From Neoscytalidium dimidiatum (taxonomy: Eukaryota > Ascomycota > Dothideomycetes > Botryosphaeriales > Botryosphaeriaceae): a stretch of DNA of 64,000 nt. The first letter of the stretch is position 1; every line of letters starts with the position of its first letter. The notes beneath the pieces were generated by a model. It had not been told where the DNA came from. It ran no database searches and worked only from the letters and a program-made list of their open reading frames with translations. A program made the translations under genes and the position numbers. This document shows positions 1 to 64,000 of the stretch, in pieces. The stretch lies in NCBI GenBank assembly GCA_037367355.1, contig CM074706.1, positions 1,736,001 through 1,800,000 on the forward strand, given 5' to 3'.

Positions 1-1362
1 CAAAAACACCAAAAGAGAAAGAACATGTGCCTTCCCTACGGCCCTCTTTACACCATCCCTCGACGCGCAATGAGGACGAGAAGGCCACCCCCACGATCCC
101 CTCTCCCGAACTTATCACCACAGTTTAGCACCAAGATCAAGGCGACCACCGCCGCAACCACTTTCACATGCCGCAAACCTCATGCGCGCAAACCCACACG
201 CTAACCGCAGGAATCCCTTCACCACCATCGAGCCCGCTGCTTACGCGCGCCCCCGCCAGCCATCCGCGCATCCCCGCGGGGGGCAACCCGCCAACCACAG
301 CCGTGCATCCCACACCACCACGGTCACACCACCACCACCACCGTCCCGCCCCAACACCGAAATACAACCTTTTTCCACTCTTCCTCTCTCTCTCTCTCGT
401 GCCGTCCTTGCATACCTGTGGTTGCGCGCGCGCGTGCGTCTCTCTGGACTCCTTTTTTTTTTTTTTTTTACTCCCTAACGCGCAACCGGCACAGAAGGTG
501 CTGTGCGAGCACGCGAAGGACGGGGTTGGTTGGTGTAGTTCAGTCGATCACTTTCCAAGGGGCGGCGCCAGACAGGAGGAATCTAGTAGCACGAGGAAAA
601 GCGGGGGAAAAAGGCCTTTCGATAAGCGACCAGTCGATTGCGGAGACTGCAGATATGAGAGAGAGAGGAGGGATGATGGAGGGGTTTTCCCCGCAGGGAT
701 GCTAATCAAGGCGCTGAACCGGGATGCGCTCTCGTCGCATCACGAGTACACATACATGCAGTTTGCGACAGCGACGCGCACGACGGGAACGATAAGCCAG
801 CCATGGGTGGGGAAGGGAAAGGCCCGAGGAGGAATACGAAACGTCATGTTCACAAGCAAGCGACAGCGACGGGATAGAATAGAGTTTACATGGTCGTGAC
901 CGGTCGTGTAGGAAGGAATCTACTTAGGTAGGAGGAGGTACGACTAGAGAGAGAAAAAAAAATACAAGCGCCGCCCAACCCGCCCGCCCAATCCCGTCCC
1001 CAACAAAACCCACCCGTGGCGAGGCGGAGAAAAGGAGACCCAGATCCACACAACAATAAACCTGAAGTAATAATAACAAACCCAAGCCACCTGCGTTGAC
1101 TCGCTTGCGCGGAGTCACGTCCCGGGAATCATTTACAAATAATTAGAAGTCTTTAGCCGCCCTGGTCTCTCCTCTCTTCTTACCTGGTCTTTCTTCCAAA
1201 CTCTTACTTCTTTCTCATCGTCAATCTTACCTTGCATTCTCGCCCATTCCCATCCGTCGCAAATCAGAAAGAAGCGAAGTCGCTAAGTAGCAATTTCCCC
1301 AAACCATCCCTTGCAAAAATGCATTTCGCTTACCTTCCCTCTTACAGTCTAAAACGAAATGT
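1..1362. other. No supported gene; low-complexity GC/CA-rich DNA
   Basis: I see no gene here. The open frames on both strands are proline/histidine-rich or glycine/valine-rich low-complexity readings of CCACCA-type repeats. A (GC)n run lies near 423-435 and is followed by a run of 17 T at 453-469. The right part lies just 3' of the glucoamylase gene on the minus strand and probably includes its 3' UTR. Confidence 0.5.
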
Positions 1363-3121
1363 CTACAATCTCTGCCTCGCCCACAGCGCCTGCAAGAACG
1401 CACCGTAACTCCACGTCAAGTCCTCGGCGCCACGCTCGAAACCGGTCCAACGATCGAACTGCTCGCTCAACGCGCCGTCGCCCTTCGCATGCCTCTTGAT
1501 GACAGCGAGGAAACCGTCGCCGATCGCCTTGAGCCTCTGCTGCGCCTTCTCGACGACACCAGAGCCGTCACCAGCCGTGTAGCGCTTGCGATCCCACGAG
1601 AGTTGGCAATCGGACGATGACGAAGAGAAGGTAGAGGAAGAAGAGGCGGCCGCAGGGCAGACAAGGCCATGCCAGAAGTCCCAGCCAACCTCGCTGACCT
1701 CGACAGTTGCGGTCGCATTGACGTGCTCGGCAGTGCGAAACAGGATCTCGGCGACGCTGGCGGTGCAGAGGAACCACGGGTTGCCGGCGCCCGGATGGGG
1801 AGAGGCGTATCCGTCGTATGCATCTTCGGGGTAGCGGCCAACACCAGCGGGGCGCAGAGGATCGCGCTCAGCGAAAGATGCGTCATCGCCAGCATCGGGC
1901 TGCTCGGGCTGCGCGTTGATGGGGAAGCGGTCGCGCTGGTCCTGGACAAGCTTCATGAGGGAGATGAGCACGGCATCGTCATGAGGAGGGTAGATGGCAG
2001 GGTCAGGATAAGCAGGTGCAAGGTCGTTGCCGTGGATGCTGCCCAGCAGAACGCTGCAGTCCATTCCAGAACGCTGGAACTCGGCATCGCTACCACGAGT
2101 GGCGCGGATGTAGCCGCCCCTCTTGTCCCAAAAGTCGTTGCGGATCATCTGCTCAAGCTTCGCCGCCTGGTGACGGTAGTACTCGGCAGCGCCGTCGTCG
2201 TTGAAGATGGTTGCGAGCTCGGCACCCTCACGGAGAGCGCGTAGCTGCGACATGGCCGTGAAAAAGTGGCGGCCCCGGACCTCCTCCCACACGTCGAATC
2301 CGGACTCCGACCAGTGGCGCGCCACGTATTCTAGATCAGCTTTGATGATGCTGCGCGCGGGCAGCTCAGGGCTGTACAGCCTACCGAACCAGTCGCCAGT
2401 CGACGAGGCCCTGGATTCCCACAAACCGGGATTGCTCTCATTGTATGCGCGCATGAACTTCATGAGCGCGATCGACCTCAGAGCAGGACCGTCGCGCTGA
2501 GGACGGCCCCAGTTGGAGGTGAATGGGGAGCCATCGACCTCGAATTTCGGCTCACCGAGGCCGTTGAGATCAGGGAAGGAAAAGTCGCCGGAGGGGTTGG
2601 GGGTGTGTTGAATTTTTTGGGAGATGGAGGCATACGACTCCAGAATGGGGAGCAAGACGGTCCTGCTCTGTTCGGAAGAGGGATCCTCGAGGTAGAGGTC
2701 CACGACGGTGGCCATGGTAATACCGGCGTCGCGCACCCCTGGAAGCGCGCACGGTCAGCGACGTCACAGCAAAGCGCGCGGAGGAAAACTGACATTGGTA
2801 ATAGTAGTTGGGATGCTCCTTGGACGGACTGGCGATTACGGTGCCCGGCGCAGCATGCTGGGCATTCCTGCCGCTCGGCGCGATGTTGGCCAGCAGCCTG
2901 TCCTTCGCAATGTCCTCTTCCTTATCCAGCCATGTATCGAGGGACGACTTGGTGGTGGGCAGGAAGGATAGTTGATCGGAAAGAGCGTGGGCTTTCTCGG
3001 CAAGCAGATCGGTGAGGGCGCCCTGGGCGAGCGGCTTCTGGTGGTCGAAGACGGCGGGGATGACGAAGGCGTCGGCGCACAGCAGCAGGGCGGCGCTTGA
3101 GAGGGAGAAGCGAACAAACAT
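1363..3121 (-). CDS. Secreted glucoamylase (GH15), two exons
   Basis: A glucan 1,4-alpha-glucosidase releases glucose from the non-reducing ends of starch-like polymers outside the cell. The exons are 3121-2794 and 2738-1363, with a 55 bp GTCAGT..CCAG intron at 2739-2793, giving 567 residues. Splicing restores the GH15 N-terminal motif YYYQWVRDAGITM, which neither exon shows alone. Residues 1-20 form a hydrophobic signal peptide (FVRFSLSSAALLLCADAF). The general acid lies in VWEEVRG (Glu about 261) and the general base in LSEQFDR (Glu about 535). The protein ends at the catalytic domain, with no linker or starch-binding CBM20 module, so it resembles the short glucoamylase P type. The start ATG directly precedes the signal peptide. 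Function at family level is secure; the exact glucan preferred is not. Confidence 0.93.
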
Positions 3122-5499
3122 GGCGATGTGAAGGAAGCGCGCTAAGGGGTATCACTGGAGGTCATCAAACGGAGCGCAAGTCAACGTCTGGAGGATGTTT
3201 CAGAGGGAGCGGGAAGGACAAAGAAGGGTCCTGAGTTAAAGGGTTCGGCGCGGTAGAAGAACGGCGAAGGCGGTGGCTCAGGCTCACGGCGACGATGGCG
3301 CGGCGGCCGGGTGAGGGCGGGCTAGTGTGGGAAGGCATGGTTGCGGGCTAGAGTCGCGATGCGCTCGTGGCAGTTTCTGTCTCGCAGGTGCCTATGCACC
3401 GCCATAGTCCCGATCCAGTCAGCGGGGGCGCGGGCAGCGGCGGGCGAGTGAGGGCGCGCGGTCGGCGAGTCGGCAGGCGAGCGGCGACGTGCGCGGTGGC
3501 AGGCTTCAGCTTGCCTTGCGTTGGAGCTGAAAAAAAAAAAATGACGAGAGTTGGACGGCCTGACGTGGGCGCATGACAGACAGAGAAACGTCGCAGCGCA
3601 GTTGCGACTGGCCGCGACTGGCTGCGGCCGGCGGGCAGTTGCCAAGCGCGCGTCATCGGCGTCACATGCGGCCTCGCCGTTCCTGCAGCAGAGCCGCCGC
3701 CTGGGCTGGCGCATACTTCGCCCGCGAGCCCGGACAGCAGCAGCAGAAGCCCTCGCAGCAGTCACCACACCTCTGCGCACCCGTCTCCCGCTTTGCGCAG
3801 CGCCGCCATCGCTCGCGGCGACCCGTATTTCCCCCCTTCCGACCGGTACGAGATCGCGCGCGCAGCGTCGCATTGCTCCGAATCCCCTTTTCACACCGAT
3901 CCTCAGGGCAGCCCTCACGCGGACTGGGCTGTGACGTAAGCTGGGCACGCGACGTTTTTTAGGAGCCGGCGTGGGCTGGCATGCGGGGCCACACGGGCGA
4001 AACCTGGGGAAGCCCGCCGGCCTAACGGCTTCCGCAAAGACGACGGGTCACTTCGGGCAGATCAGGGCCGCGGCCTGCTGTCCGATCGCGAGAGCCAGGC
4101 TGCGATCCAGTCCTGCTTGTGACGTCTGGCTGCGCGCAGAGTGGGCACAAGTGCAGCGACGGGACGACCACGATGCTCCGCCAGACGCGATGCGCTTCTG
4201 CACCGCTGCGCCGCCGGAAACCGCCTATCGCTGATTCGCCGGCCCCCCGTCAGGAGACGAGTGCCGGCCTCCCACCTCCTGTGCCTCCCCCTCGAGCAAG
4301 CACCGGCCAATCTGCGGACCGACGTCGCACGTCTCACGATTTGCCCACAAGCCACTGGTCATGAGCCCTCCTCCCTCTCCGTCTGAGTCAAACTCGGGGA
4401 AAAGCATGTGATTCTAGAATTGCCGAACGTCTGTCAGAGAACGGGGCCAGAATACAATGTTCAGGAGCTACGTGGAGCCATGAAGTCATCCTGTTGTTCC
4501 GACTGGATGCCAGAAGCCGTGAGGAAGAAAAAGCGGATAGATCCATAGTTTCTGCGGCCCGACGAAAGGGTCCAGGCACCTCTCATCCTGACACAAGCAG
4601 CGACCACTCTGACATGTGAAGTTGACATAATTGGATCGTGAGGAACGGCGGCCTTGGATCACTCCTATCAGCACTGCTCCGAATTTCATCCGATCATGGT
4701 AAGTTGGCAGACGTGCAGCACGGCAGAGGTTTGTCGTAAGCGCGCAGGACGGGACAGGAACCTACCGAGAAGCGGGTCGAAGGAGGGCATGCAAGATAAG
4801 GAGATCAGGTACGCCACTGGTTCGTTAGACGGTACGGAACGTGAGGGTTGCAATCCGGACCACTCAAACATGCATCTGGAAAGAGTAGCAAACCAGCGAT
4901 CGAGAAATACTTCTGCCTGGAACCGTTATGCATCTGTCGTGCCATCTTTGGCGCAAGATTGAACCACATCTGTGATGACGAATTCAAACGCATGTATTAC
5001 TGTGCTGCCAACTGGCGACTGGGTATCTCCAACTCTCCGTCCTTCAGAAGTCAAATCTTGCGCATCGCGATGCAAACAAATCCCCGGGCGAGCCATCGAT
5101 CCGTCAACGCGATGAGGTGATCCACCAACGGTTTTATCGAGGCTTTCTCGGGTAGCTAGTGCAGCCGAAAATCAGTTTTGACGTCCTCGTGCCCAACCCG
5201 AGCTTTTGTCGCCGTGGTACCGTGAGTCGCACCAAGGCGGAAAGTTTTCCGGGATCGTACGCGGATCTTGTGCGGAGAGTGACAGTCGTGATCTTCCGCT
5301 TCACCTTCCGTCACATAGTCCAGCAGCTGGTCCCTCCACTCGCCACAGCGTAGTTGGGATAATCTGTGCCTCGCCCAACATCACGAGCACCGCCACATTA
5401 GTCCAATGCTGGTCATCACTCCACACCTTCCAAGAGTGTCTCGCTCATCGCCCTACTCGCCAGCTCGCCGCTCGCCGCTCGCCGCTCACCGCCCTCCTC
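3122..5499. other. GC-rich intergenic DNA, no supported gene
   Basis: This is the glucoamylase promoter side followed by more than 2 kb of GC-rich sequence. Long open frames exist on both strands (for example 3322-3948 minus), but they are arginine/alanine-rich and overlap each other, as expected from high GC without coding. An A12 run is near 3530. A short 7-bp tandem repeat (CTCGCCG, three copies) lies near 5464-5486. No domain is recognisable. Confidence 0.5.
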
Positions 5500-6042
5500 T
5501 CATAACTTCGTCCTCACCCCCCTGCCCCCATTTACCCCATCTTCGACCACATACCCATGTGCCACCGGATTCACGCCTCCACTACCGGCGTTCGGCAGCG
5601 GGAACGGCGGCTTGCGCAGGACCGGCGAAAAGAATACGGGGTGTCTGACGGAACTGTCGTAGTGATGTGACAGCGGCGTATTGGACAGCCTCGGTTGCAA
5701 GATGGGGCCGGTAGGGTGCGTGAAGGCGGGTGGAGGTGGTGGCGCAAAGGTGGGCGGCATGGCTTCGATCTGGGAGCGCGGGTGCGATTGTTCTCGGGAC
5801 ACGGCGGAGGGTTGGAGGATATGCGCGGTGGGAGCGGAGTTGGGCGTGGAAGTGGTGGTGAACGAGTCGCCGGGTGCCTCGGAGGAGGTTCGACGCGTTT
5901 GCTGGAACGGAAGCGGTGGTGTTTGAGCAGTTCGCGGGAACTGAGAGCGCGTTAGCTGTATTGGCGTGCGGATGGCGCGGGATCGAAAGTGATTGAAGTG
6001 CACACGTACCTTTGGCCGCGAGGGCTGCAGCGCTGGCAGCAT
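5500..6042 (-). CDS. Small probable mitochondrial protein, unknown function (two exons)
   Basis: I do not recognise this gene. A coherent two-exon model starts at ATG 6042 (A at -3), has an 11-codon first exon (6042-6010), a 69 bp intron at 5941-6009 with GTACGTG donor, GCTAACG branch site and CTCTCAG acceptor, and a second exon at 5940-5500. The product has 157 residues. Its N-terminus is arginine-rich and free of acidic residues for about 30 positions (MLPALQPSRPK, then FPRTAQTPPLPFQQTRRTSS), like a mitochondrial presequence. The rest is proline-rich and ends in a more ordered part with HPVFFSPVLRKPPFPLP and NPVAHGY. It faces the ABC ATPase gene, which also starts with a presequence-like segment, across a 251 bp shared promoter. 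A further 3' exon cannot be excluded. The textbook intron is the main support. Confidence 0.45.
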   Translation of the reverse strand: MLPALQPSRPKVRVHFNHFRSRAIRTPIQLTRSQFPRTAQTPPLPFQQTRRTSSEAPGDSFTTTSTPNSAPTAHILQPSAVSREQSHPRSQIEAMPPTFAPPPPPAFTHPTGPILQPRLSNTPLSHHYDSSVRHPVFFSPVLRKPPFPLPNAGSGGVNPVAHGYVVEDGVNGGRGVRTKL

Positions 6043-6293
6043 CGTTGTGCGAAGCTCGTCGCAACGCAGATGCGAATGCGGGTTCACGCGTGCGGAACAG
6101 ATTGCGGGGAAGGCTTGAGCGCTGGATGACGGCATCAGCAGCGGCGGGCTGGCGCAGCGGGCACTGCAGCGAACAGCGGGACAGCGGGCTCGAGGCTCGG
6201 GCCAGAAGGCTTGTGCCGCCGACTCGCCGACCGGCGCACGAAAAGTCAACGGCCGCGGCGGCGCGTCCAGCCACTGTTCACCCACTCCTCGAG
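6043..6293. promoter_or_regulatory. Short bidirectional promoter region
   Basis: These 251 bp separate the start codons of two divergent genes (the small minus-strand protein and the ABC ATPase). The stretch is GC-rich and no TATA box is visible. That it works as a shared promoter is inferred from layout only. Confidence 0.4.
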
Positions 6294-8977
6294 ATGCGCT
6301 TCCCCCCCGCGAGACGCTTCTCACCAGCAGTCGTTCGCCGTTATGCGACAACAAGGACTCCCAGACCGCCGCTGATTGACATCCAAAACGCTACCTTCTA
6401 CCGCCACCATCCCGACTCGCACGACCCGCAACATGACTCCCCCAACCCGCCGCTCTATCCAAATCTCAACTTCACTCTTCCGGCAGACTCGAGTTCTCGC
6501 CAGCACTGGGCTGTCTTAAGCTCCAACTCCGCAAATCGAACCGCTTTCCTACAAATTCTCCGCGGACAGTATCTCAGCGTCCCGCCGACGGCTCGTTCTT
6601 ATCCGTACCTGCAAACACCCGAAATCGCAGAGAAAACCCCTCGCCTCCGCAATCCGAACAATGCCATCCAATACGTTGGTTTCGATGCCGAGCGTGGCGG
6701 CCTATCCGGCGCCAACACAAAGGGTGCCTACATGAGTGCGCGCTACGAGAGCTTGCGCGAGGTCACCGACTGGAGTGTGCGGGACTACCTGATGGGCAAC
6801 ACCGAGCTCAATGCCGATGACAAACTTTCTGACAAGCCGCCCGAGGGTATGGTCGCGCGTGTGATGCACGACCTACATCTCACCACCCTCCAGGAGATGC
6901 CCGTCAGTCATCTGAGCAACGGACAGACCAGGAGAGCACGCATCGCCAAGGCATTGCTGGCCCGCCCTGAGCTGTTGCTCTTAGACGGGCCCTTCATGGG
7001 CCTGGATCCGCACACTCTGCAGTATCTCTCAGGCCTGCTGCATCGCATGGCTGACGCCCAGACCCCGCGTCTGCTGCTGTCGTTGCGTCCGCAAGATGTC
7101 ATTCCCGATTGGATCACCAACTTCGTTGTCGTGGGCCATGAGCCCAAGGCGAGCTTGTTAGGCGACCGCAAGCAAGTCTTCGAATTCTTGCGTGAGCACT
7201 ACCTCAAGACCAATGAGACCGAGATCGAGTTCCGCACTGCCTACTTCCAGCTGGCCAAGAGAGAGCTGTCCAAGACCCAGGATGAACGCCTACAAAGAGA
7301 CTACGTAATCGATGTCATGGACAAAGATGTCGACGAGATGCTGGCTCTGTACGACATTGCGCGGAAGATGGAGGCTAAGGGCGATTTTGACGATTTCACC
7401 GCTACACCGGACAGGATCCGCTCTTTGCGCGATGGTCTGAAAACTCCGAAGAAAGAGTACAAGTTGATCACCAGGGACGGGATTGCATACAGTGACAAAG
7501 AGTCAACGCCCCTCGGCGACCCTGTGGTGCAGATGGAAGGTGTGCAAATAAAGTATGGCGATAGTAATACACCCGTGCTGGGGAACTGGGAAGGCGGACT
7601 TCACTGGGAAGTCAGGAGAGGCCAGCGCTGGGGTGTCTTTGGGCCGAATGGTACGCATCATCCTTTGTTGCCGGCATCATCTCATCCTTCATGCACTAAT
7701 CTACTTCTGCAGGCTCTGGGAAGACCACGCTACTCTCGCTCATCACCTCTGATCATCCGCAGACTTATTCCGCACCGGTCAAGCTCTTTGGACGCTCCCG
7801 CCTTCCCACTCCAGGATCTCCCGGTGTGTCAATATTCGAGATTCAGTCACGGATAGGTCACTCGAGTCCTGAGGTCCACACGTACTTCCCTAAGCATCTC
7901 ACTGTCCGCCGCGTGCTCGAGTCCGCTTGGGCAGACACCCCGGTGACAAAACCCCGTCTCAGCCACGAAGCCGACCAGAAAGTCGACGCCTGCCTCCGCT
8001 GGTTCCGCAAGGAGCTGCATCCCGAACTAGGGGAGACTCTTGACCAACGCGGCGAAGCCTTCTGCTCCTCTCGCGACAGCAAAGCCACTGAACGGGAGCC
8101 CAGGTATGTCGAAATCACCGAGACCACGCTCCACGACGAAGAAGCCCTGTTCAACCCATCCACCGAATGGGCCGACACAATCCGCTTCCGCGACCTGACC
8201 TTCAGCGCCCAGCGGGTCGCGCTGTTTTTGCGTGCCATCATTAAGTCGCCCGATCTGGTCGTGCTGGACGAGGCCTTCTCCGGCATGGACGAGCTGGCAC
8301 GCGACAAGTGCCTCCTCTTCCTCAACCACGGCGAGTCGATGATTCTGCGGCACGTGCACCGCGAGCAGGGTCGCCTGCGGCCCGCGGGCGCCCGCGCCGT
8401 CGCGTCCAACATCGGCCGCATCAACCGCGTGCGCGTGCCCGGCCTCTCCCCAGACCAGGCCCTCGTCGTCGTCGCCCACGCCCGCGATGAGGTCCCCGGC
8501 TGCGTGCGCGAGTACATCACCCTGCCCGAGCCCGGCTCCGGCGCGCCGCCCCGCGTCGGCCGCCTTCGCGGCCCGCTCGCCGCCGACTGGCGCCGCTGGG
8601 GCGAGATCTGGGACGCGCCCGTGCGGAAGGGGAGGACCCTCTTCGACTACGAGAGCGAGAAGGGTCGCAAGTGGTCCGCGCTGTTGGGCAACGGCAGCCC
8701 GTTCGAGGTGTACAGCAAGAGCGTAAACGCGTTCGAGGGCGTGACGGGCTTGTCGGCGGTATCGAGGGCGGTGACATCGAGGATAGCGAATAAGAAAAAG
8801 AAAGAAGAGGCGGCCGCCGCCAAGGAATCGGTGGGAGCAGAGAGTAGCGAGGTAGGCAAAGAGAGCGGAGAAGCCGCAGACGGAGATGGTGGAGAAGTTG
8901 CGAGCGCAGAGGGCGGTGGGAGTGAAAAGAAGGAGAGGAAAGGAAAGAGGAAGGGAAAGGGGAAGGGCGATGAATGA
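6294..8977 (+). CDS. Soluble tandem ABC ATPase, YDR061W-like, probably mitochondrial
   Basis: The protein has two ABC nucleotide-binding domains and no membrane segments, matching the fungal group of yeast YDR061W. The exons are 6294-7650 and 7713-8977, with a 62 bp GTACGC..TGCAG intron that rejoins the second Walker A, GPNGSGKTTLL; the product has 873 residues. The start at 6294 follows upstream in-frame codons of poor character and gives a basic presequence-like N-terminus (MRFPPARRFSPAVVRRYATT). NBD1 has a lost Walker A (SSNSANRTA, about residue 75), an intact signature LSNGQ (about 207) and a Walker B without its glutamate (LLLLDGPF). NBD2 has an intact Walker A (about 450), a degenerate signature (LTFSAQ, about 614), Walker B VVLDEAF and H-loop VVVAH (about 708). 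The tail is a Lys/Glu/Gly-rich low-complexity stretch. Only one of the two composite ATP sites looks catalytic. The substrate is unknown. Confidence 0.85.
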
Positions 8978-10801
8978 TATGAGTAAGTTGGATTGAAGTT
9001 AACTAGGAGGTATTTTGTACGATATTGGGATGGTTTGATGTCGCAAAGGACTGTACAGTCTTGTATTATGTCGGGCCGAGAAAATTTCGACGCGAAGGAT
9101 ACGGAAAAGCAGATGAATCATTAGCTACATGTACTTTAGAGTAGAACAAGCACATGGATGACGTGTGGTAGAATAAATTTCCCTTAAGTCTAGCAACTTT
9201 CTTATATTAATCTAAAGTAGTTGTTAGAAAGTGATGTTACTAATATCTTTTTTTAAGGGGGTTGGGGGGCACCATCCAGTTCGGTAAGATTGCTCTAATT
9301 GCTTCTAAACTACGATGTGCAAAACAGCTTGTTCATGTAATAACTTCAGGCTAGACCTACTGCAAACAGGAAACTAGTCTCCTTCGTAATCATGTAGAAA
9401 GGAAAATAGCCACATATATGTACCAGCATGTCCGAAACGTCCTATGATCAAGTGAGGAAAAGACATGCTCGTGTTCTGGAGAGCCTGGCGTTTAAGAATG
9501 GGCTTCAAGCTTAAGAATGAGGGAGTATTGGGACGCCGAAATATCATCAAAGGGCGTCCTCACTTTTGCACCGTTGAATCAGTGGTGGATTTTGATTTGG
9601 TCCACTATGGGGCACTATCTCATCATATGTACAAGAATAGTTGCTCGATTTCCGTGAGTGCAAGGACTGGTCTTCTCTTGTTACAACATGACCTGAGCCA
9701 GTCCTGGTGGCTCTTCATGCCGATTGCTGTTTGCGAGAGGGCCCTACTCTTTGAGAAGGTCTCCTTTAGAATTAGTGTACTCTAGCTAGCATTGGCTTTC
9801 TCTTCCTGATATTTTCGGTTGCGACTCCGATGGTATGCCCTAATTGCCTCCACTACATTCTTTTGCCATTCCAGCTCGTTTCTGTCCACTGTGTCACCAG
9901 ATAGGTGACTGATCGTGAAGATGCGATTTCCTATGGAACTGGCACAGTACCTGGGTCGCCAAGAATCCACTACCATGAAAATTAGGGCATGATTTTGTAG
10001 CCTACGTTGAATACAAGCGATGGTTATATCGGTCAATACATGAAACGGTGGTTGACCGGAATTGTTTCATGGTGCAAAGTGTTCGCCTAGAACATTGCAA
10101 CGACCCGTATTCTCGTGCAATTAAAGACTGCCACTTCGCCAAAAGGAAGACCGCAGTTCAGATTGCCAGATGGACTCACAGCTGTCCTTCTAAATGCTCC
10201 TTGGGAGATGTTTGAGGTGTCTTAGTTCACGTGAATAACATCCACGCGTGAACTGATGCATGTGGTTAGCAGCACTTAAGCCCCTACATTCTATCACAGA
10301 AACGGAAAATATTTCACTCCTCGATATCTGAACCACCGGTATGGCAAGCGCATACATATCGAGACGAGTGTGTATAAATCTTAGCGAGGTCTGCTGAATA
10401 CGCCTGTTTACATCCTGGATGGTTTGTGCACCCGAGCAGCAGCGGACAAAACACGGAGCAGGAGACATGCGCCACACCTGTTAATCCAAGCCACTAGATG
10501 TCCCTCAATAAGATGACCCAAGCATATGAGTGGCTCGGTATCGGCTTCGTGCACCTTCCGAGCTGCTAGCCGGTGGGATGAAGCCCGAGTCCTCCCCCCC
10601 CCTCTCCCGAAAACCTGAATACGTGCAAAAGGTATTGGCGTTATGATGGCGGACGAATTCCAACAAGACGAGAGATAGCACCCATATCGAAGAATAGGAG
10701 GGCTGTATAAGTATCGAAGCCACAGATCTCAACTTTCTTATTCATCATCCACAAATCACAATTCCCATACCACCACCACCAACCTCTTTCCCAGAAGCAC
10801 C
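8978..10801. other. AT-richer intergenic region, SDR promoter at its right end
   Basis: No gene is supported. Frames at 9465-9785 (+) and 9782-10036 (-) are open for about 80-106 codons but show no family features and no splice partners. The last 100 bp contain the TATA box and a CA/CT-rich leader of the downstream SDR gene. Confidence 0.5.
10706..10711 (+). promoter_or_regulatory. TATA box of the SDR gene
   Basis: TATAAG lies about 95 bp upstream of the ATG at 10802. Between them is a pyrimidine/CACCACC-rich leader typical of a fungal 5' UTR. Confidence 0.5.
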
Positions 10802-11788
10802 ATGTCTATCCGCCACCTCACCAACAACGTCCACCGCACCCAATATCCAACCATCGACCCGACCAACCCTGTCAACTCCGCTACCGGCAAGACCGTCCTA
10901 ATCAGCGGCGGCGCGAGCGGGATCGGCTATGCCATCGCACGAGGGTTCTCCGCTGCGGGAGCGGCCAGGATGATCCTGCTCGCGCGGCGGCAGGACGCGC
11001 TGGACACCGCCTCCACGAAGCTCACCGGCGAGAACGCAGCCGCGCAGCGCGACACGGCAGTGTGGACGTACCGGGCGGACATCAGCGACCAGGCCGCCGT
11101 CGAGGCCGTCTTCGACGCCATCCGGAAGCGATTGGACGATGGCGCAGCGAGCGACGACGACGAGAACAGGGACGTCGACATCGACGTCCTCGTCACGAGC
11201 GCGGCGCACATCGCGGACAGCGCGACGACGGTCGAGCTGGATCCGGGCGTCGTCCGCGACGCGTACGCGACCAACGTGCTCGGCAACCTGAGCCTCGTGC
11301 GGGCCTTCCTCGCACCCGATGCGCCGGCCATCCCGCTCGCCACGTTCGGGGGCTACGTCAAGGACACGAGCGGCGCGCGGCCGCTGCCGCCGGCGACGGC
11401 CCGGGAGAAGGTCGTGCTGGACGTGTCCTCGGCGACGGCGTACGTGCTGATGCCCGGCCAGAGCCTGTACGCGAGCAGCAAGCTGGCGTTCACCAACACG
11501 ATGCGGCACCTAGCCAGCGAGGTGCGCGGCCTGCCCATCCGCGTCCACAGCTTCCATCCCGGCGGCGTTTTCACCGTGGGCGCGCAGAAGAGCGGGTTGA
11601 AGGAGGACTCGTACCCGTGGGATGACGAGAGCCTGCCGGCGGGATTCGCCGTCTGGCTGGCCAGTCCCGCGGCCGCGTTTCTGCATGGCCGGTATCTGCA
11701 ATCGCACTGGGACGTGGAGGAGTTGGTCGCGATGAAGGCTAGGTTCGAGGAGGATCCGGACTTTTGCTGCATTACCTTGAAGTTCTGA
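10802..11788 (+). CDS. Short-chain dehydrogenase/reductase (SDR)
   Basis: A single-exon, 328-residue classical-type SDR, presumably an NAD(P)-dependent oxidoreductase of the cytosol; the substrate is unknown. The cofactor loop is SGGASGIG near residue 38. The catalytic serine is in DVSSATAY and the YxxxK pair in YASSK, followed by a PGG turn (SFHPGGVFTV) after the active site. The usual NNAG stabilising motif is replaced by VTSAAH. An insertion rich in Asp (ASDDDENRDVDID) precedes it. No signal peptide or membrane segment is present. The codons are strongly GC-ending, as in the core genes around it. The start is supported by the TATA box at 10706 and by the N-terminal extension common in fungal SDRs of this size. 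Confidence 0.9.
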   Translation: MSIRHLTNNVHRTQYPTIDPTNPVNSATGKTVLISGGASGIGYAIARGFSAAGAARMILLARRQDALDTASTKLTGENAAAQRDTAVWTYRADISDQAAVEAVFDAIRKRLDDGAASDDDENRDVDIDVLVTSAAHIADSATTVELDPGVVRDAYATNVLGNLSLVRAFLAPDAPAIPLATFGGYVKDTSGARPLPPATAREKVVLDVSSATAYVLMPGQSLYASSKLAFTNTMRHLASEVRGLPIRVHSFHPGGVFTVGAQKSGLKEDSYPWDDESLPAGFAVWLASPAAAFLHGRYLQSHWDVEELVAMKARFEEDPDFCCITLKF

Positions 11789-12582
11789 AACAATATCGGA
11801 GTTTCTGCTCACCCACAGTTAGTGGGATATTTTCAGTCGGCAGGACGGGACGATACATACTAGATCTGAGGTCAAACTTCGCAACGATTCATTCTAGCTC
11901 GGAAACAATCAACCACATTCAAGTACTCTGAATATTTACGTTGTACGCCTGGGTCAGTGCATATCCTATCTCTATGTGTTGTGTCAGCTTGTGCGAATTC
12001 AATGACTGTGTGACAGACCATAAGGGAAATTCAGAAAGAACAAAAAGAGTTAGCGGAAAGCGTGGAAAGGTGTTTTTATTCCTTCATCTCTTCCGTGTCA
12101 ACCCTATGCTTCGATACGTTGCAACTCCCTGCAACTTTTTGGTCGTCATATCGACTGGAGAAAACCGATTCCAACCCGGTCCAACAATGAAACACCAAAA
12201 CTCCACACGCCGGACCATAGTACCCGAGATAGTGAAAAAAAAAAGAGGTACAAACACAGGATGCCCCATATTCATCAGTCGTGTGTTTGTGTCGTGGAGG
12301 ACAAAGCTTCAGAAGAGACAGGGAAAACTGATGAGGAAACATGAACAAGAATCCCTCTATCCGGCGCAAGAGCTCCTCGCAATCCATCCAGGAAATACCG
12401 CAAGTATCAGGAAATCAAGTTGAGTCACAGTTCCGAATGCATGAACGGACAAAGATCACGCCGACCCAGTTAGAAAACCCATCCGTCCCACCCTCCCTTT
12501 CTTTACCGCCATTAACTCCGAGCAAGCAAATCAGACGTATTCGTACAAATTCATTGGTAAGCAAAGACGTCACATCTCGTGC
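11789..12582. other. 3' intergenic region between SDR and regulator
   Basis: This lies between the 3' ends of two convergent genes. Open frames on both strands (for example 11941-12423 +) carry no recognisable domain and no third-position bias. Probably 3' UTRs. Confidence 0.45.
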
Positions 12583-12862
12583 TTATGTATTAAAAGCCCA
12601 GTTGCCTCCGCTGCTGATGCTGTTGGGTGCAACGTAATAGCTTTGGTAAGGATGCTGAGGCATTGAGAAATCCGCAGCTGCCAGCATCGGGTTGAGAATG
12701 CCCGAAGGCAGCCGGGGCCTGGATGCTGCTGCTGCTCCGGCTGCAACTTGATTTGGATTGCTGACAGCGGTGGTGACTGCAGGTGGTAGGCTCGTCATCG
12801 GTTGCAAAGTCGTGGCCTGCTGTTGGACCGAAGCAGCTGCCGCATTCGCCTGTACCTGGGCT

Positions 12863-12894
<32 letters not shown>

Positions 12895-14821
12895 GGCTTG
12901 GGCCTGGGCAGCCACATACGGCATCTGTGCTGCACCGCCCATATTTGGGGTGGGGAGTTGCTGCTGCGGCTGCTGCTGCGGCGGCGGATCTTCAGGCCAT
13001 CCCCACTGCCTCTTGAGCTCGGTGTTGATAAAACCAACACGCCATCCAGTTTCTTGTCGGATTTTGTCCAGGATTTGCAAAACCTCTTCCTGCTCGCGGC
13101 GATTGGTCAGGCATTCGGCAGCGATGGCCAAGGAACGTAGAGCCACACTAGCGACACCACTAAAGAGCATTAGCAAGACTAGCCCGTTCACATGTCAACT
13201 GGATACTTACCGGTCCTTGACATGCGCAACGATGCCACAGATTTGCTGTGAGTGACGTTGCAAAAGGTCCCGCATATCGTTGCCGTCTTTGGACTCCACG
13301 GGATTAATCTGGGCCAGCAGGCACATGGCTGTATGGTAGAACAGGCGAGCGACGATTGTTGTCCGCTTGATGAGCCATACCTCCGGGAAGGCCGATTGAG
13401 AAGAGGTTTGGTAGGGGTATAGATAAGCCATCGGGTGCATGGTCCTGGGGATGCAGTCGTTCCATGTGTCACACCAATTTTTCAGCCTCTGCCACTCAGC
13501 GTATCTCTTCTGAAGTCTGGCCTGGTCTTCTCTCGGCGAACCGGACGACTTTCTGGGGATCGACGCGCGGAAGTTTGCAATCTTGGCGACAATGTAGACG
13601 ATACGGTAGGTCCAGACCTCTTCACGTCCGGCCTCAGTCTCGCGGTTGAAGTCCATGTCGACACCCCACTCATCAGGATCCCAAGCGACTTGCCAATTGA
13701 AGTGCAGACAGCTCAGAAGCTCCATACCCACATTCAGCCAGAAACAGGCAGCTCCGATTCCAGTTGACCTCGCATTCCACCCGCACTCCTTGATAAGGGC
13801 CCGAGCGCCAGCGATGTGGTTCATCCGTTGCAAAGCACGTTCGCACATGATTTCGTAGACATTAAGAATAACGGCCGTGGTGGCACAAATTACCGTATCG
13901 CGGTTGGGATTTTGCAAAGAATTCAGCAGGTATCGTGTGGCGGTGTCGTAGTAATGCAGCGCTTTGTCCTCGGTGTATCGGGCATTGACGAGAGAGAGGT
14001 GACGGGCGCCGCAGGCCAAGAAGGCATTAAGCAGCATGGGTTCGCCGAGAGCATGAAAAGGAAGTAATCTGGAGAACTGTCGTAATCGTTAAGGTCGATG
14101 ACAGGGTTAGAGTTGACGAGGAACTTACATGTTTCTGCGGGTCCATGCTGTCCATCCATAAGCCCACCTCCTCAACAAAGACCTGCATAAACAAAACCTC
14201 TTCCTGTGTGTTCAGATAATCTCGAGGTCTCGCAGGCGGTGATGTGGTGGGCTCGTGGCTGTTGTATGCCGAGGCAGCCTGGATTGAGCTGGAGGCCGAA
14301 AAATCCATGCCGGCATGCTGCACGTTTTGGTTTGACGGCGGCTGGGTCGTCTCGTACATCATGTTATTGTGCTCGTCCGAGTACATATCAGGCAATACGC
14401 CCTGAATAGGTGGAAGAGGTTGGTGTGATAGCTCAGGAGCAGGGGGCGGGCCGGAGGAAAAGTCCAGCTGCAAGCCGTTCATGGCTTGCGTGGTGGCTTG
14501 AACCTCTGGGGCGCCATACTTGCTGAGACCACCCTTGTACTCGGATGCAATGTCTCGGGATTCATCCAGGAAGCTTATGTTCCAGTCTTGCGAGGGAGGG
14601 ACGACAGGCGGGGCTTGAACGGTAGTGTCGATAAAGTTTAGACGAATGCCGCGCTTGCATATCCTATTCGACTTGCGGCAGTTCTGGCAGTGCGGCATGG
14701 CCTCGTCACACTTGAGATGGCGCTCTCTACATGTCAGACAGCCTGTGCGCACGCGCTTGGGTTTGCTCGCAGCAGGCGGCTCGACGGGCGGAGCCGCCTG
14801 CGCCGAGTCGGCGTCGCTCAT
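12583..14821 (-). CDS. Zn2Cys6 transcription factor with Ala-Gln repeat
   Basis: A nuclear binuclear-zinc-cluster regulator of 711 residues in three exons: 14821-14129, 14076-13211 and 13159-12583. The introns are 52 bp (14077-14128) and 51 bp (13160-13210), both GTAAG..AG. The zinc cluster is CLTCRERHLKCDE followed by CQNCRKSNRICK near residues 30-57, preceded by a basic KPKRVRTG stretch. It is followed by a conserved RGIRLNFIDT segment and a helical fungal regulator middle domain. The C-terminal quarter is Gln/Pro/Ala-rich with an Ala-Gln repeat. ATG 14821 is the first in-frame ATG, with A at -3; open frame continues upstream without an ATG. The cluster sequence recalls the OefC-type (overexpressed-fluffy) regulators of Aspergillus; I recall this from memory and hold it weakly. 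Targets are unknown. Confidence 0.85.
12855..12908 (-). repeat. Coding hexanucleotide repeat (Ala-Gln)
   Basis: Nine near-identical 6-bp units (CCTGAG, CTTGAG and CCTGGG variants on the plus strand) encode alternating Ala and Gln in the C-terminal region of the Zn2Cys6 regulator. The central five units are almost perfect, so copy number may vary between strains. Confidence 0.85.
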
Positions 14822-16743
14822 GGTACGGCTGCTCTGCTGGCTGCTCTTTCGGCTCTTAGAGGGCGGAGGCTGGTTATCGAGCTGCGGCTTCTGCTTCTTC
14901 AACGAGGAGTGACTCGGGGTGGAGGCGGAGGCGGAGGCGGCGGCGGGGTTTCGAGGGGCTTGCAGGTCGGCGAAGGGATCTCGGGCAAGGGTTATATCCG
15001 AGCGGATGGTGGTGGAGGGCGAGACTTGCTGCTGGCTCGCATAGAGGGAGAAGTCGAGCGGGGGCTGCTGGAACCCGGTGTGTATGGGTGGGACAGCCAC
15101 GATGAAGGATAGTCGAAGGAGAGCCCTCGACGTAGCAGACAGGTAGACGTGAACAGGAGCTTGCTCGCGCGGGTGAGCTTGGGACTGGCGGTGGTGGTGA
15201 GAGGGTGGTCGGGAATGGCGTTGCAAAGGGTTTCAGGTACCTATAGGCGGGCGTCGCGAAAGGCTCGGGGGGGTGTTTAGCCAGTCACGCGTCCGGCCTC
15301 AGGCTGGCGGGGCGGGCGGTGGAGTGCGCTCGCGGGCGCGGGGAGCGGAGATGGTGCAGGCTGAGGGATTGCGGGCCAGGTCGACTACATGATGTTGCGG
15401 AAGTCAGAGGCAGTGGAGCAGGTTCAAGGCAGCGCCGTGTGCTTTTCGCAGGGCCTGAGGGCCGCGCAGGGATCGAGGCAGAGGCAGCGCAAGTCGAAGC
15501 GAGCAGCAGCAAGCCACCAAAGAAAAACGCCCATCCCGCTATGCGCCCGCCGACCGCGACATACTGCTACTGCTACTGCTACTACCACCACGCACGCATC
15601 AGCCCGCGCAGCTGAGCAGCGAGGAGCGGGCGCGCGCTGTCTGCTCCCTGTCGCTCCGACAAGCGACGGCCGTGCTGCTGCCGCTGCCGCCGGTGCAGAC
15701 GCAGGCGCAGGCTCCAGGCGTCGAGGGCGCGGTTCGACACGCTTCAAGCCTGAGGCCGCTGAGGGGGCCGATCTGACGCGCAGCGACATCGACGGGCCTG
15801 GAGGAGCTTGGCCACCGGGGCCTGGGCTGGGCTGGCCCAGTTTCTCACTAGCCGCCCGCCGCGGGTGACGCCCGTCGCCCGTCGCCCGTCACCGCGGGGG
15901 ATCGAGCGCGACCGAGCCCGTACTCAAGGCACCGTGCCTGCACGCCGCTGGTGCGTTCAACGACAGTGCAGCGTGTACGCCAGCGCTCGCTCGCTGGCCC
16001 GCAAATCGCGCGGGCCCTGCATTGGGCGCGCGGCGGGGACTCAAGCGCGGCGGGCGCGGCGGAAGGGCAGTTCTTCTGGGGGGAGCACGCGCTGCACAAT
16101 GATGACGACGGCGAGGAGTGCGTCTGCACGCTTCGTCTCAGCTTACCTCGCCTACCACGCCCGCCGATGATCGGGCAACTGCAGCCCGTCCCCAGACCGT
16201 CCAAGCTCTCCCATCCGCCGTCTTCTTTTGACCGACGCGCCCTCAACACCACCGCGAGCGTGTAAACAACAAGGAACATCCGTGAGCCCACGTGGCTGCG
16301 CAAATGCCACCGCGCCGCTGTCCCCGACCTGACGTGTCGGGCCTGCTTGCTGATGCTCAGGGGCGCGATCGGAGGCCCGCCACGCTGCGACACGTCCTGT
16401 CGCGCCCGAGACCCAGACCACCGAGGCCGCCTGGGCGCAGAGCTGCTGCAAACCTTAATCGCACGCGCACGCGCACGCGCACGCGCATGCGCTCTTGCCG
16501 GCCCTGACTGTCCGGCACTGGCGCTGACTGGCAGCGGGAGACGGCGAGAGTACGAAGGTTTGAGTGCGCGCACGCGTCGCTCCGAGTTGTAGCTTGACGG
16601 AAGCAGGCGCCCATTCCAAAAAAGATCGCCGTCGATCCTTCTCGTCCCGTCTTGCCCTCCAAGGTCGCGCGCCCAGCGACTCCATCCTCCAGCCCAGCCC
16701 AGCTCGCTACTCTCCTCTACCACCACCTCAGTCCTGCCAGCCC
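14822..16743. other. Divergent upstream region of the regulator and ASA1-like genes
   Basis: No gene is supported in 1.9 kb of GC-rich DNA between divergent starts. It contains a short TACTGC repeat near 15563-15583, a CCGCCT/GGAGGC-type purine-rich stretch near 14920-14945, and a GCACGC repeat (annotated separately). The long open frames on both strands are Arg/Ala/Ser-rich and mutually overlapping, typical of GC-rich non-coding DNA. It probably holds long 5' UTRs and regulatory sites of the zinc-cluster gene. Confidence 0.5.
16461..16492. repeat. GCACGC tandem repeat
   Basis: About five copies of a 6-bp alternating purine-pyrimidine unit lie some 250 bp upstream of the ASA1-like start codon. 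Such a run could adopt Z-DNA; no function is claimed. Confidence 0.8.
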
Positions 16744-18431
16744 ATGTCCCACGCCCGCGCGAGTGATGCCGCCCTTCAGCTGCAGCAGCAGGCCGAGCGC
16801 CCGCCGGCTCAGCCTGCTTATGTGCTCCGCGGTCACGCCGCTCAGATCCACGCTGTACGCTTTGTACGCCACAACGCGCGCTTGCTGACTGGCGATGCTG
16901 ACGGCTGGATCGTGCTCTGGAATATCGCGACTAAGCGCCCTGCCGCTGTCTGGCGTGCCCACCAAGGCGCCATTCTGGGCTTCGATTCCTGGGGAGAAGA
17001 AAACCTCATCACGTACGTCCCGTGCTTCATTGTGCGTTTCCTTCCCATTCGGGAAGTTTAGGCACGCCTCCGCCGTGCTGTTTCAGCTCTCGACCGCGGC
17101 CATGCACGTCACGAACACGCCGATATGCAAACATAGAAACTTCGCTTCGTCTTCGCTTATGCGCGTCGATCTCGATTTCTGCAGCGGCTGATTTTGTTCC
17201 CGATGCAGGCAGGGACGGGATTTCCACCTTCGCGTGTGGCAGCTGCGTCCCGAGGACGAAAAGGACTTATCTACTGCCTTACCGGTTGATGAAACAACCA
17301 CAGACCGCAAGCAGCCATGGCTTCTGCACTCCCTCCGAGTCAACACCTTGAATTTCTGCTCCTTTGCCATGTGCCCCGAGCTTTCAACCATGGCCGATGC
17401 AACGTCTACTGGCCCGTCATCCATGACCCCCGTACTAGTCGCAGTCCTGGGATCGAAAGATGACGAGGTCAACATATATCAGCTCCCTAGTGAGCGTCGC
17501 GTGAGCATCGTTCCGAGTTTAGGTCAGAAAACAGGTACACCAAGCCCCCGACGCAGCCCGCATCATCATTTACCTAATCTGCTTTCCAGGAATGACCATG
17601 GCCCTTTCTCTTATCTGCTCTCCCGCCTTATCGAAAACCGTGTACTGCATCTCTGCCTACGAAAGCGGCGCGACTGCCGTCCACGCCTTCGACGCTACTG
17701 CCAATACCTGGTCCCGTATCTACACCAGCCAGCCGCACTCTCAGCCCATTCTTTCTCTCTTCCCGTGCCCGGTAGTTTCTGCTGCACCAGAGCTTGCCTT
17801 CTTCACATCCGGCGCGGATGACATCGTCGCCAAACACGTCGTCCAGCTTTCTACCTGCACACCACCAGAAGCAGGCCCGCCGCCCGCAGCACCAACCCAA
17901 TCTTCTTCCTCGACCACAGAAAACAGACCAAAATCCCTCCTTTCCGCCGCTCTCGCCTCACAGACCCCAGAGCCGTCTGCTTCTGCTTCAACACCTCCCC
18001 AGCCAAACCCAGCACCTGTTGCACCGGCAAAAGTGTCCCGCACCAAGCACTCTGGTCAACAGTCCCTAACTGTCCGCTCGGATGGCCGGATACTGGCGAC
18101 TGCTGGTTGGGATGGGAGGATAAGGGTGTACAGCGCGAAGAGTCTCAAGGAGGTTGCGGTGCTGGCGTGGCACAAAGAGGGGTGCTATGCGGTGGGATTT
18201 GCGGACGTTGGTGCGCCGGGTGGGGATGGGGCTGCAGAAGGTAGAGAGAACCCACTAGACGGCAAAAATTCTGCGGATCGAGACGATGCTGGGGTGGTTG
18301 TGAAGATTAATGGGGAGACGCCGGTTGCGAGGACGACGGTGCGGTCGAGGAGGGAGGAGAGAGCTAGAGCGGTGCATTGGGTTGCGGCGGGGTCGAAGGA
18401 TGGGAAGGTTAGCTTGTGGGAGGTGTTCTAA
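16744..18431 (+). CDS. ASA1-like WD40 protein (ASTRA-associated)
   Basis: A WD40-repeat protein of 478 residues matching fungal ASTRA-associated protein 1, a component linked to the Tra1/Tti/Rvb ASTRA chromatin complex. The exons are 16744-17012, 17209-17534 and 17590-18431. The introns are 196 bp (GTACGT..GATGCAG) and 55 bp (GTACAC..TTCCAG). The first WD repeat is clear (YVLRGHAAQIHAVRF, then GWIVLWN at residues about 27-65). A second follows at the exon 1/2 junction (GRDFHLRVWQL), and the C-terminus closes with DGRIRVYS and GSKDGKVSLWEVF. A Ser/Pro-rich low-complexity insertion sits between the middle and last repeats. The start ATG lies about 26 codons before the first repeat. It converges on DBP7. 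Confidence 0.85.
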
Positions 18432-18523
18432 GATGAAGCGCATTTCATACGTGTGAGGTAAGGAGTGCAAATCACTCAATGAACGTAATTGCATCTGATG
18501 TCAGGCGCATGGCTGTGAAGAGA

Positions 18524-18547
18524 TTTTTTTTTTTAAAAAAAAAAAAA
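18524..18547. repeat. T11-A13 palindromic tract between convergent genes
   Basis: A run of 11 T is followed directly by 13 A, about 95 bp past the ASA1-like stop and about 370 bp before the DBP7 stop. A second A-rich run lies at about 18775-18786. The tract is near-symmetrical, so either transcript would meet it. A role in transcript 3'-end formation or nucleosome exclusion is inference. The rest of 18432-18917 is AT-rich 3' UTR-like DNA. Confidence 0.7.
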
Positions 18548-18917
18548 CTGTATACCCACAGCTTGAAACTGCGTATCATTCTTTTATGGTCCCATACCAT
18601 ATCCGCATCATTCGTCCTTTAGCATTAAGAGAGAAGGATTAGTTAATAGCATTGCCACAGAACATATTCAAGTATTAATTGGCAGCTGGGGAATATCAGC
18701 ATAGCTATCATTCTGTTACGGTGTCTCGACATCTATTCGTCGATACCAACACTGTGATCCTCATAAGTCCTGAGAAAAAAAAAAAATCTGTTTCGAAAAA
18801 TGCCGTGAGGAAGTTACACTCTTGGCATCCGATTAGACACGATTGAACATGGGCAAACAAAGACTTCTTTTATTCCCTTTTCCCTGATCCAGCCTTTTCA
18901 ATCCATCACTTACTGCT

Positions 18918-21200
18918 TCAACCCAGGTTGAACTCACTCGCTCCGCCCATCATCTTCCTTGCCATCGCCCTCATCTTCTTCCCGGCCTCATCTACATCCG
19001 GCGCCCCGTGCGCATCCTCCTTCGCGCCGCGCTTCCCATCAGCGCCAGCCCTCTCCCTGACCTTTCTGCCCTTCTCCTCCTTACCCTTCGCCGCGTCCGG
19101 CCGCAATCCAGGCACCTTGATGGCGCCGGGACGATCACGCAGCGCGAACGCCTTCGCCAGGTGGCCCAGATGCAGCTCCTTGATGTTGAAGTACCTCCGC
19201 TCGTCGGCGACGTGCGTCGCGTACGCGCGGACGTGGCTCTGGTAGGCGCGCCTCGCGAGCTCGAGGCGGTGCGGCCGCGCGAGGGCCCAGCGCTCGGCGT
19301 CGAGCTGCCACGCCGTCGCCGCGTCCTCCCAGGCCGCCCGGGTGATGACGCCGGGCGGCGTGAAGGCCTTGCGGAGCAGCTCGCTGGCGTCGTGCCGGAC
19401 TAGGCCGAGGGCGGCGCCCGAGTCGGTGGTCGGGCGGTCCCGCTTGAGGACGTCGATGTAGCCCTCTTCGTCGCCGGGTTGCAGGAAGATCATCGCACGG
19501 CCGTCCTTGCCGGCGCGCGCGGTGCGGCCGATGCGGTGGAGGTGGTCGTCGCGCGCAAATGCTGGGTCGTATTCGATGACGAAGTCGACGTTGGGAAGGT
19601 CGAGACCGCGGGATGCGACGTCCGTGCAGACGAGGACGGCGGGAGTGGTGCTCTTGGTGAAGGATTGGAGGGTTGAGGTACGGAGGGATTGCGCGAGAGA
19701 GCCGTGGAGTCTGTAGACGGTGACTGGGTTGTCATCTCCGGAAAGCGTAGGTGATGGAGCGGAAGTGCGGCTGCAGGTGACAGGCTCGACTTTGCTCGGG
19801 TTGGGGTTCTTGCGCTTTCTGTCGGATGGCCTTGATTTGTCGTCCTCATTTTCCTTCTCCGACGTGTTTTCTTGGCCCTCCTCTTGATCTTCCCTTGCGA
19901 GAACCTCGAAATGGAAATCTACCGAGTCGGCACAGGAAATAAAGACAATGACTTTCATGACACTGCCTTTTCTTGCGAATGCGCGCTTCAGCACAGCGAT
20001 CAGTGTGACTAGTCGGAGCTTGGCAGGTACCACGGCATAGGACTGGCGGAGCTGTGCTGGTGCCGAGAAGGTGGACTCCTTCACTTCATCCTCTGAAGAG
20101 TCGGTTTGGATGTGGACTGCATCCTTCAAACTTATCTCACCTAGACGCTGAACATTCATCTTCATGGTAGCCGAACACAAGATGGTCATTCTCTTTGTAG
20201 GCAGACCGGGTATCTTGTTCTTACTTGCCTTCATGCGCAAGTTCAGCGCACCCACAATCTTTTGAATATCGTTCTCAAACCCCAGCTCCATCAGCCTGTC
20301 ACCTTCATCCAGAACCAGCCATCGCACATTACCAACGTCCAGCGCCTCTGTGTGCTCCAGGTGATCCACCAATCGTCCGGGGGTAGCGACGAGTATATTA
20401 AGACCTTTCCGCACTCGAGCCTTCTCCGACTTCTTCTTTTCGCCACCAATAACGGTTCCTGAGACAATCCAGTTCGAGCTACGAAGCACGCTCTCCAACA
20501 CGACGGATATTTGCTTGCTCAACTCGCGCGTGGGCGCGAGAATGATAGCGAATAGGCCGGATTCGCGGTGTACCTTGTCCTTTCCCAGATTCACGAGTCG
20601 CTGTACGATTGGCAATATATATGCCAGCGTCTTTCCTGAACCCGTTTGTGCCTGAATGAATGCATCCGAGTCATCGTTCACCAACTGGGGTATGGCAGAC
20701 TTCTGAATTGCGGTAGGCGCCTTTATGGAGAGCTTATTTAGCAGATGGGAAGCGATATTCGGAGAGAGGCCGAGCTTGGTGAAGGTTTCGAGTTCGGAAG
20801 ACAGCGGCGCGTTACTGGGGGCAATCTGGTCTTCGGTGTCGTACTCACGGGGAGCTTCGGCCGAGGTCGTAGAGACTGGGTTGTAGGTGAAGAGCGAGGA
20901 AACGACCTGTTTCGGGGGACCGTTCTTCGAGGGGCCTTGGTTCGTTCTCGCTGGGATGACGTTGGGCCTCGGCTGGCCAAATTGATCATCAACGCGCTGA
21001 CGTTTTGCTGCTCTTCGATCATTGCGAAAATCAGACTCGTCACTGTTCCCAGATTGAGGTTTCGCAATCTTCTTCTCCCGTCGCAGGGCAGCTTTCTTCG
21101 CGGTCAGGCGGTCCTTCCAGTGGCCGCCCTTGAAGGTGGGTTTGGAGACGAGTGGCGCATCGCCGAGGTCGAAATTGAGTAGCATGCCATCGTCGGCCAT
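18918..21200 (-). CDS. ATP-dependent RNA helicase DBP7
   Basis: A DEAD-box-type helicase of 760 residues of the Dbp7/DDX31 group, which acts in the nucleolus in 60S ribosomal subunit assembly. It is a single exon. In order the motifs are: Q-motif region (APTAIQKSAIPQL), motif I AQTGSGKT, Ia PTRELSKQ, Ib TPGRLVDHL, II DEGD, III SAT, V TDVASRGLDLPNVD and VI HRIGRTARAG. DEGD replaces DEAD, which I believe is normal for this subfamily. The N-terminus (GGHWKDRLTAKKA) and basic, low-complexity linker are also typical. An acidic/Ser-rich insertion separates motifs IV and V, and the C-terminus is Lys-rich. The ATG at 21200 is chosen because the conserved N-terminal segment starts there; open frame continues further upstream. 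Confidence 0.93.
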   Translation of the reverse strand: MADDGMLLNFDLGDAPLVSKPTFKGGHWKDRLTAKKAALRREKKIAKPQSGNSDESDFRNDRRAAKRQRVDDQFGQPRPNVIPARTNQGPSKNGPPKQVVSSLFTYNPVSTTSAEAPREYDTEDQIAPSNAPLSSELETFTKLGLSPNIASHLLNKLSIKAPTAIQKSAIPQLVNDDSDAFIQAQTGSGKTLAYILPIVQRLVNLGKDKVHRESGLFAIILAPTRELSKQISVVLESVLRSSNWIVSGTVIGGEKKKSEKARVRKGLNILVATPGRLVDHLEHTEALDVGNVRWLVLDEGDRLMELGFENDIQKIVGALNLRMKASKNKIPGLPTKRMTILCSATMKMNVQRLGEISLKDAVHIQTDSSEDEVKESTFSAPAQLRQSYAVVPAKLRLVTLIAVLKRAFARKGSVMKVIVFISCADSVDFHFEVLAREDQEEGQENTSEKENEDDKSRPSDRKRKNPNPSKVEPVTCSRTSAPSPTLSGDDNPVTVYRLHGSLAQSLRTSTLQSFTKSTTPAVLVCTDVASRGLDLPNVDFVIEYDPAFARDDHLHRIGRTARAGKDGRAMIFLQPGDEEGYIDVLKRDRPTTDSGAALGLVRHDASELLRKAFTPPGVITRAAWEDAATAWQLDAERWALARPHRLELARRAYQSHVRAYATHVADERRYFNIKELHLGHLAKAFALRDRPGAIKVPGLRPDAAKGKEEKGRKVRERAGADGKRGAKEDAHGAPDVDEAGKKMRAMARKMMGGASEFNLG

Positions 21201-21566
21201 GGCTGCTGAGCAGTGGGGTTGCCCAGCCTCGTAGTGGTTGCGTGGTAGCGTGGCAGCGTGGCAGCGGAGGAGTTGTGGGCGAGCGGCCAAAATTTCCTGC
21301 ACACTCAGGCTCAGGCTTAGCGGAGATAAGATTTGGTAGCCCCGCAGCACGGCCCGATCCGTATTCCGGCCTCTTCTCGCTGGTCGTGAGATGCTCTACC
21401 GCGCACTCGGCAGCACGACAACAATCTTCTCCTCTTCAGACTTCTGCACCAGCACTATGGACTCGCCCCGTCCTTCCATCTTCATCACTCCCGGCTGAGC
21501 CGCGCATCTGTCTCTCATTCTGCTCGCCAATTCCCTCATTACCTAATCATACCCACCGCCGTCAAG
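21201..21566. promoter_or_regulatory. Bidirectional promoter region between DBP7 and PAN6
   Basis: These 366 bp separate two divergent housekeeping start codons. The right half is pyrimidine-rich (CTTCTCC, CCTCTTC runs), as in many TATA-less fungal promoters. Shared regulation is inferred from layout alone. Confidence 0.45.
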
Positions 21567-22673
21567 ATGTTGCGCTATTTTACGAGACCGCCTCTGCGCG
21601 CGTCTCTCAAGCACAGCTGTTTCTATTCCGCTCGTCCGTTCAGCACCTCAATGCCTCAGAGCCAGCCCTTCCAGGTCTTCCGCGAGGTTGAGCCGCTGCG
21701 CGTTTACCGCCGCCAGCGGCTCCTGGATCAGAAGTCCGTCGGCATGGTTCCCACCATGGGCGCCTTGCACGAAGGTCATCTCTCACTTGTGCGCCAGGCT
21801 GCTAAGGAAAACGACGAAGTCTTCCTCTCCATCTACGTCAATCCCACCCAGTTTGGCGTGAACGAAGACCTCGAATCGTACCCCAAGACCTGGGACGCCG
21901 ACATCGAGAAGCTCCGTCTCCTCGACTCCGAGCTTGCTGCGTCTTCCGCACGAGGTCGTGTCACCACCATTTTCGCGCCCACCTCCAAGGTCATGTACCC
22001 TACTCTCCCGCCGTCTTCCGAGATCGACGGCCATGGCAGCTTCGTTACAATTACTCCCTTGGCAAATAAGCTCGAGGGCGCCTCTCGTCCCGTCTTCTTC
22101 CGCGGTGTCGCAACTGTTTGCACCAAGCTCTTCAATATTGTCCAGCCGGATAGGGTGTACTTTGGTCAGAAGGATGTTCAGCAGACTGTAATCATTCGGC
22201 GCATGGTTCAGGATTTCCACATCCCGACGAAAGTTCAAATTGGCCCGACGGAGAGGGAGAAGGATGGCCTAGCTATGAGCTCGAGGAATGTGTACTTGGG
22301 TGCTCGCCGGCGTAAGGTCTCGACGATCTTGTCGCAGGCGCTGATGAAAGCGGAGGAGCAATACAAGAACGGGAAAAGGCGGCGGGACGATATTCTTTGG
22401 CCGGCCCATGATCTAACGAACAACAAAATCCAGGAGCAGGAGGAGTTACAGCCCAAGGATCGCGCTCTGTTTGATGTAGACTACATTTCTCTGGCGGACC
22501 CGGATACTTTGGACGAAGTGGACGTCGTCGATGGGAAGAGGGGTGCCATTCTGAGCGGCGCTCTCAAGATGAAGCCAATTGAGGATCCGCAACCGGGCGA
22601 GGACGGTGGACTTGGGGGCGGCCAGGTCCCTGTGAGACTGATCGACAATATCATTCTCAAGCCTGTTACATGA
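21567..22673 (+). CDS. Pantoate--beta-alanine ligase (pantothenate synthetase)
   Basis: This enzyme condenses pantoate with beta-alanine, using ATP, to make pantothenate, the precursor of coenzyme A. It is a single exon of 368 residues. The ATP-binding HIGH-type motif is in VPTMGALHEGHLSLVR (near residue 55). VYFGQKDVQQTVIIRRM contains the conserved FGxKD segment, and the KMSKS-like site is AMSSRNVYL. An N-terminal extension (MLRYFTRPPLRASLKHSCFYS) before the core is basic and could be a mitochondrial targeting peptide; a second ATG lies about 28 codons in. A fungal insertion rich in Lys/Arg and Glu/Gln sits before the last conserved block. The symbol is the yeast name; bacterial panC is the homologue. 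Confidence 0.95.
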   Translation: MLRYFTRPPLRASLKHSCFYSARPFSTSMPQSQPFQVFREVEPLRVYRRQRLLDQKSVGMVPTMGALHEGHLSLVRQAAKENDEVFLSIYVNPTQFGVNEDLESYPKTWDADIEKLRLLDSELAASSARGRVTTIFAPTSKVMYPTLPPSSEIDGHGSFVTITPLANKLEGASRPVFFRGVATVCTKLFNIVQPDRVYFGQKDVQQTVIIRRMVQDFHIPTKVQIGPTEREKDGLAMSSRNVYLGARRRKVSTILSQALMKAEEQYKNGKRRRDDILWPAHDLTNNKIQEQEELQPKDRALFDVDYISLADPDTLDEVDVVDGKRGAILSGALKMKPIEDPQPGEDGGLGGGQVPVRLIDNIILKPVT

Positions 22674-23506
22674 GACGCCGGAGCTCCAGATACCTACATC
22701 CGCGTAAGCGTGAACCGACTTTTAGACATTGGACATGCCGGTGTAGCACCGTTTAGAGAGCCGTAGATAGGTGGAAATGGTGGCGAGATACCCGTTGTTC
22801 GGTCGCTATGGTAAAACTCTATCCATGAGCAATGATTGGCTGTCAGTGCACTGCTTCTTCTTTATTCTGTCTGAATGCCTCAATCACATGATAGACTGCA
22901 CTTTTACCCGGCGGGTGGCTATGATTGGTAGTGAGCCTGGTGTAGTTCCACTGACAATAGCTTGGACTTTCGGACCGGGCTTGACTCTTCTTCAGACCCA
23001 AAACTCGACCTCACCGGCAACCAAACCCAAACACCTACACCCTCTTACCCTAACACCACTACGACATACCTTTGCGCCTACATAGGACACCTTGAGCCTA
23101 CGGTGCATCTACCATACATTCCTCTACCGACAAAGCGGGGTCACCAACTAGGTTGGTCTTACCGCACGAACAAGATCTTCGCCAGTGGCACCCGAAGACC
23201 TGCCTTGCACTGCATCCATTCGCACATCAATTCAAACCTTCCTATAACGAAAGGCCTCGCGCTCTCACAGTGCGTCAGCATTGGAATTCACTTTGCGTCA
23301 CTACCTCAAGTGACGTTCATTTCACTGCTCGTTGCAATAACACTCCGTGGTCTCCGTCATACCACGAGTCCTGTTCACTTATCAAGCCTCCTAAATCCGT
23401 TTCAATGCTTCTGGTGAAGCTTCTAGTGGATTTCCCTTGCTAAAGACTTCATAAGTCTTCCTCTCTTACGCTTTTCCATAATCGCTTCCATATCTTACCT
23501 GCCAAG
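22674..23506. other. Intergenic region, no gene seen
   Basis: This is the 3' side of the pantothenate synthetase gene and the promoter side of the next gene. Frames at 22771-23085 and 22962-23417 are short, lack domain features and overlap each other. Confidence 0.45.
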
Positions 23507-26376
23507 ATGCCTCGAAAGAAAAGCAATATGGATCACCTCCTCGCCAAAGGCTCACAAGCTCGGCTATCGGAGCTGCTGAGCATTATGATCCAAGCCGGAA
23601 AGGCGATCCGTGATGAGTACGATGGCATAATGGGCCCTGATGGAGAAGGCTGGGATCATTTGCTTCAGAACATGGTTCAAGGTTTGCGCTCTTTCCCTCA
23701 TCGTACATGTCTATCTACCATTCTATAAATTAACACACAGGCATAGGCCCAGACAAACCTGAATCGACTAAGTTGCCCGACGGCGATGCCGTGATCGCAA
23801 ATGCTGGACCTTCTTTTCCTCCAACGACCAAAAATGCGCCTACTCATGCCCACACTTCTACCTTGGTACCTCCAACTAGCAACCGAACACTCCTTCCTTC
23901 GGTTCAGAACGGAACTCGTGTCAAGCCACCACTTGCCTCCCCTGCAGATGCAGCGCCTAAGGATCTCAGCGTAGAGCAACGTACTACCGAATGGAGACTC
24001 ATTAATCACTACGCCGACGTGCGTGCAAAGATGACCAGGGACCAGCTTGCGAATGCACACGCTGCATTCCTACGCTGGTGGGGTTGGGCTCCAAGTATGG
24101 AAGAAATGCAACGTGCTCGCGAGGCTGCCAAGGCAATTTGGACGTTGACAACAGAGTTTGGTCCCTGGTGCAGCCCCTTTGGCACGCAGGTTTGGTTGAA
24201 GGCCTCTCGCGATCAGAGTATTGCAAAAATCAAGAAACTGAAGAAGTCCGATTGGAACACGGCAGATACGCTGGCCTGCGTGGTCGGGGTGAAGCTGGAT
24301 CCAGCGGATAAACCAACGAACAGTGCTACAGCAGAGAAGTCATCAACTCAAGTTGCCAACGCCAACTCCCTAATTGTCAAGTTGAGAACCGATCTTGGAA
24401 CCGTTAAACCCGACAAGAAGAATGAAAACTCTTCTGCGCATCCATTGGACCAGAGCGAACCTTCCGCTGCTGAAACGACCAACCGCTTAGTACACGCCGA
24501 TCGAGCCGCCAGCAGTGATACCGCCGGAGACTCGTCCAACGGACGAGGCTGGATGCACTGGATTGCCGACCGTGCAGGTAGCCTTGGTCGGTCCCTGATT
24601 TCTAATCCTTCTCAAGACCAGCTTCCTCATAACAGCGTTCAGATTCAGTCAGTTTCTCAGCCAACTTTACCGGTGTTGGAAACCCTTATATCCGGACCCG
24701 ACCAGCCTTCAGAGGGAATCTCGAATGGCGATACCCACAATCTGAAAAATGATATTGGACAGGAACAGAATCAGGCAATACATAAGGAGCAGGAATTGCA
24801 TGAGGATCAGGAAAAATACGTGGGCATGGATCCCAGCTATCAACTTCATCAAGAGATGCTTATGCACACTCCATGCGAACATCAGACTTCCTTAGAAGGG
24901 GTTGGGTCCGAGTTGTATCGAGAGGAGGGTACTGAAATGGATAAGCAGACCGGTATCAAGCAGGAAGATCGCGAAGATGAACAGCTCATTTCCTACAGCA
25001 CTGCTGCTCAGCAGCAAACGTCATCTAATACGGGTTCATCTAATACCATAGATGTGATCTCGGAGCTGACTGTTCAGACGCCAAATGATGAGAAGGTAGT
25101 GCAACCCTTCTACAACTATGCAGCCGATGCCACAGATGACCCTCGAATCAATGCTCTGATCGCATACATAATTGTTCTCTGGCGCTCAAAGCACAAGCAG
25201 AACCTTTCACAGAACGCCGAGGCTCTGCATAGATTGGCAAATCATTGTGCTCATGCTATGGGCTCCATTATTGAGAGAACCGCCCAGGGCCTGTTTACGT
25301 ATGGGTTATTTCGATGGGATAACGAGTTCCTGACCTGGGAGCTGAGATTGGAGCATATTGACTCGTTCGTCAAGATGCGAGCTCGCCAGAAGGATGAGCA
25401 AGAGAATGGTCGTGACCAGTCTCGCATAATGACCGATAAGGGAGAAGCTACAGCCGCCGAGGTCAGCAGCAGCTTTCTTACGGATAATCAAGCAGATACA
25501 AGCGCACTCAACCGCAATGCGCTGCGGCCGAGGGTCAAGCGCTCGGAATACCCTGATTCGTCTATCGTAGCCATCTCAGAGCTTACTCCAGATGCTCGTG
25601 CTAATGCTTTTGCTGCATATCTCGCGAAGAAATTTTACAGGTACCACAGTATTGACTTGATGGAGAACGAAGAATCGAAACACAGGCTTCTCCTGCACGC
25701 TACGAAGAATGAGAGCCGCGTTCGCGGAGTGAAGAGCTTGAAAAATTACGAGATGAACTTCTGGAAGTGGATGGACTTGAAGTGGGAGCTAACGGGACAT
25801 CAACTAGATGTTATGAGGGACGAGTGGGTGAAGAGATTTCCTGAACCGGAAGAAAGCGATAATGCGGACGTTGAAATGACGGACTCGAACGATGCAGATG
25901 ATGAAGACGAAGATAACAGCAAGGAGATTAAGAAGGAGACGACTCTGGATAGCAGCTCGACAATCTGCGGCTCAGAGACTGGTCAGCCGGATTCTCTATT
26001 ATCGGACCGCTCCACTTCGTCCGCTGGATCGAAGCGCCGTTGGTCGGAGCGCAGCGTGGTTCATGACTCTGACGATGAGGATACTGAGGCTTTAACCGAT
26101 ATTGCAGGCCGCCAACTCAAGAGAATGCGCCGTAGCATTTCTTACACGGCGGGTCGCCCTGCTTATTCGAAGTCGATTTCTCCTAAAACGCATCTGCACA
26201 CACGATCTTCCATTTCGCGCTCGCCTCAGCCAGCCCCCCAGGAACCTAAGATGGCCGCGATGCGGGACGACAATGATACCCAGTTCGATACTAGCAACGC
26301 TAAGGGCTTGCTGGAATCCGACAATCTTGATCAGAACCTGTTGAACCTGGCTGAGGAGATTTTGGCTGAAGAGTAA
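23507..26376 (+). CDS. Uncharacterised 936-residue protein with three divergent helical modules
   Basis: I do not recognise the family. There are two exons, 23507-23681 and 23741-26376, with a 59 bp GTTTGC..CACAG intron. Three segments appear to be copies of one helical unit of about 80 residues: about 158-230 (ANAHAAFLRWW), about 525-609 (RINALIAYI ... FLTWELRLEHID) and about 674-760 (RANAFAAYL ... MDLKWELTGHQLD). The shared pattern is an Asn-Ala-x-x-Ala start, a His-Arg-Leu centre and a Trp-Glu-Leu end. Linkers between them are long, Gln/Glu/Ser-rich and likely disordered. The C-terminal third has an acidic stretch, a basic KRMRRS segment that could be nuclear targeting, Ser-Pro sites, and an acidic tail. 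No enzyme motif, signal peptide or membrane segment is visible. It is the last core-like gene before the decayed region. Confidence 0.8.
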
Positions 26377-27875
26377 TTTGGAACGGCAAAATGGCCACCA
26401 CTTGGGTCTGTGGTACGACAGAGGTGGTGAAGAGTTGGCGTGGCGCCTTTCCGGAATGTTGATCATGCAACTGGTGATTACACTCCGCAGACGAAGAAGG
26501 GTGATAAACCTGCAGGTCGGTGCTGAATTAAAGAGTCATTATTCTTGCATTGAGCTGTTTGCGTCTGAAGGGGTTGGAAGATGCAGTCAGGAAGCATGGT
26601 GAGAGGGGTCGGAAAAGCGACGGTTTCTGCAAACGGTCTGGCGTTCGAAAAAGGTGTAGGTAATTTTGGGCACATGTTACTGGGAGGGTATATGCCGGAT
26701 GGCTACCTGGTCACACTCTTTTTCTCTGCGTGCTACTGAGAGCCCTCTCTTCAAGAAGGCGACGTCCATCCGCGACTGGGGAAGACCCTGGCTACCGGGC
26801 TTGCCGGTCGCCTGGGAAACTAGTTATTATATACACTCCATGCAAGGGCTGGTGCAATTTTGAATATGCAATTGTGCTTCCTCTCCTCTCGCCTTGCTGT
26901 CTACATGCTTGTCGCTTGAGTCGGAGCCCAATAGAACGACTAACTGACAATCCTCCACGCGATATTCCCCGTCATTACAATCGTGACCACGCCATATTGG
27001 CCCACCTTTGCTCCTGTCTGTCGCTTCTTTAGCCACGGACCAAGTAAGAGTTGCGTACTCACCAAGCTTACTTTCACCGCTCTGCCTGGAATAGCTCGGC
27101 CCAGAACTATCGCTCGGTCTTGGGCTCGGCCTTGCGCTCATTCAGCAGCATAACAGTAAGCTGCTTTTTGGTAGCATGACGCCACCTCAATTGATCCGTG
27201 CCCATTTGCGTCAGCACTGGCAACTGCATTATCTTCTGGATATCTCCGCAATCCCAGCCACATCAGTACGCGGAAGTTTCCTCCCTCCGTGGAAGCTTTT
27301 GAAATGGTTTGCAGACATCACATCGTGATAGGTCAAACATTCTGCAAAAGCAAGCGACGTTGCACGAAGTCCGCTTCCTATGATAAGTGCGATATTCCAT
27401 ACAATCAATCGTAGTAGACACGGATGTAATTTCAATACCATAGATGTAGAAGCAAATGGTTTCAGCCTCACAAACTTACGTGAATAGTGCAACTATGGAA
27501 GCCTCACATCGTTGAGTTACAAGGATCAAAAGGGCTCATCGAGTAAACATAGACATTTATCCCATCATACTTGTAAACTTAAGGCCCTGCCAATCAGTAC
27601 CTTTATGAAGCTTGTGGACTGCACAGCCTTATCAGTCTTGGCACAAACGCTAGCTTTACACTTCCTGCGATGTTGCCAAGGCCCGAAGACCACGAAACAC
27701 GAACGTCGGAGTCTTTCGATCTCGGAAGGCGGCATTTAGTAAATAGTTCCGCTTTCATCACGTGCAGAGAATACCAGCCTAAGGCTTATGCTTCGCTTGT
27801 TAGACCGACTGTATGCCTTTGAGGTAGCAACGCCTCAGCACCGTGGATGTTTGCAAGCCTCCGCTGCTTGATCCT
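26377..27875. other. AT-richer intergenic region at the core/accessory boundary
   Basis: No gene is supported. Short frames on both strands lack domains or splice partners. Base composition shifts visibly towards AT from here on. Confidence 0.5.
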
Positions 27876-28672
27876 ATGGATTACTCTATAGTTGTGCAAA
27901 CCGGCCCTGATGGATTTGCATCTGTTGTTGAGGGCAGCAATGTCATGTTCCGCCCAGGCGCATCACCTACTGACAATACAGATGGTAATAAGCAAGCACA
28001 AGACTGTTTGGTCGTATAATCATTTTTCTATAGGGCTCTTAGCAGCGTATCTTATTCATGAAGCTCATCAGTGGTCCCTATTGCTTCTCAGGACGGTATG
28101 TTGGGTGTCATCTGCCAGCGAAGTTTGAATTCTTATTATCGCAAAGGTTCTCATTAGGAATGTGTCTACATCGAGCTTCGAGGAAATTGAACTCGGACAG
28201 CAGCTTCCCTCTGGTAAGCTCTACGGGCCAACGTGCAGACATCTGTGTACCTCAAATCTGATTCCTCGTAGTACATGACTCTGCACTCAATTTAACAATC
28301 GTTTTCAATCCCAATACCGACCTTCCTCGCGTTATCCGCTCTCGTGAGGACCACCCGATCCATGGGCCCTCCACGCGCGACCTGATAGTCGATAACTATA
28401 CCTCGGTTGAAGGGGTAATGTTTCCCCGCCGCTTCAAGGAAGTTTACAGCATTGAGCACATCCTTGTCGACTACCTCGCGGACGAGGTCCTGGTGAACAC
28501 AGGAGTGGAAACCGGTTTCTTTGGCTCATGGACTTTCCGAGCCTCAAGAAATAGATGCACAGGAAATCGATACTTACTATGATTTCTCCGAAATTAGCAA
28601 GTTTGCATCTATCTACTCCTGGGTTCCCTATGCAAGAACATTGGCTAACATTTCCGCTAAGCGCATCCCTTG
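27876..28672 (+). pseudogene. Remnant of a metallo-beta-lactamase-family gene (N-terminal part only)
   Basis: Translated pieces in order and in different frames match the long N-terminal half of fungal MBL-fold proteins: DYSIVVQTGPDGFASVVEG from 27879, VLIRNVSTSSFEEIELGQQ near 28150, then after a plausible intron (GTAAGC..CGTAG, 28214-28270) VHDSALNLTIVFNP and DHPIHGPSTRDL, and VDYLADEVLVNTGVETGFFG. At about 28520 the frame shifts and continues as DFSEISKFASIYSW and ARTLANISAKRIP. A stop follows DCLVV at about 28018. The HxHxDH metal-binding core that should follow is absent, so no active enzyme can be made. The family assignment rests on remembered sequence pattern, not a search. Confidence 0.6.
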
Positions 28673-29426
28673 TCAAATATATATATATCAACTAGGCAAA
28701 ATATAATCGTGGTTTGCAGCATCGAAAAAGCTCGAAGTAGGACTTGCTTAAGACTACAAGATACTGTTTTCTTTTTTTTGTTTTAACAATCTTTCATCCT
28801 GCAGAGCTCGCTCGGACGCGCACCCCGTAGGCGTTTCAAACATGATGGTGTGTATTAGTCGGAGTGAACGTTCTTGATGTGGTGGCCTTGACTAAATCCT
28901 GAGGTTGCAATGCTGAAGGTCGGCGGCTGATTCTCCTAGAAAACGGAGTTGGAATTTCTGGCATTAAATTCTTTGAACGATGTTTTACTGTTTCAGACTT
29001 GTGTAAGGAAGTTACATGAGTGCAACAGGGGCTTGTTACCTTCCGCTAGCTCCCGATACAGTGTCCCATACGGAGTAGGAGTTTAGTCCGTGAAACAAGC
29101 ACAATTTTTCAGTGCTCGCACCTGGTGAATCGAATTTTTCCCCCAGGCGTCGAGATGATCGCTTTGTCAGTGGTGCACCGTGGAATAACCGAACACTTGG
29201 ATGAAGCTATGTAGTCCACTTGCTCAGCCCAACTATGAATCTGACAAAGGTTTGCAGAACGTAGCACGCGCGTGACCCATTGGAAAGTTGACATCTATGT
29301 TCTAGCCCTGCCCTTAGCTTGCGTGATTGTTTAGTATAAATTTCCTCGATGTTTCAATATTACTTCTGCACTGCACAGTCCTACAACATCAAATCACCTT
29401 AGCTTACGAGGAAGTATTAGTTCGAG
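28673..29426. other. Intergenic region with TATA box of the next SDR
   Basis: No gene is seen. A TATATATATAT run lies near 28678-28688. TATAAAT at 29335-29341 lies about 90 bp before the SDR ATG and is its likely core promoter. Confidence 0.5.
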
Positions 29427-30350
29427 ATGCTCTTCCGACAGGGCGAAGAATTCATTCCTGATGAGCATATACCAGACCTGCATGGACATGTCATTCTTGT
29501 CACCGGTGGAAACAGCGGTCTCGGAAAAGAGACCGTACGTCAACTTGCAAAGCATAAGCCATCGAAGCTTTACCTCGGAGCTCGCAACGAGGTCAAAGCT
29601 CAAGCCGCTATTGCCGACATCAAGAGACAGATACCGAATGCAAACATCCATTTTCTCGAACTGAATCTGGCCTCCTTTGCTTCGATAGCCACGGCGGCTC
29701 GAAAATTCCTCGTAGAGAATGACCGACTCGATATCCTGATCAACAACGCTGGGATCTTTGCACAATCTCCAGGTTTGACCGATGACGGCTACGAGATTCA
29801 ATTTGGAACCAACTACATGGGCCCAGCACTTTTAACCAAGCTGCTCCTGCCCTGTATGGAGACAACTGCCTCAGCACTAGTGAGCGACGTTCGAATTGTC
29901 ATGGTGAGCTCAAAATTGCACGCAGCGGCGCCCAAGCAGCGTCTACTACTCTCCGAAAACAAAACCAAGCTTGAGCGCATCACCACCGTCGCTCGATACG
30001 GTCAGTCCAAGCTTGCGCAAATATATTTTGCTCGGAGTCTGGCAAAACATTGTCCCTCAATAACATCTCTTGCCGTACATCCAGGCGTTGTCCGGACTAA
30101 CATCTTTGACGGGACCGGGCTGCTGGCGAGATTCTGCAGATTCATTGGACATTTCGCTTTTGTTGAAGTCGCGACAGGAGCATTGAACCAATTGTGGGCG
30201 ACAAGTGTTCCTGCTGGGATTGTGCTAAATGGTGCAATGCTCTACCCTGTTGGAAGAGAATACAAAGGAAGGGACAGTGCTGCGGATGATGATATGGCAG
30301 AGAAGTTGTGGAATTGGACCGAGGCAGAGCTAAAAGGAAAAGGCTTCTGA
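29427..30350 (+). CDS. Short-chain dehydrogenase/reductase (SDR), intact
   Basis: A single-exon SDR of 307 residues, likely NAD(P)-dependent; the substrate is unknown. The cofactor motif is TGGNSGLG (about residue 28), followed by NNAG in LDILINNAGIF, serine in MVSSKLHA, the YGQSK catalytic Tyr-Lys pair, and the VHPGVVRTNI segment after the active site. It resembles the retinol-dehydrogenase/WW-oxidoreductase-like fungal SDRs often found in metabolite clusters. It has a good TATA box upstream and no visible lesion, although its left neighbour is a pseudogene. No targeting signal is obvious. Confidence 0.9.
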   Translation: MLFRQGEEFIPDEHIPDLHGHVILVTGGNSGLGKETVRQLAKHKPSKLYLGARNEVKAQAAIADIKRQIPNANIHFLELNLASFASIATAARKFLVENDRLDILINNAGIFAQSPGLTDDGYEIQFGTNYMGPALLTKLLLPCMETTASALVSDVRIVMVSSKLHAAAPKQRLLLSENKTKLERITTVARYGQSKLAQIYFARSLAKHCPSITSLAVHPGVVRTNIFDGTGLLARFCRFIGHFAFVEVATGALNQLWATSVPAGIVLNGAMLYPVGREYKGRDSAADDDMAEKLWNWTEAELKGKGF

Positions 30351-31195
30351 GATCTAGCCTGGTGTCTGTGATGACTAAATTGGCGTCTGGTGTGTATGTG
30401 TAGCTACACAAGTGCCAGTACTCAGATTACTCAGGTCGTACTGAGTATAACCGGAGTGTCTTACTTTTTCTACTGACATTCAACTTCCTAAGTATGGACG
30501 CTAACTGATAAAGGTAGTACCAGCCATGTGCAGGGTCAAGCCAACGATACTACTCTCGTCGGGCGGAATGCGAAGCGATGATTACAAAGGGTGATTTGTG
30601 ACCAATCTAGAAACCTTCAGTGGCTATAAGGGAGTGATTTCGTGGAAACCTGACGCGGTCCGCTGATCATATACTGGGAGAGACATACACCAACAGCATA
30701 GCTCATTGGCATCACTTCTGACCGAGTATGAATATAGAAGATGTTCGAAAGATATCGAATATGTATCAACGTTCAACAGGTAGTCGAAGCGTCTTTGTTC
30801 CTAATGAATTCCTATCGTGTGTGATTAAGTCGATACTAGCAGTAAAATGGTAGCCTAACCTGCTCAAAATTCCCTTACAAGAGGGCTGTCCAGATCAATT
30901 GAGTCTTCCAGAATGACCGCAACCATCCACAAGAGTGTTGTCCACAATCCAATGGAAACGGAGGCAACATTTCTACCGTGACCTGCAGTAGTGCTAGTAC
31001 AGTAGGGATAGATCGGTGACAATGAGACTAGGAAAGGCATACATTCTCTTGGCAAGTTATTTCCACTCTCTCGACCTACTTTGGTATGTATTTGTTGTGC
31101 ATTGACATTTCTCTGGCCTTTTTTTTTCTGTTTTAGGGGTTGATGGTGTACGTCCACAGCAATTTTAAAAGGTGTATTGGAGGGTAAAACGACAG
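30351..31195. other. Intergenic region, no gene seen
   Basis: AT-rich DNA between the SDR and the 3' end of the zinc-cluster gene. No open frame with family features. Confidence 0.45.
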
Positions 31196-33113
31196 TTACA
31201 TAACAAAAATATTAGCCTGAGGTAGGAATGACGTCCATCTGCCACCGAAAGCCTTCCGTGCCCAGATACTACGTAGGTGCTTAAGCCCGCTTAGTACATT
31301 CACGAAGCCGCTCCTGATGAAATAGCGAAGAAACACATCTTCAAAGAAAGACTTGTGCTCGTCCAATATGCAATCCGAGGCCGCAATAAAAGTCGCCCAG
31401 ATGAGCACTTGTTCTCCTGGTGACCCTTTGGGGAAGGCCTCGAGGGTCTCTTTGAAACGCTGTACACGACTAATTGAGTCAGAGACTGGGTCGGGGATTT
31501 GGCCAACCGGTGAAGGAGGCAAGGCAGACTCCCGTAGCGCTTGCCGCAGGTATATCCCGCGAGCTTGTTGGACGAGGCTTATGACGAGCGGAATACCACC
31601 GGCTGCATCTGGCCGTTGCTGAGAGCAGTACATCATACATTCAAAACCTTGCATGACGTGTTTGGGTGATGAAATAGTCCTCAGTCCATTTTCCTCACTA
31701 ATGAATGGAGCGGCGTAAACGTTCATCCTAAAATTGAGTCAGATCTGTACTAAGTCTGTTGTAGTCTCCACCATTCCCGTAATGGAAGTTGAGAAATTGA
31801 CATGGCTTTCTCCCGCAGGGGTTTCCCCAATCGGCAGTCCACTGTAAATGTAGATCGGCAATCTTGAACTTACTTGTGAACCTGGCGTATGATGAACTCA
31901 GCCAAATCTCCTCTACCGAGGCCGCCCTCTCCTCCGATCACCTCGAATGCCGATTGGAGCATCCGGAATAAGATTGGGAAATCGTCAGAGCCGGTCACCA
32001 AGACAGCCACCAGAAGAACCAGAATAGTCATTAATACCAGATGTTGATCGAGCACTTTGTATTTCCCCAGCTCTTGCCGATGCCGAAGACCTGTAATGGT
32101 TTGTGCGTAGAGACTCTCACAGTCCGGGTATTGCTGGGACTTAACATGATAGTAGGAAGCGGATGTCATTTGCGCAGGGTGGCAGCCTTTGACTTTGGTC
32201 TCCCTGGCCAATGTATGGAAAGCTGAGACGGCTAGTACAGCGCTCAGCACTAGATCGTCGGTGTATGCAACGGGGAGGACAAGGTGACGCCAGCCATTGT
32301 GGAGACCATCGATTGCGACCATCTCTTTGGCGATGTTTTCTGAAACTGGTGGAAGATTCTTAGACACAACATAATCAAGGTGATCTGGAAGTCGAGTAGC
32401 TCACAGTTCAAGATCAGAATTCTTTTCCATAGAGGGAGATTTCCGGGAGTTGGCTGGAGAGCGGTAAACCGGAACATGTTTGCTGGTGCAACGACAATGC
32501 TTTCTTCGCCTGAGAAGTCTTCATCTTCCTCCGCTACATCCGGAACATGGTCCAATATTGTGAAAGGTGTTTCGGACACAGTGATTCCCTTTTTGATGAT
32601 GTATTCAGGAGCAGATCCAACATCAGCCTGAACCGTATCATCGGTTTGGTCAGTCTGGCCTCCAGCATGGTGAGGAAGAGATGGGTTTCGAGTTGACATG
32701 GGTCTTGCGGCATTGATATTCTGCGTTAGAGAACTGTCTGGAAGGCCTGATAAGCCATCGCCGACACTGGTTGTCCATGCTGAAGTCGCCAAATGCGGAG
32801 AAGTCTGTAGCTCAGCGGATAGCCGCTCTGCGTAGACAGATTGGGCAGTTTTGCCTACCCATTTGCCTCGAGCAGCAATGCCGTTGCTGAATCGATGGCG
32901 GATCCCGAGACCACTGCATTTTAAATGTTTGGAAACACACTTTGCACATTCTGGTTTGCCACGGTCACAATTGATCCGCCTCTGGGAGCACTCATAGCAG
33001 CCTGGCCAACAGCTCAGTGGTGTGGATCGTGGTAAGGGATCTCATGAGAGTTTGATGACGATATTTTACGTACCTTTCACCTTAGACCGATAAGGCCGAT
33101 GTCTTTGTGGCAT
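31196..33113 (-). CDS. Zn2Cys6 transcription factor (Fungal_trans_2 type)
   Basis: A pathway-type regulator of 546 residues in four exons: 33113-33074, 33001-32405, 32345-31874 and 31727-31196. The introns are 72, 59 and 146 bp. The zinc cluster is completed across the first intron: CYECSQRRINC then CAKCVSKHLKC at residues about 15-42. A Ser/Thr-rich linker follows, then the middle homology region (NFSENIAKEMVAIDGLHNGW, then VLPVA), which appears in frame only if the 59 bp intron (GTGAGC..CACCAG, 32346-32404) is removed. The C-terminus (FLRYFIRSGFVNVLSGLKHL) is intact. Without that intron the frame breaks, so this call decides whether the gene is alive. Its neighbour to the right is a FAD oxidoreductase on the same strand. 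Targets are unknown. Confidence 0.75.
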
Positions 33114-33782
33114 GATGACATTCCGAGCAAAGCTATGATCATCCAGTGCCGCTTGATGCACACGTTGGTACAGCAGGGTAGAAACCTGAGATAGGCAGCC
33201 TGGGAAGAAAAGTTTGGAAGCTTAAATGAGTGTCAGGGCTACGGTCGCAGCTCCTCTTCTGTGCGGAGCCGATTCAACGCCGGCAATTACCCATGCCAAG
33301 ACCTCACCCACTACTGGAGAAACTAGTCCTCAAGGGGAAGGTAAAATGAGCACTTGCGGTTTGTCCGTGACCAGTCTGGGCATTCTGCTTTCGGTCTTAT
33401 GCCAAATCTGCGCTACAAATGTCTCGCTTTTGTCACTAAACCGACGGAACTGATAGCGACAGATAGCAGTCATCCCCGGTACTGTGGAGACCAAATTATG
33501 CCACTACCCAACCGTTTCAGGCAGCGGGACACGATTAATCTGGCGTTTCACACACCAGCTTCTAGAGTCACGATGGAGGTGTCTGTTCAACGGGTAAGGT
33601 GGGACAATGCAACAAAGTCTCGAGCATCAGCTATTCAATTCGATTAAGCATAATAGGAGAAATGAGTAAGTTGATAAGTTGTCGATGCAAAATACGGTTG
33701 CTTAAGCCAGCGAACACTTCACATAACGCGGATCAATGCATGCTCGAGTCGGTGGCGCTCTTCCTTTCCAGATACCGGACGC
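33114..33782. other. Intergenic region
   Basis: The upstream region of the zinc-cluster gene and 3' side of the FAD oxidoreductase. No gene seen. Confidence 0.4.
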
Positions 33783-35174
33783 CTACAAATTCGGCTTCAA
33801 CATTCCGAACCTGATGTCCAGAGATTTCCTCAGTGTGCGAATGCGGTCCTGATTCACCATCATAGACCGCGGATATTCCTCAGGAACCTCCTCGCCAAGA
33901 ATCAGATACGCCGTCATTTCAGCGGCGCGGAATGCCTTGGTCATGCCAACGCCATTATAACCACCACATATCCACTGATGACTTCGGCCGGGGAAAGGTA
34001 GGCGGCCGACGAATGGCGCTGTATCTTGAGTGAAGCCCAAGATGCCCGACCAGGCATAGTCGACTCTGGCTGCAGCAACGGGGGAGGCTAAGGCGGCAAC
34101 CTCATGAGAGAAGCCACGCAAGTGTGACATGGCGCCCAGATCGGTAACGCTGTCATCTCCCGTGGCACGGCGCGCTAAATTGGCTCGGCCGACAACGACA
34201 TCCCCCGCCGTGCGTTGGATCAAGTAGTCGTAGTCCTTCTCGGCGTATCGTAGCCAGAAGGAGAATTTACTGTCGAAGCCGAAAACAGACTTGCCGTGGC
34301 CAGCAGCATAGTGCACCACGTTACCACGGACGGGAGAAATGAAGGGTTGTAATTCCGGAAGTAGGTGGCCGACCCAGCCATTGGTGGCGTGCACGACGTG
34401 CTTTGCCTTGATGCTACCACGATCGGTGTGCACGATGGCATATTCAAGGCCCACGGCATCTTCGATTGATTCGACCACAGTGTTGGTCTGGATATTCACC
34501 TTGCCTTCCTGAATCAGATTACCCATCAGCCCAGTAACGAGCTTGTAGGGCCATATTGACACCGCAGGGACAGTGATTGCACCAATACAGCGCTTTGACA
34601 GCTTCAGGCCATTCTGCAGATGGTCTTTGTCGGTATGAATGGTATAGCGTTCAGCAAGGTAAGGCGCATGAGAACGCATGTCCTCTAGGGCTGCCAATGC
34701 TTTGTCGAAGGTTCTTTGGTCGAAGTAGGCGTCGATGCCTCCAGTGTGCACGATGTCGCAGTCGACGCTGTTGTCCCAAGCGGCGCCTGTCATGATGTCC
34801 AGATGACTATGCTCGAACTCTGTCAATCGGATAGCCTCCTCGATTCCATACGACTTCTTTCGGTGTTCCCAAACTGCAAAGGCCATTGTCTTGATATGTC
34901 CGCCGTTACGCCCAGTGGCACCTGAGCACAGACTGCGCGCCTCGACTACGACTACTTGAAAGCTGGGACTTTGTTGAAGTAAGGTACGAGCTACGTTCGT
35001 CCCAGTCATGCCGGAACCTATGATGATGATGTCGACTGGATTGGTAGGCCAAGGCGATTGGTGATTGGCAAGCGGGTGTGGTTCTGAATGCCAGAAAGAC
35101 TTCGTGGGGTTGGGCACCGGCAATCCTGGGTCCACGACGCCAGTTTCATGCGTACCTTCCGGTGAGCCGGACAT
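33783..35174 (-). CDS. FAD-dependent oxidoreductase (DAO family)
   Basis: A single-exon flavoprotein of 463 residues of the D-amino-acid-oxidase/PuuB-like fold, expected to oxidise an amine or amino acid with FAD. The dinucleotide-binding motif is DIIIIGSGMTGTNVA near residue 48, followed by VVVVEARSLCSGATGRNGGH, which is typical of this family. The C-terminal FAD-contact region has YAWSGILGFTQDTAPFVGRL and GGYNGVGMTKAF. The start at ATG 35174 is the first in-frame ATG of the open frame and leaves a normal N-terminal length. There is no signal peptide. It is intact, and transcribed towards the regulator gene on the same strand, which it may depend on (inference). Confidence 0.88.
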   Translation of the reverse strand: MSGSPEGTHETGVVDPGLPVPNPTKSFWHSEPHPLANHQSPWPTNPVDIIIIGSGMTGTNVARTLLQQSPSFQVVVVEARSLCSGATGRNGGHIKTMAFAVWEHRKKSYGIEEAIRLTEFEHSHLDIMTGAAWDNSVDCDIVHTGGIDAYFDQRTFDKALAALEDMRSHAPYLAERYTIHTDKDHLQNGLKLSKRCIGAITVPAVSIWPYKLVTGLMGNLIQEGKVNIQTNTVVESIEDAVGLEYAIVHTDRGSIKAKHVVHATNGWVGHLLPELQPFISPVRGNVVHYAAGHGKSVFGFDSKFSFWLRYAEKDYDYLIQRTAGDVVVGRANLARRATGDDSVTDLGAMSHLRGFSHEVAALASPVAAARVDYAWSGILGFTQDTAPFVGRLPFPGRSHQWICGGYNGVGMTKAFRAAEMTAYLILGEEVPEEYPRSMMVNQDRIRTLRKSLDIRFGMLKPNL

Positions 35175-36574
35175 GATGGGTTGGATTGAGATGAGGAAAA
35201 ACTCAAGATGAGGATAGCTGCCGGACAAAAAAAAATTTATTGCGCAGGAGCGTGGACGAGTGCGAATTACTAGGAAAACTGAGTTGTATATGTAGGTTTG
35301 CTCAATATGGACACCGGGCGGCGAAAGATGAAGCTGTTGAGATAATGCACACCGAGGGATATGAGCAATTACTATCTCGGTCCATAGCCGGATGGACGTA
35401 TAACCGAGGGCTTACCGACAAGGAATAGCTGTACTCATTCGACTTGCCTAAACGGGTAAACCTGTGCGGCTGCTTTTTGTTCCACGGCATCGTGTCATGC
35501 ATACACACCTTTCTCTAGGGCCCTATGGAACCAATCCAAGTGTCTAGGCTACGTCAAATGCAGCGATGAAGTATGCTCGAATATTGACCGTATCGATTTT
35601 ATCTCCCTGATTGTGACAACCACCGAGACTATCCGGCTTTCCTTCCGCAAATGACACTATCCCTGAGAAGGCTAATCATGCGGTATGAGGTACGGCAGAT
35701 ACTGCAGGTAGTCAGAGCCTTGATTCGTACCCCACGATGTACTCATCATGAAGTGTGACGCCAACACTGGAAATAATCTCGTTTCGCCTGAACGAACTCC
35801 CGCACGACACAGCTACCCGGCGACTGAGTAATTTGAGTAACGCGGCGTAAGTACGAATGAACTCCTAATTCTTAAGTTTCTTCCTCTGATTTTAGAAGAA
35901 CGCATGCAAGGCTGCCACACTCTCACTCAATGTTACCTTGAAGAAGATCTATACTTGGTCTGTATTCAACAAGAGGGTAATCTCAATCCATTGTATTTCT
36001 GTTCCTCCCAGTCGTAAATCAAGTCCCTGTAGCGATTTTACCCTTCGTTCATGAACCTACAAAGTGCGGGCAAGCTCGTGAAATTCAATCAATTCGCCTC
36101 ATCCGCCGAAAACTGTCCGTACGGAAAACATAATAGCAGGATCAATTCATTCTTCGCCGCAAAGGGAATGCAATATAACCTTATTATCCGCTGAATGAGA
36201 GGCACCATTCATTGCCGACAGCTCCCGAAGGGATCATTCGTCATAACCACTCGGTCAAAACCTACCCGAACCATTCTCACAGAAATGGAACCAAAGTTTC
36301 TGCTCACCGCGCCAAATTTAATCACAGTGGTAGACATAAAGTAGAACGAAATTCTCGGAACGATGAAGATATGCAGTCGATCGGACTCATCTTCAGAGTC
36401 CAAATCTTCTCGCCAATATATGTGCCGGACGAATCTGATCGGTCAGATAATCGTGTATAAAGGTAGGTCAGGTATATAAATTACTTTGCCGTGGAATCTT
36501 AGTCTCGCATATCACAGTCTTTCACTTGAAATCCGCCCAGCAACCACTTAGTCACTTCCGTTATACCAGTAACG
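35175..36574. other. AT-rich intergenic region with a core promoter at the right end
   Basis: No gene is supported over 1.4 kb. Two TATA-like boxes (TATAAAG near 36456 and TATATAAAT at 36473-36481) lie about 95-120 bp before the short frame at 36575. Confidence 0.45.
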
Positions 36575-36715
36575 ATGAGGCAAGCTTTAGGATTTTGGGC
36601 GAAAACAATCGCTATTACCTCATTGGTTCGCACCGCGATCTCTTCTGGTATTCAGACCGGTCTCCAGCCTGGTAAATCTCTGGGACCTTGCAGTCGGATT
36701 GGATTCGGTGATTAA
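36575..36715 (+). pseudogene. Orphan signal-peptide-like first exon
   Basis: A 46-codon frame starts with a basic and hydrophobic segment (RQALGFWAKTIAITSLVRTA) like a signal peptide, then SSGIQTGLQPG, and stops shortly after. A GTAAAT donor-like site sits at codon 33. It has well-placed TATA boxes but no second exon that I can find. The most likely explanation is the 5' remnant of a truncated secreted-protein gene; the family is unknown. Confidence 0.3.
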
Positions 36716-37357
36716 TGAAATTAGAGCTCTCGCTTAATAATCTGGAACCCCATGCAAGCTCGCCGAACACACCCTGGCAGTTGCGCCTGAAATGCTTGAG
36801 TAACGGAGCCAGCAACTGATATTTGTAGAATATTTTTCATTCACGCTGCCGTGAATCGTCAGCGACCACTGCGTGCACTGCGGTGGCGCCAGCAACCACT
36901 CGAGAATTATCGACATCATTCATTACGGAGGACCAACAATACATTTTTGTAAAGCTTCTGGGGAAAAGAGAGAGGAATACATAGTTATTTTGCTCCCTCT
37001 GCATCGTGTCATTCGGTCGCTACATTCGGCACTTGCGCGTTAGCAGCTGATCTTTGTTTCTCAAAAGCGCAGTACCGTTGAAAAGTGTATGCTGAGGAGA
37101 GAGATGCATTGCGGGTTCGATAATGCGTGCCGTGCGCGCAAGAATTACAGATGGCCTGGTGGGTTTTGTCCTCGGCAGAGTTTTGCGGGGTTCATGCACA
37201 CAGCTCCTGATGAGCATCGCCAGTCACAAGATGACTATCTGATTAGCAGCTTCCAACTTCTTAGGTTCGTCTTCTTGCACCATATCAACAGCCGGCTCGA
37301 AATCCACGCTGCTGACTGTGTTTTGTGAATACTGTCCGAAAACTTTCTCGTGTTTCC

Positions 37358-37846
37358 TCAGAGGACGACACAGCCACTGTTTGTCTTCGCCACAACAGTC
37401 AATACCGTGTCCATCTTCTCGCGTATGCTTACGATCGCCTGCGGTACCACGCCGGGGGCACCGGACTGAACGAGAGGGAATTCTTCTTCGACAACGCGAG
37501 TCGCTTGCTGCAAACGAGACACCTCATACTCGATCGTACTGACTATGCTCCACCTGAGCAGGCCCGGGGACAGAAAAGACGAAGGCGAATCTGTAAAGCC
37601 CCCTAAGCGGCCGGGTATTTTGGCGAAGGCGTCGAGAATGGAAGTGCGTTCCTGATCGGAGACAGATTTAGATGAGAACGAGGTTCTAGGAGCGGCCGAC
37701 GCAGAGGTAGAACGGGAAGTGTCTGTATTGTTCGGGGTGGACGATTGGCCGTCGGGAATGAGATGGACCGGCGTTGAATCAGTAAAGGCGATGCGGCCGA
37801 CGAGCGCGTAACACGAACATGCGGCACTTTCTGCGGTTATGAACAA
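37358..37846 (-). pseudogene. Unassigned coding fragment
   Basis: An open frame of about 162 codons without an ATG at its head. It contains CSCYALVGRIAF, a Ser/Thr-rich linker, then a helical segment (LLRWSIVSTIEYEVSRLQQA ... VVPQAIVSIREKMDTVL). The layout recalls the C-terminal AflR-type regulatory domain of some zinc-cluster regulators, but the match is weak and I assign no function. Flanking sequence has no zinc cluster. Confidence 0.25.
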
Positions 37847-37914
37847 GCTACGGCCCTTTTCTTATATCAGAGCGTCGTCGATGAGCGAGAGAAATTATTT
37901 CTAAAATTCGAGCA

Positions 37915-39517
37915 TCAGCATGACTGGTACGCACAGCAGTAGACACGAAGTGTCGGAAGAAAATGTTTTGAGCAGGGGGGACCGATGCCTAAAGCGAGAT
38001 CCTTGGGTATTGAGGTACACAACAAGATCGACGTCTTGATGGGTATCTGAGAAGAAAGGATCGGGGATTTCAAAGAACGGAGCAGTGAGATTGCCACCGT
38101 CGTGGAGTGTATCTCGTACACGAGGTGCTCGTGGGGAGCAGGCTCAGTATTATGTTCAACGCGCTCATCATTACAGCACCATCCTTTTCCTCTTTCCCCA
38201 ATTGCATCCTGCATGGTAACATCAACGTTGGGATACCAAGCCCAAAGCTCAAGCCCGGAAGGATCTTGTAGCCGTACGCTCTGACGTCAAACGCTTCGTG
38301 ATCCAAATCCAGAATGCATAGCAGCGCTGCACCGAGCGCCTGTAGCGCGGCATTGTCGATTAGTATGAGCAACACTAAGCTGACATTTTGGCTGCAAATA
38401 AATACGAAGGGAGTAGTCTCACGCCGGCAGATGTCGCAGAAAGCCCATACAGAATCTGGGAGCGCCGCGGTAAAGTAATAATAGCCGTAAAGAAGGTAGC
38501 CTCCAAGAAACATGCGGATCTAGTGAATTACTAGCAATAGCTTAACGGAGTGCCTCAAGAGCTAACGCGAACTCATAGGAGAAACGATACGACCGTCGGA
38601 CTCTGCAGCAACCGCAAGGGAAACAGAGCCTCAGGTCCTTATCCTCCCCTCGAGCGTAGCCAACTTCCACTCCTATGTGAATAAAATCACGAGGCTAACT
38701 TTCGCTGTGATTAGTACACCGATGATGATGGTGCTGATCCACGTATAAGTCAACCTGCTAGGTTGAAGTCCGTAGACGAGGAGAATGGCAACCGCGACGG
38801 AGAACAGTGCACCAGTATAATCTGTCCTTACCAAATACTTCACGTTGATTGGTTTCTGCGGATGGGGCAGCGAGACGCCCAGTCGTACTGCGGAGACTGC
38901 TGCTGCTGGGGCGTTCAAAATAAACATCCACTACCAAGCTCCTTCATCTCCAAGCACACCCCCCAGAGCAGGCCAAGCACTTTTATGATTGCGAAGGTTA
39001 TGCTGGCTACACCTGAGCATATTCCCATCCATCGCATTGGGCACACCGATATGATACACACAAAGAGCAGGCCGAAGATCACTGAGCCGCCCGGTCCTTG
39101 AAATGCTCGGAATATGATCAAAATGGCCAAATTTTGCTGGCGGCACACAGTCCACTGAGAAGTGCGAAGTCGGCGAGCCCGAAGAGAAGCGCATTGCGCT
39201 GCGTGAACATGTCGGAAAGCTTGGCGAAGACCAGTAGGAAGCGGGAGTAGGTGACGAGGTAGGCTGCGACGATCCATTCAGAGCATGGCATGCCATAAAA
39301 GTGAGCGGCTAGGGTAGAGAGACTAGTTGCGATGATGATGTTCTCAGGGGCGAACAGAAGAGACCAATGCAGAGGCTTTGGAGATGTCAGTTGACGGTCG
39401 ACATGCGTAGAAGAACATCATTACTACCCGAGGACAGCGGAGTCAAGATGCTAGCCATGCAGAGCATTAGGTGGATCTGGAAGCTTCTAGATTCGGCTTC
39501 TGTATCTGGTTGGCTCA
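37915..39517 (-). pseudogene. Broken DHA-type MFS drug/metabolite exporter
   Basis: Transporter homology is spread over at least four frames. The start MSQPDTEAESRSF (39517) with a first membrane helix is followed, out of frame, by PENIIIATSLSTLAAHFYGM and SEWIVAAYLVTYSRFLL, then LIIFRAFQGPGGSVIFGL and VCPMRWMGICSG, then FILNAPAAAVSAVRLGVSLP, VKYLVRTDYTGALF, and finally GGYLLYGYYYFTAALP and YGYKILPGLSFGLGIPTLML. In-frame stops fall between the pieces, for example after AASKI near 39130. The order and spacing fit a full-length 14-helix-type exporter that has suffered several small indels. It cannot encode a full protein. Confidence 0.7.
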
Positions 39518-40219
39518 TTTTAGAAACTGTTCTCTGGTTCATTCTGACGGAGGGAGCGTCAGGACAGAGAATGGCAAGGGCTTGGCTGCGGCTCGCCTGC
39601 GACTGAAGCCTTAGTGAAAGACGATGCAATAAAAGGCCAGGGTAGTAGCTTTTAAGAAAAATTACTCCGGCAGGTAATTGGATGGGTGTGTCTGCTTACG
39701 TTGCGCAACAGATCGGCGGCTCCCTAACTTTATCCCCGGCGGAGGGTTTTTCCAAACAGGCGAAGCGCACAGCCATGGGTGCGGAACCATCCCCAAAGCC
39801 GGTTATAGTTTTGAAAAAGAATTTTGTGGTTTATTCTCCAACATGCGCGAAATTATAGTTTAACCTGATCAAATCTTAAAATTGCCGGTAGAATGTATAC
39901 CTCGTCGAGGCAAGTTGCTGACTAGTTCATATGATAGAGCTTAATAAACTAAGTAATAAATACATAGTAAGTTAATAAGTAAGTAGCTAAATTCGTAACC
40001 ATATATACATATATATATAGATCGGGGGGAAGCTAGTGATCTGAGAATGCAGCGGAGGGTTTGCACACGAGTTTCTTTAGGTATGCCCCCACTGCCACAT
40101 CTACCGCTATCTTGAGTTTCATTTTGCTATAGCTCTGGAGGCTTGACATACGCAACTTTCGATACACAAAACGTACGGCCAGCCAAAGAAGTGCTGAAGG
40201 CACAGTAAGCCGAGATGGT
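39518..40219. other. AT-rich spacer
   Basis: No gene is seen. A TATA/AGTAAT-rich low-complexity stretch runs from about 39940 to 40020, ending in a TATATATA run near 40004-40019. Confidence 0.5.
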
Positions 40220-41955
40220 CTAGCTCCGACCCATGGCTTTCTCAATGAGTGCCAGCGCTGCCATAACCTTCACATCGAAATTGCGTCGCCCGACTATCTC
40301 CAGACTTATGGGAGCTCCGACGTAGCTCTCTGGTGAATAGAGGTCATGATTGAATCTGTCCTGTTCGTTGAGGGCGACGTAGCTTACGTCGCGTTTGTCC
40401 AGAAGTGGATCAATGTGGGTCACTGGGAATACTGCAGCTGGATAATCGAGTAAGCTCCAATGGGCGGTATATGGCCAATAAAGCGCACATTCGTGAGGAG
40501 GAGCAGCACCAGGAACGGCAGGGCAGAGGATTACATCAACTTCCTGTCCATCTTCGTCTGCAGTGGAAGACCAATGTGCAGCATATTTGCTCCATATTCA
40601 TCTCGCTCATGGCACAACTTTCAACAGTCAGTCAATGTTCTTCGCAGTGGCAGGCCAACTTACATTCCATAGCTCTTGAACAGAAAGCTTCTTCACTCCC
40701 GGCTGATTGATGGTCCATTCAGTCAATGGGAGGACAGACTCACCGCTTTACTGAATCACTCTGAGAGTATCTTCACCACCATCGGGGAAATACAAGCGAG
40801 AAATGAGGTTCCACGCCCGCTCATGTTCCAGAGATATCCAATCCACCACTTGCATCCCCACTTGACGACAGGCCTCGGAAACATCTTTAAGGGCGCGGAT
40901 CATGGGTGGATGCGGTCGGATAACCCCGTCATCCCACTGTATTGCAATTTTCAAGGGTTTGTCGAAATTCACCGGCGTCCACTGTTTTGGGAACAGCCAA
41001 GGGTCGAAATGCCACAGCTTAGTCTTCAATACCAAGTCCATGAAAAAGTTGATTGTATCGCGGCTGCGGGTCAGCGGCCCAAATGTGGGCATCACCGTCT
41101 CGTTTGCAAGCATAGTGCACTTCATGCCACTCGGTGGTAGTCGCCGCGATGTAGGCTTGAATCCGTAGACACCACAGTTGGAGGCCGGGCCGCGTACACT
41201 GCCTCCGATATCACCACCCATGCCGCAAACACTTCCTCCAAATCCGAGCAGCGCTCCCTGGCCTCCAGTAGATCCTCCAGGAGTAAGGTTTCGATTCCAT
41301 GGATTGACGGTCCGGCCTGTGATGTTGTTGTTGCACTCCAAATGCATCGTTCTTTGCGGCTCTGTTGTGTGGACGTAGAAAACACAGCCGGCATCCCAAA
41401 GAATATCGTTGATCGGATTTGGGTTACTAGGGTGGCCAATCCAAGCCACATAGGAAGCATGACAAGGCTTCCCACGCATCTCGTGTTGCTGCTTGATTGA
41501 TATTGGGAGGCCGTGAAGAGGGCCAGCTGGAGAGGGGAGCGGGTCCAAGTAACGAGCTCTTTCAATGGCTTCGTCCCACATTAGTTCCGTAACACAGTTG
41601 ACCCTTCGATTGTTAGCATGCGTTGTCTACTCCACGTGCGTTTGCGAATTCCCACGGTATATTGAGCGAGTGCGGCACGTCTAAGGAATGACCGGGTCAA
41701 TTCCTCAGAGGTAATGTCTTTCCTTTTGAACGTGTTGAGTAGTTGGATGGCGTCGTAATTCTGCGTAAGCTCGTACTCGCGTTCAGTCAATAACTGCTTC
41801 GGGAGCTCTTGTGAGCTTAGGGGTAGCGGGTCCGGGAGGGGTCCAATCGGTGGTTTGACTTTTGAGAGCGTTGCATCGCGGTAATCACGCGCCGATTGCG
41901 CCTTTTCCTGCTGGCTGTGCCTAAAAGGACTGCGTACTGGCCATATCAGTAGCAT
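40220..41955 (-). pseudogene. Amidase-signature enzyme, pseudogene
   Basis: This is nearly full length, with recognisable amidase-signature features: N-terminal region (ARDYRDATLSKVKPPIGPLP, REYELTQNYDAIQLL), the catalytic Lys in LPISIKQQ, the two serines in PGGSTGGQGALL and GGDIGGSVRGPA, and a C-terminal block (ESYVGAPISLEIVGRRN, ALALIEKAMGRS). Lesions: an in-frame TAA at 40748-40750 between DTLRVIQ and SGESVLPLTEW, and a frame break near 41590-41650 where a former intron junction (AALAQ / NCVTELMWDEA) no longer joins in phase. The last exon also lies in a different frame. When intact it would hydrolyse a C-N amide bond; the substrate is unknown. All catalytic-triad residues survive, so decay may be recent. 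Confidence 0.75.
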
Positions 41956-42272
41956 GTCGATTGGACGCTGACAAGGCGGGGAATGATTCCCGGTAATGGC
42001 GGGCTGCGCAGAGTTGCGGGGATGGGGACTCAAAAGTGGGCAGACTCCGTGCAGGTGCCGTTCCGGCTCCGAGAATGTTATCATTCTAATAAGCAACAGA
42101 TGATAGGCGGAGTGCGGAGATGTCGTTCTGAGATAAGCATCAATGGAGGGGTATCGATGTGCATACTAGGTAAGCCACTGCCCGAGGCCACGGCCGAGGG
42201 CCGCTGACCCCCAACGTTCTCTCTATCATCAACCCACGAATACGAAACGAAAAACACATACCCAGTGAGACA

Positions 42273-44314
42273 ATGCTGGAATACAGCAACGGTACTCGAA
42301 TTCGAGGTAAGAATGCGACCAGACCTTTGCCGCCATCCTACTTGTTAAACATATGCAGGAGGCACTCGAGCCGCGCACGCCTGCTCGAGCTGCAATGCCC
42401 GAAAGATAAGATGCGACCTTTTTGCACGCGGAGGTCCTCCTTGCACTCGCTGTGAAGATGCGGCGCTCCAATGCAATATGATGACACGACGTCGGAGGCC
42501 TATTCGAGCTGTTGAAACAATTCCAAGGGAAACAAGCGAGTAAGACCCGGATTACCTTTGCTTTCTGAATTTAAGCTGAAAGATTATCGCGTAAGACAAG
42601 CGGAGGAAAGTATACAAACAATTGCATCTCCCTCCTCCGCTAGTAATCCGGATTCAGCGGAATTTTCCTCTCCTTGGGCCCTGGCGATCAACCTTGCCGC
42701 GTTGATGTGAACGGATTGCATGATATTTCAAAACAGAAAACTATACTGGTTGATTTCCTTTCGCAAGATTTCACGAACTCCGATATCAGTGATTACCAGC
42801 CAACCTTCGTTGACGACTACGCAAATATCACAAGACTGCTTGGTCGTGAATTTGGCCGCGGTTTCCAAGAAGGCGTGTATCACTACAGAGATGCCCCGTT
42901 CGTAGAAAGATCGTACGAGGGCATACCAAAGACTACTACGACGGCCGAGAGGTTGGTTCTGGACCGCTATGGAGCTTTCGTGCTTCCAAGCCCAAATATC
43001 ACAGACGCATTCACCACGGCCTTCTTTGATCGTGTCTTCCCTTCCATGCCTATTCTGGACCGATCTTCGTTCCTCAAACATCTTCACGGTAGGGGTGAAG
43101 ACCAAAATAGGCCGTCACTCCTCCTTATTCAGAGCATCATCCTAGCTGGCTCAACTGTATACCATCATCCCGACATACAGTTATTGCCTGACCAAGTCGC
43201 ACCCAGACTTCATGCAAGAGCAAAGGCCCTCATAGACACCAAATTTGAACAGGATCGTCTGGTTCTGGCCCAAGCACATCTGCTCATTAGTTCTTTTACC
43301 ACTGACAGTTGCGATGACACCATCCATAACATGTGGCTCTCACTTGGGACGGCGGTTCGGATTGCCCAGGGAATCGGCATGCATCGTGATCTTGGTCGAG
43401 CCAGTGCAAATGCTTCCATGCGACGTCAGTGGAGACGGATGTGGTGGACTCTGTTCATTCACGACACGATATGCTCTTTCGAATGGGGAAGGCCAAGGGC
43501 AATCCATCTCGCAGATACAGATGTCCCCCCTCCAAACGAAACTGACTTCCGTTCGGACGATCCGGGTAGTCTGCCTTGCACTGAACATATCCAATTCTTC
43601 CTTAGTCTCAATAAGCTCTGCTTCATCATTGCAGATTGGCTGGACTTGCTGCGGCCTCGGGGCACGAATTGGGGTCGTGGGAATCCTAATCCTTATGAAG
43701 ACCAGGTAATTTCGATAAGGAAAGCTTTGGATGATTGGACAGCGGATCTACCTCTGTCAATGGTACCTCCACGCGACTTCAAGGGTTTTACTCTCTGGAC
43801 GGCTACGCTACATATTGCGTTCTATAGCGTCATACTTCGACTTTATACCTCCCTTTCTAGCGATTCAGTTGCTCAGACAGTACATGAAGCTGCCCTCAAA
43901 ATTCTGCTCATCGGCCTTGATTTGGCCGCCAACGACCTCTTGGGATCTCTTTGGGGATTTGGAATCCACCAGTTCGACCTATCAATGGGAAAACATGCGC
44001 GAGAGACAAGATCCGAAGATCGAAATCTTGCAACCGTCGCTTTCGAAAGCTTACGCCAAGGCATTCCCTTGATGCAACAGCTTTGCCAGCGGAGTTCTAC
44101 GGCGGCGCAGGGTTTGGCATTCTACGAAGCCCTCCTTGAGAAACGAGAGATATTAGAGGGCAGTGAGAAGCTACATCAGGATCAGACGTTGTGCGTGGAC
44201 TCCGATTCAACATTTTCTGTCAGCAGAGCAAGCATGTCTTGGGCCATAGACTTGAGCAGCAACAGTTTAGCAGATTCGGGCGTCTTAGACTGGAATGCGC
44301 AGTGGGCTTGCTGA
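42273..44314 (+). CDS. Zn2Cys6 transcription factor (fungal-specific TF domain)
   Basis: A regulator of 623 residues in three exons: 42273-42306, 42359-42539 and 42658-44314, with introns of 52 and 118 bp. The zinc cluster CSSCNARKIRCD ... CTRCEDAALQC lies at residues about 19-48, followed by a basic TRRRRPIR stretch. The fungal-specific middle domain is well preserved (FFDRVFPSMPILDRSSF, WLSLGTAVRIAQGIGMHRD, RRMWWTLFIHDT, AIHLADTDVPPP). The second intron is the least certain: the chosen acceptor (GATTCAG, 42657) gives a continuous frame, but another frame across 42601-42710 also reads like protein, so an extra exon or a lesion there is possible. It lies between two pseudogenes. Targets are unknown. 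Confidence 0.75.
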
Positions 44315-44467
44315 ATTTTTTGCCCCTATCTAGTGGAGCAGTCATTGCTTGCCGGAAGAGCGATGAAAACAAAAAAAGAAAACAAAGTCAGACGCTGAAG
44401 GCTCTGCTATGGCTATGAAATGAATGAGACTTTGCCTCCACATCTTTTCCCCCTCTGATTCCACCGT

Positions 44468-45300
44468 CTACTCAGTCGCCACACCGGGAATAACAACCCC
44501 ACCCTCAACATGGCGAGGTACGATGACGTCTGCTTCCAGAAAATAATTTGTATCTTTCACAAAGAGCCAAGTGACACTTAAAAGGCTGGTCAATCCCACC
44601 ACGTAAAGAACCAACTGAACAATAGCCTGAGTGCGATAGGAGACCCCTTCCGAATCTAAGACGAAGAAAATGCACATGCCTAGGCTGACAGTCCCTTTGA
44701 AAGCGCCGGCGTGGCATGCACACAACTCTGGATGGCGATAAGAGCACCCACGGTGCTCCCAGCTGAAGTCAGGACCCATTGCCACGTGATGAACTATTCG
44801 ATTAGCTTTGCTAGAGCTGTGACAAGGCCTCTGAGATGGATTACCATGGCCTTTTTGGATTCTTCAGCATATGCGAATTGAATAAAGCCAGATGAGGTCT
44901 ACAGGCAAGCAGCGCAGAATCCCAAGATGAAATCTGACAGCAACGGAAACCACTGATGGCCAGTTCTGTCGTGATACCAAAGCCCACCTGCGTACAGAGG
45001 ATATCCGATGGCGCCGATCAAGATGGTCTTTTTGGGTTTTAGAAAGTTCAGAATTGAGCCTGCCATCCACCCAAACAAGGTGTAAGGTCCATACAGAATA
45101 GAGTGTGTGATCAATGCAACACGCTGCGCGGAAGGTTTCCCGCCGCCAGCGCCCAGTTCGGTTAGGGCCAGGTAAATCCCTGGGAGGCAGAAAAGGATGC
45201 AGCACATTATGAAATTTTGGTTAAATGGGCGATTGAGTCGATATTTGCGTTTGCTGTCTAGGCTGAAAATTGAGGTGATCATATTGCAGAAGCCGAAATC
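44468..45300 (-). pseudogene. UNC93-like MFS transporter, pseudogene
   Basis: The pieces match fungal UNC93-like (DUF895) transporters: FCLPGIYLALTELGAGGGK, LYGPYTLFGWMAGSILNFLK, IGAIGYPLYAGGLWYHDRTG and FPLLSDFILGFCAACL in one frame. Then come FIQFAYAEESKKAM, TWQWVLTSAGSTVGALIAI and a third frame with KGTVSLGMCIFFVLDSEGV and VTWLFVKDTNYFLEADV. At least two frameshifts separate these pieces (about 44700 and about 44770-44870). The DNA is otherwise colinear with a complete C-terminal half. It would have been a multi-helix membrane protein. Confidence 0.65.
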
Positions 45301-45639
45301 GCAAATGATCTCAAATGGAGAAGTAAAGGAAGCGGTAGCCTGGGATGCAGGCCAATTAAAGGAGTCAAGAGTGAGGTTGTGATAACAATCTATGCCTATC
45401 AACCTTGGGGCCCTGAGCAGGGATCTAGCTTTTTCATCGGGTGGGGCGCGGCCTCGGAGCGGAGACGGCATTTCGGTCTCGGAGCGGCATATGCTTCCAA
45501 GAGAAACGCTAACTGATCACCTCTTAATCCATCATGCGTTGTTGTCGCGGTGATAAGAGGGGTGATAAGAGACAGACTGGCTGGTGGGACAACTCTCTTC
45601 GGTAGGCACTCGTCCTTGAATTCCAGATCAGCCATCGCT

Positions 45640-46647
45640 ATGGTCGCCAACGTGGACAGCCATTTGACGTCCATCAACGCCAACTTTGCTCCTCCAAGCT
45701 TGCGCTACGACGACGTTTATATCTCGTACGACCGTATCAATGAGGCTCACATACCCAACAAATGGCCATCTCGAAAACACATACCGGTTCCTGAATACAA
45801 GGCCGACTGCTCGCCGGCCGAAGTCGTGGCCGGGCTCAAGGTCACAGGCGGTGTCGTCGTGCGAAGGATTCTATCCAAAGATGCAGTTGAACGTATGGAA
45901 CGAGACACCCGGTCTTACCTTGAAGCCGATGTCCCATGGGAGGCAGGAAATGATTTTTTCCCGCCATCTACACGCCGCGCTTTCGGGTTGGCCGGCAAGT
46001 CGGATACCGCAGCAACGGAATTGATCGGCAACAGCCTATACCAAGCTGTGTGTCGCCAGTTCCTCTCGACTAAGGCTTACAAGTGGTATGGAAATCGCAG
46101 TGAGATCAACATCAGTCCTCCCCAAGTCAATAATACGATCGCGTTCTCGGTGCGGCCCGGAAACAGCTTCAATCAACCACTGCATCGAGACGACGATATC
46201 CAATACCCTGATCGATAGCGGGTAGATGTCTATCCGGAGAGGACGAACTCAAGGGAAAGGGAATACGGAATTGGCTTCTTCGTTGCGGGGCCCAAGACAA
46301 CGAAAGCGAACGGGGCAACCCGTTTCATCCCCGGGAGCCACTTGGAAGCAACTGAGCAATCACCGGACGAAGCCTTCGCGCAGTATGCGGAGCTAGACGT
46401 TGGCGACGGATTCATAATGCTAAGCAGCTGCTACCATGGTGGGAGTGCTAATGCCACTAAGGATGAAGAGCGTCTTCTCTTTAGTTGCTTCATAACGAGG
46501 GGTTACTTGAGGCAGGAGGAGAATCAGTATCTTGCAGTCTCCGTAGAGAGGGCGAAGCAACTTCCCCTCAAAATTCAAAAACTGTTGGGCTATACGATCA
46601 GCGAGCTAAGTACACATGAACTCTGGAACCGTTCAACACATCTCTGA
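45640..46647 (+). pseudogene. Phytanoyl-CoA-dioxygenase-like 2OG/Fe(II) enzyme with one in-frame stop
   Basis: The frame runs from ATG 45640 to 46647 with a single TAG at 46216-46218, directly after the iron-binding His-x-Asp (QPLHRDDDIQYPDR). Reading resumes in the same frame with EREYGIGFFVAGPKTTKANG, ATRFIPGSH and the distal iron ligand region SSCYHGGSAN, ending LSTHELWNRSTHL. Family members use Fe(II) and 2-oxoglutarate to hydroxylate, desaturate or form endoperoxides; several act in fungal metabolite clusters. Both metal-ligand regions and the Arg expected to bind 2-oxoglutarate are present, but on opposite sides of the stop. The C-terminus is shorter than I would expect. A single stop and no frameshift mean it could be a recent mutation, an assembly error, or a case of readthrough. 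Confidence 0.75.
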
Positions 46648-47954
46648 TCATGATCAAACCAGCCTATGTTAGGTTGGGTGGAATTCAAGGATTCCCGAGT
46701 CCTGCTGGATGATACCGCACCACGTGTTGCTCACGACAAAGGTCACGCGGCGAAGGATGGTGCATATTAGTCATCAAATCTTCTTTAAGATTCTGTCGTC
46801 TGCGCGGCGTTCCATAAGTCTAAATTGATGCACTGTGAGTCTGTAGCAGATGCACAGCTTTGAGATGACTAAACCTCTCTTTGTACACTTCCTACTAGTC
46901 GGCCTTTCATAGCGGCCACGGTAGCATAAGGCACGTTCATCAGGACCTAAAAGCTGCAAGGACAGAAGGCGATCTTTTCTACAGTTGGACTGCAATAGGG
47001 AGCCAAGTGCGAGGTTATAAGCTTGATGGTGCTGGTTAATCTTCCGCTACGTTAGCGGCCTCGGCGGGTTCCGTGTCATCCGGCCACCTGTCTTGCGATA
47101 TGCCGAGCTCTCACAGAAAAATTTCCTTGCGGCGATCCTAAAGGAACATCACGTTCGTAGATCTCCTAGATATATTTTTTCACCAAAAATATTTTAAAGA
47201 GGTATAAGCTCTCAACGAATAATTGGAGCAACGAGGGAGGCATGAAGTATTTGCGTGGTGAGCGCCTTAGTATTGAAGGAGAGCGCTGCATAAGTACGAT
47301 GTGCTTCAAATTCCCCATCATACCATAACGCATCGTCCACTTGTGGCGTGCGCCGGGATTTCCCGACGTAACACTGCTCCTCATTAACGACTGAGACTCG
47401 TGTGTGCCAACCAAGATTCAAGTCACGTGATATAGCTCCTGAAGTCGACTCATTCGGTAACGACGACTCGGTAAGAGGCTGTAGCACCCACTCGGAAGAT
47501 CGTTGCATGGAAAAAGGCACAGGAATTTTTCCCTTTCTGATGAAGGGCCCATGCATACCGCGCGGCGCGCTTCATTCTCGGTGCCGAAGTAAAGCAAAGG
47601 TTGATCGGTCAGGCCATGATCACCAGATATCCATTCAGGCTGAAGATCCGAAATGAGAGAGAATGAGGTGGTCTCTCTCTACCATTGCCGAGCCGAACAT
47701 CACGAATAGCGGGGCCAACACCATTAGCCCAATGCTTAGGGTTCTCGCACTGGCCACATTCTGCGTCGTCGCAGTGGGCTGAGAAACAAGGGCACCCCGG
47801 TATATGAGATCGCCACACCATCATCATTTTCACTTTCTGATACCTACGGGTAAAAAAGGAATATGAGACCTGCCGCCATGTTCCGGGACATTTGTACAAG
47901 CAGCCCGCTCCAGATACTTTCGGCTTCCAAGCAGCCGTGAACCCTCCGTTGGCA
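46648..47954. other. Intergenic region with an unassigned minus-strand frame
   Basis: No gene is assigned. Minus-strand frames at 47609-47899 (Cys-rich, with GCPCFSAHCDDAECGQC) and 47212-47556 (DDALWYDGEFEAHRTYAAL) lie in order and could be a decayed gene, but I recognise no family and the join is broken by stops. Confidence 0.35.
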
Positions 47955-50192
47955 ATGGCTCTGCGACTATGGACTCGGAATGCTCAACCAAAAACTCGGA
48001 AGCAATATGTAAAGAAGCATTCAGTCAGCGACCTTCGAGAAGTGCAGGCTGAGGCACTTAGATCGAGCTCTGTCGAATCAAGCAGAGGTTATAGCCCACG
48101 CGGTCAATCGGTCAGCGATGTTTTGGTCGTTGGAGCCGGTCCGGCCGGCTTGATGCTCGCGTAAGTAGATGGCATAGTACGTAAATATATTCTAACAATT
48201 GACGTAGAGTCAATTTGGCTCGCTTTGGAGTGAAGGTCGATATTGTCGATACGAGGTCGCATCGAACTCTAAGTGGTAGAGCAGATGGTCTTCAGCCAAA
48301 GTCGATCGAAACTTTACGCCAAATGAGACTAGCCGATCATGTCATAAGCAAAGGTGTCAAAGTATATGACGTCTGTTTCTGGGTAAGATACACAACTTTC
48401 CCTACCTGTTGTCTGTCTTTCAGAGTTGGAACTAAGTCGACCCAGAGATCCACGTTAAGCGAGACGATGCATAGAGTCAGGCAGGAGACACACTATCCGC
48501 CAGATCGTGTGGATCTTCTAGACCCGTACACTCTTCTTGCCCACCAGGGAATACTTGAGGAAGTTTTTGTTAAAGACTTGAAAGAGCATGGGGTTGAGAT
48601 TCGAAGGGATACCGCCTTTATGGACTACACCTACACCAGCAAGGTAGCGCCCGTACAGGTCACTTGCATCACCAACGATGCAAGTCAAACCTTTTCTACA
48701 AACTTTGTGGTGGGATGCGACGGTGCGCACTCAACCGTGCGGAAGGCAATTACTGGAGCACAACTTCTTGGGACCACCTCCGAGGCAGTCTGGGGCCTTA
48801 TAGATGGCCACATTGACACTGACTTTCCCGACACCAGCTCAAAGGCTATTGTGTACTCCGAGGAGGCTGGTTCTGTGATGATCATACCCCGTGAGCGCAA
48901 TCTGACGCGGATCTACGTTGAGCTGAAGCCCGAGTCAAGAGAAAGCACGTCAAAAGATGAACTGAATCTCCAGCTTGTGATGCACAGGGCGCGGGAAATC
49001 GTCTATCCATTTCGTTTGAAATGGAAATCCGTAGGTATGATTTTTCGGACTTTGAAGCATCTGGCTTGACTGACTGTATGAAGAATGGTTCGGCAAATAT
49101 CAAGTCGGGCAAAGAGTGTCAACTAAGTTCTCTGACGATGGAGGCCGAGTTTTCATCTGTGGAGATGTTAGTAACTCGTACCTTTTGAATATATATGCTC
49201 ACTAAGTGGACAGGCAAGCCACACACATTCTCCAAAAGCTGCCCAAGGCATGTAAGTACTACTGAGAATGAACTGAACCACTTCCCTCCCTTTTGCTAAT
49301 GTCTCGTAGGAATACCTCGATGCATGACTCCTGGAATCTTGCTTGGAAGTTGAACCTTGTTGTTCGCAAGTTAGCAAAGCCAGAGCTTCTGAAGACATAT
49401 GAGAGCGAGCGCCGTAAAGTTGCAAAAGAACTGATACGTTTCGACTTGGGACACGCAACGGCGTTTGAAGAAGGCGACTCAAATACCCTTGCCAATGACA
49501 TCATAACTCATAGTCGGTTCATTTCCGGTGTGGGGGCTGAGTACGAGTCCAACATGTTAAACCAGCCGACAGAGAGAATGGGCGGCGGCGATCTGAAGCC
49601 AGGATGCCTGCCGTCACCTGCGAAAGTCACGCGGCTTGCCGACTCGAAAACAGTTGACCTCCAGCTGGATATACCAATGCTGGGACAGTTTCGCATATAC
49701 TTCTTCTGCAACAGTGTTCTGGCCAGCCAACCATTCGTCAACACCGTCTGTAATTCTGCTGAGAGCCAGGAGTCGTTCGTGGGCCGCATGGGTGCTGCCA
49801 CCAACGCAAGCTACACACTACAACCGCCAATGGCGGCTCCGAGTGACAAGATTATTCATCCAGAGCGCTATACAAAGAGTTCATGTCTCTTTACCTGGGC
49901 TCTTGTATCGAGCACGGCAGAATTTGACTTTGCAGATTTACCTCAGACATTACGGGACTCCACTTGGACTATCTACCTGGACAACATCCCATGGGCTGAT
50001 ACCCGCGCCAGTAGCTGCATGGAGAAGTGGCTTGGGGGCCTCCAAGGTGAAGAAGTGGCTATCGCTATCATACGACCGGATGGCTATGTTGGATCAATTC
50101 GTATGTGGGAGGATGGTACAAAGAGGAATGGGCGAGAAGCTGTGAAATGGATGGACGAGTACTTTGAAGCATTCTTAACAGCTACTGCCTAG
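47955..50192 (+). CDS. FAD-dependent aromatic monooxygenase (phenol hydroxylase family), intact
   Basis: A class A flavin monooxygenase of 657 residues that would hydroxylate a phenolic or related ring using NADPH and O2. Six exons: 47955-48160, 48208-48382, 48446-49034, 49084-49166, 49214-49251 and 49310-50192. All five introns (47, 63, 49, 47 and 58 bp) have GT-AG ends and keep phase. Motifs: GxGxxG as DVLVVGAGPAGLMLA (about residue 60), DG motif FVVGCDGAHSTVRKAI, and GD motif FICGDASHTHSPKAAQGM, which is formed only by joining three exons, then NLAWKLNLV. The C-terminal thioredoxin-like dimer domain (TWTIYLDNIPWAD, IIRPDGYVGSI) is complete. The second intron uses the acceptor at 48445; a shorter one would create a stop. 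It sits among pseudogenes but shows no lesion. Confidence 0.85.
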
Positions 50193-50544
50193 AGTGAGTG
50201 TTTTCAATGCTGTAATGGACTAGGAAAATTCGTGCATTTCATTATAGAATACAGAAATACCCCAGAGTATGCTACACTTCCCCCAAAGGTGACATCAGCG
50301 CGCCAAAGAACAAGCCATAGAAAAAAGTATGCAACCACAACTACCGACCATTAACCCAGCCAATGATCCATCTTGACTTTACCGGAAATTCCTCTCCAAA
50401 AGGTGTCAAGACAAACGTACCTTGCCGCCTGCAATCAGGTTTGGCAGAAGCCGTAGATAAATTAAAGATTTGTTCCGGGAGGGTACTGGGCAGCAGTTGG
50501 CCAGGTATTACCATGCAAGTGTGTTACAAAATCAATTCATGCTA
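50193..50544. other. Spacer between monooxygenase and P450 remnant
   Basis: A 3' region of the monooxygenase. No gene seen. Confidence 0.45.
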
Positions 50545-51554
50545 GTTTAAAACGACCTCCACAAGCGTCTTTGGAGAGGTCAGTCCAACAAACTCCTCAA
50601 ATTCCAGCGTTTCATCCTTGATAGGTCCGGGGCGAAGTTGAGAACTACTTGGCTTATTGCAACTTTTAATTCGATTAATGCTAAGCTTTCTCATGTTCTC
50701 TCTAGAGAAACCTTTTCATCTAAACAAAACTTACTTTTGGCCAGCACTTGACTTCGTTCCACGGGAGAACACGAGGTACCTATCCATAGTAGCAGTATCT
50801 TTGACAAGCCATCCTTCGGGCTTGAATGTTTCAGGATCAGGATATACAGTCGGATCTGCGCAGTGAAAAAATTGGGCACCTAACACAATAGTCGGGAAAG
50901 TTGGGAGTCAGATCGTAACAATCTTTGGAAATACATCAAAGCTGTCGGAAAGCTCGCGCTTGAACTGCTCAGCCTCAAACGCCCCGTCGTCTGAGCCGTG
51001 ACCGAAGCACGCTGCTATCTCTAGCGCCAGGCACTGCGTGGCGAGCCACAGTGGCAAAGCCTTCACCGTGTCAACATGCTCTCTTATCCTTGCCAACCAC
51101 TTTACGATGTTGGGGTAGAACACCCTTTGCTGCATGCCGATAATGTTGCTGTATGAGAAGGCGTGAGCCATGAGTCATTTCGCTGCAGAGTGAGCCTACT
51201 TGCTCATCTCGGAGAAGACGGTGCCATGCGGATTGTCGAATGCCGGCGTGAAAATACTCGACCTTGACGAACTTCGTATATTGCCCATATACTGCGTTGG
51301 TGAAGGCGTCAATTAAGCTGATTGAGAGCTCGTTGGGTGCGACACGGATAACGGGACCATTCGTTTGGTGCCAGCATTGATGACGGCATACGCATAACTG
51401 CTCAAGTCTGCCCCGAAGAGCCAGAACCGCGTTACGTCTGCGAGCCTGGGACCTGGCAATCTTGGAGAGAGGATGAATAAAGCATTATAGATAGCTTGAA
51501 AAAGGTTAAAATTATAAGCGAAGCCAAAAAGACAGCGATGGTGAGGTTAGCCAT
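50545..51554 (-). pseudogene. Cytochrome P450, truncated pseudogene
   Basis: In order: an N-terminal membrane anchor (MANLTIAVFLASLIILTFF, from 51554), a one-base frame break near 51495, LPGPRLADVTRFWLF, GPVIRVAPNELSISLID, TKFVKVEYFHAGI, then in another frame AHAFSYSNIIGMQQRV and FKRELSDSFDVFPKIVTI, which stops. It then jumps directly to FHCADPTVYPDPETFKPEGW and FSRGTKSSAGQK, and ends with ETLEFEEFVGLTSPKTLVEV. The I-helix (AGxxT) and ExxR region is missing, apparently as a deletion near 50880-50905. The haem-ligand cysteine position reads Ser (FSRGTKSSAG for FSxGxRxCxG). The pattern fits the trichodiene-oxygenase-like fungal P450s. It cannot be functional. Confidence 0.75.
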
Positions 51555-51881
51555 GGCTTGGGAAACTGGAGTGGCAATGCTTTCACCGTGGCGCGGGCGT
51601 AAATTATGTAGCGGACAGTTCTCATGTTTAAGCGGGTACTGTCGTTTCAGGAGACAGGTTGGGACACAACGATGCGCCTCTTCCTTTGCATTTCCGGTGA
51701 TTAGCGACCGACTCCGCTTGAAACAGTAGGGGGGAGAGGTGGGCTACTCGGAAAAGCCGCACACGTCTAGTCATGTATGCGGGATAATATTTCCCAGTGT
51801 GGATCTGTATATAGTCTCTTAAGAATTCGAAATGTGGGCATACCGTTTCACTAAGCCGACCAAATCAGGAGAAGATAATGT

Positions 51882-51891
51882 TATATATAAG
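51882..51891 (+). promoter_or_regulatory. TATA box of the oxidase remnant
   Basis: TATATATAAG lies about 85-95 bp before the ATG at 51976, so the remnant still has a core promoter. Confidence 0.45.
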
Positions 51892-51975
51892 TCACCAGAC
51901 ACCGCAGGACATGGAGGCTAAAGAACAGAATCCTTAACGTAACATAACAGTCTACATCTTGGATCTACTCTAACA

Positions 51976-52300
51976 ATGTCCGAACGGATTTCTCCTGGGT
52001 TACCAATTATATGGCACAGTAGCAGTACCGAATCCGAATATGAAGTGGCCCGCTACTGTGTCTTCAACGCGTTGTGCCCCGGTCGATTTCCCTACGCAGC
52101 CGTCAAGCCACGTACCATAGAACATATGCGAGAAGTTGTATGGCTAGCAAAGAAATCTGGGTGTCGTGTATTAATCCGGTCTGGTGGTCACAGCTAGGAG
52201 TAATAGGAATTCGAGACGACTGTATCTGTTAGAGAATCACGTGTTGAGCTACAGTATAGTCTTAGCTGCGTGCCAGCCGTATGCATAGAGAGGGGCACCT
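51976..52300 (+). pseudogene. Berberine-bridge-type FAD oxidase, 5' remnant
   Basis: The first 73 codons match the start of a PCMH-type FAD-linked oxidase: FNALCPGRFPYAAVKPRTIE, MREVVWLAKKSGCRVLIRSGGHS. The frame ends in TAG exactly where homologues have Trp (SGGHSW), consistent with TGG to TAG. Beyond it, eroded similarity continues (GIRDDC, then ENHVLSYS in another frame) for about 80 bp and then fades. The histidine of the GGHS motif is the covalent FAD attachment site in this family. The rest of the roughly 500-residue enzyme is absent. Confidence 0.6.
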
Positions 52301-52942
52301 TAGGCACCCCTCCTCTTGCAAGCCCAAATATTACTCTACTTTTGCACAGTCTACTGAACCACAACACTATCGTTATCGATCTCTTCGACTTAAGATTCTT
52401 GGCTTACGACGAAGATATTAAAGTCGTTTAGACATCTCTAAGCACCATACTATGGATGCTAACGGAGTTTCTGACTCTAAAAAGCAGATTCATCCCTGCT
52501 AGTCGCTGTCGAGAAGTTGCGCTGGATGGGTTTCTTCTTGAGGATGGCATGGGCCTTACTTTAAGAGAGAGGAAACAAGATAATGGAATGTCGAATGAGC
52601 TATCAGACGGAAAGACCGCATCCAAATACTTAGACTTCCGCATAGACTTGGGATACTTAGGGCGATTATATGAAGTTGCCCGTATTTCTCTATATTGCGC
52701 GCATTTACTTCGCAAATTAGTATCTAATGCGAGCGCTTTCACAATAGTTGTAGTGAGAAACACTGATGGCTTTTGTGTATTGCGCGGAAAATATCATGCA
52801 ATTGGGCGTATAATATATGTACGTAAGTGTAGCCTTCTCTTTTCGGGAAATATAAACCTCCAATTGTCTAGAGTTGTTTGATGACAACGCAGATGAAGAA
52901 TACTATTACTAGGGTTGCTTATCCCGCGCAGGACATAGGGGA
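52301..52942. other. Intergenic region, no gene assigned
   Basis: A plus-strand frame at 52456-52881 is open for 141 codons but has no recognisable family and no neighbouring splice partner. A small interrupted palindrome (AGGGGCAC ... GGCACCCCT) lies near 52294-52315. Confidence 0.4.
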
Positions 52943-53832
52943 TCAATTTGGGAGCAACCACCCCAATTCCACCCATGCCTTCTCCGCTTTCGCCTCCTCG
53001 GCTTCCTGCTCCATCACCGTCAAGCTCTTCCCACTGCGCCTTTGGATGGAATCTCCTATTTCAATCAGCAACGCCTGATCACCACTATCGGGCACGAAGA
53101 TAAAACTTCGATATTCTGCATTTGCCCATCCCGTTCCTGTTCACCGCCAGATATAATACAAAACTCAGCACTTGGGCCCTTCGAGAAAGTACGGATGAAT
53201 GAATGCTGTGGAGCTTTTGAGGACGGCAATGTTGCGCAGAAAAACTCACCGCAGTATCGGTTCCATCCTTCCCAATCTCCAGTCAACTGATGCAGCAACC
53301 CCCCATGCGTCACAATTACAACATCTCTCTCCGTGTACTCTCCATTCATATCAGCAAGCAACTCGTCTCTGATCCAACATCTCGCCTTCCTACACCTCTC
53401 TGCCAGCTCTCCCCACCTTGGCGCCCATTCTCCGACCTTACTGTTCCATCCGTCTCGTACGAAGCTGAACTCTATTCTTTCCTTTTCAGAGGCGAATTCC
53501 AATTCCAGTACCTCTCTCGCACTCCCAGTGTCACTTGGCAAAGCTGAATTCTCTTGAATCTCCGGCAGAGCTATCACTCTCATTCCCGTGTTCGCGTTAA
53601 GGACGGGGCTGAACGTATGCAGCGCGGTCTCGAGGGTACGGCGGAGCGGTGAGGCAACAATGTGGGCAATTCGATCGTGGAATGGAAACGTATCGCGTAA
53701 TTTTATGCACTGTTCGAGGCCGAGCGTTGTAAGATGCGAGTCTGGGATGGAGTGATTGTTTGCTATGTTGTGGCCGGCTTGAGCATGGCGAACAAGGTGG
53801 ATTGTTGGCGGCATCTCTATTTCGTTGGTCAT
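52943..53832 (-). CDS. Histidine phosphatase family protein (phosphoglycerate mutase-like)
   Basis: Exons 53832-53250 and 53136-52943 with a 113 bp intron (GTGAGT..GAACAG), 258 residues. The phosphoacceptor histidine is in IHLVRHAQAGHN (about residue 15), the conserved arginine in VASPLRRTLETAL, and the second histidine in VIVTHGGLLHQL. Reading through the intron gives a false C-terminus; splicing yields NRYCGTGWANAEYRSF, the usual ending of this fungal group, followed by a Glu/Lys/Ala-rich tail. Members are small cytosolic phosphatases of varied substrate, and true glycolytic mutase activity is unlikely. The start ATG is near the phosphoacceptor motif as expected. Confidence 0.88.
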
Positions 53833-55777
53833 TTTCTGCGTAGGTGCCAGTTTTCAGTTGCACCTATTTAACTGCCGCTTTTATAGATAAGCCTAGGAAA
53901 GCGATGGATTATTAATTGAGAGACAGCAAAGGACTGGCTGCCGTTGCCACGGTAAACGGCTGCAGCCACTGGGATTTTTCTGGGCCCGTCTCATCGCCAC
54001 GGCTCGCACTGCAGGGATATTCATGGTGCTGACTGTATAAACCACATCTACGCACCAATCAAGGTTCTGCATAGTTGATGCGGGACGGTCTGCAGCTGCG
54101 TCTTGGCTGCCGTTTCTGGAATAGCGCACATTAATTACCCCGGCAACCCACCGGGGAGCCCATGGTTTTTGAGCTCCCAGAAAATGGGTTCAAACTGGAG
54201 AATTTCCTTAAAACACGGACTCACTGGTGGCCTAGGTGGGAGCGGCCGTGGAGAAGACTGGCTTGAGGGTTTTCATTTCAGGATTAATTTCATGATGAGC
54301 GTAAGAGCGGCAGAGGTGCTCAGCATCTGCGCACTTAAGCGGGAGGATATTCTCAACATGTTGATTTGTTAGCTTTCGAAAGTATGCAGAATTTGGTTCA
54401 TATTCTATGCAGCGCTACTTTACCAGTGCTTACTCATCGACTCTGGTGTATGAACAGGTGATGGACGGCAATCCGGTGGGTGGAGTAGGAATGTGACTTT
54501 GTAAAATTTGCTATGCGCGGAGGCTGATTTGGACTTGCCAATAGCAGATGGACATCCGTAGTGGAGGCAATCACTTGGAGGCAGAAATGAGAAGCTTTCT
54601 GAAATTGCTAATTCTGAGCGACACGGACGCACTCGGGAAGAAACGAAAACACAAGCTGTTCAATCTTTTTGTACGATGTAATTAAAAGCCGTACCCAAAT
54701 GATTTCTTAATCATCTTATGATGTTCAGAAAAATAATATTATTACCATTTCCTGCATAACAGGGAAGTCGTTATAAGAGACTCCTCCGAGACGCGCGCTC
54801 CGTCCTCTTGCTCTACCATCCGACACCACCCTTTTTGATAGTTGATTATTATGCTACTAGGTAGACGTCATATGTATTGGCACAACCGACGGATAAAGTG
54901 TATGCGCTTCAGGTACGATTTCCCGACGACCGTTTTCATGCTTTCACTAGACTTAAGTAGCTCTTGCCTTCTTTTACGCAAGAAAGTAAAGATCTGCTTG
55001 ACTTAGATCGGACTAAGCAATTAGTCAATGAGCTAGGGCTTTTAGCTGGGAATATCACGGCCTGCACACTGATCTTACGTTGTAATTCTGCAATTTTCAA
55101 CGAAACGACAGCGACAGGTCATCTCCACTCGCATGTACAATGTATTAGCGCGTGGTATATCCATACTATAAGACTTGGGAATATGTTCACGGCAGGTTAG
55201 AAGTTAATACCTTATCAATACTTGCTGGCTGGCTGCCTGCTCATTGCTTGTGGCTTGCTGTGCGACAACCATTCTGCTGGCTCTCGGGTAAGACCAATAA
55301 CATCTCTATGATCTGCCCATTCTAGCTCCTGATTGGATATAGTCATACCTTAAGCGAGATAGAATTAAGCGAGTCACTGTCCTGTCGGTGATTTTTCTCT
55401 TTCGCTTTCGCTTCCCTATTCCCTCTAGTCTGTCTTCACAATGATCCTGGTGCTACAAATACGAATGTGCTGGATTCTCCGCAACTTGACCGACATTTTG
55501 GAGATCGAATATCTTCTACTACTGCAGTGTATGAGAAATTAATGAGGACTAGAGTTAGTTGGAGAAGTCAAAGAGGAACATTACCTCGGGGTTCTTGAAG
55601 CCCAAGGATATCTTGTGATCTGTCGGAACAGGATGAAGGGTCACGGCAGCATAGGTAGGGCTCAGCAAGCTACATTTGGATGAAAACAACATGGTCGTGC
55701 CTAGGTAAGTTTAATGAGTGTGATCTAATCCCTTCATGCTGGTATCAGCCACAATTTAGCACTATTCCGTCTGGCTG
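53833..55777. other. Intergenic region, no gene assigned
   Basis: No gene is supported over 1.9 kb. A plus-strand frame at 54964-55200 (QLVNELGLLAGNITACTLIL) reads like a decayed coding piece but has no ATG at its head and no family I recognise. A GGGAGC/GCTCCC inverted repeat with a 13 bp loop lies at 54155-54179. Confidence 0.4.
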
Positions 55778-57170
55778 CTACGTGCATAGACCAACCCCAA
55801 CAACATTACACAATCTCCAATCCTTCTTCGTGGCCGTCTCGAATTCGTCCACGTTGAGCACTTCAACACCCACTTCCAGCATCTGGCCCCACACCTTATT
55901 CCTCGTCCCTACTGGCCACGACGGCGTACCCAAGACCCTCGAAACCAAGCCTCTTTCCTTTGCGATGCCCGTGGCATCTTCCACCCTGTACATCTGGGCA
56001 CTATTGAGGCTACGGCCTAGCCCAATGTTTCCTACCAGCGACTTCAATGAAGCGCTTGCATAATACGAGTTGGACGCGTTATAGCGGCTGTCGGTGGCAA
56101 GCTTATCTAAGGGCGCGTCGTAGAACACATCACTGTGGGGTGATGCGGTGATATCCTCAAACAACACGTCGCCAGTAGCAACGATCGTCAGAGGCCTGAT
56201 GTTCCGTTTCTTCTGCTCGTGGTCCCAGTGAGTCAGCCAGCCAAACTCTCGGAAGGTGATTAGGTGGATTTGTAGCGCCCGCCAGACTGCGGTCGGGTGT
56301 TCGGAGGGCTTGAAGTCGACGAGGAGGACGAGAGTCGTGGACGGGGAAGACTTGAATATGCCGCTGGTTGAACCGTCATCTGGTGAGCTCCATTCGTAGA
56401 ACATGCGAAATAGTGGAGCCAGATATAGACTGTCCAGCGTGCGGTCGACCGTCAGCGCGTCTCGAACATGCCCGACCTGCAGTTCTATGTTCACAATCTT
56501 CTCTCCGAACTCCACGCGTTCCTCAGCCGACGGCGGTAGAAGCCAAATATCGGCTTCGACACTGGCACAGCCGTATGCGAGAGCGTCGAAGAGCGGGACT
56601 TTTTGCCAGTAGTCATTGTGCGAGTGGCAAGGGAGCGGTTTGAGCTCGAAGTTGCTGCTGCGGTCGGAGAAGAATTCGATAAGGGGAGCTGAGTCGGAGG
56701 GTCGTTCCCAAAGGGAGGAGATTGAAGAATAATCGCTTGGTGTGGGGGAAACCCTCAAAAGGCTTTTAATCCTGACGTAGGCGATCAACATCCACAATCT
56801 GGAGCTTATCAGCATAAGAATATTCCAACTTCCACCTGAGCTGGGGGAAATACAGAATACCAAACGCGGAAGCAGCCAGAATGGAGAGCAAAGGCCTGGC
56901 TATCCAAAATCGCTTCCTTGCTTTTAGATTCGCTAGCCAGGCTGGACAGATTTCTGACGAGGACTCATCGGAACTTTGCAGTGATCTGGCGCTGAGGCTC
57001 CTCATATAGATGTTCGCCGAAGGTAAGAAGCTCATTCTGAAGGGCTGTAGAGATGCATGCGCTATCGGGGTGCATAGGGATAACTCGGTCTTAAGCGCCT
57101 TGAGGGAAAATGGGAGTCTGAACACATGGAGACTAAACATGCTTTTCTGGTAAGGCCCATGCATGCCCAT
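55778..57170 (-). CDS. AIM6-like protein (phosphodiesterase/PLC-like fold), membrane-anchored
   Basis: Exons 57170-56830 and 56771-55778 with a 58 bp GTTGGA..CGTCAG intron, 444 residues if the first in-frame ATG is used; ATG 57035 (A at -3) would give 399. A membrane helix (PLLSILAASAFGILYF) precedes the catalytic-type domain, which opens with LPCHSHNDYWQKVPLFDALA and ASVEADIW and has LVLLVDFKPS, matching the altered-inheritance-of-mitochondria protein 6 family related to glycerophosphodiester phosphodiesterases. The HSHNDY, EAD and DFK blocks are the expected metal and acid sites. The C-terminus ends at WRLCNVVGVGL as expected. The cellular role in fungi is poorly defined. No lesion is seen. 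Confidence 0.82.
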
Positions 57171-60100
57171 TGCGCGGAGCACCCGGTAACCCGTTCAAGA
57201 ATAGACTCGCGTGAGATCACTAATCAATACTAATACATAAGACCAAGTTGTATCAGGCATGACTCATGAGACCTAGAGTGATTCCTACATGTCTCTAGTG
57301 GTATTCGCTCCTCTTCGGTGTATGAGATTTCTCTGGCTCCATGCATATCATTTTCAAAAGTCCAGGTAGTGAAAACAGCCGCATGAGAGCGCGGATCCTG
57401 TTTGAACTCAGTTGTTATCCCTTGGTGAGCGTCCTTGAGACGCATGCTATCTAAACCGGAGCTAAAAGACGCCATACTGCATTCAGACGATATTATTTGG
57501 GTTATCTACTGCTACACGCATGTTTGAATTCAAACAAATCCTACTATGGAAGGTTCGGTCTATGAATCTTATTTAATTAGATGGCTTGACCGACAAAATG
57601 CCATATGATGTAGATGCAGTGCAGTAATCCGAATATTAATGTTCATCGAGTCTTATCTGTGTTTAGATAAGCAATCTGACACTCATTAGCTGACTCTTCC
57701 CAGCATTATTAAATGTCAATCCTCACGCGCTCTGTACTGCTTCAATCCTTGAAGTCTTGAAGCTTCCACCGAGTTATTAATTTATAATTTCCATCAGAGC
57801 CTCACATTCGGTAATGTGAGTCATGGAGCATATGATTTCCTAAAGCTCTACTATTGCATACTGTTGATTTCAGAAGACGGTGCACGAGCAGAGAGTTATT
57901 TCTGGGGTGCATTGCTCCTTGATTTAGTAGACCTTCTCGTTTTAGCTTACAGATTAAAATAACTGGAAGAGGACAACAAATAAGGACAGTGCTAAGGCTA
58001 ACGACTAATATCACAAAGTTCCCGTAGTTCACTGGTAGGTATCCGAAGTTTTCTTATACCTATGAGGTTGAAAGAGCTAGTAGAATGTGTCATTGAAGGT
58101 TGATTGTGCTTTGCTTCAATGCAAGATGACTTCTAACAATAAAACTTAGTGCTGTAATACCCATAGTAGACGTATTCTTTTCACTACTTATTAGAGCAGT
58201 CGTCCGAATTTTCAGAGTGAAGCAGCCGTGAAGAGGACCAGTACTTTACTAAATCCCTTCTATAATCAAACGCCAGCGTTAAGTTGCGTACAAAGGTATA
58301 CAAGATCTTCTATAGAAGTCACATTGATATTGCCATCCTCCCAATATGGATCTCCGGCCAGCCCCCATCCATCATGCCGACAATGGTGCTCTTTTCATCA
58401 TCATCTTTACAAAACACAACAGCAAAGAATGATGAGTAGTGGAAAATAGCTATTTCAGTCGAGGAAAGGAATCTTTGGTTGCAATTCTTCGCCTGATGGA
58501 CGGGTGCCATTTATGTACGGATGAATGCACAGCGCGAGTATTATTTCGGTAAGAGAAATGTTTTGAAGCGATTTAACTTCTTTAGATAGCTTTCGTCCCC
58601 TTGCGTCCAACATCTGTTTCTTTCCAGCCTAGCAACAGCATACGCCTATGCCAATGTAAGATGAGGCGCATCAGCTTCTTCCTTCACCGAGGCTATCATT
58701 ACAGGATCATCATTGGCATTGTCCTTCCAGCGGTAGACCATCTAAACAGCCAGATCCAACGTGAAACCGTCTTGGATATTATTACTAATAGCGCATCGAC
58801 GGCTGGCCTCTTCAGTAAGCCCTGAGTTTCGCTATGTAACGCTGCTGGAGCGACAATGTTTTGAGCACGTACGACTACTGCAGTTAAATAAAATTCCTTT
58901 TCGCCGTGCTAAAAGTCTTTGGGTCTTGTTTCAACAAGCAATGGAAAAATGCTGATGATTCTCTCACCTTCTATAAGGTCAGCTGCCGTTGAGCTTTGAC
59001 ATAAACACATGCGACCCGGCCCGCTGGATATAGCGGGTGACATGGCGTCGCACGGACGGAAATTCCAGAGAAGCACGAGACATCAAAATAAGTCCGACCG
59101 AGCTCTTGAGGATTCGCCGAGACCGGCGAAGGGGATGATAATAGGTTCGTGCACGGCAAAATAGGGGCTGTTTCCTCTAGTGGGGCATAGACCTTGTTCT
59201 CCGCTGGCCACCCGGTCCTTGTGCAGCTGTTGGAGACGCCGCTTGGAGTACTACTGATGGTATTAAGCAAATATGACAGTGCAACTGTGACTTCTCTTTC
59301 TTCGTATTCTACGGTACGTCTACTCTGTACTTGATTCATCACGCGGCACCCTTGATGATCTATGGAAAGTGCAAAATCTGTGGATTTGGTGGTATAAGCT
59401 TCAACATCTAGTTGACATCGAGATGCCGCAGCTGTCTACAGCTGTCGCAACGTAACTGTGAGCCCTCAAATATACACAGTAGAAAGAAAGGAGTCACCGG
59501 AGATCACGCTAAGGACTCAGAGCAGGATACTCTGAGCTCATGCGTTCACTTTGCCGGTCTTTATCTTGTTGTCGATACGCTAAGAAGCACGGACAGTCAC
59601 TGTGCTATTTGCGTCTAAGGATCCACCATATCCTGCCGTCCCCTGGGGTAGTGTAACGCGCTGTCGGGTTCAGAGACATACAATACGGGACAACTATCGT
59701 GAGTCTTGGCATAATGTCAAGTTGTCACGAAGATGCTATGGGCCTTGTGCGGTCTTTCGCACCCACGATTTCGGCCAACCTGTCGTGCTTCACGTCGATT
59801 CCCAATCGCTGGATAGGGATTACCTTGGACCTTGTCAATAATGCAGGTCTCTGACATCGCCTATGAATTCGCTTGAAGAGCGATTCACTTCCGCGGCGTA
59901 CCGGCTTTCCTAGTACAGTTTTAATACGCAACCCAGCAGCGAGAAACCCAGTGATGAACGATCTTCGCAGCAGAATTATGCCGTTACGCGCGGCATGCCA
60001 CATGATTATCTCAATTTTCTCCCCGTTGGGTAGCAACGGTTGAGTTTCACGTAATGGAAATCATGTGTGAAGACGAGACCATAGAACCGCACGGTCTAGA

Positions 60101-60664
60101 CCATAAGCACGCCACCTCGGCACACGAGTGCGTATGATGCGTGACCTGGATTCTCAATAAGACACGAGGTTGCGGCTCCAACGTCAACCGAGCGCTAAAA
60201 ACAAAACTTCGCGCGAAACCACGGGCCGGACCGCTTCGGTCAGTTCCCGCCCAAAGTGTCTCATCCAGCGAAATTTCATCGTCCCCTTGCGAATTTGAAA
60301 AAGCTTGTCCTCGACGACGGTAACCTAAAGAGGCGAAAACATCCCGGAGAGCAGTCTGGATCTTCGACTGTGTCAGAATCGATGTATACTCTGTCTGCAT
60401 TTGACTTCCCGAAATGGAAGCACTCTCCAGCGCCGCAAGGCAAGAACCATCCATGGATGGGGATTGGGCAGCATGTTGGCAGTCGACGATGGGCGAGGCT
60501 TTGCGATCACGGAATGAAAGCAATTTTGATGCTCTGTGCCGTACCTTTTATCCTTCGATGCCACAGTAAGGCGACGTTATTCTGTGCCATACAACACTTC
60601 GAGATTCACTTTTTCCTCATCCGGCCACTGTATTCACGAGCATCCCCTCCCTGCACACTTGACA
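57171..60664. other. Long AT-rich intergenic region, no gene assigned
   Basis: About 3.5 kb without a supported gene. Short frames on both strands, such as 58601-58825 (+), 58971-59342 (-), 59725-60036 (-) and 60047-60523 (-), have no domain that I recognise and no consistent splicing. The right end is the promoter side of the MFS gene. Old, heavily decayed elements could be present but cannot be named by eye. Confidence 0.45.
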
Positions 60665-62157
60665 ATGAAAGAGGAAGAAATCGGCGTCACGACAAACACG
60701 GCCAGCGTGGACGAAGAGCCAGTGTCCGATGGTAGCATTCAAGGCTGGCTTACCGTGCTCGGTTCTACTCTCGTTTACTTTGCCTCTTTTGGCTTTACCA
60801 ACAGCTTTGGCTTTTTCCAAAGCTATTACGAGACCCAGTATTTACCGGATTATCCCCCGTCAACGATTGCCTTCATCGGGACCCTGCAGACGTCGCTTAT
60901 GTATGTGATTGGGCCGATCGCTGGAGCACTGTTTGATGCATACGGCTTGAGGGTATGGGAACTGGCCAATGATCTACATACGCACGGCTGTACTGAAAGC
61001 GCTTAGTGGATCTACCCTGCTGCAGCCTTGGGCTGCTGTTGCTCGGTCGTCGGACTTTCTTTCTCCCAGCCAGGAGCGTTGTGGCAACCGTTCGTCTCCC
61101 AGGTATGCTTGAGCGGACCCCGTCAAGTTGCCTATGACAGCACTGACACGTTTAAGGGTGTTTTGTTTGGCCTGGTCGTGGCATTCAACACTCAACCCGC
61201 TCTCGCCGTTGTAGGACAACACTTCAAACAGCGTCGAGCGCTGGCGATGGGTTTAGTCGCAGGTGGCAGTAGCATCAGTGGTTCTTTCCTGCCCATTGTG
61301 TTGTCGTACCTGGTTCCCAAGATCGGGTTCGGTTGGTCCCTACGAGTTACTGCGCTCATGATGCTCTGCTGCTATCTCATTGCAATGGCTATTTCCCGTA
61401 CGAAAGAATCCCCGAAGCCGCCGAAAGCGAGGGCTATCGTGAATAGCCTTCTCGACTTTCAAGGATACAAGGATCCTCGATATCTTGTGCTCGCTATTGG
61501 GAATTTCGTGGCCACGCTCGGCCTCTACATCCCCTACTACTATATTGGTATTTGTTCTCTGAACTTTTTCCTCATCTATCGCTAATTCAGAAGCACAGGA
61601 TCTTACGCACTCCTACGCCATCCGTCGGCCTCGATACATCAGTATCTCCTTCCGTTGATTAACGGCTCTGGCTTTTTTGGACGTGTTCTTGGCGGTTATG
61701 TCGCCGATAAGACTGGCCGGTTGAACCTTCTCTGCCCAATGACACTTCTGTCTGGTGTCTTCTGTCTGGCAATGTGGCTTCCTGATCGATCAGGAAGCGT
61801 CAATACCATCCTTGCATTTGTCTGTCTGTATGGGTTTACTTCAGGTATTTTCATCAGCGTCACTCCTCCAGCTGTGGCACAAATATCACCGGACGATAAG
61901 ATCGGTGCCCGAATCGGCGCTTTCTTTCTTCTTACCGCTGTGGCAACGCTTGTTGGATCACCAATTGCGGGAATGCTTATTGATGAGGGCTCAGAAGACT
62001 ACACAAACATGATAATTTTCGCAGTAAGTTGTTTCTAGTGCTTCGAACGTCATGCATTCTCTAATCAGCATTCCAGGGTGCTACTTTGATCATTGGAGGT
62101 GGTCTTATGTGTTTTGGACGCATACTTTGTGATAGAAGTCTACTCAAGAAGTGGTAA
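60665..62157 (+). CDS. MFS transporter, monocarboxylate (MCT/MCH) type
   Basis: An intact membrane transporter of 426 residues in five exons: 60665-60952, 61007-61102, 61157-61547, 61599-62023 and 62077-62157. The introns are 54, 54, 51 and 53 bp, all GT-AG. A short acidic N-terminus leads into the first helix (GWLTVLGSTLVYFASFGF), with FGFFQSYYET and TIAFIGTLQTSLMYVIGPIA following, as in fungal monocarboxylate porters. VVAFNTQPALAVVGQHF and KQRRALAMGLVAGGSSISG mark the fourth-fifth helix region; INGSGFFGRVLGGYVADKTG is the cytosolic loop signature after helix 8. The last exon encodes GATLIIGGGLMCFGRILCDR and a short KK-containing tail. About 12 helices in total. Substrate unknown. It is isolated from other intact genes. 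Confidence 0.88.
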
Positions 62158-64000
62158 CTTAGGCATTCTTAGGCGTGACCAGGCATAAGAAATGGAAAAA
62201 GGACGGCTATTAAAAATCATGGGCGGAAAACGGACATGGAGTTTCTTTTTTTGGTGTAAAGCTTGGTAATTTTGGCGTAGGGCGTAGCTCCGGAGTTTTG
62301 ATTAGATTGTTATTCCCCTCCAGTATTATTGCGTAAAACGAAGTAGCGAGCGAGTCTTGGCAGGGATTTACTATGTGAGCATAGGTCGTCACCGAGGAAT
62401 TAACCCACTCTATAAATACAAGTTCTTAAGTTAGAGTATTAACTTCAATATACGCTGATTGAAGCTAGGTTCCTCGCTTCTGTCAGACTCATCAGGTGCC
62501 CTGTATTTTCGAGACTGCTAAAGCAGTATTCACGTGAAAATATCAATTTTTTCAGACCCTCCCTGCAGTCTTAGTTATTTCGTCGTGGGACTTTTCCCAG
62601 TTTCATTTTAGCTTCCTAAGTCCTTGCAGTCAATCTCCTTCCTGAGAGTTGTTGGCAAGCAAGGAGTTCATTATCTATCGAGCGGTTCCGTCCATACGGA
62701 ATGTTCCCCAAACATGCAGGGTAAATGCGGCGTGCGGAGGTTGTTGTTGGCCAATGTAGGCAAGTGCTCTCAAGATGAACATTTGTTTACCATCTGTAGT
62801 GTTATATCTTAGGTGAGTATCCCATTAAAAAAGTAAGACGACGCTGAACGATTTTCCGCAGAGTTCATTGCCTTCATTACGGTTCAGTATCAATGGCTCA
62901 TGACATTGCCAATAACGCCCTAATGAGACTCATTGGCGCCTATTCATTTTCAGTACGAGGTATATACATACTCAACAGATACCCCAAGCCACAGCAAGAA
63001 GTCTTAGTTCATTATTATTAGTAACATAAATAGAGAGTAGAAGTAGCACTCGATAAGCTCTTCAGAGACCCGCAGTGTCTATTACCTTGACCATTCAAGC
63101 CTCTTGGACATCTCCTTACCGCCCGATACTATATTCGGCTGGATTTTTGAGCCCTTAAAATGCATCTGTCTTATTTTTGTCCTCTTTCCAGCTACTAACC
63201 TCGCACTCAACTGTTATAGCTGGTGTATGTCTCAGTAGATATAATCATCATATCCATGTGCTTATGAAGAAAGATTCATCTCAAACCAGAGACGTGACCC
63301 TGCGCTGGCGTTTCGGATGGACAAACGGACTTGCAATGATGCCACCAGGGGTCAACGAAAAGTTGGGAACCAACTGGGGTTGGAGGCAGTATGAGCCTCC
63401 AGTCTCGCTGGAGCAAGACCAACGAAAGCCGAAGAGCCGTACCGCAGGAGGTAAAGGCTGTCGAGTCAATTTGCCTGCCGACAGAATTTGGCTGCTGTTG
63501 CGGCTCTCAGTCATCATGAACCAACCTGTGGCTGAGAGAGCTCGACATCCGTGCAGCACACGCCCAGTACAGAGCTATCTAGCATTTATCACGCCAAAGC
63601 TGGAGAACCCGTAGAAGATATTAGCTATACTAAGCTCTTTCTGTTGGAGCTTTTGAAATGTATGAGGAAAAGAGAGGTAGCATAAGGGACTAAGGTCTTT
63701 ACCCCGACTCGTCTACACCATCGACTAACAGTCCAATACTTTCATACGAGCTCACTTAAGATGACAACTGAAACTATTTCATCTTTCTGATTAGCAAATA
63801 GTAATATAACCATTGCCTTGCATGTTCGAAATCTATAGGGGATGAGGAAGTCGTTGGCCGCTGACAAAGTCATACCGGGAACGTGGGCATTACTCGTGTT
63901 TCAAAAAGCTTCGCTCCCGAAAGCATTGCAGCAGTGCCCAGAGGATGTATTAAAATAAGAGTCCATCGCCTTTCTCGTAAACATTAGGCTGGCAAAATGT
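62158..64000. other. AT-rich region, no gene assigned
   Basis: No gene is supported. A plus-strand frame at 63177-63614 (145 codons) has no family features and is matched by an open frame on the other strand; I do not call it. Confidence 0.45.

What the first reader, a model, noticed from the sequence alone, without database searches (positions are those of the whole stretch)
27876..52300. A decaying specialised-metabolism or catabolic gene cluster with its regulators still intact
Seven broken genes (MBL-family, MFS exporter, amidase, UNC93-like transporter, PhyH dioxygenase, P450, BBE-type oxidase) are interleaved with five apparently intact ones (SDR, two zinc-cluster regulators, DAO-type oxidoreductase, FAD monooxygenase). 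The lesions are small indels and single stops in otherwise colinear genes, which suggests recent loss of one pathway rather than random debris. The family mix is that of a fungal metabolite cluster. Sister strains or species may carry the working version.
Basis: partly seen in the sequence, partly recalled or inferred. Interest (0 to 1): 0.75.

Follow-up and report, generated by a model that had tools for sequence, protein, structure and literature searches.

The report
Piecemeal decay of fungal gene block
A stretch of a fungal chromosome holds seven broken and five whole genes; three of them are found side by side in other fungi, but the damage ranges from one stop to near-total loss, so this looks like an ordinary piecemeal decay of dispensable genes rather than one recent loss.

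Summary
The description of the damage fits only two genes: amidase (two frame changes, one stop) and PhyH dioxygenase (one in-frame stop). The UNC93-like transporter lacks 211 codons; the P450 is shortened and has serine for its heme cysteine; the BBE oxidase is a 73-codon stub; the MBL gene lacks both ends; the MFS gene is split over frames.

A conserved nucleus is real: regulator TF2 and UNC93 have consecutive locus tags in two other fungi and apparently share a contig in five more; TF2 and PhyH have consecutive tags in Coleophoma. Full-length UNC93 orthologues exist in Neofusicoccum parvum and Phyllosticta. The other nine genes could not be tested for linkage (three protein searches in all).

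Lesions differ strongly in degree. UNC93 and TF2 evolved faster than their sister sequences (5-12-fold and 1.6-4-fold), PhyH not clearly; the difference between genes is suggestive only (p about 0.1). Best reading: a patchily distributed, probably catabolic or detoxifying module dying piece by piece beside other relics. No RIP signal. Known kind, modest interest.

The parts
27876..28650 (+). MBL-type relic: middle part of a gene, a frame change near 28.53 kb, both ends missing
   Evidence: 52% match (query residues 4-88) to C9:870210-870470; six-frame comparison by eye with that fuller relative L037; no Pfam match of its own; L037 has a weak Lactamase_B match
29427..30350 (+). SDR oxidoreductase, intact, 307 aa
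   Evidence: adh_short E 5.7e-25; best NCBIfam model NF004846, below its cut-off
31196..33113 (-). TF1, Zn2Cys6 regulator with Fungal_trans_2 domain, intact; introns 33002-33073, 32346-32404, 31728-31873
   Evidence: introns chosen by frame and splice motifs, no orthologue at hand to check them
33783..35174 (-). DAO-family FAD oxidoreductase, intact, 463 aa
   Evidence: PF01266 E 2.5e-41 over profile 1-353 of 353; nearest solved structure glycine oxidase, E 1e-7
37900..39384 (-). MFS exporter relic, split over several frames with stops
   Evidence: MFS_1 E 0.0042, below cut-off, on 39121-39384; six-frame reading by eye
40223..41970 (-). amidase, broken: two frame changes (about 41.60 and 40.58 kb) and one in-frame stop (40748-40750); probable introns 41604-41655, 40602-40663
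   Evidence: PF01425 E 8.4e-66 on the main piece; alignment to an intact 45% paralogue; PDB kin fatty acid amide hydrolases
42273..44314 (+). TF2, Zn2Cys6 regulator with Fungal_trans domain, intact, 623 aa; introns 42307-42358, 42540-42657
44468..45282 (-). UNC93-like transporter, broken: in-frame stops at 44899-44901 and 44468-44470, 211 codons missing at about 44734, frame changes
   Evidence: alignment to P0155 and P0156; 87% identity over 127 residues to N. parvum
45640..46647 (+). PhyH-type Fe(II)/2-oxoglutarate dioxygenase, broken by one in-frame stop at 46216-46218, otherwise colinear
47955..50192 (+). phenol-hydroxylase-type FAD monooxygenase, intact, 657 aa; introns 48161-48207, 48383-48445, 49035-49083, 49167-49213, 49252-49309
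50634..51599 (-). cytochrome P450 relic: several frames, stops, shortened, heme cysteine replaced by serine
   Evidence: PF00067 E 2.4e-5 on 50734-50907
51976..52194 (+). BBE-type FAD oxidase relic: N-terminal 73 codons only
   Evidence: PF01565 E 2.8e-4, below cut-off, profile 2-35 of 139

Best explanation
The block is a composite. Its nucleus is a small co-inherited module, TF2 + UNC93-like transporter + PhyH dioxygenase, probably with the divergently placed amidase and the FAD monooxygenase, that is patchily present in Pezizomycotina. In this Botryosphaeriales-like lineage the module is decaying gene by gene: the transporter is the most damaged (deletion, stops, fast divergence), the amidase less, PhyH least (one stop), while TF2 and the FAD monooxygenase are still open. 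Round it lie more eroded relics (MBL, MFS, P450, BBE) and intact genes (SDR, TF1, DAO) whose membership is untested and which I take to be separate. Likely function, inferred only: uptake of an aromatic or acyl amide, hydrolysis by the amidase, and oxidation by PhyH and the FAD monooxygenase, under TF2, i.e. catabolism or detoxification. Shown: gene states, linkage of TF2 with UNC93 and of TF2 with PhyH elsewhere, faster evolution of UNC93 and TF2 here. Inferred: membership of amidase and FAD monooxygenase, separateness of the rest, order of loss, function.
For: Coleophoma cylindrospora BP6252_13604 (PhyH) and 13605 (TF2). An amidase and a 65% FAD-monooxygenase paralogue also lie divergently, about 1 kb or less apart, on contig C10 of the same genome. 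Unequal damage. Changes on the window lineage only against N. parvum lineage only: UNC93 27:5, 12:1 and 15:3, TF2 61:27 and 24:6, by choice of outside rows (each p below 0.01); PhyH against its nearest kin 13:8, p 0.38. Tree lengths from the shared fork: UNC93 0.23 against 0.024 (N. parvum), TF2 0.52 against 0.19 (N. parvum) or 0.45 against 0.28 (P0034/P0036), PhyH 0.24 against 0.16-0.22. No close second copy in the genome: best other match 36% (PhyH), 39% (UNC93), 27% (TF2).
Against: In 3 of the 10 species with both a TF2-group row and an UNC93 row the two are on different contigs (Rhinocladiella similis, R. mackenziei; N. parvum, where the rows may come from different assemblies). PhyH was not listed for N. 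parvum, B. dothidea or Phyllosticta, so it may be a later addition or lost there. Amidase, FAD monooxygenase and the seven other genes were not tested in other fungi. The C10 amidase is not the nearest paralogue of the window's (pieces 30-55%; others in the genome score higher, 39 matches), it was aligned only from residue 85 and with an unlikely one-codon exon, so the pairing on C10 may be incidental. UNC93 and PhyH rates do not differ significantly (27:5 against 13:8, p 0.10; UNC93 against TF2 p 0.11; TF2 against PhyH p 0.60), they were measured against different kin, and before the stop PhyH is 7:2. Against B. dothidea UNC93 the excess is only 2.6-fold. No housekeeping baseline for this lineage.
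Confidence: 0.63

Rival explanations
1. One cluster of about twelve genes was lost recently as a unit; the differences in decay are chance.
For: Physical clustering; family mix common in fungal clusters (recalled); three genes shown to be linked elsewhere; the rate contrast between genes is not significant; linkage of the other nine is untested.
Against: Wide spread of damage: near-complete loss (BBE, MBL, P450) beside a single stop (PhyH) and five open genes; UNC93 clearly faster than its sister, which speaks against a very recent loss of that gene.
Confidence: 0.18
2. No cluster here: an accessory, lower-G+C stretch collects dispensable genes, which decay independently; the neighbourhood of TF2, UNC93 and PhyH is only a leftover.
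For: G+C falls from about 0.54-0.60 to 0.47-0.51 from about 24 kb rightwards; relics in very different states; contig C12 ends 169 kb beyond the window.
Against: Consecutive locus tags or shared contigs for TF2-UNC93 in 7 of 10 species and for TF2-PhyH in one are hard to get by chance.
Confidence: 0.1
3. The light lesions (PhyH stop, amidase) are assembly or base-calling errors and these two genes work.
For: PhyH is otherwise colinear and evolves at a near-normal rate; no reads were available.
Against: 2,596 codons of five intact genes in the same stretch have no lesion, though these were grouped because they are open; amidase needs three separate lesions.
Confidence: 0.09

Closest known systems
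Decayed bikaverin cluster of Botrytis cinerea (PMC3538735, passages seen)
   Same: A cluster in a plant-associated ascomycete with stop mutations and small deletions in some members, and strains in which a working version survives.
   Different: There the product and backbone synthase are known and six genes form one proven cluster; here product and backbone are unknown and only three genes are shown to be linked.
Conserved TF2-UNC93 gene pair in Scytalidium, Meristemomyces, Phyllosticta and others
   Same: Related genes, with consecutive locus tags in two species.
   Different: Long predicted proteins in those species, broken transporter here; no paper held the five terms searched.
Fungal phenol 2-monooxygenases (PDB 1FOH, 1PN0)
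   Same: FAD_binding_3 plus Phe_hydrox_dim architecture.
   Different: Substrate unknown; only local sequence matches.
Fungal Fe(II)/2-oxoglutarate dioxygenases NvfE, SwnH1, SwnH2, PrhA (PDB)
   Same: Family of the intact PhyH relative P0006.
   Different: Best matches belong to various biosynthetic pathways, so the family does not tell catabolism from synthesis.

Membership tests
Fungal metabolic gene cluster (co-inherited, neighbouring genes of one pathway) | Members neighbour each other in distant species | tested here: met
Fungal metabolic gene cluster (co-inherited, neighbouring genes of one pathway) | All twelve genes of 27.9-52.3 kb belong | not tested
Fungal metabolic gene cluster (co-inherited, neighbouring genes of one pathway) | Genes act in one pathway | not testable with these tools
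   Needs expression, knock-out or enzyme assays
Biosynthetic (secondary metabolite) cluster | Backbone enzyme (PKS, NRPS, terpene cyclase, DMATS) present | tested here: inconclusive
   None noticed among listed ORFs and Pfam results on selected pieces; no dedicated search was run and only 20 kb beyond the right end was fetched
Pseudogene set of one recent loss | Similar age of lesions across members | tested here: inconclusive
   Degree of damage differs strongly; rate contrasts between genes are p 0.10-0.60
RIP-inactivated genes | TpA/ApT above about 0.89 and (CpA+TpG)/(ApC+GpT) below about 1.03 (limits recalled) | tested here: not met
   0 of 21 bins reach either limit
Functional cytochrome P450 | Cysteine in the heme-binding loop (recalled signature) | tested here: not met
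   Serine in the aligned place

The most novel reading that the evidence does not exclude
TF2-UNC93-PhyH, with amidase and FAD monooxygenase, is an undescribed, patchily distributed and perhaps horizontally moving fungal catabolic or detoxification cassette; here it is caught in stepwise loss, transporter first and regulator last, so that its dead, half-dead and live states can be compared across Botryosphaeriales.
Probability: 0.33. Interest if true: 0.5.

Novelty: new member of a known kind. Interest (0 to 1): 0.3.

Why it matters
It shows that a neat-looking 'dying cluster' may be a small real module plus other relics. If the module's function were found, the order of loss (transporter before enzymes before regulator) could be tested across related fungi that hold it whole.

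Tried and rejected
RIP as the cause of decay: rejected. 'Introns mistaken for lesions': introns explain the breaks in the genes already called intact but do not remove the stops and frame changes of PhyH, amidase and UNC93. A whole second copy of the block in the genome: not seen in the own-genome searches for eight of the twelve genes; only FAD monooxygenase (65%) and an amidase recur together on C10. A frame break in TF1 at about 32.39 kb was suspected and then explained by a GT-AG intron; no orthologue was at hand to prove it. MFS and MBL had only weak or partial templates in the genome. Rfam gave nothing at gathering thresholds. G+C by codon position was run in the wrong frame for some genes and is not used. 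The claim that rates alone prove unequal ages of loss was dropped after a test; the confidence of the best explanation was lowered from a first 0.72 to 0.63 and that of the single-cluster rival raised from 0.12 to 0.18 for this reason and because nine genes are untested. Literature on the gene combination: 0 papers for the terms; one loosely related paper (listing only).
Full report
What was checked. The window is C12:1736001-1800000 of a 43.76-Mb genome in 40 contigs. The nearest named relatives of two window genes are in Botryosphaeriales (order recalled): TF2 69% to Neofusicoccum parvum and 58-65% to four Phyllosticta rows, UNC93 87% to N. parvum, 86% to Botryosphaeria dothidea, 80-82% to two Phyllosticta rows, each over about 38-41% of a padded query. 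The species itself was not identified.

Gene states. Three of the five 'intact' genes have introns that a quick reading could take for lesions. With GT-AG introns they give complete frames: TF1 546 aa, FAD monooxygenase 657 aa, TF2 623 aa; Pfam then finds FAD_binding_3 (3-348 of 349) plus Phe_hydrox_dim in the one and Zn_clus plus a fungal regulator domain in each of the others. DAO covers its profile from 1 to 353 of 353 and SDR is a single frame. The intact list is therefore right. The TF1 introns rest on splice motifs and frame alone.

Lesions. I wrote a spliced protein-to-DNA aligner that scores introns, frame changes and stops. PhyH: one in-frame stop against 4 of 4 relatives; one of them (P0005) also drew two doubtful introns and a frame change, which the other three do not need. 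In the alignment 7 of 7 relatives have a residue in that column. Amidase: frame change at about 41.60 kb, stop at 40748-40750, frame change at about 40.58 kb against a 45% paralogue; with low penalties two more weak frame changes appear in the poorly conserved N-terminus and an odd intron at the C-terminus, while with high penalties the 40.58-kb change was absorbed by a different intron. UNC93: stop at 44899-44901, loss of 211 codons at 44734, frame changes, second stop at 44468-44470 against N. parvum P0155; the first stop, the deletion and one frame change recur against Phyllosticta P0156. B. dothidea P0154 is itself short (370 aa) and aligned differently, so its state is unclear. P450, BBE, MBL and MFS are far more eroded.

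Is it one cluster? Locus tags and longest-contig lengths in the three protein searches allow a linkage test. Each row stands for a cluster of sequences at 90% identity, so name and contig are those of one source. Of the 120 TF2 rows listed (of 253), the first 27 (P0033-P0059, at least 386 bits; the next has 179) form the TF2 group; the UNC93 search listed 36 rows. Ten species have rows in both, leaving out Fusarium oxysporum, whose three rows bear different tag prefixes and share no contig. On long contigs, as in Phyllosticta, a shared contig is weak evidence; on the 106- and 166-kb contigs of A. californicus and C. rhizophaga it is stronger. PhyH (32 rows) shares a species with the TF2 group once, in C. 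cylindrospora, and there the tags are consecutive. For amidase and FAD monooxygenase the only hint is their pairing on contig C10, and there the FAD monooxygenase was read by eye, the amidase model is partial, and other amidases of the genome are closer to the window's. DAO, SDR, TF1, MBL, MFS, P450 and BBE were not tested in other fungi.

Is the loss recent and synchronous? Changes on the window lineage only against the N. parvum lineage only: UNC93 27:5 (265 columns), 12:1 (156, with B. dothidea) and 15:3 (264, far outgroup); TF2 61:27 (564) and 24:6 (562). Each departs from equality (p 0.0001 to 0.008). In the trees, from the shared fork, UNC93 is 0.23 against 0.024 for N. parvum and 0.21 against 0.08 for B. 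dothidea (fork support 0.59); TF2 is 0.52 against 0.19 for N. parvum and 0.45 against 0.28 for P0034/P0036 (TF2 by its last exon only). PhyH has no Botryosphaeriales relative in the listing; against P0001, P0002 and P0004 it is 0.24 against 0.16-0.22, is 1-3 points lower in identity to 5 of 5 outside relatives, and has 7:2 lineage-only changes before the stop and 6:6 after it (together 13:8, p 0.38). Between genes the contrasts are not significant: UNC93 against PhyH p 0.10, UNC93 against TF2 p 0.11, TF2 against PhyH p 0.60. At columns invariant elsewhere the window departs in 3 of 111 (TF2), 3 of 53 (UNC93) and 4 of 99 (PhyH), with controls at 0-1 (7 rows), 0-1 (6 rows) and 0-5 (6 rows); close relatives in the set favour some controls. 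So UNC93, and to a lesser degree TF2, have evolved under less constraint here, PhyH not demonstrably; that the genes died at different times rests mainly on the unequal damage. No housekeeping baseline was available, so part of the excess may belong to the lineage.

Function. The intact PhyH relative P0006 resembles fungal Fe(II)/2-oxoglutarate dioxygenases, the amidase fatty acid amide hydrolases, the FAD monooxygenase phenol hydroxylase, DAO glycine and sarcosine oxidases. With a transporter and a regulator but no backbone enzyme noticed, catabolism or detoxification of an amide or aromatic compound is the likelier reading; this is inference.

Precedent. Partly decayed clusters are known: in the two sequenced B. 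cinerea strains named in the paper bik2 and bik3 carry stops and small deletions and bik1 is absent, while the three pink strains sequenced keep all six genes (PMC3538735, passages seen). That the bikaverin regulators outlast the enzymes is recalled from other work and was not checked. PMC13403568 (abstract and outline seen) reports gene-family contractions in Botryosphaeriaceae.

Noticed in passing
G000:C10:1728519-1734462 (L030 3519-9462): A 65% FAD-monooxygenase paralogue and an amidase lie divergently, about 1 kb or less apart. Same two families as in the window; the amidase there is not the window copy's nearest paralogue.
   Followed up: partly
window 24000-64000: G+C drops from about 0.54-0.60 to 0.47-0.51 and is 0.49-0.53 in the next 20 kb, without RIP signature.
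   Followed up: partly
window 37361-37861 (-): A 167-codon open frame next to the MFS relic with no Pfam match; may be a further relic.
   Followed up: no
window 60665-62038 (+) and G000:C12:1800137-1800835 (-): An MFS transporter spread over several frames or exons near the right end and a P450 match just outside it; not examined for lesions.
   Followed up: no
P0154 (Botryosphaeria dothidea UNC93): The listed protein is 370 aa against about 490 in relatives and lacks conserved stretches; the gene may be decaying there too, or the model is wrong.
   Followed up: no
TF2 tree: Meristemomyces (Dothideomycetes, class recalled) does not group with the Botryosphaeriales rows, and Scytalidium groups with Fonsecaea; patchy history, horizontal transfer or repeated loss.
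   Followed up: no
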